NCBI GenBank assembly: GCA_027624955.1
Contig: JAQBTG010000040.1
Coordinates: forward strand, 1-33,443
Origin: Pseudomonadota bacterium
Lineage (GTDB): Bacteria > Pseudomonadota > Alphaproteobacteria > UBA828
Direction: 5' to 3'
DNA: 33,443 nucleotides
The notes beneath the pieces are model-generated. The model was not told where the DNA came from. It searched no databases and worked only from the letters and a program-made list of their open reading frames with translations. The translations under genes were made by a program, and so were the position numbers. This document shows, piece after piece, positions 1 to 33,443 of the stretch. How positions within the stretch are numbered: the first letter of the stretch is position 1; each line of letters begins with the position of its first letter.

Positions 1-201
1 CGCAATCGGCAAGCCGAGGCCGCGGCAGGCTTCGAGCAGCTTGACGGTGTTATCGCAAGCCTCGGAAATATTGCCGCCGCCGAACTGGTCGGGATCGTCG
101 AAGCCGTTGACGAAATCGACGATTAGCAGCGCCGCCTGCTTGCCGAAGCCGAGGCGCCGTCCGAAATTCTGACGTTTATTGATATCGATTTCGGTCGGCA
201 T
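1..201 (-). CDS. Isochorismatase-fold cysteine hydrolase, partial (C-terminus beyond window)
   Basis: The first 67 codons of a minus-strand gene lie here and the rest is cut off by the window start. The translation begins MPTEIDINK and contains the AALLIVDFVNGF stretch holding the catalytic Asp of the isochorismatase/N-carbamoylsarcosine amidohydrolase family. By my hand count it is identical to the neighbouring gene (211-852) at 48 of 67 residues, so the two are tandem paralogues. The start lies 9 bases past the stop of that neighbour, so they are probably co-transcribed. Family members hydrolyse C-N bonds in ureido or amide compounds, or the vinyl ether of isochorismate. The substrate cannot be told, and the Lys and Cys of the triad lie outside the window. 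Confidence 0.85.
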   Translation of the reverse strand, partial: MPTEIDINKRQNFGRRLGFGKQAALLIVDFVNGFDDPDQFGGGNISEACDNTVKLLEACRGLGLPIA

Positions 202-210
202 AAAGGTGCC

Positions 211-852
211 TTATTCGGCGGCCTGGGCGTGGCGCGATGTCATTTCGGCGATGGCTTCGTCGCGCGTCATGATCTCGGCATATTTCTGTTTGAGATCGAA
301 CAGATTTGCCTCGTGCGGCCCCAAGGCGCGGTCGCCGACGCAATCGCTGATGACGACCGGACGGAAGCCGTAGCACATAGCGTCGAGTGCGCTGGCGCGC
401 ACGCAACCGCTCGTGGTGCAGCCGGTCACCAGCACTGTATCGATGCGACGCATGGTGAAATTGGGCGCTAAATCGGTGCCGAAGAAGGCCGAAGGCAGAC
501 GCTTGCGCACGATAATTTCACCAGGCCGCGGCGTCAGGCGTTCGACGATTTGGCTGCAATGGGCATTTTCCGTGAGGGTCTTCAGCGCCGGTACCTTGAT
601 CGCCATGATATTGTCGTCGCCGCCGTCATCGGCGAGCACGACACGGGTATGGGCAATGGTCATGCCCAAATCGCGGCACGCCGCCAACAGGCTGACCGTA
701 TTGTCGCACGCCTCGGTCACGTTGCCGCCGCCGAACTGGTCGGGATCATCGAAGCCGTTGACGAAATCGACGATCAACAGCGCCACTTTTTCGCCCATGC
801 CGAGCGGGTTGCCAAAATTTTGATGTTTATAAATATCTGTATCGGACGACAT
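211..852 (-). CDS. Isochorismatase-fold cysteine hydrolase (N-carbamoylsarcosine amidohydrolase-like)
   Basis: A 213-residue cytoplasmic hydrolase, normal length for the family. The Asp-Lys-Cys triad is visible: D29 in LIVDF, K117 in the K-x-x-x-S-A-F motif, and C150 in TGCTTSGC with the preceding cis-peptide region. FFGTDL follows the Lys as in N-carbamoylsarcosine amidohydrolase and related ureido hydrolases. A good AAAGGAG site sits just before the ATG. It lies between an NTF2-like gene (start 1273) and a truncated paralogue (start 201), all on the minus strand. Family knowledge suggests hydrolysis of an N-carbamoyl or amide bond releasing ammonia. Isochorismate or maleamate activity cannot be excluded by eye. 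Confidence 0.9.
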   Translation of the reverse strand: MSSDTDIYKHQNFGNPLGMGEKVALLIVDFVNGFDDPDQFGGGNVTEACDNTVSLLAACRDLGMTIAHTRVVLADDGGDDNIMAIKVPALKTLTENAHCSQIVERLTPRPGEIIVRKRLPSAFFGTDLAPNFTMRRIDTVLVTGCTTSGCVRASALDAMCYGFRPVVISDCVGDRALGPHEANLFDLKQKYAEIMTRDEAIAEMTSRHAQAAE

Positions 853-871
853 GGCGTCTCTCCTTTGAAAT

Positions 872-1273
872 CTAATCCTTTGGCACCAGCGCGTTGCCGC
901 CGCTGGCGTATACGAAAACTTGCTTAAACTTGCCGTTCTCGAAACGGAAGACGTTGCAATTACTCATGCTGGCTTCGCCGCCGCTGAGATCGGTGCGGCG
1001 CACATTGAACTGGGTAGAAATGCGCTGCGATTCGACATCGACAGTATGCTCAAAATCGCCGTGCCAAATATTCTGGAATCCGGCGGTGACGGTTTCGTAG
1101 AATTTCTTAATGCCGGAATCTCGACCCGCATAGGAGGTAAACGCGGACTGCACGGTAAACACCGCATCGCCAGCAAAACAGTCGAGGACGACGCTTAGAT
1201 TCTTATGGTCGACATTGCTGAAATAGCTATGTTCGACCATATTGATCATCTGCTCTCTGGTCAGGGCCACCAT
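872..1273 (-). CDS. NTF2-like / SnoaL-like domain protein
   Basis: A 133-residue protein with the alpha+beta cone layout of the NTF2/SnoaL superfamily. An N-terminal helix pair (LTREQMINMVEHSYFSNVD) leads to a DAVFTVQSAF strand, a GRDSGIKKFYETV helix, and a C-terminal sheet including NVFRFENGKFKQVFVYAS. Members act as small isomerases, dehydratases or ligand-binding partners of catabolic enzymes. No catalytic residues can be assigned. It is the first gene of a three-gene minus-strand unit with two isochorismatase-fold hydrolases, so it may act on the same substrate. No strong ribosome site precedes M1; an alternative start is the Met at residue 9. Confidence 0.75.
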   Translation of the reverse strand: MVALTREQMINMVEHSYFSNVDHKNLSVVLDCFAGDAVFTVQSAFTSYAGRDSGIKKFYETVTAGFQNIWHGDFEHTVDVESQRISTQFNVRRTDLSGGEASMSNCNVFRFENGKFKQVFVYASGGNALVPKD

Positions 1274-1593
1274 AGGTCCGCTTTTCTCACTCTCTTGGGA
1301 ATTGGCGGCGCCATCCTAACCTGCGCAGTGGTGAGTTCCAACCTGTTGCGTTCTGAAACGCGATGCACAAGCGAATATTTTGGAGAACTGCAGCGGTGAG
1401 GTTCGGAATAGGCCAGGCGGCGCAAAATAAAGAAGATGCGCGCTTTCTCCGGGAGGCGGGCAGTTTCCAAGACGAAATACACCTTTCCCGCCAAGCTCAT
1501 GCCGCCATTCTGCGGTCGCCGCGCCCATGCGACATTGCCGCCATCGACGCTCGAAACCGGGCGGCGCGACAGGCGTGATGCACGCCAAGCTCT
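1274..1593. other. Intergenic region between divergent units; no gene supported
   Basis: About 320 bases separate the divergent NTF2-like and EamA genes. Both strands hold only short open frames with no ribosome site or recognisable protein. A small inverted repeat (GCGTT, loop CTGA, AACGC) occurs near 1346-1360. Promoters for both directions are expected here, but none stands out. Confidence 0.5.
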
Positions 1594-2511
1594 ATGAATA
1601 GCGGTACCTTACGGCCGCGTGTTGGCGTGCCGCTCGCCATGCTGTTGGTCACCGGTGTGACCTATGGCCTGACCTATGCCCTGGCTGGTGTTTCGGTGCG
1701 GGGCGGCATTCCGTTCCTTGCCTATGTGTTCTGGCTCGGCGTTTTTGCCGGTGTCACAATGTTGGTGCTCTCGCTGCTGTTCCGCAGGCCGCCGCGAGTC
1801 ACGATTGCGCATCTCCGATGCTATGCCGTAACCGGCGCCACCGGTTTCGCGATCCCCTATGCGGTCGTCGCCGTGGTGGTTGGGCATGGTGTGCCGTCCG
1901 GCATCATGAGCATGGTCATCGCATTGGCGCCGATGATGACCTATCTCGGCGCCGTGGCTTTCCGCATGGAGCGCGCCTGGTGGCTCAAATATCTCGGCCT
2001 TGTCATCGGTATGGCCGGCATCGTGCTCATCGTCGCTCCCGAATCCAGTCTGCCATCGCGCGATTTGGTGCCGTGGATACTGCTCTCTATGATCGTCCCG
2101 TTTTGCTACGCCACCACCACCATTGCGGCGATCATCATGCGCCCGCCGGCGATGGATTCGCTGTCCTTCAGCGCCGGCTATTTTTTGGCACCGCTGCCAA
2201 TTTTATTTGTTGCCATGTTATTGGCCGATGAGTTCTGGGTCTTCGGCGGCAGTTTCGGGGCAGCCGAATGGGCGCTGGTGCTTTCGGGCTTAGTTCAGGC
2301 ACTCGGAATCTACCTCTTTCTCGAACTCGTGATGCTGATGGGGCCGGTCTTTTTCACCACCGTCAATTTCATAACGCCATTGACCGGCATCCTGTTTGGC
2401 ATGGCGTTTTTCGACGAGCGGCTCAGCTTTTGGGTACTGATTGCATTGGTACCGCTGTTTCTCGGGTTGTTCTTCGTCATCCTGCCGAGAGGGGAAGCGA
2501 AAGCCGGGTAA
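1594..2511 (+). CDS. EamA/DMT-superfamily transporter
   Basis: A 305-residue inner-membrane protein made almost entirely of hydrophobic helices, consistent with the ten-helix, two-repeat EamA (DUF6) fold of drug/metabolite transporters. The repeats meet near residue 150, after GMAGIVLIVAPES. Typical helix-ending features include the MVIALAPMMTYLGA segment in repeat one and VNFITPLTGILFGMAFFDE in repeat two. Members export metabolites, amino acids or toxic compounds; no substrate can be inferred. The start lacks a clear ribosome site, and an in-frame Met at residue 16 is a fallback. The downstream TetR gene and its operator-like palindrome begin right after the stop. Confidence 0.85.
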   Translation: MNSGTLRPRVGVPLAMLLVTGVTYGLTYALAGVSVRGGIPFLAYVFWLGVFAGVTMLVLSLLFRRPPRVTIAHLRCYAVTGATGFAIPYAVVAVVVGHGVPSGIMSMVIALAPMMTYLGAVAFRMERAWWLKYLGLVIGMAGIVLIVAPESSLPSRDLVPWILLSMIVPFCYATTTIAAIIMRPPAMDSLSFSAGYFLAPLPILFVAMLLADEFWVFGGSFGAAEWALVLSGLVQALGIYLFLELVMLMGPVFFTTVNFITPLTGILFGMAFFDERLSFWVLIALVPLFLGLFFVILPRGEAKAG

Positions 2512-2517
2512 TTTATT

Positions 2518-2537
2518 TATGGACCAATCGGTCCGTA
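2518..2537. promoter_or_regulatory. Operator-like palindrome upstream of tetR
   Basis: TATGGACCAATCGGTCCGTA is a near-perfect inverted repeat with GGACC/GGTCC arms, placed 44 bases before the TetR start. A related palindrome sits just after the tetR gene (3183-3196). Position and symmetry fit a TetR autoregulation site. GACC/GGTC arms are also typical of NemR-like TetR operators. Confidence 0.6.
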
Positions 2538-2581
2538 TCGAATAGCATGCCTCCAATTGACGTTGTTAGAGATGATCGGGC

Positions 2582-3163
2582 ATGGCCAGACCACGCGAAT
2601 TCAACGAAAGCGACGCCTTGGGCGATGCCATGCATTTGTTCTGGCGAGAGGGCTATGAAAACGCTTCGCTGAGCGACATCACTCAGGCGACGGGTCTCAG
2701 CAAATCGAGCCTCTATGACACCTTCGGCAGCAAGCATGAGCTGTTGCTCTCGTCGTTGCAGTTCTATGTCGAGAACAAAATGCAGCCCTCACTCCAGGTA
2801 TTGGAGGAGGAGCCGTCGCCGCGCGCCGGTATTGCCAAACGCTTCGACATGATAATCGAAGGCATGACTGCGCCCGGGCCGCGCTGCGGCTGCTTGATCG
2901 CCAACACCACCTTGGAACTCGGCGCTCGCGACCCGGCCGTGGCTAAAATGATCGCAGCGGCGCAGACCGAGATGGAGCAGGCCTATATTCGGGCGATCGA
3001 ACGCGGCCAGGCGGTTGGTGAAATCGACGCCGATCAGGGTGCGCAGTCGCTGGCGCGTTATATCATGGCTTGTTTGGCCGGCCTCGTTTGTCTCAGCAAA
3101 TCAGGTTTCGATGCGCCAATGCTGCGCGATATTGCAGCCACGGCAATGCGCGCCATCGCCTAA
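2582..3163 (+). CDS. TetR/AcrR-family transcriptional repressor (NemR-like)
   Basis: A 193-residue regulator. Residues 8-53 form the TetR DNA-binding domain: a leading helix FNESDALGDAMHLFWREGYE, then SDITQATGLSKSSLYDTFGSK as helix-turn-helix. The ligand domain contains GPRCGCLIANTTLELGARD. Its GCL motif (C104, with C102 nearby) aligns by eye with the redox-sensing GCL Cys of E. coli NemR (C106), so a reactive-electrophile or redox sensor is possible. Palindromes with GGACC/GGTCC arms lie on both sides of the gene, suggesting it controls itself and the downstream SRPBCC gene. Membership of TetR is firm; the NemR-like sensing idea is inference. Confidence 0.9.
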   Translation: MARPREFNESDALGDAMHLFWREGYENASLSDITQATGLSKSSLYDTFGSKHELLLSSLQFYVENKMQPSLQVLEEEPSPRAGIAKRFDMIIEGMTAPGPRCGCLIANTTLELGARDPAVAKMIAAAQTEMEQAYIRAIERGQAVGEIDADQGAQSLARYIMACLAGLVCLSKSGFDAPMLRDIAATAMRAIA

Positions 3164-3182
3164 GTATTTTTTTGTTAATTTA

Positions 3183-3196
3183 GGACTGTTTGGTCC
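3183..3196. promoter_or_regulatory. Second operator-like palindrome (TetR site) upstream of SRPBCC gene
   Basis: GGACTGTTTGGTCC matches the upstream site at 2521-2534 in 12 of 14 positions when read on the opposite strand. It lies between the tetR stop and the ribosome site of the next gene, where a repressor could block transcription. Confidence 0.5.
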
Positions 3197-3218
3197 ATAA
3201 CTGAGGAGGAAGAACATC

Positions 3219-3737
3219 ATGCAAGTCAATGTAACGAAGCGTCTGAGTTTATCGGCGGAAGAAGTGTGGCGGCATCTGGCCGATTTCAGCGGCATCGCAC
3301 GCATCCACGCATTCGTCGAGTCGGCCGATCTGCTGAGCGAAAACAATGAAGGAGTCGGCGCGAGCCGAAAGTGCAATTTTTATGACGGCAACAGCGTCGT
3401 CGAAGATGTTCTCGAATGGGAATCCGGGCGCCGGATGAAAATCGGGCTGAGCGAAATGTCGATGCCGCTCAAGCGGGCCGAGGCAGAATTTATCGTGACG
3501 CCACGTGGCGAAGATCAAACCGAGCTTTCCATTACCATGTCCTTCATACCCAAATTCGGCCCATTAGGGGCACTGATGGGGGTGCTGATGATCAAGCCGA
3601 TGATGCGCAAAGTGCTCGTCCAGCTTATCCAAGGGCTTGAATACCACTCCCTTACCGGGGAGATTGTCGGACGCGGTGGTGTGCCAGCCGGAGCGAGCGA
3701 GTTATCAGATCACGAAGAACGGCCCGCCGCCGCGTGA
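3219..3737 (+). CDS. SRPBCC-fold (polyketide cyclase/START-like) protein
   Basis: A 172-residue protein preceded by a strong GAGGAGG site at 3203-3209. The N-terminus (VTKRLSLSAEEVWRHLADFSGI) has the usual SRPBCC opening of a strand, a loop and an L-x-D-F-x-x-I helix. Alternating strands follow (SADLLSENNEG, CNFYDGNSVVEDVLEWE, ELSITMSFIPKFG), then a long C-terminal helix around MMRKVLVQLIQGLEYHSLTG. The fold binds small hydrophobic ligands and includes cyclases, hydratases and lipid-binding proteins. No catalytic residue can be assigned. It likely belongs to the TetR regulon because an operator-like palindrome lies directly upstream. Confidence 0.8.
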   Translation: MQVNVTKRLSLSAEEVWRHLADFSGIARIHAFVESADLLSENNEGVGASRKCNFYDGNSVVEDVLEWESGRRMKIGLSEMSMPLKRAEAEFIVTPRGEDQTELSITMSFIPKFGPLGALMGVLMIKPMMRKVLVQLIQGLEYHSLTGEIVGRGGVPAGASELSDHEERPAAA

Positions 3738-3870
3738 GCCCCACTTACTCCTAAAGCAGAAGACCAGTCACGCCGCTGCCAAGGGGCCACTAGCCTTGCG
3801 GCGGCGGCGCGTTGACCCCGCCTGTTCGGGCGCACTAACTTGCCTGCCGCTTTCTTCGTCAGGTATTTGA

Positions 3871-4749
3871 ATGCCGCCTTCCCATATCGCGCTCGCGGTG
3901 GCGATCACCGTGCTCTGGGGCTTTGCCTTTGTGGTGATGCGCGATTTACTGGATTCGCTGCCGCCGTTCCTGATGGCGACGCTGCGCGTGGTGGCGGCCG
4001 GCGCGCCGGTCGTCGTACTGATGCGTCTGCCGCGCATCCCGTTTTATTGGCTGCTGCTGCTGGGTTTGTCGCAGGGGTCGATCCAGATGGTGCTGCTGCT
4101 GTTCGGTATGGAGTTCGGTATGCCGGCGGGTTTGGCGGCTTTGGTGTTGCAAGTCCAAGTCTTGTTCACCACGATGCTCGCCTTTTTGCTGCTCGGTGAA
4201 AAGCCGCGAATGGCGCAATATGTCGGCATCGCCATATCACTTGCCGGAATGGTGGTTATCGCTTCGACCATGCCGGGCGGCGCCACCATGATCGGCTTCT
4301 TCTTACTTATCTTTGCTGCATTTACCTGGGCTGGGTCGAATATTATCGTCAAGCTGGCAGGAACCGATGAAGTCATGCGTCTCGTCGCTTGGGCGCATGT
4401 GCTCGGCATCCTCCCCTTGCTGGTGCTTTCTTACACCTTCGAAGGGCAAAACGAGATCTTCCATATTCTCGCGCGGTTGAGTTGGCGGGGCATCGGTGAA
4501 ATCGCCTTTCTCGGCCTGATCTCGACCTTCGGCGGCTTTGGTTTGTGGAGCTACCTTATGCGTAAAAACTCGGCCAGTGCGGTGGCGCCGTTCTCGCTGA
4601 TAATCCCGATTTCGGGCATGATTTCGACGGCGCTCATTCTCGGCGAGGAATTTGGCGAAATGCGCATGGTGGGGGCGGGCCTGGTGCTGGTTGGTCTCGC
4701 TTTCGGCACCATCAGATACGCCGCCTTTAAATGGCGCCCGGCGCGTTGA
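3871..4749 (+). CDS. EamA/DMT-superfamily transporter (second copy)
   Basis: A 292-residue membrane protein with about ten hydrophobic helices in two EamA repeats. Repeat one contains VLWGFAFVVMRDLLDSLPPFLMATLR, the classic EamA opening with a conserved Arg ending the second helix region. Repeat two starts near residue 150 (FFLLIFAAFTWAGSNIIVK) and ends with PISGMISTALILGEEFG. It is more similar to the amino-acid/metabolite exporter branch than the EamA at 1594-2511, and the two are not close duplicates. No strong ribosome site precedes the ATG. Substrate unknown; the gene lies between an SRPBCC gene and a phosphotransferase. Confidence 0.88.
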   Translation: MPPSHIALAVAITVLWGFAFVVMRDLLDSLPPFLMATLRVVAAGAPVVVLMRLPRIPFYWLLLLGLSQGSIQMVLLLFGMEFGMPAGLAALVLQVQVLFTTMLAFLLLGEKPRMAQYVGIAISLAGMVVIASTMPGGATMIGFFLLIFAAFTWAGSNIIVKLAGTDEVMRLVAWAHVLGILPLLVLSYTFEGQNEIFHILARLSWRGIGEIAFLGLISTFGGFGLWSYLMRKNSASAVAPFSLIIPISGMISTALILGEEFGEMRMVGAGLVLVGLAFGTIRYAAFKWRPAR

Positions 4750-4801
4750 CCGCCGGGCCGTGAATTTCTAATCTCTGGCCGCAGCGAAACAGGAAATTAA
4801 A

Positions 4802-5902
4802 ATGCTAAGCGAAGACGCAGCGGCGGCAGCGCAGCGCGCCGCCGAACCCAAATTTCTTACGACCGAATCCCAGACCAAACAGGACTGGGCAGCCCTGGCG
4901 CGGCATCTCAGCGAACATGGATTTCGTTTCGATCCTCAGATTGATACGCCGCGCCAATTTGCCGGCGGCTTTGGCAATCTCAACTATCTCATCCAAGTCG
5001 ACGGCACGCCGATGGTGCTGCGTCGCCCGCCGATGGGCGATATCCCGCCAGGCGCAAATGATATGAAACGCGAGCATCGCATTCTGAGCCGTCTCGGGGG
5101 GGCTTTCCCCTTGGCGCCGCAGAGCGCGCATTATTCGCCCGACAAAGAGATTCTCGGCAATCATTTCCTGATCATGGAGTATCGCGCAGGCCTTTGCATC
5201 GGCGGAACCTGGCCTGCATTTCTCGCCGGCCGCGACGATATCGGCGCGGCGCTCGGCGATATGCTGGTGGACACGCTGGTCGCGTTTCATGCGGTTAAGC
5301 CGGAAGATGTTGATCTTGGCGAATTTGGCCGGCCCGATGGTTTCCTGCAGCGTGCCGTAGCCGGCTGGCGCCAACGCATGGAAATCTCCAGCGACGATGT
5401 GCCGCCCGCAGCTGGCGTGGCGGTCGCCGATTGGTTGGCGGCCCATCAAGTGCCGGATGGCCCACCGACCCTGCTGCACAATGATTTTAAACTCGATAAT
5501 GTACTGCTGGACCCCAAGACGCTGGCGCCGGTGGCGGTACTGGACTGGGACCAGGGTACGCGCGGCGATCCGTTGTTCGATCTCGCCACCCTGCTGAGCT
5601 ACTGGGCGGAAGCAGGCGATCCGCCTGCGATGCACGGCCTGGCGCAGATGCCGAGCGCCGGCAACGGCTTCCCGACTCGAAACGAGATCGTCCAACGCTA
5701 CGCCGAGCGCTCTGGCCGCGACGTCTCCAATTTCCTGTTTCATCGCGTGCTGGCGATGTTCAAGCTTGGCGTCATCTTTATGCAAATCTACGCTCAGTAT
5801 CGCCGCGGCACGTCGCGGGACGAACGCTTTAAGCGCTTCGGCGAACTTACCAACGGCCTGATGGCCTTTACCTATGAAGTGAGCCAACGCCGTGCCACCT
5901 GA
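4802..5902 (+). CDS. APH-family phosphotransferase (ACAD10/11 N-domain-like)
   Basis: A 366-residue kinase-like protein with an AGGAAA ribosome site. The N-lobe carries GGFGNLNYLI, a nucleotide-binding loop, and the VLRRPP strand with R-R-P-P typical of the branch found fused or linked to acyl-CoA dehydrogenases. The catalytic loop is HNDFKLDN (H226, D228, N233) and the metal-binding motif is VLDWDQ (D248/D250). A REHRIL-like helix (KREHRILSRL) supplies the conserved Glu. This branch is proposed to phosphorylate hydroxyacyl-CoA intermediates, as in mammalian ACAD10/11; aminoglycoside resistance is unlikely. An acyl-CoA dehydrogenase lies 3 kb away on the other strand. Confidence 0.88.
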   Translation: MLSEDAAAAAQRAAEPKFLTTESQTKQDWAALARHLSEHGFRFDPQIDTPRQFAGGFGNLNYLIQVDGTPMVLRRPPMGDIPPGANDMKREHRILSRLGGAFPLAPQSAHYSPDKEILGNHFLIMEYRAGLCIGGTWPAFLAGRDDIGAALGDMLVDTLVAFHAVKPEDVDLGEFGRPDGFLQRAVAGWRQRMEISSDDVPPAAGVAVADWLAAHQVPDGPPTLLHNDFKLDNVLLDPKTLAPVAVLDWDQGTRGDPLFDLATLLSYWAEAGDPPAMHGLAQMPSAGNGFPTRNEIVQRYAERSGRDVSNFLFHRVLAMFKLGVIFMQIYAQYRRGTSRDERFKRFGELTNGLMAFTYEVSQRRAT

Positions 5903-5977
5903 GTAGGGCACGGCGGGTTTACCGTTTTCTTCGCGGGTGATACGGTTCGGCGAATTTTACAAGGAAAGCCGCCCATC

Positions 5978-7402
5978 ATGGCCCATGCTAAGAATGTTGT
6001 CTCCGCGCCCGAATTCATTCACCAGACGCCGATTTCCGATAGCCTCGCAGCGTTTGCTACTTCTCTGTCGTGGCAGGATATCCCGGCTCCGGTAGTCGAG
6101 CGCGCCAAGCTGCACATCCTGGATGCGCTCGGGATTGCGCTTGCCGCCAGCGGCTACGATTACAGCCACAAGACCCTCACCGCCGTGCAGGGCTTGGCAG
6201 GGGAGGGGCCTTATCCGGTGATCGGCATGCCGGCACGCCTGCCGTTACGTGACGCCGCCCAGATGAATGGCTTTCTCATCCATGCCCTCGATTTTGACGA
6301 TACCCATGTTGCCGGTGTGATCCACGCCACGTGCACTGCCGTGCCGACGCTCCTCGCGATGGGCCAGAAACACGCCATATCCGGACGTGAGATGCTGATC
6401 GGCTATCTCGCGGCGGTGGAGTCGGATGCCCGCATCGGCATGGCGGCGAAAGGCGGATTTCACCGCAAGGGATTTCACCCCACCGGCGTAGTCGGCGCGT
6501 ACGGTGCGGCCATCGCTGCGGGCCGGGCCGCCGGTCTGACGCGGGCGCAACTGAGCGACGCCCAGGGCATCGTTTTGGGGATGGCCTCCGGCACTCTCGG
6601 ATTTCTCGACGAGGGCGCTTGGAACAAGCGCCTGCATGCCGGTTGGGCCAGCGTTGTCGGTATCACGGCGGCGGCTCTGGCGCGTCAGGGTTTTAAGGGG
6701 CCGAGCAAGCCTTATGAAGGAAAATACGGTCTTTACGATTGTTTCACCGAGGCCGGCGAGACGATCGATTGGGCAGCCTGCACGCATGATCTCGGCAGCG
6801 ATTGGGAAATGCTGCGCGTCGGCATCAAACCTTATCCAGCTTGTCACCTCGTCCATTCTTCGGCCGATTCGATGGCCGCATTGGTTCGGGAGCATGGCCT
6901 GAAGGCCGATGATGTGGTGAGCATCCGGGCGCGGCTCGCGGCTGACTGCATGGCTTTAGTGTGCGATCCAATCGCCAAGAAGCGTCGCCCTGGAAGTGGC
7001 TACGACGCCCAGTTCAGCGTGCCCTACGCAATTGCCAGCATTCTCGTGCGTGGGCAATTGACCCTGGCCGAGCTCGAGCCGGAAATCTTTACCGATCCTG
7101 AAATCTTGGCGCAATGCGACAAAGTTACGTGTGAGCCTGATCCGGGTTCCGCGTATCCCAAATATTTTTCTGGTGAAGTGATCGTCACCACGCGCGACGG
7201 ACGCGAACTCGTCCACCGCGAACAGATCAACCGGGGCGCCGACGAGCGCCCGCTCAGCGCTGATGAAATCGCCGCCAAATTTCGTTCCAACGCCGAACGG
7301 ACATTCGCTTCAGATCAAGTGGAGCGAGTGTTGGACGCAATCATGGATTTGGATGGCAAGAGCACGCCGACAGAAGTGGCGGAGTTGCTGAGCCCGGCTT
7401 AG
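5978..7402 (+). CDS. MmgE/PrpD-family protein
   Basis: A 474-residue protein of the MmgE/PrpD family, whose known members are 2-methylcitrate dehydratase, cis-aconitate decarboxylase and related hydro-lyases. Family landmarks are the RAKLHILDALGIALA helix near residue 45, HALDFDDTH at about residue 104, FHPTGVVGAYGAA near residue 166, and KPYPACHLVHSSAD near residue 286. AAGGAAAG precedes the start. The stop overlaps the stop of the converging CaiB gene by four bases. A second, distant family member lies at 21407-22828. The substrate is likely a hydroxylated di- or tricarboxylate, but family enzymes vary too much to name it. Confidence 0.9.
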   Translation: MAHAKNVVSAPEFIHQTPISDSLAAFATSLSWQDIPAPVVERAKLHILDALGIALAASGYDYSHKTLTAVQGLAGEGPYPVIGMPARLPLRDAAQMNGFLIHALDFDDTHVAGVIHATCTAVPTLLAMGQKHAISGREMLIGYLAAVESDARIGMAAKGGFHRKGFHPTGVVGAYGAAIAAGRAAGLTRAQLSDAQGIVLGMASGTLGFLDEGAWNKRLHAGWASVVGITAAALARQGFKGPSKPYEGKYGLYDCFTEAGETIDWAACTHDLGSDWEMLRVGIKPYPACHLVHSSADSMAALVREHGLKADDVVSIRARLAADCMALVCDPIAKKRRPGSGYDAQFSVPYAIASILVRGQLTLAELEPEIFTDPEILAQCDKVTCEPDPGSAYPKYFSGEVIVTTRDGRELVHREQINRGADERPLSADEIAAKFRSNAERTFASDQVERVLDAIMDLDGKSTPTEVAELLSPA

Positions 7403-8631
7403 CTCGCCGCTTCGATTTCAGATTTGCCGCCAATGGCAATCACGTCCGCCGCTTCGAGCGCGGCGATTTCCGCTTTTGAATAGCCGGCTTCGGCGAGTAT
7501 TTCGGCAGTATCGGCGCCGAGTGCTCGGGCGGCGCGACGCGGCGCCACCTCGCCATCTATAAGAATCGGCTGGCGTACCATGCGGACTTCGCCGCGCACT
7601 GAATGTGGCACGCTTTGCACACTTTGTTGTGCGGCGGCGAAATCGCTGGCCAACGCCGCTTTCACATCGTTCACCGGCGCGCACGGCAATTGGCCATGTA
7701 AGCGTTCCAGCCAATCGTCCGTGCTGCGCGTCAGGAATACCGACTGCAGGCGGCGTACGACTTCTTCCCGGTTGTCCAAACGCGCTTGAAAACTTTCCAT
7801 GCAAGGATCATCGATCCATTGCGGTTTTTCCAATGCGTGACAAAGGCGCGGCCAAAAGTTGGTCTTGTTGGTCATGATGAAGATCCAACCATCAGACGTC
7901 TCGTACATTTCGCTCGGTACCAGAGAAGGGTGGCCGGAGCGCGGCACTCGGCGAGGTTCGAACCCTTCGTTTAAATGCCAGGTCGCGGGATAGCTTAAAT
8001 TGGCCATGGCCACGTCGAACAGCGAGGCATCGTAATCTTGGCCTTTGCCGCTTTGGCGCGCACCCATGACACCCGATACGAGCGCCAAAGCTGCGGTTAA
8101 CCCAGCCATGAAATCGACGATAGACAGGCCCATGCGCGTCGGTGGGCCGTCGGGCTCGCCGGTCATGGAGAGATATCCGGCCTCGGCTTGCATGACATAG
8201 TCGAGACCTGGCCAGCCCGCACGTTCGTTATTTCGCCCATAGGCGGAAAGATGCACGCAGACGAACTCGGGTTTGATCGCGCCGAGCGCCGCGTAATCGA
8301 GGCCGAGCTTGGCCGGCAAATCACCACGCAGATTGTTGATCAACGCATCGGCGCCGGCGACGATGCGGCCAAGGATTTCCTGTCCGGCCGGCGTTTTGAG
8401 GTCGAGCGCCAGACATTTTTTATTGCAGCTAAAAGTTTGGAAAAACAGGCTGTCGCCATCCTCCGAATAGGGCACCACATGGCGGCCCATTTCGCCGCCG
8501 CTATGATGGTTTTCGATCTTGATAACCTCGGCACCGAGATCGGCTAGATACATGGTGCCGAACGGCGCTGCGCCATATTGCTCAATGGTTATGAGCTTCA
8601 GGCCCGTGAGGGGGAGCGACAATGTTGTCAT
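7399..8631 (-). CDS. CaiB/BaiF-family (class III) CoA-transferase
   Basis: A 410-residue formyl-CoA-transferase-like enzyme. LYLADLGAEVIKIE-like sequence (MYLADLGAEVIKIE, residues 27-40) marks the CoA-binding Rossmann part. D173 in SIVDFMAG aligns with the catalytic Asp169 of oxalate formyl-CoA transferase. GKGQDYDASLFD near residue 196 and a C-terminal region rich in PLILIDGE-type sequence complete the family pattern. It moves CoA between carboxylic acids, usually from succinyl-CoA or acetyl-CoA. It is the second gene of a minus-strand pair with the acyl-CoA dehydrogenase (nine-base gap), so it probably makes the acyl-CoA that the dehydrogenase oxidises. Confidence 0.92.
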   Translation of the reverse strand: MTTLSLPLTGLKLITIEQYGAAPFGTMYLADLGAEVIKIENHHSGGEMGRHVVPYSEDGDSLFFQTFSCNKKCLALDLKTPAGQEILGRIVAGADALINNLRGDLPAKLGLDYAALGAIKPEFVCVHLSAYGRNNERAGWPGLDYVMQAEAGYLSMTGEPDGPPTRMGLSIVDFMAGLTAALALVSGVMGARQSGKGQDYDASLFDVAMANLSYPATWHLNEGFEPRRVPRSGHPSLVPSEMYETSDGWIFIMTNKTNFWPRLCHALEKPQWIDDPCMESFQARLDNREEVVRRLQSVFLTRSTDDWLERLHGQLPCAPVNDVKAALASDFAAAQQSVQSVPHSVRGEVRMVRQPILIDGEVAPRRAARALGADTAEILAEAGYSKAEIAALEAADVIAIGGKSEIEAAS

Positions 8632-8640
8632 ATCTGGAGC

Positions 8641-9813
8641 TCAGATCGGGTTGCGTTCAATGAGTTGACGCGCAATGACGATACGCTGAATTTCGTTCGT
8701 TCCTTCGCCAATCAGGAGAAGCGGTGCGTCGCGGAACATGCGCTCAATCGGAAATTCCTTCGAATAGCCGTAGCCGCCGTGGATTCGCATCGCGTCTAGC
8801 GCATTTTCCATCGCCGATTCGGTGGCGAACAGTTTGGCCATGCCGGCCTCCATATCGGCGCGCTCGCCGCGCTGATAGGCCTCCGCCGCGCGCTGGGTGA
8901 GAAGACGCGCCGCCTGGACACGCGTCGCCATGTCGGCGAGTTTGAGCTGAATTGCCTGATGCTCGCAGATCGGCTTGCCGAAGGTTTTGCGCATCTGGCT
9001 GTATTTAACCGATTCGTCGAGTGTTGCCTGGGCAATGCCAACACCACGCGCCGCTACGTTGATACGGCCAAGCTCAAGCCCACTCAGCACCTGTTTCAGG
9101 CCGAACCCCTCTTTGCCGCCGATCAGCCGGTCCGCGGCGACAAAATAATCTTCGAACACCAACTCGGCGGTATCGATTCCCTTGTAGCCAAGCTTTTCCA
9201 GCTTGCGGCTCACATTAAAACCGGGACCCTTCTCAGCGATAAAAAGACTCATGCCAGTGTGGCGCGGTTTGGCATTCGGGTCCGTCTTGGCGAGGAGCGC
9301 CACGCAGTTGCCATGTATCGAATTCGTGATCCACATTTTGTTGCCGTTCACCCGGTAGCCTTCGTTGCCCTCGCGCTTGGCGACCGTGCGGATGGCCTGC
9401 AAATCGGTGCCGGCGTCGGGCTCTGTGAGGGCGACTCCACCGCGTAACTCGCCGGTGGCGAAGCGCGGCAGGTAACTTTCTTTTTGCTCCTCTGTGCCAT
9501 GCCGCTCGACTGCGGCGGCCATGATAAGATGCGAGTTGATGATGCCGCTCACCGACATCCAGGCACCAGAGATTTTTTCGACGATCTTGGCGTAGGTCGT
9601 AGCTGGCAGCCCTAGGCCGCCATATTCAGCCGAAATCGTGGCGCCGAACAGGCCCAATTCCTTCATTTTTACGACGATTTCTTCGGGGTAAATATCCCCG
9701 GCCTCGAGTTCTGATACATACGGCCTGACGTCGCGTTCGAGAAAATGCTCGATCCCGTCCAAAATCATTTCTTCCTGTTCCCGGTCGATGGCCGGAATTG
9801 GCTCGCGCTGCAT
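8641..9813 (-). CDS. Acyl-CoA dehydrogenase
   Basis: A 390-residue FAD enzyme of full family length. The start MQREPIPAID is chosen because AAAAGGAG lies just upstream; the frame stays open another 39 codons but that stretch covers the promoter and a palindrome. Visible landmarks are LTEPDAGTDLQAIRT (FAD/substrate signature), MWITNS, LGYKGIDTAELVFEDYFV and ERMFRDAPLLLIGEGTNEIQ, where E370 is the expected catalytic base. This resembles the glutaryl-CoA/short-chain branch in general form, but no decarboxylating residue can be read with confidence. It leads an operon with the CaiB transferase and diverges from the ABC transporter operon. Confidence 0.93.
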   Translation of the reverse strand: MQREPIPAIDREQEEMILDGIEHFLERDVRPYVSELEAGDIYPEEIVVKMKELGLFGATISAEYGGLGLPATTYAKIVEKISGAWMSVSGIINSHLIMAAAVERHGTEEQKESYLPRFATGELRGGVALTEPDAGTDLQAIRTVAKREGNEGYRVNGNKMWITNSIHGNCVALLAKTDPNAKPRHTGMSLFIAEKGPGFNVSRKLEKLGYKGIDTAELVFEDYFVAADRLIGGKEGFGLKQVLSGLELGRINVAARGVGIAQATLDESVKYSQMRKTFGKPICEHQAIQLKLADMATRVQAARLLTQRAAEAYQRGERADMEAGMAKLFATESAMENALDAMRIHGGYGYSKEFPIERMFRDAPLLLIGEGTNEIQRIVIARQLIERNPI

Positions 9814-10214
9814 CGGTTGATTCTCCTTTTGCTTAGCCCCGTTGGAGGGCAAAAAGTATAATTTGTCCGGACAACGTAAAATATGCTTGTGGCGATGGCT
9901 TTGGGAAGGTATTTCAATTTCAGGCATCATTTGATCTTATGCAAATTGGCTAAGCTAACGCTGTTTGCATGAGTGACTGGAAAGCAACTGCACGGGAGAT
10001 CCAAGGGTTATTGACACCTGCTTACGAGTTCGAGAGAACGGCATTCGGGAGGACGCGCGAAAATTTGACTTGCCTCCCGGGTCCTAATCTAGAAACTTGT
10101 AAGGGCCTAACCGGAATGCCAAAAAAATCCGGGCGAAACGGCGAAACAGGGACGTCAGTCGTTTGATTCTTGGGTGTGACATAGACAAATTGGCGGAAAG
10201 GGCGATTTATTGCC
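9814..10214. other. Divergent regulatory region between acyl-CoA dehydrogenase and ABC operon
   Basis: About 400 bases without a credible gene. It holds the perfect palindrome at 9863-9874, a TATACT-like -10 for the leftward gene (9855-9860 on the complement), and an inverted repeat CGGGAGG/CCTCCCG (10046-10052 and 10073-10079). A TTGACT box at 10065-10070 followed by TAATCT is a weak rightward promoter candidate with a short spacer. The 65-codon frame at 9969-10166 lacks a ribosome site and looks spurious. Confidence 0.6.
9863..9874. promoter_or_regulatory. Perfect palindrome TTGTCCGGACAA (putative GntR-type operator)
   Basis: The 12-base sequence is its own reverse complement. It lies 49 bases before the acyl-CoA dehydrogenase start, with a TATACT-like -10 two bases beyond it on the leftward strand, and it may also influence the ABC operon. 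Near copies occur in two other divergent regions (21329-21340 and, more degenerate, 25772-25783). TTGTC/GACAA arms resemble operators of FadR/VanR-type GntR repressors; no such regulator is in the window. Confidence 0.65.
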
Positions 10215-11336
10215 ATGGCTGGTGATGGCGAAATTGTAATTAAGGGTATCAAGAAAGTGTTCGGACCCACGGTAGCGGTCCAGGACATTAACTTGACTAT
10301 TCCAGACGGCTGTTATTGCTGTCTGCTTGGGCCAAGCGGTTGCGGCAAGACGACGCTGTTGCGCATGATCGCCGGGCACGAAACGCCGTCAGAGGGCGAC
10401 ATTTCGATTGGTGGAACATCGGTGGTTAACTTGCCGACCGGTTCGCGCGGCACGTCGATGATGTTTCAGAGCTATGCTCTATTTCCGCATCTGAGCGTGT
10501 TGGACAATGTTGCATTCAGCTTAAAAATGAAGCGCGTCAATAAGACTGAGCGCCGCGAACAGGCATACGAAGTGCTGAAGCGCGTGCAGCTTGAACCGAT
10601 GGCCAACCGTATGCCGGAGCAATTATCTGGCGGGCAGCAGCAGCGCGTCGCGTTGGCCCGGTCCCTCATCACGAATCCAAAGGTTCTGTTGCTTGATGAG
10701 CCTCTCTCGGCGCTTGACGAGTATCTCCGCCTTCATATGCGGGCAGAGTTAAAGGCGATCCAGCAGGACCTCGGTATCTCGTTCATTCATGTGACGCACA
10801 CGCAGCCTGAGGCGCTCGCCATGGGCGACATGGTTGTGGTGATGGATACCGGACATATCGAACAAACCGGTACGGCGTTCGAAATATACGGTAAGCCGAA
10901 AACCACATATGTGGCTGAATTTATGGGTGGCTGGAACGTGGTCAGTGGGACCGTAGCCGAAATAAAAGATGGTGAAGCCACGGTCAAGGGCAGCGATGGT
11001 GTGGTGTATGGCGTCATCGCCAACGGTGAGGGCGTCGGCGCTGATATGAATATCGGCATCCGGCGCGACAAAATTCACCTCAAGCGCGATCATGCTGATG
11101 GTAAAAATTCGATAGCCGGTGTGGTGCATGCCATTGAGTATCAAGGCAATTGGGTCAAAGTAACGATCATCAAACCAAATGACGAGCGCTTGGTGGCGGT
11201 AATAGAGGATCATGAATTTTTCGAAAACCCAACAGTTGCGGGCGACCGTGTCCATGCCGTTTGGTCCGTAGCGGACGGCCGGCTGTTGGAAGAAGCAATG
11301 GGCAGTCAGAACCTAATCGGGGAGACCTTCGACTAG
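10215..11336 (+). CDS. ABC transporter ATP-binding protein (PotA-like)
   Basis: A 373-residue ATPase of the spermidine/putrescine (MOI/CUT1-like) type. Walker A GPSGCGKTT spans residues 39-47, the Q-loop is Q85, the signature LSGGQQQR starts at 137, Walker B VLLLDEP spans 157-163, the D-loop is SALDE and the switch His is H195. The last 120 residues form the TOBE-type regulatory domain common to PotA, with NIGIRRDKIHL and a YQGNWVKV motif. The Walker and signature motifs are intact, so it should be active. It heads the rightward operon with the binding protein and two permeases. Family knowledge points to import of polyamine-like or other small organic solutes; the ligand is unknown. Confidence 0.94.
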   Translation: MAGDGEIVIKGIKKVFGPTVAVQDINLTIPDGCYCCLLGPSGCGKTTLLRMIAGHETPSEGDISIGGTSVVNLPTGSRGTSMMFQSYALFPHLSVLDNVAFSLKMKRVNKTERREQAYEVLKRVQLEPMANRMPEQLSGGQQQRVALARSLITNPKVLLLDEPLSALDEYLRLHMRAELKAIQQDLGISFIHVTHTQPEALAMGDMVVVMDTGHIEQTGTAFEIYGKPKTTYVAEFMGGWNVVSGTVAEIKDGEATVKGSDGVVYGVIANGEGVGADMNIGIRRDKIHLKRDHADGKNSIAGVVHAIEYQGNWVKVTIIKPNDERLVAVIEDHEFFENPTVAGDRVHAVWSVADGRLLEEAMGSQNLIGETFD

Positions 11337-11438
11337 GACTTCCCCAGCGGATGAAGTGTCGCAGATTGGCTGGCCAGGATGTGGGGGAGCGTTAAAATAA
11401 ATGCGTAATCAGGCAGATGACAGGCGAGGAGTATGAAT

Positions 11439-12737
11439 ATGAGTAAGAACAAAAACGGCAAGACAGAAAAAGGTATTAGCCGCCGCTCAATACTCAAGGG
11501 TACAGCCGCCGTGGCTGGCCTTGCAGCAGGTACCGCGATCGGCGGTTTTCCAACAATTTGGGCACAGGACGATATCACAGTGCGCACGCTGGGCATGGCG
11601 GTTTCCAACATGCCGCAGTTGGAGGAGATGGCGAATGACGCCTTACCCTTCAAGGTCCAGCAGACGGCGGCCCAAATCCCAGACATCATGGCGCGTGGCA
11701 TCAACCAGCCGGAATCGGCTGATCTCTTTGAGCCGCCTTACATGCTCATGCGGGCCATGTGGCCGACTGGCAAGTTCCAGGCTTGGGACACCACAAAACT
11801 TCCGCAATGGGACAGTGTAGTTGATCTCTATAAGGAGCCCGGCAAGATTTGGCCGGACGCATGGTTCGGCGATGGTCAAAACCCAAGCTTTGTGGGTTAC
11901 ACCTCTGGCCAAGAGGCGAAGGACTTCGTCAAGGCCGGGTCGACCAAGTGGATCACCAACCATCCGGTGCTGCACAACGCCGATACTCTGGGCATTCGCC
12001 CTGACATCATCGGTCGTCCGGTCGATTCCTGGAAAGAACTGATCAATCCTGAGTTCGCCGGTCGTTCGGCCCTCGTTTCCTTCTCACAGATTGGCTTAAT
12101 GGACGCGGCGATGGCGTTCCAGGCCAATGGCGAGCGTGAGTACATCGATAAGGGCAACATGACACGTGAGGAAATCGATTTTTCGGTTGATCGCCTCATC
12201 GAACTTAAGAAGGAAGGCCACTGGCGTGTTCTGTGGTCAACGTTCAACGAGTCGGTCCAGCTCATGGTATCGGGCGAAGTCGTCATCCAATCCATGTGGT
12301 CGCCGGCGGTGACCGCAGTGCGCGAGCAAGGCGTACCATGCATTTATCAAGACCTTAAGGAAGGTTACCGTTCCTGGACTCTTGGCCACATGATGCCGAA
12401 ACATGTCGAAGGCAAAAAGCAGGGCGCGGTCTATGACTATGTGAGTTGGTACCATTCAGGTCCGGCCGGTGCGTTTTTTGCTCGTCAGGGCTACTACGTC
12501 GTGACACCGAAAAACACCCAAAAATATCTGCCGGCGCCGGAGTGGGATTTCTGGATGGAAGGCAAGCCGGCAACGGTTGATATTTACAGCCCGTTCGGCA
12601 AGCTCATGGAGAGTGCAGGCGCCGTACGCGATGGTGGCTCCTACAAGAACCGCATGGGCCGTGTTGCGGTATGGAACTCGGTTATGGATGAGAACGAATA
12701 TCTCACCGAGCGGTGGAACGAATTCATGGCCGCGTAA
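11439..12737 (+). CDS. Tat-exported extracellular substrate-binding protein (PotD-like)
   Basis: A 432-residue periplasmic binding protein. The second in-frame ATG (11439) is preferred because GAGGAG (11426-11431) is 7 bases before it; the first ATG at 11433 is too close. The N-terminus has a twin-arginine signal, SRRSILKG (residues 14-21), a hydrophobic stretch, and a likely cleavage after IWA. The body carries PotD-like features such as GYTSGQEA, the RPVDSWKELINPEFAGR element and a C-terminal EYLTERWNEF segment. Tat export suggests folding before secretion. A strong hairpin terminator immediately follows, expected to make this gene more abundant than the permeases. Confidence 0.9.
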   Translation: MSKNKNGKTEKGISRRSILKGTAAVAGLAAGTAIGGFPTIWAQDDITVRTLGMAVSNMPQLEEMANDALPFKVQQTAAQIPDIMARGINQPESADLFEPPYMLMRAMWPTGKFQAWDTTKLPQWDSVVDLYKEPGKIWPDAWFGDGQNPSFVGYTSGQEAKDFVKAGSTKWITNHPVLHNADTLGIRPDIIGRPVDSWKELINPEFAGRSALVSFSQIGLMDAAMAFQANGEREYIDKGNMTREEIDFSVDRLIELKKEGHWRVLWSTFNESVQLMVSGEVVIQSMWSPAVTAVREQGVPCIYQDLKEGYRSWTLGHMMPKHVEGKKQGAVYDYVSWYHSGPAGAFFARQGYYVVTPKNTQKYLPAPEWDFWMEGKPATVDIYSPFGKLMESAGAVRDGGSYKNRMGRVAVWNSVMDENEYLTERWNEFMAA

Positions 12738-12752
12738 GGTCAAGAATATTTG

Positions 12753-12788
12753 GATGCGGGGCGCCTCGGCGTCCCGCATCTCTTTTTT
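12753..12788 (+). terminator. Rho-independent terminator/attenuator between binding protein and permeases
   Basis: GATGCGGG pairs with CCCGCATC at 12753-12780, with CGCC/GGCG stacked inside, giving about 12-13 paired bases and a tiny loop. TCTTTTTT follows. Position after the binding protein and before the permease genes fits partial termination that tunes subunit ratios. Confidence 0.88.
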
Positions 12789-12820
12789 CATTTAGATAAT
12801 CGAATTTTAGGGACGCGTTT

Positions 12821-13690
12821 ATGGCGGGGTTGACAGCGATATTTAACCGCTATTCCACCATATTACAGATTTCACCTTTGGTGATCACGCTCACGCTCTT
12901 TCTCTTAGGGCCGGTGGTGGTCATCATCATCCTTAGTCTGTGGAAGTTCGACGGATTCTTGACGCTGGACGGCGTATGGACGCTGAGGAATTATGAGAGG
13001 ATTTTCACACGCTCCCTAACTGTCAGCAATTATCTGCAGACAGGAAAAATGTTGCTCATCACTTTGGGGGTAACGTTCGTTCTCGGATTTACCTTGGCCT
13101 ATTTCTTGGTTTTCGACCTGGTGAAACTCAGAACCAAGATGCTTCTCTTTTTGCTCTGTGTCGTGCCGTTTTGGACTTCAGCTGTTATCCGCACGGTTGC
13201 CTGGATTCCCTTTCTCGGTAAGGAAGGCATCATCAATAAGGCAGTTATGGGCCTTGGCCTTGCAAATCAGCCACTGGAATTTTTGCTGTTTTCCGAATTT
13301 GCGGTACTGCTCTCTTACATTCAGATTTTCACTCTCTTTATGATGGCGCCGCTGTTCAATGTGATGGCGCGAATAAATCGGGATTTGATTGAAGCTGCGC
13401 GTGATAATGGCGCCAATTCAATTCAGATACTGTTCAACATTATCTTGCCGTTGTGTAAGCCAGGCATCGCTATCGGCTCTATTTTTGTGATAGCGCTCGT
13501 CGCCAGCGACTTCACCGCCATTCGTATTCTGGGTGGGTCACAGGTCGGAACGGTGGCGGCTTCGATGGCTAACCAGATTTACAGCGCGCAATATCCGCCC
13601 GCCGCCGCGACCGCAATTATCCTGCTGCTGGCAGTCTTGCTCTTGGTCGGTGGAATTATGCGTGTGGTTGATGTGAGAAGGCAGCTTTAA
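12821..13690 (+). CDS. ABC transporter permease (PotB-like)
   Basis: A 289-residue inner-membrane protein with about six helices; the first hydrophobic segment is LVITLTLFLLGPVVVIIILSL. The cytoplasmic EAA coupling loop is visible as LIEAARDNGANSIQILFNIILPLCKPGI around residues 188-215, which contacts the ATPase. The sequence MARINRDL precedes it as in PotB-type permeases. The gene follows the terminator-like hairpin at 12753-12788 and precedes the second permease by two bases. It pairs with the 13693-14541 protein to form the transmembrane channel of the same importer. Confidence 0.92.
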   Translation: MAGLTAIFNRYSTILQISPLVITLTLFLLGPVVVIIILSLWKFDGFLTLDGVWTLRNYERIFTRSLTVSNYLQTGKMLLITLGVTFVLGFTLAYFLVFDLVKLRTKMLLFLLCVVPFWTSAVIRTVAWIPFLGKEGIINKAVMGLGLANQPLEFLLFSEFAVLLSYIQIFTLFMMAPLFNVMARINRDLIEAARDNGANSIQILFNIILPLCKPGIAIGSIFVIALVASDFTAIRILGGSQVGTVAASMANQIYSAQYPPAAATAIILLLAVLLLVGGIMRVVDVRRQL

Positions 13691-13692
13691 AT

Positions 13693-14541
13693 ATGCGGGA
13701 AGGTATCAAAAGAGCACCGGGGTATTGGCCGCGCGCCGCGCTGTTCTATATTTATTTGCTGTTTCTATACGGCCCGATCATCATCATCCTGCTTCTTTCT
13801 TTCCAGGCGGAAAATGCGTCGCTGTCATTTCCGATGCAGGGCTTTTCTTTATTTTACTTCGGTGAAATCTTCGATCCCCAATATATCGGCGATTTCCGCT
13901 GGCCGTTTGGCCGCTCGGTTATTCTCGGGCTCATTGTGATGGTGCTCACGATGGGCATCTCCTTCTTGGCCGGGCTGGCTTTCCGCAAAAATTTTAAGGG
14001 AAACATCCTTGTATTCTACATGGTGGTTGCCAGTCTGATCTGCCCTTCGATCCTCATTAGCCTCGGCATCGGGATTGGCTTCGCGAACCTCGGATTGACC
14101 AGTCAGTGGTGGTCGGGTGGCCTCGGCGCGCACCTCAGTTGGACCCTGCCGTTCGGCGTGTTGATCATGCTGGCCGTATTCAGCCGCCTCGACACCCGGC
14201 TCGAAGAAGCTGCCAGAGACCAAGGTGCCAGCCAATGGCAAACACTACGCAATGTCACCATTCCGATCACCTTGCCGGGCCTGATTGGCGTGGCATTGTT
14301 TGGCTTTACCCTGTCGTATGACGAATACCCGCGCATTTCAAACGTCGCAGGCGAGGACAATACTCTGCCCGTTGAGTTGGTGAACGCCTTGTCTTTGGCT
14401 GCAACGCCGACGATTTACGCGATTGGCACGATGACCACGTTGTTTTCGTTGACCATCATCTTCACCACTTTTATCGTCGTCTATATCATGGCAAAGCGCC
14501 GCCAAGGTCTTGGCTTGAAAAAAGCAACCGCAGACGAGTGA
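13693..14541 (+). CDS. ABC transporter permease (PotC-like)
   Basis: A 282-residue inner-membrane protein with about six helices. The coupling loop LEEAARDQGASQWQTLRNVTIPITLPGL lies around residues 173-200, and SYDEYPRISNVAGEDNTLPVEL follows as in PotC-type proteins (usually F-D-D or Y-D-E). It starts two bases after the stop of the partner permease, so translation is likely coupled. The C-terminal tail MAKRRQGLGLKKA is basic, as expected for the cytoplasmic side. It completes the PotABCD-like importer; the hydantoinase-type genes follow 136 bases downstream on the same strand. Confidence 0.92.
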   Translation: MREGIKRAPGYWPRAALFYIYLLFLYGPIIIILLLSFQAENASLSFPMQGFSLFYFGEIFDPQYIGDFRWPFGRSVILGLIVMVLTMGISFLAGLAFRKNFKGNILVFYMVVASLICPSILISLGIGIGFANLGLTSQWWSGGLGAHLSWTLPFGVLIMLAVFSRLDTRLEEAARDQGASQWQTLRNVTIPITLPGLIGVALFGFTLSYDEYPRISNVAGEDNTLPVELVNALSLAATPTIYAIGTMTTLFSLTIIFTTFIVVYIMAKRRQGLGLKKATADE

Positions 14542-14677
14542 AACAGTTTATCTCGTCCGACGACGGTAACAGGACCGGCGCTTCCTTGGTCCGGCCCGTA
14601 TCGTTTTTAATGAAAGACTCAGCGCGCCAACGCGTCTAGCCAGCCGCCTTGGCGGTATCCAGTAGGGAGATAAAGAA

Positions 14678-16732
14678 ATGAGTTACCGCTTGGGAGTGGA
14701 CGTAGGAGGCACGTTTACCGACCTCCTCCTGATCGACGAAAGTTCAGGAGAAACCTATCGCGCCAAGGTACCCTCCACGCCGGAAGATTCATCCATCGGT
14801 GTGTTGAACGGTATCGAGAAGGTGTGTGGCGACGCAAATGTGAATCCGGGTGAGATCACTCATGTGATGCACGGGACGACGGTTGCGACCAACACGATTC
14901 TTGAAGGCAAGGGCGCGCGCGTTGGTCTGGTGACAACTGAAGGCCATCGCCAGGTGTTGCAGATTGCACGTTCGTTCGTGCCCGGCATTCTTGCCGGCTG
15001 GATAATTTGGCCGAAGCCGGAGCCGCTGGCGCCGCTTGAAGCGACGATCGAAGCGATAGAGCGCCGCGATGCACGTGGCGGGCTGGTCAAAGCGCTCGAA
15101 GAAGATGATCTGCGTGTAAAGCTGGAAGGCCTAAAGAAAAGAGGCATTCAAGCTCTGACCGTATCGCTGATGAACGCTTACGCCAACGGAGAGACGGAAT
15201 CACGCATCCGCGAAATCGCCGAAGAAATTATGCCGGATGTCCCGGTTTCTATCTCCTCCGAAGTGCTGCCTGAGATGTACGAATATGAACGCGCCATTAC
15301 GACGGTCGCGAATTCCTACGTCGCACCGGTGGTGCGCGAATATTTGGCCAATCTCGCCAATGAGATGAAGAAGCGCAAGGTTGATGCGCATCTACATATC
15401 CTGCGCTCCGACGGCGGGCTGTCGTCTGTCGAGGCGTCGCGCAATTCACCGGTGAACGTGCTCATGAGCGGTCCGGCCGGCGGCGTCGCCGGCGCATTGT
15501 GGATCGCTAAGCAATCCGGATTTGAGGATTTGCTGACTCTCGACATGGGCGGCACATCGACGGACGTGGCCCTGATTCAAGGTGGAGTTCCGCGCAAGCG
15601 GCGTGAAACCACCATCGGTGACATCACCGTGCGCGCATCCTCGTTGGATGTGCGCACCGTTGGCGCCGGCGGCGGTTCTATCGCGCATGTTCCCGAACTC
15701 ACGAAAGCGCTTCGCGTTGGCCCAGAAAGCGCCGGCGCGAACCCGGGACCAGCATCCTATGGCCGCGGCGGCGACCGACCGACGGTGACGGACGCTAATG
15801 TCGTGCTGGGCTATCTTCCGCCGCAACTGATTGGCGGCGAAATGCAACTTGATGTCGCGGCAGCGAGGACTGCGGTGCAGACCATTGCCGACGGGCTCGG
15901 GCTCGACCTCATGACGGCGGCAGCCGGCATGATCGACATCGTCAACGAGAATATATTTGGCGCGCTGCGCTTGGTTTCAGTGCAGCAGGGTTTTGATCCA
16001 CGTGATTTCGCGCTTATCGCCTTTGGCGGCGCCGGTCCGCTTCACGCCAACGCACTGGGCAAATTGATGGGCGCCTGGCCGGTGATCATTCCGCCTTCAC
16101 CGGGTGTGCTGTGCGCCTATGGCGATGCGACCACACGGGTGACCGACGAGGCGTCGCGCAGTGTCGTCAGGCAATTCTCCGAAATCACCCAGGAGAGTGT
16201 CGGCGAGATTCTCAAGGAACTGGAAGAGCGCGCCCACACTGAATTGGACGCCGAGGGCGTGCCGCGGACAGAGCAATCAGTGATATATGAAGTTGATCTC
16301 CGTTACCACGGCCAGGGCCTACAATTGCCGGTGACCTTCAGCTCTGAGGAATTCGAGAAAGAGGGATTGGACTTTCTGCGCCGTAAATTCGACGATATGC
16401 ATACTCAATTGTTTACATTTGCCCTCGATGCCGAGCATGAGATTGTGACATTGCGCGCCGTCGTTCAGGGCGCCGAAACATTTGTCGCTGCAGGTAAATT
16501 GCCGGAAGGTGGCGAAGACCCGTCGGAAGCTGTTGTTGCCACGGCTCAAGTTTACATGGACAATCGCGAGCAGGAAGCCAAGATTTATGACCGTTCGAAG
16601 CTCAAATCAGGCAATCGAATTGTCGGGCCCGCGATCGTCACCGAAATGGATTCGACGACCTTGATCTTGTCGGACCATGCCGGAGACGTCGACCAGTTCG
16701 GCACCATCGTTATTCGCCCGATCAGCGCCTAG
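14678..16732 (+). CDS. Hydantoinase/5-oxoprolinase family subunit A (HyuA-like)
   Basis: A 684-residue ATP-dependent amidohydrolase subunit with an AGGGAG ribosome site. The N-terminal Hydantoinase_A domain begins GVDVGGTFTD (residues 6-15), the actin-like phosphate-binding loop. A second nucleotide loop is LDMGGTSTDVAL from residue 288. MSGPAGGVAGALW and VGAGGGSIAH are further family hallmarks. Partnered with the B subunit that follows, such enzymes open N-methylhydantoin, 5-oxoproline, or related lactam/imide rings using ATP; acetone carboxylase is a distant relative but normally has a third small subunit, absent here. The gene lies downstream of the ABC importer, which suggests that its substrate is imported. 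Confidence 0.93.
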   Translation: MSYRLGVDVGGTFTDLLLIDESSGETYRAKVPSTPEDSSIGVLNGIEKVCGDANVNPGEITHVMHGTTVATNTILEGKGARVGLVTTEGHRQVLQIARSFVPGILAGWIIWPKPEPLAPLEATIEAIERRDARGGLVKALEEDDLRVKLEGLKKRGIQALTVSLMNAYANGETESRIREIAEEIMPDVPVSISSEVLPEMYEYERAITTVANSYVAPVVREYLANLANEMKKRKVDAHLHILRSDGGLSSVEASRNSPVNVLMSGPAGGVAGALWIAKQSGFEDLLTLDMGGTSTDVALIQGGVPRKRRETTIGDITVRASSLDVRTVGAGGGSIAHVPELTKALRVGPESAGANPGPASYGRGGDRPTVTDANVVLGYLPPQLIGGEMQLDVAAARTAVQTIADGLGLDLMTAAAGMIDIVNENIFGALRLVSVQQGFDPRDFALIAFGGAGPLHANALGKLMGAWPVIIPPSPGVLCAYGDATTRVTDEASRSVVRQFSEITQESVGEILKELEERAHTELDAEGVPRTEQSVIYEVDLRYHGQGLQLPVTFSSEEFEKEGLDFLRRKFDDMHTQLFTFALDAEHEIVTLRAVVQGAETFVAAGKLPEGGEDPSEAVVATAQVYMDNREQEAKIYDRSKLKSGNRIVGPAIVTEMDSTTLILSDHAGDVDQFGTIVIRPISA

Positions 16733-16742
16733 GAGAATCGCC

Positions 16743-18671
16743 ATGCCAGCCAAGATCATTCAGCCCAATAGCGTGCCCTTCAAAAAGGTCGATATTGATC
16801 CGATCACCCTCGACATCATCGAGAGTGCACTTCGAAGCGCGCGCTATGAGATGGACGCCGTGCTCTATCGGACTGCTATGTCGCCGGGCATTCGCGAGCA
16901 GCATGATGAATTCCCGATGATCGCATCGCCGAACGGCAAGATGGTGGTCGGCCAGTTCGGCTCCTTCATTCACGGCTTTAACCGTGACTATGATGGCACC
17001 ATCGAGGAAGGCGACCTGTTTTTGACCTCGGACCCCTATAGCTGCGCCGGCGCGATTAGCCATGCGCCGGACTGGTTGGTGATGCGGCCGGTGTTTCTAG
17101 ATGGCCGCCTGATCGCCTATGCCGCAATGTTCGGCCATATGACCGATGTCGGCGGCAAGGTGCCGGGCTCACTCCCGACTGATGCGGCGCAGATTTACGA
17201 GGAAGGCGTCGTCATTCCTATTATCAAGATCTACAAGGATGACGTCCTTCAGGATGATGTGCTCAAGGTGATCCTGCATCAATGTCGTAAGCCGCAATGG
17301 AATCACAGCGATTTCAACGCCCTTGTGGCGGCGGTACGACTGGCCGAGAAACGCCTTCTGGAGCTGTGCGGACGCTTCGGCGTCGATACCGTGCAGTCGG
17401 CTATGGACGAATTGCTCGAGCGTAACCGCCGCGCCATGCTGCATTTGATTCAAACCACTATCGGCAAAGACGAACGGGTCTATTTCGAAGATTATGTCGA
17501 TGACGACGGCAAGGGTATGGGGCCTTACACTTTGGCCTGCACCATGTGGCGAGAGGGAGACGATCTACTGGTCTTCGATTTCGAGGGCACCGATCCGCAA
17601 TCGGACTCCTCGATCAACATGCTCCTCAATGAGGAGATGTTCAAAATGTTCGTTGGCGTTTATTTGATCAACATCTTCGATCCGCAGATCATGTTCAATG
17701 ACGGCTTCTACGATCATGTCGATGTGCGCATTCCGCCGGGCACCATCTTAAAACCGTTGAAGCCGGCGGCGCTCTCCTCGCGTACCCATATGTTGGCGCG
17801 CATTTTTGACGTTTTGGGCGGCCTTCTCGGCCAGCGCAATCCGGATTACATGGTCGCTGCTGGCTTTTCTGACAGCCCACATTTCATGTATTCGGGATAC
17901 GACAAGGAAGGCGAGTGGTATCAACTCTATCAGATTGGCTTTGGCGGCATTCCAGGCCGGCCGGTCGGCGACGGCCCTGACGGTCATTCGCTGTGGCCGA
18001 GCTTCACCAATGTGCCGAACGAGTTTCTCGAAGCCTATTTCCCGCTCCGTATCGATATATACGAATCGATTGCGGATTCCGGTGGACCGGGCCTGCATCG
18101 TGGTGGCAATGGCATCACAATCGGCTATCGTGCTTTGGAGCCGGGCGAGATGTCGCTACATGACGATCGTTGGCTGACTTATCCCTGGGGCGTCGTTGGC
18201 GGCCTGCCGGGCCGGCGCAGCCGCAAGGAAATCGTCCGCGTTGATGGCTCGACCGAGATATTGCAACCGAAATGCGACCACGTCAAAGTCGATGCTGGCG
18301 ATTTGCTGCTGTTCCACACTTGGGGCGGTGGCGGCTGGGGCGATCCGTTCGAACGCGATCCTGCCTTGGTTGCGCTTGAGGTTGACCGCGGTTTGGTGAC
18401 CATGGAAGGCGCCAAACGCTACGGAGTCGTCCTCAATGACGACCTTACCGTCGACGAAGACGCCACCACGGCCTTGCGCGACAAGATGCGCAGCGAACGC
18501 TCTGAGGTCAAACTGATCGACCGCGGCGGCGAGATCGAGGAACTCCGGGCGCGGTGTAAGGAAGAGACCGGCCTTGAGCCCCCGCAGAAACCAGTATTCC
18601 GCGAGCACATCATCAAAGCTCTCAGAGAACGCGACGCACGCGCCCGGCGCGCAGGCGCTGCAGCGGAGTAA
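16743..18671 (+). CDS. Hydantoinase/5-oxoprolinase family subunit B (HyuB-like)
   Basis: A 642-residue Hydantoinase_B protein. The start MPAKIIQP is chosen because AGGAG (16731-16735) overlaps the stop of the A subunit; a longer in-frame reading from 16677 would overlap subunit A. Family landmarks: DPITLDIIESALRSARYEMDAVL near the N-terminus, SDPYSCAGAISHAPDW (metal-binding region in which family members have conserved Asp and His), and the C-terminal GGGGWGDPFERDP. It forms a complex with subunit A and carries the hydrolytic site, while subunit A uses ATP. Followed at 18704 by a strong terminator that ends the operon. Confidence 0.93.
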   Translation: MPAKIIQPNSVPFKKVDIDPITLDIIESALRSARYEMDAVLYRTAMSPGIREQHDEFPMIASPNGKMVVGQFGSFIHGFNRDYDGTIEEGDLFLTSDPYSCAGAISHAPDWLVMRPVFLDGRLIAYAAMFGHMTDVGGKVPGSLPTDAAQIYEEGVVIPIIKIYKDDVLQDDVLKVILHQCRKPQWNHSDFNALVAAVRLAEKRLLELCGRFGVDTVQSAMDELLERNRRAMLHLIQTTIGKDERVYFEDYVDDDGKGMGPYTLACTMWREGDDLLVFDFEGTDPQSDSSINMLLNEEMFKMFVGVYLINIFDPQIMFNDGFYDHVDVRIPPGTILKPLKPAALSSRTHMLARIFDVLGGLLGQRNPDYMVAAGFSDSPHFMYSGYDKEGEWYQLYQIGFGGIPGRPVGDGPDGHSLWPSFTNVPNEFLEAYFPLRIDIYESIADSGGPGLHRGGNGITIGYRALEPGEMSLHDDRWLTYPWGVVGGLPGRRSRKEIVRVDGSTEILQPKCDHVKVDAGDLLLFHTWGGGGWGDPFERDPALVALEVDRGLVTMEGAKRYGVVLNDDLTVDEDATTALRDKMRSERSEVKLIDRGGEIEELRARCKEETGLEPPQKPVFREHIIKALRERDARARRAGAAAE

Positions 18672-18679
18672 AATTCACC

Positions 18680-18696
18680 TGCCGCACCTAGCGGCA
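18680..18696. repeat. Small inverted repeat downstream of hyuB
   Basis: TGCCGC, loop ACCTA, GCGGCA. It lies just before the main terminator and is followed by ACAAAAGG; it may be an auxiliary stem that protects or pauses the transcript. Confidence 0.4.
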
Positions 18697-18703
18697 CAAA
18701 AGG

Positions 18704-18735
18704 AAAGGCGGCGCCCACAAGCGCCGCCTTTTTTT
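18704..18735 (+). terminator. Rho-independent terminator after hyuB
   Basis: AAAGGCGGCGC pairs perfectly with GCGCCGCCTTT (11 base pairs, six-base loop) and runs into a seven-T tract. It lies between the hyuB stop and the stop of the converging lyase gene, so it can also terminate leftward transcripts, though the leftward T tract is weaker. Confidence 0.92.
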
Positions 18736-18756
18736 GGCAATAATTCGAAAGAGGAT

Positions 18757-19644
18757 TTACTCGGCGGCTTCGTCGCGCGCCCATTTGCGTTCGAACGCCC
18801 AAACATCCTCGAAGCCCATAACACGGTGCATTTCTGTAAGTTCCATCATCGGCACATCGACGGTTGTGCTGGTGCCCTCCTTCAGGAGGGTGCCATAGGC
18901 GGATTCGAGCGCTGCGCCGGCCACCAGCATGCCAAGGCCCGGGAAGATGGCGATACTAAATCCCATCTTCTGCAATTGATCGGCCGACAGGATTGGTGTC
19001 TTGCCTTTATCCGCCATATTGGCCAATACCGGTTTGTCGAACGCGCCGCCCACTTGGCGCAGTTCCTCGATTGATTCCGGTGATTCGACAAAAATCACGT
19101 CGGCGCCGGCATCGGCGAAAGCGCGGCCACGGCGGATCGCTTCGTCCAATCCGAGCGCAGTGCGTGAATCGGTACGGGCAATAATCAAAAAGTTCGGATC
19201 TTGGCGCGCTTCAACGGCGACCTGGATTTTTTCCACCATATCTTCGATGGGCACGACGCGGCGGTCGGGAGTATGGCCGCATTTCTTCGGCGATTCCTGG
19301 TCTTCCATTTGAATCGCGGCGCATCCCGCGTCTTCATAGCCCCTAACCGTATGGTGTACGTTCAACAGGCCGCCAAAACCAGTATCACCGTCGCAAATCA
19401 AGGGCGCTCTGGTGCCGTTCGCAATCATGCGCACACGGCTGACCACTTCGCCGAAGCTGGCGATGCCCGCGTCGGGCACGCCGAGATGCGAGGCCGCCAC
19501 ACCGTAGCCAGTCATATAGAGAGCGTTGAAGGCCATCCGGTCAGCGATGCGGGCCGAAATCATGTCATAGACGCCAGGCGCGGTGATGAATTCACCTCTC
19601 TTAATGGTATCGGCTAGTTTGGCGCGCTTTTCAGATGCGTTCAC
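18757..19644 (-). CDS. Isocitrate lyase/PEP mutase superfamily lyase
   Basis: A 295-residue TIM-barrel lyase started by GTG with AGAGGA upstream. The Mg-binding pair is in ICDGDTGFGG (D85, D87), MEDQ follows, and the catalytic KKCGH motif is at 120-124 with C122. The retained Cys points to a C-C lyase (2-methylisocitrate lyase, 2,3-dimethylmalate lyase) rather than a PEP mutase. The C-terminal part, VDVPMMELTEMHRVMGFEDVW, matches the oxaloacetate-hydrolase/methylisocitrate-lyase layout. Such enzymes typically split a 2-hydroxy diacid into an alpha-keto acid and a smaller carboxylate. It is the last gene of an operon with the amidase (42-base gap). The exact substrate is unknown. Confidence 0.9.
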   Translation of the reverse strand: MNASEKRAKLADTIKRGEFITAPGVYDMISARIADRMAFNALYMTGYGVAASHLGVPDAGIASFGEVVSRVRMIANGTRAPLICDGDTGFGGLLNVHHTVRGYEDAGCAAIQMEDQESPKKCGHTPDRRVVPIEDMVEKIQVAVEARQDPNFLIIARTDSRTALGLDEAIRRGRAFADAGADVIFVESPESIEELRQVGGAFDKPVLANMADKGKTPILSADQLQKMGFSIAIFPGLGMLVAGAALESAYGTLLKEGTSTTVDVPMMELTEMHRVMGFEDVWAFERKWARDEAAE

Positions 19645-19686
19645 GATGCGGGTCCTCTGTCATATGTCTTAATAATACGAAAATTC

Positions 19687-21105
19687 TCAGGCGCTCATTT
19701 CAGGCACCCGCGTGTGCCAGTCGGTCATGCCTTGGTAAGCGTGACCCATTTGGAACAGCTGCGCTTCCGAGAACGGTCGGCCCATGAGTTGGAATCCGGC
19801 TGGCAGGCCGTTAGCTGTAAAGCCGCAAGGCACTGCCAGGGCCGGGATGCCGAGATAATTGTTGGAGCGCGTTGTCCAGCTTAGGCCGGCAACCATTCCG
19901 GCCATGCCTTGACCCGCCGCCATGTCGGTGTCGGCTAGGCTCGGCACAGGCATGGAAAGCCCCGGCGTGTGCAACACATCGACCTTGGAGAACACCGTCT
20001 CGGTGAAGTCGCGCAACAGCTTTGCCCGCATATCAAGGGCACGCAGATATTTTGCCGCTGGAATATAGATCCCGGGTTCATAACGGCTACGCACTTGTGC
20101 TTGGTAGTCTTCGGGGCGCTCGCGCAGCCATTTTTCGTGAATGGCGACCGCTTCGGCGACGAACACGATATTGGATAAATGTGTCGGCACATGCATGTCG
20201 GGTACGTCCACTTCAACGATCTCGACACCGAGGTCGCGGAACACGGCAAGACAGTCCTGCTGTAATTTTTCAACTTCTGGCGTGATCACGTCATAGTAAT
20301 AATTCTTTGGCACGCCAAGTCGGAGCCCCTTCACCGGCGCTTTCAGACGGGTTTCGTAATCCGGTACCACGCGGCGACTGGTCGTCGGGTCGAGCGCATC
20401 ATGCCCGGCCATGATCCCAGTGAGGCGGGCGTTGTCGTGCACGGTGCGGGTGAGCGCGCCGACCGTATCCATGGTATGGGAGAGCGTCATTAGGCCGTAG
20501 CGGCTGACTAGGCCGTTGGTAGGTTTCAGCCCGACTAGACCGTTGATGCTGGAAGGAATGCGGATCGAGCCGCCGGTATCGGAGCCGAGGCCGCCATAGA
20601 CAATACGCGCCGCGACCGCGGAACCGGTGCCGCTGGAAGAGCCGCCGGTAATATATTCCGGATTCCACGGATTGTGGTTGTCGCCCCAATGCTCGTTGTG
20701 CCCGGTCGGGCCGGTAGCAAATTCTGCCATGTTGAGGCCGCCGAGATAGATGCTGCCGGCGTCCAATAGCCGCTTCAGCGCCGTGCTATCATGATCGGCG
20801 ACGTAATCCTTGCGGATTTTGGAGCCGCAGGTGCTGCGTTTGCCGGCTCGGTAATACATGTCCTTATGGGCCAATGGCACGCCATGGAGGGGCCCGCGCA
20901 ACTCGCCCCGCGCCAGCTCGGCATCGGCCCGCTTGGCATCCGCCAGCGCTTCATCACCAAGCAATTGGATGAAGCAGTTGAGCACCGGCTGCAGCGCTTC
21001 GGCGCGTGCGATGCTGGCCCGCACAACTTCGACCGAAGAAATATCCTTGCGTCGGATCGCCTCTGCGGTCTCAACCAGCGACGCGTTCAGAATTTCAGCG
21101 CTCAT
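19687..21105 (-). CDS. Amidase signature family hydrolase (AtzE/GatA-like)
   Basis: A 472-residue amidase. The Ser-cisSer-Lys triad is readable: K81 in GVPLAHKD, S156 in GGSSSGTGS, and S180 in GSDTGGSIRIP, with the 24-residue spacing seen in GatA and malonamidase. The C-terminus (PAGFQLMGRPFSEAQLFQMGHAYQ) is typical of the family. Four bases upstream ends a 66-residue AtzG-like gene, so the pair resembles AtzG/AtzE, in which the small subunit is needed for a stable 1-carboxybiurea hydrolase. GatA function is unlikely because gatB and a standard gatC are absent here. The natural substrate is probably a small amide or carbamoyl compound. Confidence 0.92.
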   Translation of the reverse strand: MSAEILNASLVETAEAIRRKDISSVEVVRASIARAEALQPVLNCFIQLLGDEALADAKRADAELARGELRGPLHGVPLAHKDMYYRAGKRSTCGSKIRKDYVADHDSTALKRLLDAGSIYLGGLNMAEFATGPTGHNEHWGDNHNPWNPEYITGGSSSGTGSAVAARIVYGGLGSDTGGSIRIPSSINGLVGLKPTNGLVSRYGLMTLSHTMDTVGALTRTVHDNARLTGIMAGHDALDPTTSRRVVPDYETRLKAPVKGLRLGVPKNYYYDVITPEVEKLQQDCLAVFRDLGVEIVEVDVPDMHVPTHLSNIVFVAEAVAIHEKWLRERPEDYQAQVRSRYEPGIYIPAAKYLRALDMRAKLLRDFTETVFSKVDVLHTPGLSMPVPSLADTDMAAGQGMAGMVAGLSWTTRSNNYLGIPALAVPCGFTANGLPAGFQLMGRPFSEAQLFQMGHAYQGMTDWHTRVPEMSA

Positions 21106-21109
21106 TTCC

Positions 21110-21310
21110 TTAATCCCCAGCCAGTTCGTCGAGCGCGCGTGCCATATTCGAGGGCTCAGCTTCGAGCGCGAGCCCCTCCGATGCCTGATCGAGCGCGCCG
21201 ATCAGCACGTTCAGCGTGGCCGCCAGTTCTTCGGCGCGCGCTGGCGCCGGCAATGTGCCGCCAAATTCGCGCGCCTGAGCGAGAACGAGTTCTTTAGTGA
21301 TCTGCGCCAT
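21110..21310 (-). CDS. AtzG-like (DUF4089/GatC-like) small amidase partner
   Basis: A 66-residue protein that begins MAQITKEL; AGGAAAA precedes the ATG at a good distance, so the longer frame up to 21340 is rejected. It has two predicted helices separated by a short loop (EELAATLNVLIGALDQASEGL), then LEAEPSNMARALDEL, which resembles the E-P-x-x-x-F/A tail of AtzG-type proteins. Such proteins act like GatC, wrapping and stabilising the amidase. It ends four bases before the amidase start, an arrangement typical of translational coupling. Assignment rests on size, location and weak similarity, since the sequence is short. Confidence 0.7.
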   Translation of the reverse strand: MAQITKELVLAQAREFGGTLPAPARAEELAATLNVLIGALDQASEGLALEAEPSNMARALDELAGD

Positions 21311-21406
21311 CGGATTTTCCTGTGATATTGGTCCGGACAACCTAGCATTTTATATACAGCAGTTCGATATCCGTGCGATAAAAAGAGCGCGCGAAACAGC
21401 AGCAAT
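21311..21406. promoter_or_regulatory. Divergent promoter region with TGGTCCGGACAA palindrome
   Basis: A 96-base gap between the leftward AtzG-like/amidase unit and the rightward MmgE/YrdC unit. A near-palindrome at 21329-21340 matches the 9863 site in 11 of 12 positions. On the leftward strand TATATAAAAT (21347-21356) lies just upstream of it, so a bound repressor would cover the transcription start. No clear rightward -10 is seen. Confidence 0.6.
21329..21340. promoter_or_regulatory. Putative operator TGGTCCGGACAA
   Basis: One base short of the perfect palindrome at 9863-9874. It is located between the leftward -10-like TATATAAAAT and the AtzG-like start, a standard repressor position. Confidence 0.6.
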
Positions 21407-22828
21407 ATGAGGATAACAGCCGGCGTGACGAAAAGCCCTCCGGATCGTGACCTAACCGCCGTGCTGGCCGAGAATTTGGCCGCGCTAAACTACGAAACGC
21501 TTGGTGCTGCAGATCGTACACAGATCAAACGCCTGGTTCTGGATCATGTCGGCGTGTGCCGGCGTGGCGCCGAGCAGCCGTGGTGCTTGGCTCTCAGGGA
21601 GTGGGCCGGGCGTTATGTCGGCAGCGGCAACAGCGTGGTTTTCGGCACCACACTCCGCACAGCGCCAAATGTAGCGGCCCTGGTTAACGCCAGCGCCGCA
21701 CATGGCATGGAGCTGGATGATACCCATGACAGCTCGGTCAGCCATCCCGGCGCTGTGGTCATCGCGACGGCACTGGCGCTCGGCATCCACCATCAGGCTA
21801 GCGGCGGCGAAATCATGGCCGCTATTGCCGCCGGATATGAGGCGATGGGTAGGGCTGGGCGCGCTGTCGGTGCTTCCGATGTGATCGAATTTGGCTATCA
21901 CCCGACGGCCCTTTTCGGCGGCTTCGGCGCCGCCGCAACAGCGGGTAAACTGCTCGGCCTCGACGGGCGTGGCATCGCTTCCGCTTGGGGCCTGATGCTT
22001 TCCATGGCCGGCGGCTCGATGCAATTTTCCGAAGATCCGCTCGGCACTACGGTCAAGCGGCTGCATGGCGGCTACGGCGCGCATAACGGCATTCTCGCGG
22101 CGGAATTCGCGGCCCTCGGCATCGCCGGTCCATCGCGGGCGCTTGACGGCCGTTACGGCTTGGGCCGCTTGTTCGGCCAACATCCTAACTTCGAGGAACT
22201 TGCTAGACCGGGTGGCGCACCGCTCGAAATTCACCGCATCAGCATGAAGCCTTATCCATGCTGTCGGCTGTTTCATTCCACCATCGATGCGCTCCGGGAA
22301 GTGACGGAAAATTTCTCCCTCGATCCCGGCCACATTTCGGAAATTCGTGTTGGCGGGCCGGCCATCATGTGTACCCAACACATGCTGCGCCGCCCGGTAT
22401 CGGTGATGGCGGCACAATACAGTCTGCCCTTTTCGCTGGCGGCGAGCCTGATATTTGGCCCTGATGTGTATGAGGCTTACGGCGAGGATAAGTTCGACGA
22501 CGTGCGAATTCTTAGTCTGGCCGACAAAGTCGAAGCGGTCGAAGACGGAGAGATGGAGGCCGCGTTTCCGGAGCATTTTGGCAGTTGGGTAGAACTGCGA
22601 ACGCAGAGTGGGGAAACCCGGCGTGCCGATATGCTCGACAGCATTGGCACGCCCGCCCGGCCAATGGACGCTGCGGCGCTGCAAGACAAGATCGCCGGCC
22701 TGTTGGCCTCTCTAAAAGCGGTGCCCGAAATTGGTGAAATCACCGGCGCGGTAGAAACATTAGAGCAGGAAGGCGGGCCCGCGCGCCTGGTTTCTCTGTT
22801 TGCGATGGCTGAACACAAGGCGGTATGA
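21407..22828 (+). CDS. MmgE/PrpD-family protein (second copy)
   Basis: A 473-residue protein of the 2-methylcitrate dehydratase/aconitate decarboxylase family. Landmarks are the LVLDHVGVCRRG helix, AAHGMELDDTHDSSVSHPG near residue 100, YHPTALFGGFGAAATAGKLLGL near residue 164, and SMKPYPCCRLFHSTIDALRE near 280. It differs widely from the family member at 5978-7402, so the two are not recent duplicates. The stop overlaps the ribosome site of the following YrdC-domain gene (7-base gap). A long antisense frame covers most of it but is a shadow. Likely role: dehydration or decarboxylation of a hydroxy or unsaturated dicarboxylate in the pathway. Confidence 0.9.
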   Translation: MRITAGVTKSPPDRDLTAVLAENLAALNYETLGAADRTQIKRLVLDHVGVCRRGAEQPWCLALREWAGRYVGSGNSVVFGTTLRTAPNVAALVNASAAHGMELDDTHDSSVSHPGAVVIATALALGIHHQASGGEIMAAIAAGYEAMGRAGRAVGASDVIEFGYHPTALFGGFGAAATAGKLLGLDGRGIASAWGLMLSMAGGSMQFSEDPLGTTVKRLHGGYGAHNGILAAEFAALGIAGPSRALDGRYGLGRLFGQHPNFEELARPGGAPLEIHRISMKPYPCCRLFHSTIDALREVTENFSLDPGHISEIRVGGPAIMCTQHMLRRPVSVMAAQYSLPFSLAASLIFGPDVYEAYGEDKFDDVRILSLADKVEAVEDGEMEAAFPEHFGSWVELRTQSGETRRADMLDSIGTPARPMDAAALQDKIAGLLASLKAVPEIGEITGAVETLEQEGGPARLVSLFAMAEHKAV

Positions 22829-22835
22829 GGAAGAA

Positions 22836-23543
22836 ATGCAAGCATATGACATGAAAAAGGACGCCGCGCGCGTTGTTGATGCGGTTGAAGCGGGCGGTGT
22901 CGCCATCGTGCCACTCGATGTGGCGTACGCCATCACCGGCAATAGCGAGGGAGCGATGCGGCGGATCTTCACCGCCAAAAATCGTAGCTTCGAAAAGCCG
23001 AGCGGAATGCTGAGCAACTGGCAACTGTTCAACGATATTCAGATCTGCGGCGAGCGTGAACGTGCGGTTGTGAATTGCATCATCAATGAACATGACCTGC
23101 CGATGTCGACAGTGGCACCGTTCCACGCCGACCATCCGCTGTTTACCAATGTCGCGCCGTTCGTGATCGGCCATTCCTCAAAGGCTGGCACCATCGATAT
23201 GCTGCTGAACGCGGGCGAGTTGCATAACGAGCTGACCGGCCAGGCCTATGTGCGCGGGGTGCCGTTGTTCGGCTCCTCGGCCAATACGTCGCTACAGGGC
23301 AGCAAGTACCGCCTCGAGGATATCGAAGCGCCGGTGCGCGAAGCCGCCGATATCGCGCTCGATCACGGCACCAGCAAATACGCCAACGATGAGGGCCGCT
23401 CCAGCTCGATTATCGATCTACGCGATTTCAAGACCATCCGCATCGGCGTCAACTATGAACGCATCGCGGAAATCCTGTTGCAGAAATTCGATATCGACCT
23501 TCAAGCCAATGGTATGGCGGGAGAGCGCGCCGCCATGGGCTGA
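22836..23543 (+). CDS. YrdC/Sua5-domain protein (divergent TsaC-like)
   Basis: A 235-residue protein with the TsaC/Sua5 fold. Visible motifs: GGVAIVPLDVAY (residues 20-31; canonical P-T-D-T-Y here reads P-L-D-V-A-Y), K-x-R-x-x-x-K-P at K48, R50, K54-P55, PLFGSSANTS (143-152) and SSSIIDLR (189-196). Standard TsaC makes threonylcarbamoyl-AMP for tRNA; HypF and TobZ use the same fold to make carbamoyl-AMP. The altered first motif and the catabolic setting argue against a housekeeping tRNA role. The start is chosen for GAGG five bases before ATG; it follows the MmgE/PrpD stop by seven bases. Fold assignment is firm; the reaction is unknown. Confidence 0.82.
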   Translation: MQAYDMKKDAARVVDAVEAGGVAIVPLDVAYAITGNSEGAMRRIFTAKNRSFEKPSGMLSNWQLFNDIQICGERERAVVNCIINEHDLPMSTVAPFHADHPLFTNVAPFVIGHSSKAGTIDMLLNAGELHNELTGQAYVRGVPLFGSSANTSLQGSKYRLEDIEAPVREAADIALDHGTSKYANDEGRSSSIIDLRDFKTIRIGVNYERIAEILLQKFDIDLQANGMAGERAAMG

Positions 23544-23562
23544 ATAGCCCGATAGTGCACGC

Positions 23563-24495
23563 CTATTCCGCCGCTGCGCTCGCTTTGGCCTGACGTCGCC
23601 GCTCCTGGCTTTCGATCCAGGTGAGAACGCGCCCGCCGAGCTTCAGTTCGGTGTGTTTTTCTGCCACGGCCACCGCTTTGCGGAGGCCACTCATATCGAT
23701 ACCGGTGTTGTAGCCGGAGCGCTCGAGCATGTGCACGACGTCTTCTGTCGCCACATTTCCGGTGGCGCCCGGTGCAAACGGGCAGCCTCCCAAGCCGCCA
23801 ATCGCGGTATCGAACTTGCGCACGCCGCACTCGAGCGCTGCCCAGGTGTTGGCCAGCGCCAAACCGCGGGTATCGTGGAAATGCCCAGCCAGACGCTCAG
23901 CGCCGTAGCGATTGGCGAGAGTCTCGAAGATGAATTTTACTTGTGCCGGGTCGCCCGAACCGATGGTATCCGCAACCGCCACTTCGGCGGCACCGGCTTC
24001 GAACATGCGCGCCGCCAGATCGAACACTACTTCCGGCGCGACATCGCCCTCAAATGGGCAGCCGACCGCGGTGGAGATATAGGAGCGCGGCTTAATGCCT
24101 TCTCGGACCGCGCGCTTGATGACGGCAATATTGACTTCGGTCGCGCGTTCCAGCGACATGCCGATATTTTTCTGATTCATTTCTTCCGTCGAGCCCAGCA
24201 CCAGTGCGATTGTTTTGGCGCCCGCAGCGACGGCGCGCTCATAGCCTTTCTCATTCGGCACCAGCGCTTCGAACGTGACGCCCTTATCTAGCGGTAGACG
24301 GTTATACAGCTCAGCCGCATCGGCCATTTGCGGCACCGCCTTCGGCGAGACAAAGCTCGTGACCTCGACCGAACGAACGCCCGCAGCTATGAGGGCATCC
24401 AGCATTTCGAGCTTGCCCTCGACTGGCACATGGCGCGGCTGATTTTGCAGGCCGTCGCGCAGGCCGACTTCGTTGACGATCACTTTATCGCTCAT
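23563..24495 (-). CDS. mvaB: Hydroxymethylglutaryl-CoA lyase-like enzyme
   Basis: A 310-residue DRE-TIM metallolyase. The catalytic opening EVGLRDGLQN has R13 and D14, metal ligands are in GHFHDT (H205, H207), and the signature GLGGCPFAPGATGN carries the catalytic Cys at 238. All match HMG-CoA lyase, which splits HMG-CoA to acetyl-CoA and acetoacetate; close relatives cleave citramalyl-CoA or similar 3-hydroxyacyl-CoAs. AGGAA precedes the ATG. It directly follows a CaiB/BaiF transferase on the same strand (33-base gap), a pairing that suggests the transferase makes the CoA ester that this lyase cleaves. The symbol reflects the family; substrate not certain. Confidence 0.9.
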   Translation of the reverse strand: MSDKVIVNEVGLRDGLQNQPRHVPVEGKLEMLDALIAAGVRSVEVTSFVSPKAVPQMADAAELYNRLPLDKGVTFEALVPNEKGYERAVAAGAKTIALVLGSTEEMNQKNIGMSLERATEVNIAVIKRAVREGIKPRSYISTAVGCPFEGDVAPEVVFDLAARMFEAGAAEVAVADTIGSGDPAQVKFIFETLANRYGAERLAGHFHDTRGLALANTWAALECGVRKFDTAIGGLGGCPFAPGATGNVATEDVVHMLERSGYNTGIDMSGLRKAVAVAEKHTELKLGGRVLTWIESQERRRQAKASAAAE

Positions 24496-24528
24496 TAATT
24501 CATTCCTTTCCGCTCTTTGGGGCCACGC

Positions 24529-25728
24529 CTAGCCGACCGTGCCGGCGGCCCGCAATGTCGCTATATCGCTTTCGCTTTTGCCCAGCAGATCGCGCAACAC
24601 GTTGTCCGTATGCTGGCCGAGAAGCGGTGGCGGCGCATATGTATCCTCGTCTGAGGCGCTCATCTTAATCGGGTTGCCCGTCATTTGCACTTCCCCGCCC
24701 TCGGGGTGGTTCACCGTCACCACCATATTGCGCGCCCGCACCTGGACGTCGTTCAAAGCATGTTCAAGGTCGTTGACCGGAGCGCACGGGATCTTGACCT
24801 CGGCCAGTTTCTCCAACCAAAAATCGCAGCTCTCCTGCTTAAGGCGGGCGCTGATTTTTTCCTCAATGAAGTCCTTGGCCGCGAGGCGTCCCGGCTGCAG
24901 GTCGAAGGCTTCGTCCTGCAATTCGTTAATCCCCATCATGTTGCGAAACCGCATCCAAGTCTCATTGGTGATAATAGCAATGATCAGCCACAAATCTTTG
25001 GTCGGATAGGTGTTGTAAGGCACATGTACGAAATGGGAATTTCCGATGGCGCTCGGCACATCGCCCGATAGGAAATACATGGTCGCCATATAGTTAATTA
25101 GAGAAATTTGGCAATCCTGCATGGAGATGTCGATATGCTGACCGCGCCCAGTGCGCTCGCGTGCATGGAGTGCTGCGAGCATGCCGACCGCGCTGAACAT
25201 GCCGCCGCCGAGATCGCCAATCGGAATGCCTGCCCGCGTCGGCGGGGCGCCGGCCTGCCCGGTGATCGACATGCCGCCGCCATAACCTTGCGCCACCATG
25301 TCGAAAGCAGGGCGCTGATAGGCCGGGCCGGATTCGCCAAACCCGGTGACGCTGCATGTGATGATGCGCTCGTTCACCTTCGAGAGCACGCCGTAATCAA
25401 TCTTGAGCCGCGCCGTCACGCCGGGGCTAAAATTGCTGAGCACGATATCGGCCTTTTTCACCAATTCGTAGAACAGCGCCAGCCCGTCTTCACTCTTCAA
25501 ATCGATGCAGACGCTTTCCTTGTTGCGATTTAGCGTCAGGAAATAGGCGCCCATGCCGTTCAGTGAATTTTTCGGGTCTTTGGCCAATAATCCGCGCGTT
25601 AGTTCACCTTTGCCCGGCGGCTCGACTTTGATCGTCCGCGCCCCGAGATCAGCCAGCAGCATACCGCCGAACGGTCCTGACAGCATATGCGTGAGGTCGA
25701 TAACGATCAGGTCGGACAATGCTTTCAT
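24529..25728 (-). CDS. CaiB/BaiF-family (class III) CoA-transferase (second copy)
   Basis: A 399-residue enzyme. The start MKALSDLIVI is preferred because AGGAG lies nine bases upstream; the earlier in-frame ATG at 25737 touches the ribosome site. THMLSGPFGGMLLADLGARTIKVE (residues 13-36) is the family opening, D172 in PIGDLGGG aligns with the catalytic Asp of formyl-CoA transferase, and GRGQHIDISMQD near 194 is conserved. Partnered with the HMG-CoA-lyase-like gene, it may resemble the succinyl-CoA:dicarboxylate transferases (SUGCT type) that activate hydroxymethylglutarate, glutarate or citramalate. It differs from the CaiB at 7399-8631, so each likely serves a different acid. Confidence 0.92.
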   Translation of the reverse strand: MKALSDLIVIDLTHMLSGPFGGMLLADLGARTIKVEPPGKGELTRGLLAKDPKNSLNGMGAYFLTLNRNKESVCIDLKSEDGLALFYELVKKADIVLSNFSPGVTARLKIDYGVLSKVNERIITCSVTGFGESGPAYQRPAFDMVAQGYGGGMSITGQAGAPPTRAGIPIGDLGGGMFSAVGMLAALHARERTGRGQHIDISMQDCQISLINYMATMYFLSGDVPSAIGNSHFVHVPYNTYPTKDLWLIIAIITNETWMRFRNMMGINELQDEAFDLQPGRLAAKDFIEEKISARLKQESCDFWLEKLAEVKIPCAPVNDLEHALNDVQVRARNMVVTVNHPEGGEVQMTGNPIKMSASDEDTYAPPPLLGQHTDNVLRDLLGKSESDIATLRAAGTVG

Positions 25729-25764
25729 TCTGCGCATCTCCTGTGGGCGTGCGGTGTTTTCATG

Positions 25765-25792
25765 TTGACAAAGGTACGGACAAATCTATGGA
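25765..25792 (+). promoter_or_regulatory. Promoter candidate with embedded operator-like sequence
   Basis: A consensus -35 TTGACA (25765-25770) and TATGGA (25787-25792) are separated by 16 bases. The spacer contains AGGTACGGACAA (25772-25783), whose right arm equals that of the 9863 palindrome while the left arm is degenerate. It would drive the rightward hydrolase gene and could be controlled together with the leftward CaiB unit. Confidence 0.5.
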
Positions 25793-25881
25793 ATAAGCCC
25801 ATTGTGGTCAATGTGGGTGGCCGCTGCGGGCTGTCATTCTGGCAGGCCGAGTTGGCAATGCAGCGAAAGGGAGTGCACGTC

Positions 25882-26517
25882 GTGGCAACTGATGCATATA
25901 AAAAAATTGGGTATGGCGATCGGGAGATCGGATTTGGACGCCGCCCCGCCGTGATCGTGGTGGATTTTCAGCGCGCCTTTACGGACCCGGACATGGAGTT
26001 TGGCGGTTGCGAACTGGTGCAGCGCGCTATTGAGAATACGGCGCGCGTTCTAGAAGTCGCGCGCCGTGCCAATGTGCCGGTAGCCAATTGTTACACCGCC
26101 TATCATTCCGAGCGCGACATGCCGCCGTGGAAGATTGGCCCGGTGCATGAGTCCTTCTATTACGGTGATCCGTGCACCGAGATCGAGCCCAAGACTTCCG
26201 ATCCAAACCATGATTTCATCTTTTGCAAAACCGGCCCGTCGATCTTTTTCAACACCCCGTGCACGACACTTCTGGCCAAGAACGGTATCGATACGACGAT
26301 TATCACCGGCTGCATGACGAGTGGCTGCATCCGCGCCAGTATCATAGATTCTTTCAGCCATGGTTACCGCACCATGGTGCCGGAAGATTGTGTCGGCGAT
26401 GCGGAGGAGGGGCCGCACCGCGATAATTTACGCGACGTCAGCCGGCGCTACGCCGATGTTATAGATTCCCAGACAGCTATTGATTATCTGGAAGACTATC
26501 GCACGAGTAACAACTAG
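25882..26517 (+). CDS. Isochorismatase-fold cysteine hydrolase (third copy)
   Basis: A 211-residue hydrolase. GTG at 25882 is chosen because AAAGGGAG lies eight bases upstream and the resulting start (ATDAYKKIGYG) matches the length and opening of family members; earlier Met codons would give an unlikely 65-residue extension that overlaps the promoter. The triad is D28 in VVDFQ, K116 in FCKTGPS, and C149 in TGCMTSGC. RDNLRDVSRRYADV near the C-terminus is typical. It is probably an N-carbamoyl or amide hydrolase. It shares the fold with the tandem pair at the left end but is only distantly related to them. Confidence 0.87.
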   Translation: MATDAYKKIGYGDREIGFGRRPAVIVVDFQRAFTDPDMEFGGCELVQRAIENTARVLEVARRANVPVANCYTAYHSERDMPPWKIGPVHESFYYGDPCTEIEPKTSDPNHDFIFCKTGPSIFFNTPCTTLLAKNGIDTTIITGCMTSGCIRASIIDSFSHGYRTMVPEDCVGDAEEGPHRDNLRDVSRRYADVIDSQTAIDYLEDYRTSNN

Positions 26518-26532
26518 CAGTGGGCCTGTTGT

Positions 26533-26820
26533 TCAGCACGCCGGCTTGATCTGAATGCCGGCTGTGTGTGGCGCCGCGGCGACCGCGCGCCCAGCGCCTT
26601 TTCGTTCATGTACCCGTACGGGTGTGTCGTCGCACGCGCGGTAGGCGCTCATGGCGCGTGCCATGGCAAGCGCGGCGCGTTGCGTGGCGCAGCCACAGAC
26701 AAATGAGAGCATTTCCATACCGCGTGCATTGGTCTCGCCGCGAACGACGCGCCAGACCGGCTGTTCGCCGAAAAGGCCCTCCGTCACAAAATAATGTCGC
26801 GCAATATAATCTTCTGCCAT
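26533..26820 (-). CDS. Uncharacterised 95-residue protein
   Basis: A short open frame starting MAEDYIARHYFVTEG and ending 15 bases beyond the stop of the converging hydrolase gene. It begins 12 bases after the stop of the reductase gene, so it could be the last gene of that operon. The centre (FVCGCATQRAALAMARAMSAYRAC) is helix-prone and contains C-x-C; no family is recognised. The ribosome site is weak. It may be a genuine small protein or chance coding; confidence is moderate because spacing and orientation fit an operon. Confidence 0.5.
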   Translation of the reverse strand: MAEDYIARHYFVTEGLFGEQPVWRVVRGETNARGMEMLSFVCGCATQRAALAMARAMSAYRACDDTPVRVHERKGAGRAVAAAPHTAGIQIKPAC

Positions 26821-26832
26821 GGCGAAGCCGCT

Positions 26833-27705
26833 CTAGGATTTGCGTTCCACAGTGAACGGATAAATCTTGGTGAAGTCCGAATCCGGCTTTTCCTTGAACA
26901 TGCGCCCCCACACCTGTTGCAAGAGCGTATCACTCAACAGATGTGGAGCGTTCATTTCCTTGCAGGCTTCGACATAGAGCGTCAAATCCTTAGTCATCAA
27001 ACGCGTCGCGAATCCAGAATCGTAACTCTCGGGGAGAATGCGATTGGGAAACTTATCGGTGATGGCCGTGTTCGTGCCGCTCGAGACCGAGACCGTGTCG
27101 ATAATCGTTGCCATATCGAGGCCTTGAGATGCGCCGAACGCCATTGCCTCGCTGGTAGCCGCCATCGCCATGCCGGAGAGAAAATTATTCAACAGCTTCA
27201 TTGCCATGCCTTGGCCAGGTTCGGTGCCGACATGGCGGGCATTCTTGGCCATCGGTAGCAGCAATGGTTTGAGGCGAGCGAACAAGGCCTCAGGCGCGGC
27301 CACCATCATCGCCAGCGTGCCTGCGCGCGCACCCGATGCGCCGCCACTTACCGGACCATCGGCATAGGCTATTCCGGCGTTCGCCAGCAGGTCATGAGTG
27401 GCGCGGGATTCGCTGACGCCTGCGCTGGTGTTGTCCACCACCACGTTAACAATGCGCCCGTCCGTAGCGATCAATTCGCGCGCCACTTTTTGAACCGTCG
27501 GTCCGTCCGGCAGGCAGAGGAAGACGATCTCAGCCTGTTGCGCGATTTCGCTGACGCTTGACGCGTGCTTGGCCCCTTTGGGCGCGCGGTCCGTAGTGCC
27601 GGCGGCATCAAAACAAATCAGCGGGTTTCCGGCTGCCGCCAAATTGACGGCCATCGGGCCGCCCATATTACCGAGGCCGACAAAGCCCAGGAGTTGCTCA
27701 GTCAT
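26833..27705 (-). CDS. NAD(P)-dependent beta-hydroxyacid dehydrogenase (3-hydroxyisobutyrate dehydrogenase family)
   Basis: A 290-residue reductase of normal family length. Start MTEQLLGF is chosen because GGAGA lies nine bases upstream and a Rossmann loop GFVGLGNMGGPMA follows at residues 7-19; a longer frame to 27870 is a shadow over the next gene. DNTSAG (91-96), DGPVSGGASGARAGTLA (117-131) and K170 in GMAMK are the cofactor, substrate and catalytic motifs. Such enzymes interconvert 3-hydroxyacids and semialdehydes (3-hydroxyisobutyrate, tartronate semialdehyde). Its start overlaps the end of the upstream CMD gene by eight bases, so translation is coupled. Confidence 0.9.
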   Translation of the reverse strand: MTEQLLGFVGLGNMGGPMAVNLAAAGNPLICFDAAGTTDRAPKGAKHASSVSEIAQQAEIVFLCLPDGPTVQKVARELIATDGRIVNVVVDNTSAGVSESRATHDLLANAGIAYADGPVSGGASGARAGTLAMMVAAPEALFARLKPLLLPMAKNARHVGTEPGQGMAMKLLNNFLSGMAMAATSEAMAFGASQGLDMATIIDTVSVSSGTNTAITDKFPNRILPESYDSGFATRLMTKDLTLYVEACKEMNAPHLLSDTLLQQVWGRMFKEKPDSDFTKIYPFTVERKS

Positions 27706-28096
27706 CGCCGCTTGTCTCCGCGGCTTCGAGCTCGTCCATGACCCGCCGGCCAATGCGGAACGCCTCGACCGCTGCCGGAACGCCGCAATAGATGCCGATT
27801 TGCAGCAGTGTTTCCTTGATTTCTTCGACCGAACAGCCGTTCCGAAGCGCACCCCGGAAATGTAATTCAAACTCGGCCGGCCGGTTGAGCGCAGCTAGCA
27901 TGCACAGATTGTTGAGGCTGCGCTGCTTGCGTTCCAGCCCTGGCCGCCCCCAAACCGCGCCCCAGCAATATTCCGTCATGAACTCCTGGAAATCTTTGTT
28001 GAAGTCAGTGGCCCCCTTAAGGGCGCGATTCACATATTCCTCGCCGAGTACCTCGGTACGAATCTTGACGCCTTTTTCGAACATTTCGTTGGGCAT
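27698..28096 (-). CDS. Carboxymuconolactone decarboxylase (CMD) family protein
   Basis: A 132-residue protein with strong AGGAGAG upstream of the ATG. The CMD pattern is visible: MFEKGVKIRTEVLGEEYVNRALK opening, then LNNLCMLAALNRPAEFELHFRGALRNGCSVEEIKETLLQIGIYCGVPAA. E..H and the GCSVEEIKE segment match 4-carboxymuconolactone decarboxylase (PcaC), but no other protocatechuate genes are present, and no C-x-x-C of the peroxidase AhpD type is seen. It is probably a decarboxylase or isomerase in the same pathway as its operon partners. Confidence 0.88.
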   Translation of the reverse strand: MPNEMFEKGVKIRTEVLGEEYVNRALKGATDFNKDFQEFMTEYCWGAVWGRPGLERKQRSLNNLCMLAALNRPAEFELHFRGALRNGCSVEEIKETLLQIGIYCGVPAAVEAFRIGRRVMDELEAAETSGDD

Positions 28097-28146
28097 TTTT
28101 TCTCTCCTGCTGGGCTGGTAATTACTGGATATGCGGCCTATGCGGC

Positions 28147-29058
28147 TTATGCGACTTTGCGTTCTTCTAATATTTCCTCAGCGCGGATGCCGCCCCAGCC
28201 GGATTCGCGACGCCGCCAATATTCTTCATTGAGCCGCGTGGTCAACAGGCCGGGCGCCCCATTGCCAAGGGTCTTGCCGTCAACCTGTGTGATCGGGGTG
28301 ATGCCGCCTGCCGTGGTGCTGGTGAAAGCTTCATCGGCGCCCTGCAGATCGCTCGGCAGGAGTGGTTGTTCGCTAGTCTCTACACCCAAATCCGCTGCGA
28401 GATCGAACACTGCGCGGCGTGTCACCCCTTCAAGCAGATTGCCGCGTGGCGTGAATAATTTGCCGTTTTTGGCGAGCCAGATGTTGAATCCTGGCCCCTC
28501 GGATAGGAAGCCATCGGGCGTGCAGAGGAGAGCAGTATCGCCACCTTTTTCATAAGCCTCCAGCAATCCTCTGGTGAGATCCATCCAGTTAAAATTCTTT
28601 ACCCGCGCGTCGATGGCGCCCGCGGGCACGCGCTGATTTTCGGTGATCACCACGTTCACGCCGGTGGTTTGCTTGTCTTTCCCGAGCACCCAGTAGTAGG
28701 GCACGCAGACCGCCATGAGACCGTTTTTACATTTGCGTATGTCGCGGTTGGCTAAATCGAGGAAAGGGCCACGTGTCGCCATCAGAGTGACGCAGGTGTC
28801 TTCGAACTCCGAACGCACAATGCATTCCGCAACGATGTGTCGGATATCATCGACTGTGTAGGGCGGGGCGAGCTGCATGGCACCATACGAGGCCTCAAAG
28901 CGTCGCAAATGATCATCGATCCGGAATATATAGCCCTTACAAGAAGATAGCGTGTCATAGACCACATCGCTCTTGGTGAATGTGGGTTCCATAATGGAGA
29001 TCTTCGCTTCATTCACGGGAACGAATTGATCGTCGATAAAAGCGATGCTTTCAGCCAT
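28147..29058 (-). CDS. Class IV PLP aminotransferase, (R)-selective amine transaminase-like
   Basis: A 303-residue fold-type IV transaminase. The start MAESIAFIDD is preferred since GAGAGGA precedes it; a longer frame to 29130 overlaps the thioesterase. PLP-binding K154 is in ARVKNFNWMDL. KSDVVYDT, FRIDDHLRRF, LSEGPGFNIW, EGVTRRAVFDLA and FTSTTAGGITPI match well, by eye and memory, the (R)-amine transaminases (ATA-117 type) and less well the branched-chain or D-alanine enzymes. It would move an amino group between an amine or amino acid and a ketone or keto acid. It lies between the thioesterase and CMD genes in one operon. Confidence 0.87.
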   Translation of the reverse strand: MAESIAFIDDQFVPVNEAKISIMEPTFTKSDVVYDTLSSCKGYIFRIDDHLRRFEASYGAMQLAPPYTVDDIRHIVAECIVRSEFEDTCVTLMATRGPFLDLANRDIRKCKNGLMAVCVPYYWVLGKDKQTTGVNVVITENQRVPAGAIDARVKNFNWMDLTRGLLEAYEKGGDTALLCTPDGFLSEGPGFNIWLAKNGKLFTPRGNLLEGVTRRAVFDLAADLGVETSEQPLLPSDLQGADEAFTSTTAGGITPITQVDGKTLGNGAPGLLTTRLNEEYWRRRESGWGGIRAEEILEERKVA

Positions 29059-29110
29059 GTCATCCTCTCTTCGGGTCGGGCCAGTGGGGTCGTTGACCAG
29101 TATTAGAGCA

Positions 29111-29599
29111 TTAAAATTCTCGTCCCTCAAAGCCGGTGATCGATGCGCGCATGGCGTCTGAGATACGTTGTTTCTCGCCGGTCACCGTAACGACCATGAC
29201 GAGGAGGGATGTGGATTGGCAGGTTAAGCCCTTTTCCGCGCTCCAGGCGCCGTACTCGAGCAAGATGCTAGTATTGCCGATTTTCAACGCACGCACAGTG
29301 ATGATCAAACGCTCGTCGTAAAACACGGGCTGCTTATATTCGGCTTCCAAGCGCGCAAGCACGCAGCCTGTCGAATCCGGCGCTGGCGCCGACATGCCGT
29401 GATGCATCATGTAGCCCAGGCGCGCGTCCTCGAAATAGCGCAGAAAAACCGTGTGATTGAGGTGACTCAGGGCGTCCAACTCGCCGAACAGAGCACGGCG
29501 CGCCAAAGCAAAGCGCCAGCCGGCCTCAATATTGAATTCGCCAGCGATATCCAGCCGCTCTTTCAAGTCTATGAACGGCTCGAATGGGTCTCTCTTCAT
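29111..29599 (-). CDS. Acyl-CoA thioesterase, hotdog fold (4HBT-like)
   Basis: A 162-residue protein, first gene of the operon, with GGAG six bases before the ATG. The hotdog pattern is clear: FGELDALSHLNHTVFLRYFEDARLGYM places the hot-dog helix after the D-x-x-x-H-L-N motif, as in YbgC/4HBT thioesterases. Strands around KQPVFYDERLIITVRALKIG and SILLEYGAW follow. Members hydrolyse acyl-CoA thioesters, releasing CoA. It likely handles a pathway intermediate or prevents CoA trapping. The N-terminal 38 residues are an extension of unknown role. Confidence 0.85.
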   Translation of the reverse strand: MKRDPFEPFIDLKERLDIAGEFNIEAGWRFALARRALFGELDALSHLNHTVFLRYFEDARLGYMMHHGMSAPAPDSTGCVLARLEAEYKQPVFYDERLIITVRALKIGNTSILLEYGAWSAEKGLTCQSTSLLVMVVTVTGEKQRISDAMRASITGFEGREF

Positions 29600-29797
29600 C
29601 GTAAGCTCCGGCCAGATGATGGATGCGGTGCGGTTCTATCAAGGGTGCCGATATCGCACAAGAACAGTGAGCTAGCGCAGGTCGCCTAATTAATTTACGA
29701 TTTTACCGAGCGAACCCTTTATGATCCCGCGTGGCGGAAACGGGTCGCAAGGTCTGCCGTTAATATCCTTTTGTTTCAAATCGAGCAGGAATTGGGA

Positions 29798-29875
29798 ATG
29801 GCTGAAGAAAACGGCGGAGCGAAGCCCGGCGGAAAATATATCACAGTGCCGTCGACAGCGGCGATGCGTCAATAA
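29798..29875 (+). other. Short in-frame N-terminal reading ahead of the TIGR03032 gene, ended by TAA
   Basis: ATG at 29798 has AGGA seven bases upstream and encodes 25 residues (MAEENGGAKPGG...), then TAA at 29873-29875. The same frame continues directly into the Gln/Ala-rich start of the following gene. The stop could be one substitution away from CAA. This may be the original N-terminus of that gene, or a leader peptide. Confidence 0.45.
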
Positions 29876-29878
29876 GGC

Positions 29879-31012
29879 GTGGGCGGGCAGGCTGGCAGTG
29901 CGGCGCAAGGCGCCCAACAGCAACAGCCGGCAAAGCAACAAGCCAATCAGGCCGCGCAGGCGCAGGCCAAGCAGGGCAAGATCGAAATCATGGCGTCGCG
30001 CCAATTTACCAATTGGTTGGCCGATCAAAACGCGAGCATCGCGTTTACCACCTATCAGGTGGGTAAGGTTTTCCTTCTTGGCCTGCGCGAAGATAGAAAG
30101 ATTTCACTGTACGAGCGCACGTTCAATCGCTGCATGGGCCTCTACGCGGATCAGAATTCGATGTATTTGAGTTCGCTCTACCAGATTTGGCAGTTTCAGA
30201 ATGTCCTGGCACCCGGACAAAAGCGCGATGGATTTGACCGGCTCTGCGTGCCTCAGGTCTCCTACATCACTGGCGACATCGATGTTCACGACATCGCCAT
30301 CGACAAGCACGGCCGAATCATTTTTGTGAACACATTGTTTTGCTGCCTCGCGACGGTCAGCCATACGCACAGTTTCGCACCGATCTGGCGGCCGAAATAC
30401 ATTTCCAAACTGGCGGCGGAGGATCGTTGCCATATGAACGGCATGGCGATGGAGAACGGCTCGCCAAAATATGTGACTTCGGTCGGTATGTCGGATGCTG
30501 CCGATGGCTGGCGCGAGCATCGCGCGAGCGGCGGCGTGATCGTCGATGTCGAAAGCAATGAAGTGGTCATGACCGGCCTCTCTATGCCCCATTCGCCGCG
30601 CATGCATGAGGGCAAACTTTATGTGCTCAACTCAGGCACCGGCTATTTCGGTACCATCGATGTGGACAAGGGCAAGTTCGAACCTATCGCGTTTTGCCCG
30701 GGGTATATGCGCGGCCTTGCGTTCATTAATGGCTTTGCCATTATTGGCATGTCGAAATGCCGCGAGAATCGGACCTTCTCGGGCCTCGATCTCGATGACA
30801 ATCTGACCAAGCGTAAGGCGGAAGCACGCTGCGGCGTATTCGTCGTGGATCTGAGCACCGGCGATCTGGTGCAATGGGTACGCCTCGAAGGCGCTGTCTC
30901 TGAAATGTATGATGTTTCCGTCATTCCTGGAGTCGTTCGTCCGATGGCGTTGGGCCTGCGCCAGGAAGCGATTCGCCGCACTATCTCGATTGGAGATCCG
31001 GTAAGTTTGTAA
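29879..31012 (+). CDS. TIGR03032-family protein
   Basis: A 377-residue frame from GTG 29879; the start is uncertain. Residues 40-377 match the conserved TIGR03032 pattern: FTTYQVGKVFLLG, YERTFNRCMGL, GDIDVHDIAID, SFAPIWRPKYISKLAAEDRCHMNG, MPHSPRMHEGKLYVLNSGTGYFG, and SEMYDVSVIPGVVRP. The many short strand motifs suggest a beta-propeller. The first 35 residues are low-complexity Gln/Ala and poorly conserved. ATG 29990 (MASRQF) keeps the whole conserved part and may be the true start. Function of the family is unknown. The stretch 29600-29797 between this and the divergent thioesterase gene shows no other gene. Confidence 0.85.
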   Translation: MGGQAGSAAQGAQQQQPAKQQANQAAQAQAKQGKIEIMASRQFTNWLADQNASIAFTTYQVGKVFLLGLREDRKISLYERTFNRCMGLYADQNSMYLSSLYQIWQFQNVLAPGQKRDGFDRLCVPQVSYITGDIDVHDIAIDKHGRIIFVNTLFCCLATVSHTHSFAPIWRPKYISKLAAEDRCHMNGMAMENGSPKYVTSVGMSDAADGWREHRASGGVIVDVESNEVVMTGLSMPHSPRMHEGKLYVLNSGTGYFGTIDVDKGKFEPIAFCPGYMRGLAFINGFAIIGMSKCRENRTFSGLDLDDNLTKRKAEARCGVFVVDLSTGDLVQWVRLEGAVSEMYDVSVIPGVVRPMALGLRQEAIRRTISIGDPVSL

Positions 31013-31027
31013 AACCGGGACGGCGGC

Positions 31028-32011
31028 ATGGCCACGGTCCTCGTCACTGGCGGAGCGGGATATATAGGCAGCCACGCGTGTAAGGCGCTTGCCGCCGGAG
31101 GGCATTTGCCAGTCGTTTACGACAATCTCGAAAACGGCAATGAATGGGCCGTCCAATGGGGACCATTCGAGAAGGGCGATATAAGGGAGCGTTCGCACCT
31201 CGATGAGGTGTTTGCTCGACACAGGCCCGATGCGGTGATGCATTTCGCCGGCTATATAGAAGTTGGTGAATCGGTGCGCCAGCCGTTGCGTTTTTACCGC
31301 AACAACGTCGTCGGCAGTCTCGTTCTATTGGAAGCGATGCAGGCCGCCTCGGTCAGGCATATCGTCTTTTCAAGCACCTGTGCGGTGTACGGCGCACCCG
31401 ATGTGACACCGATCAGCGAAACCACGCTTTTCGCGCCGATCAGTCCCTATGCGCGCAGTAAGTTGGCAGTGGAGTATATGCTCGAGGATTGCCGCACCGC
31501 GCATGGTCTAAGCTATGCCGCGTTGCGCTATTTCAACGCCGCAGGGGCCGACCCTGAAGGGCGCATTGGCGAAAGCCATTCGCCCGAGACACATGTGCTT
31601 CCGATTCTCATAGACACGGCGCTCGGCAGGCGCACGCATTTTTCCATCTTCGGCAACGATTATCCCACACCCGACGGCACCGCCATCCGGGACTATGTTC
31701 ATGTGGATGACCTCGCCTCCGCTCATCTATTGGCGCTGGAGCATTTGCTCGCGGCCGACGATGCTTTGGTGCTCAATCTCGGCACCGGCACGGGCTGTTC
31801 GGTGCGTGAACTAGTGGATGCGGTCGCCCGCATCACCGGAATCAACATCCCGGTGAGGGAAGAAGCGCGCCGCCCAGGCGATCCGCCGACCCTCGTCGCT
31901 GATCCCACCCGCATCAATAAAATACTCGGTTGGCGCCCGGCCTATACCGACATCGAAGCCATTATCGCAACCGCCTGGAAATGGCACGCCGAAACGAACG
32001 CCGACGCTTAG
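31028..32011 (+). CDS. galE: UDP-glucose 4-epimerase
   Basis: A 327-residue short-chain dehydrogenase/reductase epimerase. The NAD loop is VTGGAGYIGSH (residues 6-16), MHFAGYIEVGESV follows, SSTCAVYG (115-122) carries the conserved Ser/Thr, and the catalytic YxxxK is Y141/K145. RYFNAAGADPEGRIGE is the GalE substrate signature, and GTAIRDYVHVDDLA is also typical. It interconverts UDP-glucose and UDP-galactose for sugar catabolism or surface polysaccharides. Starts 15 bases after the TIGR03032 stop. It converges on a glycosyltransferase gene, so a surface-glycan role is plausible. Confidence 0.94.
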   Translation: MATVLVTGGAGYIGSHACKALAAGGHLPVVYDNLENGNEWAVQWGPFEKGDIRERSHLDEVFARHRPDAVMHFAGYIEVGESVRQPLRFYRNNVVGSLVLLEAMQAASVRHIVFSSTCAVYGAPDVTPISETTLFAPISPYARSKLAVEYMLEDCRTAHGLSYAALRYFNAAGADPEGRIGESHSPETHVLPILIDTALGRRTHFSIFGNDYPTPDGTAIRDYVHVDDLASAHLLALEHLLAADDALVLNLGTGTGCSVRELVDAVARITGINIPVREEARRPGDPPTLVADPTRINKILGWRPAYTDIEAIIATAWKWHAETNADA

Positions 32012-32027
32012 CAAGCGCGCATACTCT

Positions 32028-33215
32028 TCATTCATATTCGGCGATGGTCTGTTTATAGACTTCCATTAAGCGGCTGTAGTTGGCCTCCGGTGTGTAGAGC
32101 GTTTCATATTGGCGCCGTGCGTTTTGGCCCATACGCTCCATGTCTTCGGGGTGCGCTGCCGCCCAGGCCACTGCTTCGGCCAGCGCCTGGGGATCACCGG
32201 GCGCGAAATGAAGGCCCGTCTCACCATGCGTGATAACGTCCTCCGCCGCGCCGAGCTTGGCCGCGACGATCGGCAGGCCGGCGGCAAATGCTTCGATAAA
32301 GGTGAGTGGAAAACATTCGTACCAGATGGAGGAAAAAACTAGGAAACTGGCGCGTCGCATCTCGCGATAGACCGCTTCGGCGTCGAGCAGGCCGAGGTGC
32401 GTGACGCCATATTTCTCAGCATCTACAACGAGATTGAGGAGCGGCCCGGAGCCCGCTACCTTGAGCGGCGTCGGAATGTTCCGCCAGGCATCCATGAGGA
32501 CTGCAATTCCTTTCCACGGAAGTAAATGGCCGACGAACAACGCGCCCGAACGTGCGCTGTCGGCCATCTCAACATCCGCTGCGGCTTGCCATTCCGGCTC
32601 GGGCGGATAGGAGAAATTGGGCTTCACCGACATGCGTTTTTCGCTGTAGCCGCCCTCGACATATTTGCGTTTGCCAAATTCTGTCAGCGCTATGAAGCGG
32701 TCCACTTTGGTTTGCCAGGTCTTGCGTTTGCGGTGATATGCAATGGTGCGTGAAATCGGCAGAGTTTTAAGGGCCGAATCCTCATAGCAGCGGTGCAGCA
32801 CGCCGAGATAGGGCGAGCCATGCATGCAGTCCTCGCATACACGTCCCTCCCGCATAAACGTGGCATTGGCGCAAATACCGCGGAAATTGTGCAGCGTCTG
32901 AACCGACGGCGTGCGCGCCTTGCGGCAAGTGTCGAAGATGGCGGGCGTCAGTACATAGTGAAAATTATGAACGTGAACGATATCCGGATGGTAGGTGGCT
33001 ATGGCCTGCGCCACTCTGCGGGCGCCGTCTTTCGAATAGGGCATGCGAAGGGCGGCGCGGAACTTGTCCAGACCCTTTCCGATTTCGTCATTATGCGCGG
33101 TGAATTGATGAACCTCGTGGCCGTGCGTACGCAATAGACGGGACTCATTGTCCATCACCCGGTCCTCGCCGCCGCGTCCGCCCTGATATCTGTTGTGGAC
33201 CTGAAGAATGCGCAT
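32028..33215 (-). CDS. Glycosyltransferase family 4
   Basis: A 395-residue GT-B glycosyltransferase with AGGAG ten bases upstream. The N-domain opens MRILQVHNRYQGGRGGEDRV and contains HPDIVHVHNFHYVLTP; the C-domain shows FVGHLLPWKGI and the nucleotide-sugar E-x7-E motif in YECFPLTFIEAFAAG. A Cys-rich insert, around residues 114-142 (CANATF, CEDCMHG, HRCYED), could bind metal and is seen in some GT4 groups. It likely adds a sugar to a lipid or polysaccharide intermediate at the membrane. Sugar and acceptor are unknown. It converges with galE (16-base gap). Confidence 0.9.
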   Translation of the reverse strand: MRILQVHNRYQGGRGGEDRVMDNESRLLRTHGHEVHQFTAHNDEIGKGLDKFRAALRMPYSKDGARRVAQAIATYHPDIVHVHNFHYVLTPAIFDTCRKARTPSVQTLHNFRGICANATFMREGRVCEDCMHGSPYLGVLHRCYEDSALKTLPISRTIAYHRKRKTWQTKVDRFIALTEFGKRKYVEGGYSEKRMSVKPNFSYPPEPEWQAAADVEMADSARSGALFVGHLLPWKGIAVLMDAWRNIPTPLKVAGSGPLLNLVVDAEKYGVTHLGLLDAEAVYREMRRASFLVFSSIWYECFPLTFIEAFAAGLPIVAAKLGAAEDVITHGETGLHFAPGDPQALAEAVAWAAAHPEDMERMGQNARRQYETLYTPEANYSRLMEVYKQTIAEYE

Positions 33216-33443
33216 GCCGACACGGCTCCTATCGCCTCGCGGGCGCTCTTACCGCGGCTGATCTTTGCCGGCAGTAGATAAACCAAGCCGATGGCGATAC
33301 CAACGGCAACAATCAGAATGGCGGCACGATGGCGCGCGAGACGCCTCGCCCGTAATTACTCTGCGTCGTGGTGAAAGGCACCACATTGAATGTTAAACCG
33401 CCCATCACCAAAGGCTTGAAGAGGCAGGGGGTTGCGCCAATTC

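Follow-up and report, generated by a model that had tools for sequence, protein, structure and literature searches.

The question raised by this locus is whether the short palindrome that recurs between its divergent catabolic genes joins them into one regulon and, if so, which regulator would act through it. A mismatch scan of the window (the whole stretch of DNA analysed, 33,443 nucleotides) showed that TTGTCCGGACAA at 9863 is an exact palindrome, that the copy at 21329 (TGGTCCGGACAA) differs from it by one mismatch and that the copy at 25772 (AGGTACGGACAA) differs by three, as the initial annotation had described them. It had also seen no other close intergenic copies, and indeed there is no further match with 0 or 1 mismatch in the whole window, the sole 2-mismatch match (22169) lying within the MmgE gene. 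The proposed location in gaps between divergent genes is borne out for all three sites, given the assigned gene starts (acyl-CoA dehydrogenase (ACAD) 9813/ABC 10215, 66-aa protein 21310/MmgE 21407 and CaiB 25728/isochorismatase 25882; Table 1). The longest ORFs called mechanically (8641-9930 and 25687-26517) would cover sites 1 and 3.

Table 1 Putative operators, conserved promoter-like elements and gene units in the window
Feature	Position	Strand	Remarks
Putative operator 1, TTGTCCGGACAA	9863..9874	-	50-61 bases upstream of the ACAD start (9813)
-10-like conserved stretch CATATTTTAC	9876..9885	-	Directly upstream of operator 1; 5-genome genus alignment; putative promoter role
Second conserved block GAAATACCTTCCCAAAG	9899..9915	-	Upstream of the ACAD promoter; invariant in 5/5 aligned genus genomes
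Putative operator 2, TTGTCCGGACCA on the minus strand	21329..21340	-	19-30 bases upstream of the 66-aa protein preceding the amidase
-10-like conserved TATATAAAATGCTA	21343..21356	-	Upstream of operator 2; genus alignment; putative promoter role
Putative operator 3, AGGTACGGACAA, imperfect	25772..25783	+	Between TTGACA (25765-25770) and TATGGA (25787-25792)
ACAD, unit 1	8641..9813	-	Pfam PF02771, PF02770, PF00441
CaiB-type CoA-transferase, unit 1	7399..8631	-	PF02515
ABC ATPase, solute-binding protein, two permeases, HyuA, HyuB	10215..18671	+	Divergent from unit 1
66-aa protein, amidase, PEP-mutase/PrpB-like lyase, unit 2	18757..21310	-	PF01425, PF13714; 66-aa protein without a match in Pfam or NCBIfam
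MmgE/PrpD and Sua5/YrdC-like genes	21407..23543	+	PF03972, PF01300; divergent from unit 2
CaiB-type CoA-transferase and HMG-CoA-lyase-like gene, unit 3	23563..25728	-	PF02515, PF00682; NCBIfam NF004283 match above cut-off
Isochorismatase-family hydrolase	25882..26517	+	PF00857; divergent from unit 3

The orthologous intergenic regions were compared among the six genomes of the genus (G000, to which the window belongs, and G001-G005), and all three window sites are conserved. Operator 1 is kept in G001, G002, G003 (which has two copies 24 bp apart) and G005, operator 2 is identical in all five aligned genomes (G000, G002, G003, G004 and G005), and TTGACAAAGGTACGGACAAATCTATGGAATA, around operator 3, is invariant in all four aligned (G000, G003, G004 and G005). 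G012, of the same family, has also kept the site in its syntenic gap between ACAD and ABC.

Counts of the bare 12-mer in the own genome are near chance, with 9 matches against 6 in the control at up to one mismatch and 120 against 105 at up to two, so that the two-mismatch genome scan suggested by the initial annotation gives no enrichment and, taken alone, would have wrongly refuted the regulon idea. The extended site TTGTCCGGACNNATWW, which is the palindrome with its AT-rich flank, occurs at 4 places in the own genome and at 2, 2, 4, 2 and 2 places in G001-G005, respectively, versus no reversed-control match in 60 genomes; allowing one mismatch, the six genus genomes hold 33 matches against 3 in the control. 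Three further units outside the window also carry the site, conserved in related genomes (the CN-hydrolase site is not kept in G005); beyond the window, the regulon would hold a HyuAB-thiolase unit, a divergon of racemase and HyuA genes and two paired CN-hydrolases. Sites in other contigs include C13:29577, C1:37945 and the racemase site on C17. Among the 9 own-genome places with at most one mismatch, three inside long frames (C10, C22:53106 and C23) were taken as chance, as were C6:32132, at a start codon, and C8:2955, in a coding frame; C22:44337 is a 12-mer match before a Bmp/ABC operon. The C37 site (C37:20996), a strong match, was left out of the regulon because it is not kept in G002, the sole congener with that gene. 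Together, the extended-site counts and the conservation at three divergons in the window and at three units elsewhere support the claim that these genes form one system, a regulon joined by a common operator.

Could the palindrome stand in the three gaps by chance? The genome counts just given would fit this, as would the 12 window matches with up to three mismatches where 12.34 are expected, but the sites persist in the three orthologous promoters of 4-5 genus genomes, where the alignment shows that much of the intergenic DNA nearby has diverged, and they are kept at further units too; we consider coincidence extremely improbable. The window count does mean that the third copy alone is not significant, and it is rescued only by conservation, 24/24 surrounding bases being identical in G003, G004 and G005. 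It is conceivable, though rather unlikely, that only 9863 and 21329 are regulatory and that 25772 is a conserved -35/-10 promoter resembling an operator: the site has three mismatches, TTGACA and TATGGA would be conserved anyway, and its copies in G003-G005 score 9.0 versus 25.8-28.6 for the matrix-training sites. Against this, the 16-base spacer holding the site is invariant in 4/4 genomes, with GT and CGGACAA kept, which is unusual for a functionless spacer.

We therefore asked which regulator would use these sites. The initial annotation had proposed a FadR/VanR-type GntR repressor encoded outside the window; a GntR regulator outside the window is supported as likely, the FadR/VanR assignment is not supported. 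GT and AC are separated by 4 nt in the sites, which is the HutC/UTRA rule: according to the accessible part of PMC4494728, the spacing is 4 nt in most HutC sites and 3 nt, or in some groups 2 nt, in FadR sites. On this spacing, and because a different box stands in the promoter of the FCD gene that, among the matches listed, is common to the six genus genomes (TTGGTNNNACCAA in 5/6 genomes, TTGGCCTGACCAA in G005), a FadR/VanR (FCD) regulator was rejected. The likely regulator is a GntR protein from a different contig, C48 (G000:C48:21826-22575), which combines an N-terminal GntR winged-helix domain (PF00392, 64.5 bits, cut-off 27) with a C-terminal UTRA domain (PF07702, 43 bits, cut-off 23.8). 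Its gene adjoins CaiB, HpcH/HpaI lyase, SnoaL and isochorismatase genes and has orthologs at 79-88% identity in the other five genus genomes, hence in all six; in G012, the only GntR match is the C48 ortholog (47% identity). We judge it probable, at roughly 0.8, that all three palindromes serve as operators in a single regulon under this HutC/UTRA GntR repressor.

No recognisable copy of the site was found at the C48 gene and its neighbours in the own genome or the genus. The motif expected upstream of a gntR gene was likewise not found in the own genome, whose 8 GntR matches have no copy with up to two mismatches in their flanks (about 1.5 kb where the contig allows); the GntR matches taken in were 11/12 for G001, 7/8 for G002 and 5/6 for G004. 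Outside the genus, a site with up to two mismatches is found in the 330 bases upstream of 7 of 23 HutC-type orthologs (16 are without it), and TTGTCCGGACAA heads the ranking of the 4096 possible 12-mer palindromes upstream of those 23 (mean 0.38), while none of 24 other GntR genes has the site upstream. The seven positive orthologs represent three families; one genus contributes three of them and a second genus two. Across other genera and families, the gap that separates the HutC-type gene from CaiB (L290), MmgE (L291, L292) or ACAD-CaiB (L293, L295) contains the site, or the site stands before HpcH..ACAD (L296); the HutC ortholog at L298 (G115) has no site. The sequences themselves show the sites, that these are conserved and that in other families they go with HutC orthologs. 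G054 has a site ahead of ACAD and a second one roughly 450 bases in front of the frame of another GntR+UTRA gene.

That the sites are genuine regulon operators bound by some other regulator (an FCD GntR, the window TetR or another family) is improbable, even though in this genus the promoter of the HutC-type gene itself lacks a copy, the own genome has 5 further FCD genes, its eighth GntR match (C8:321) is partial and GntR was the only family scanned. The association outside the genus (7/23 HutC orthologs versus 0/24 other GntR genes) speaks against it, as do the different boxes of the sole FCD gene seen in all six genus genomes among the matches listed. The window TetR (2582-3163) is an unlikely regulator: it is syntenic in G001, G002 and G003 but was not found at 60% identity in G005 (86% complete), where both operators remain.

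The association does not extend to ACAD promoters in general. HutC and ACAD orthologs lie within 5 kb of each other in 6 of the 11 non-genus genomes holding both, which counts in favour of the C48 reading, but in four of these six (G078, G088, G225 and G391) neither gene has a site with up to two mismatches. Among the best 28 ACAD orthologs outside the genus, drawn from a longer list, 3 have the site, all from genus g40 and with no close HutC ortholog, none of the 5 from genomes with a close HutC ortholog has it, and in ACAD promoters the motif reaches only about rank 130 among the 4096 palindromes; a class-wide ACAD-promoter rule was therefore rejected. Four ACAD loci were added, with a site at L151 and L295 and none within 300 bases of ACAD at L293 and L296. 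For the amidase, 17 of 79 loci were scanned. The three nearest relatives (L038-L040, 85-90% identity) have the site with 1 mismatch and L100 (40%) has it with 3; nothing below 4 mismatches was found at twelve relatives (L041-L051 and L114, 48-65% over most of the protein, up to 700 bases) or at L115, a partial match. Plasmid amidases, all below 60% identity, were left out.

The C48 protein shares the GntR winged helix, the UTRA domain and, with its putative operators, the GT-N4-AC palindrome with HutC/UTRA repressors such as NagR/YvoA, DasR, HutC and PhnF. Solved relatives, NagR/YvoA among them, align to it over both domains (2wv0, 4u0v; residues 13-239), and GTGGTCTAGACCAC is the palindrome employed in the work on the NagR structure (PMC4333415). 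The C48 protein differs from these systems in its putative operator arms, in its putative targets (CoA-transferase, ACAD, MmgE and amidase/hydantoinase-type genes) and in falling below the NCBIfam cut-offs for HutC (89.9 versus 220 bits), PhnF (82.4 versus 156.8), PhnR (63.2 versus 296.75) and TreR (62.9 versus 211.95). With FadR/FCD repressors the sites share the GntR-type GT...AC inverted repeat, but at a spacing of 4 nt rather than the 2-3 nt in the accessible account, and the candidate carries UTRA, not FCD. The genes encode the same enzyme kinds as the Pseudomonas aeruginosa PA0878-PA0883 operon for branched short-chain dicarboxylates, which, in the accessible part of PMC9875883, includes PA0879 (an ACAD with methylsuccinyl-CoA dehydrogenase activity), PA0881 (MmgE/PrpD), the CoA-transferase Ict and the lyase Ccl. 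Unlike in that operon, they are distributed here among several units that also include HyuAB, amidase and isochorismatase genes, and the HpcH protein of the C48 cluster is below the RipC cut-off (193.6 versus 375).

Binding, repression, induction and an effector are inferred for C48 and its putative operators. A dimeric C48 repressor is predicted to bind the sites, recognising them as an inverted repeat of GT-N4-AC spacing. Operators 1 and 2 overlie the region in which the ACAD and amidase-unit promoters probably start transcription, and operator 3 fills the TTGACA-TATGGA spacer in the CaiB/isochorismatase divergon; at such positions, binding should block RNA polymerase. A metabolite bound by the UTRA domain would presumably release the repressor, and a set of genes for breaking down amides and CoA compounds would then be induced jointly.

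More tentatively, a HutC-type regulator-operator pair, not described before, may exist in at least three families of the class (Alphaproteobacteria, by named relatives), and in this genus it would have recruited dispersed operons. ACAD, CaiB, MmgE/PrpD and HpcH would be the recurrent neighbours and hydantoinase, amidase, racemase and CN-hydrolase operons the recruits. Cyclic amides or imides, and the branched dicarboxylates expected from them, may then be degraded under one induced programme. In the literature searched (subscription papers and RegPrecise lay outside its scope), we found neither GTCCGGAC as a regulator operator palindrome nor a UTRA/GntR repressor linked to itaconate or MmgE, and the sole occurrence of the exact 12-mer TTGTCCGGACAA in openly searchable literature is unrelated to the subject. 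The near relatives with names are metagenome-assembled genomes, and for uncharacterised catabolic genes of an uncultured lineage there is now a single regulon open to testing, for which a regulator is proposed and the operator is defined. The own genome has 28 HyuA matches; that some of these stand under the same putative operator as CoA-transferase, ACAD and MmgE genes limits the range of their possible substrates, and the UTRA ligand would point to the substrate.

Three copies of a 12-base palindrome had been placed between divergent genes by the initial annotation, and a motif scan of the window, with gene starts set from the sequence, bore this out for all three.

Copies of the palindrome in the window and the starts of the divergent genes on either side
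Feature	Position	Match to palindrome	Gene start on lower side	Gene start on upper side
Operator 1	9863-9874	perfect palindrome	ACAD (acyl-CoA dehydrogenase), 9813	ABC, 10215
Operator 2	21329-21340	one mismatch	66-aa protein, 21310	MmgE, 21407
Operator 3	25772-25783	three mismatches	CaiB (CaiB-type CoA-transferase), 25728	isochorismatase, 25882

Neither Pfam nor NCBIfam gave a match at E ≤ 0.001 for the 66-aa protein (21110-21310), which precedes the amidase and had been called AtzG-like. At up to three mismatches the window contains 12 matches versus 12.34 expected; thus, the third copy by itself is no proof.

The own genome (G000; 3,579,816 bases in 84 contigs) was then scanned with the reversed motif as control. 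The bare 12-mer was found at 9 places versus 6 for the control at up to one mismatch, and at 120 versus 105 at up to two, the scan that the initial annotation had proposed and by which the motif would count as chance. An AT-rich flank, reading TTGTCCGGACNNATWW on one strand, is common to both strong window sites and to sites on contigs C13 and C37. G000 contains this extended pattern, derived from those four sites, 4 times; the counts for its five congeners, G001-G005, are 2, 2, 4, 2 and 2, and outside the genus 7 of 54 genomes yield 7 matches in total. Across all 60 genomes the reversed control had no match. When one mismatch is tolerated, the genus (six genomes) has 33 matches versus 3 for the control.

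Comparison of the orthologous intergenic regions, also proposed initially, showed all three window sites to be kept in related genomes. In aligned promoters, the operator is retained before ACAD in G000, G001, G002, G003 and G005, and before the amidase unit in G000, G002, G003, G004 and G005. At the CaiB/isochorismatase divergon it is kept in G000, G003, G004 and G005; because TTGACAAAGGTACGGACAAATCTATGGAATA is invariant there, site 3 is conserved despite its poor palindrome. Synteny of the ACAD/ABC-HyuAB cluster extends to G012, from another genus of the same family, and the corresponding gap there contains an exact operator. In G003 the operator before ACAD is present as two exact copies in tandem, spaced 24 bp apart (locus L146, 9652 and 9676). 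Upstream of the ACAD promoter, a second block, GAAATACCTTCCCAAAG (window 9899-9915), is invariant in 5/5 aligned genus genomes and forms part of a GGAA...TTCC inverted repeat in G001-G003; it is perhaps the site of a second regulator.

Three further units carry the site. It precedes a HyuA-HyuB-thiolase unit on C13 and in G001-G004 (one mismatch in G002), lies as ATGTTCGGACAA in a C17 divergon of Asp/Glu/hydantoin racemase and HyuA (ATGTCCGGACAA in G001-G004), and is found at two CN-hydrolases on C1, exact in G000, G001 and G003 and degenerate in G005; G002 and G004 contain no ortholog of these hydrolases at the cut-off. The C37 site is flanked by a cyclase/AAA gene and an ammonium transporter; the sole congener with that gene does not retain it. 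Judged from sequence, the palindrome is a genuine conserved operator of a regulon, new in detail and known in kind. TTGTCCTGACAA at L026 4338 (C22:44337) precedes the genes of a Bmp-type binding protein and an ABC ATPase by about 350 bases.

The regulator was sought within the GntR family. G000 has 8 GntR matches, 6 with the FadR-type FCD domain; seven served as queries (C8:321, a partial domain, was left out). Close orthologs in every one of G001-G005 were found for two of these seven: one FCD protein and a HutC-type C48 protein with GntR and UTRA domains. The FCD protein is of the FadR/VanR type initially suggested. Its own promoter carries the box TTGGTNNNACCAA in 5/6 genomes and TTGGCCTGACCAA in G005, and protein and box probably form a separate autoregulated system. 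The FCD gene (L031, upstream of 6841) adjoins a glutamine-synthetase-like gene. According to an excerpt of PMC4494728, FadR-subfamily sites have 3 nt between GT and AC (2 in several groups) and HutC-subfamily sites mostly 4, the spacing found in TTGT-CCGG-ACAA. A GntR regulator encoded outside the window therefore remains likely and its FadR-type assignment is not supported, the HutC-type protein on C48 being the best-supported candidate. Its gene (G000:C48:21826-22575) is divergent to a CaiB gene and precedes HpcH/HpaI lyase, SnoaL and isochorismatase genes; within the genus it carries no site of its own.

A class-wide search (385 genomes, E ≤ 1e-40) found the C48 protein in 20 genomes, 18 of them outside the genus. 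We took 23 non-genus orthologs, namely 19 of 22 class-wide rows (of the remaining rows, two belong to the genus and one duplicates L121), three from a separate search, and L121, which entered as a motif match. In the stretch from 300 bases upstream to base 30 of the gene, TTGTCCGGACAA with up to two mismatches was found at 7/23 and not at the other 16. It ranks first of all 4096 12-base palindromes (mean 0.38); others of its composition reach 2 at most, and it is absent upstream of all 24 other GntR genes that could be placed, out of 26 given. Three families account for the seven; one genus supplies three of them and another two, so that they represent fewer than 7 independent events.

Eleven wider loci (10 plus L151), mostly chosen for a known site or HutC-type gene, were inspected, and 10 have a site with up to two mismatches. 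On one side of it is the HutC-type gene and on the other CaiB (G008), MmgE (G050, G180), ACAD-CaiB (G180, G167) or, in G344, a weakly similar ACAD/CaiB/MmgE set. In G035 HpcH and ACAD are preceded by an exact site, and a weak MmgE match by a one-mismatch site. G054, with no C48 ortholog at the cut-off, has one site before ACAD; the same locus includes a different GntR+UTRA gene, and a second site stands about 450 bases ahead of its frame. In L298 (G115) the HutC-type gene is present and no site was found in the wider locus. Of the 11 non-genus genomes in which both HutC and ACAD orthologs were found, six (G078, G088, G167, G180, G225, G391) have them within 5 kb of each other; in four of these six, sites of up to two mismatches are absent at both genes in the stretches scanned. 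Among the best 28 non-genus ACAD orthologs listed, 3 have the site, all from genus g40; genomes that also have a HutC ortholog contribute 5, none with the site, and at these promoters the motif ranks about 130th of 4096 palindromes. Twelve amidase relatives at 48-65% identity, scanned over up to 700 bases, lack it. In G180 a 34% HutC-type paralog, which diverges from ACAD-CaiB-CaiB, is preceded by a perfect variant palindrome, TTGTTCGAACAA (L293 6724).

Before ACAD and before the amidase unit, the operator immediately follows a conserved -10-like stretch and thus sits over the probable start; the operator of the third divergon occupies the spacer between TTGACA and TATGGA. On this promoter reading, the placement is repressor geometry. 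By analogy with the HutC subfamily, the regulator would repress at these operators, and a UTRA ligand would bring about induction. In P. aeruginosa, an excerpt of PMC9875883 reports, ACAD, CaiB-type transferase, MmgE and Ccl-type lyase jointly serve branched short-chain dicarboxylates. Here only 1/7 window enzymes compared with NCBIfam, the HMG-CoA-lyase-like one, passes a cut-off; the hydantoinase-type, amidase and racemase partners invite speculation about a nitrogen-containing precursor. Hydantoinase_A (PF01968) has 28 matches in G000 (3.58 Mb) and 13-28 per genome across the genus, and at least three of the 28 adjoin an operator (C40, C13 and C17).

Follow-up and report, generated by a model that had tools for sequence, protein, structure and literature searches.

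A divergent TsaC-fold protein, distinct from housekeeping TsaC, in a conserved catabolic gene cluster of marine bacteria

The window, as we call the whole 33,443-nucleotide stretch of DNA that was analysed, carries in a conserved nutrient-breakdown cluster of marine bacteria a gene for a 235-amino-acid protein of the TsaC (YrdC-like) fold. The ATP-binding site is kept in this protein and the full threonine site is not. The protein is therefore probably a pathway enzyme yet to be characterised rather than another enzyme of tRNA modification. Our tentative reading, to which we give somewhat less than an even chance, is that a distinct clade of TsaC-fold enzymes has left tRNA modification and performs ATP-dependent adenylation of a non-threonine carboxylate or a carbamate in catabolism.

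The TsaC/YrdC fold is universal, and its known roles are tRNA t6A synthesis and carbamoyl activation. An intact ATP site, an altered substrate site and recurrence in degradation clusters would mark a route to a new substrate for the fold, and make the window's cluster a source of candidate chemistry. Our literature search found no paper tying a YrdC-like protein to such clusters. In PMC12506659, 54,820 PF01300 sequences were analysed; the accessible part of that paper discusses the TsaC, TsaC2 and YciO subgroups and describes no catabolic PF01300 clade. Database labels for the divergent clade are generic (Sua5/YciO/YrdC, for example on both Variovorax copies) and therefore invite a wrong t6A annotation.

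Identification of the YrdC-like gene

The open reading frame (22836..23543, plus strand) starts with ATG at 22836 and stops with TGA at 23541-23543. As the sequence-only reading had pointed out, it lies 7 nt past the TGA of an MmgE/PrpD gene (22826-22828); the range given there began at that stop codon. Direct reading of the sequence revealed a Shine-Dalgarno-like purine tract, AGGAAGA (22828..22834, plus strand), which overlaps the mmgE stop and is consistent with translational coupling of the YrdC-like gene.

PF01300 was the sole Pfam domain found in the protein (E=2e-9; 37.7 bits against a cut-off of 25.1), so that a YrdC-Kae1 fusion of the HypF/TobZ type is absent. The sole NCBIfam match was TIGR00057, at 42.1 bits against an equivalog cut-off of 123.2, and other members of the divergent family scored 34-39 bits to the same model. 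A PHROGs search with the protein gave no match. Homologues were found at identities from 89% down to 26%, and comparison with two same-genus relatives gave a dN of 0.066-0.067, far below the dS of 0.72-1.03. The open reading frame is therefore not a chance one, and the gene is under purifying selection (dN/dS about 0.07-0.09).

Comparison with housekeeping TsaC

The source genome encodes a separate tsaC (L001; G000:C30), which scores 174 bits to PF01300 and 173.6 bits to TIGR00057 (cut-off 123.2), and it also has tsaD. In a maximum-likelihood tree with TsaC-type proteins, the divergent proteins and SMU.1377c of Streptococcus mutans grouped together (100/98) and apart from every housekeeping copy; the deep branches are long. 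Both results bear out the earlier proposal that this protein is not the housekeeping TsaC. In a wider tree SMU.1377c fell on a long branch with the housekeeping outgroup (93/85), so its placement is unsure. Two reverse-strand artefact reading frames (L126_8156 and L127_8660) entered this wider tree and were excluded from the residue counts given below. The branch of the TobZ/NodU-like domain was too long for a usable placement.

In a set of 25 related genomes, different genes encode the strong housekeeping copy and the weak divergent one. The strong copy is absent from G005, G007 and G008, whose assemblies are incomplete. PF01300 also weakly matches a third gene of the source genome (L003), which encodes a NodU/TobZ-type carbamoyltransferase. 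This locus (G000:C56, about 11204-14386) adjoins a MraY/WecA-like glycosyltransferase gene, and similar weak matches occur in most of the genus.

Active-site residues and structure

In Pa-Sua5 the ATP residues are K56xR58 and S143xN145, and the threonine residues are T33, S181 and R195 (PMC10321239). In the window protein, K48, R50, S148 and N150 align with the former, and S190 and R202 with S181 and R195. Leu27 occupies the Thr33 position, which leaves the threonine-binding set incomplete with the Ser and Arg kept. When 57 family members were compared, K48, R50, S148, N150 and R202 were invariant (57/57), the residue at S190 was Ser in 49/57, and the TsaC-type Ser147 was kept in 56 of 57. At the Thr33 position Met, Leu, Val, Asn and other residues were found; it is Thr in 1/57 and replaced in 56/57. 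The WPGPLT and RxP motifs of TsaC, aligned at about 17-19% identity, are gone. In their place are a clade-specific [LM]P...DHP insert and an LLNAG...H motif, and three new residues are nearly invariant (H100 in 51/53, N125 in 51/53 and H130 in 49/53). With the tetrad and the arginine invariant and Thr33, WPGPLT and RxP lost, the ATP site is thus intact and the substrate site changed. To judge from these residues, the protein may be an active adenylating enzyme.

The motifs picked out in the sequence-only reading are all present: the altered first motif P-L-D-V-A-Y, K-x-R-x-x-x-K-P (as KNRSFEKP) and S-S-A-N (as GSSAN). The 57-member comparison showed that the proline of K-P and the exact P-L-D-V-A-Y are clade-specific.

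An AlphaFold2 model built with 22 family sequences shows the TsaC fold with high confidence (pLDDT 93.3). The best structural match was SMU.1377c (3l7v; Z 23.2 over 220 residues), which was also the best PDB sequence match (2.2e-10). This uncharacterised protein has in common with the window family the insert that replaces WPGPLT and an SSANPSxxGN motif. It differs in having Thr in its motif 1 (PTKVGY), in its identity of about 17-18% to the window family and in coming from Firmicutes. Its gene may lie near a leu operon, and its structure paper reportedly suggested a role in tRNA modification.

TsaC2/Sua5 followed with a Z of about 22. TsaC/Sua5, the L-threonylcarbamoyladenylate synthase, resembles the window family in this fold score, in the KxR/SxN tetrad, in the equivalents of S181 and R195 and in a Ser at TsaC-type position 138. 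Unlike the family, it has Thr33, WPGPLT and RxP; the family, for its part, forms a separate clade, occurs in a catabolic setting and scores far under the TIGR00057 cut-off. A second t6A-active TsaC isozyme whose place in a catabolic cluster is incidental would fit the retained fold, ATP tetrad and R195/S181 equivalents, and TIGR00057 is after all the sole NCBIfam match. The score to that model, however, falls short of the cut-off that the housekeeping copy exceeds, and the missing motifs and the separate clade also argue against such an isozyme, which we regard as very unlikely.

Next came YciO (Z 19.7 to 1k7j), a non-t6A paralogue of TsaC. YciO lacks the KxR...SxN signature (PMC3223725); in E. 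coli its gene lies beside rnm, whereas the window family keeps the tetrad and is found in catabolic clusters. The YrdC domain of HypF (Z 16.9) is similar in lacking Thr33 and the RxP arginine while keeping KxR and SxN, as an alignment of E. coli HypF showed. HypF is a four-domain carbamoyltransferase, whereas the window protein consists of one domain and carries no Kae1 fusion. TobZ matched at a Z of about 10.6, and the likeness to RibB was weak (Z about 5, background level).

The gene cluster in the window

The upstream neighbour of the YrdC-like gene encodes an MmgE/PrpD-family hydro-lyase (21407..22828, plus strand; PF03972/PF19305). Before it, on the minus strand, lie genes for an amidase-signature hydrolase (19687..21105; PF01425, E=3e-107) and a C-C lyase of the isocitrate-lyase/PEP-mutase superfamily (ICL-type; 18757..19644; PF13714), whose KKCGH motif is intact by alignment. 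HyuA (hydantoinase A/oxoprolinase; 14678..16732, plus strand; PF01968/PF05378) has caprolactamase alpha as its nearest NCBIfam family, at 517 bits and under the cut-off of 1000. HyuB (hydantoinase B) is encoded at 16677..18671 on the plus strand (PF02538, E=3e-142). Beyond the YrdC-like gene are an HMG-CoA-lyase-like (HMGL) protein (23563..24495, minus strand; PF00682; NF004283 at 346 bits against a cut-off of 246), a family III CoA-transferase (24529..25737, minus strand; PF02515) and an isochorismatase-family hydrolase (25687..26517, plus strand; PF00857). The ABC importer genes (10215..14541, plus strand) comprise an ATPase with TOBE_2, an SBP_8 binding protein, a permease with BPD_transp_1 and a second permease-like gene; the first three were assigned by Pfam and the last by synteny with clusters of family f31. 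This importer is the probable uptake system of the pathway.

Elsewhere in the window, 5978-9930 holds a second MmgE/PrpD gene with a family III CoA-transferase and an acyl-CoA dehydrogenase, and 211-852 another isochorismatase. Across most of the genus, genes for a HIBDH-type dehydrogenase, a class IV aminotransferase and a 4HBT thioesterase (26836-29599) remain linked to the cluster, and they are possible members of the pathway.

Conservation of the context

The window's own clade consists of nine loci at at least 60% identity, in families f1, f31 and f147. HMGL and the family III CoA-transferase were found in 8/9 of these loci, the isochorismatase in 8/9, and the ICL-type lyase and HyuB in 7/9 each. 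The partner set spans f1 and f31 with a rearranged gene order. Every ICL partner retains K[KR]CGH, a motif well established for the isocitrate/methylisocitrate lyase family, and should therefore be a C-C lyase. Within this clade the MmgE partner is confined to f1 (g1-g5 and g2); the f31 clusters lack it, and there the YrdC-like gene follows an isochorismatase (L034, L129, L131 and L133). At locus L143, in a genome of just 1.9 Mb, the genes still run HyuA-HyuB-YrdC-MmgE. The earlier suggestion that the gene is coupled to catabolism thus stands for the cluster with amidase, isochorismatase and HyuA/HyuB, but the MmgE link is lineage-specific.

Other contexts were also found. In Burkholderiales the neighbours are an ICL-type lyase, aconitase/LeuC-LeuD-like subunits, TctC, a CoA ligase and CapA. 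Further settings include UPRTase with an amidase (L135, L136 and L140), an MR_MLE enzyme with a Rieske oxygenase, a thiolase and a restriction-modification island. Two different lineages have a gene for uracil phosphoribosyltransferase next to the YrdC-like gene or close to it (L135, L136 and L140; L035 and L130). At 12139-15983 of L215, YrdC-like and TctC genes adjoin a type I restriction-modification set with a RhuM gene.

That partners differ among lineages would suit a regulatory or binding protein of the cluster, such as a metabolite or nucleotide sensor, with no enzymatic role. YciO, described in PMC12506659 as a barely active YrdC paralogue unrelated to t6A, offers a parallel. The full catalytic tetrad of the window protein, in contrast to YciO, speaks against a non-enzyme, as do the lack of a DNA-binding domain and the GntR regulator that the f1 g2 clusters carry of their own. 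We regard this explanation as very unlikely.

To quantify the association, 13 clusters (60% identity) were compared with 40 control windows, which were evenly chosen and not randomised. Any dehydratase or ICL within 8 kb was found in 8/13 clusters and 2/40 controls (p=5e-5). Separately, ICL was present in 4/13 against 0/40 (p=0.002), MmgE in 3/13 against 0/40 (p=0.012) and isochorismatase in 4/13 against 1/40 (p=0.010). The association with any C-N hydrolase was weak (6/13 against 7/40, p=0.047). A dehydratase/lyase prediction fixed beforehand held in only 1/13 new loci (3 clusters), so a family-wide dehydratase/lyase partner was rejected. Enrichment in the first set without replication therefore means that the coupling is strong in the window's clade and its kin and not family-wide. 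The single new locus with a dehydratase gene was L209, where an amidase adjoins. TctC is common in the 13 new loci, whose host genomes hold many TctC genes.

Proposed function

In the adenylation reading, the YrdC-like protein would bind ATP in the manner of TsaC and use the serine and the invariant C-terminal arginine R202 to anchor a carboxylate. A non-threonine carboxylate or carbamate supplied by neighbouring enzymes would be adenylated, PPi released, and the acyl- or carbamoyl-AMP handed to a partner within the cluster. Judged by the enzyme families, the pathway would start with ABC import. HyuA/HyuB would then use ATP to open a lactam or imide ring, and the amidase and isochorismatase would carry out C-N hydrolysis. 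MmgE and the isocitrate-lyase-type enzyme would be responsible for the ensuing hydration and C-C cleavage, and CoA transfer and HMGL would act last. We also weighed nicotinate-, creatinine- and methylcitrate-like routes; none appears to explain all cluster genes. The ATP cost of adenylation in a degradative route counts against this reading, and no dedicated adenylate acceptor is visible in the cluster. The invariant basic residues could also bind a polycarboxylate instead.

The last point leads to an ATP-free reuse of the YrdC pocket, in which KxR/SxN would bind carboxylates and the protein would act on an anionic polycarboxylate as an isomerase, lyase or hydrolase. The new H100, N125 and H130 alongside the loss of WPGPLT and RxP, the polycarboxylates handled by the neighbours and the likeness to RibB, a non-ATP enzyme, point in this direction. 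However, the RibB score does not rise above background, and an exact ATP tetrad in every family member, together with the TsaC-type Ser147, is hard to square with abandonment of ATP. We consider this use of the pocket unlikely, with a modest chance of being right.

Capture of carbamate from the C-N hydrolases as carbamoyl-AMP, which is then transferred, perhaps to HyuA, is improbable in our judgement. The idea is possible because the pattern of lost residues resembles that of E. coli HypF, whose YrdC domain makes carbamoyl-AMP. In its favour are also the score of HyuA to the ASKHA-type MutL family and the pairing of a YrdC domain with a Kae1 domain in TsaD, HypF and TobZ (PMC9654439). On the other hand, HyuA lies within 10 kb of the YrdC-like gene in just 17/53 loci, no neighbour of the window gene was recognisable as Kae1-like, and the only TobZ/NodU-like protein of the genome is encoded on another contig. 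There is also no rationale for spending ATP on carbamate in catabolism. The fuller form of the idea, a free-standing ATP-dependent carbamoyl- or carboxy-adenylate former in degradation that possibly passes its adenylate to HyuA in parallel with TsaC-TsaD, seems to us slightly more doubtful still. If true, it would add a third role to those that the YrdC fold has in tRNA t6A synthesis and in carbamoylation by HypF and TobZ.

Distribution and paralogues

The divergent YrdC-like gene was found in 17/20 other genomes of the source's family, in two different sub-clades, and the divergent clade in 31/385 sampled alphaproteobacterial genomes. It was also present in 6/150 genomes of the family of G261 and in 14/399 of its order, Burkholderiales.

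Variovorax paradoxus VAI-C carries two tandem copies, and several alphaproteobacteria (G616, G720, G728, G806 and G876) have head-to-head pairs. Wherever both members of such a pair were placeable, they came from different sub-clades. The head-to-head and tandem arrangements suggest a paired function such as a heteromer. In L124, L126, L127 and L128, and also in G806, the head-to-head paralogues are about 100-200 bp apart.

L048, L147, L148 and L149 form a distant YrdC-like subgroup in which the motif-1 Pro is replaced by K in three of the four rows. The next gene in this subgroup always belongs to one cluster, which is haem-oxygenase/TENA-like in L149, and an amidohydrolase-family gene lies nearby.
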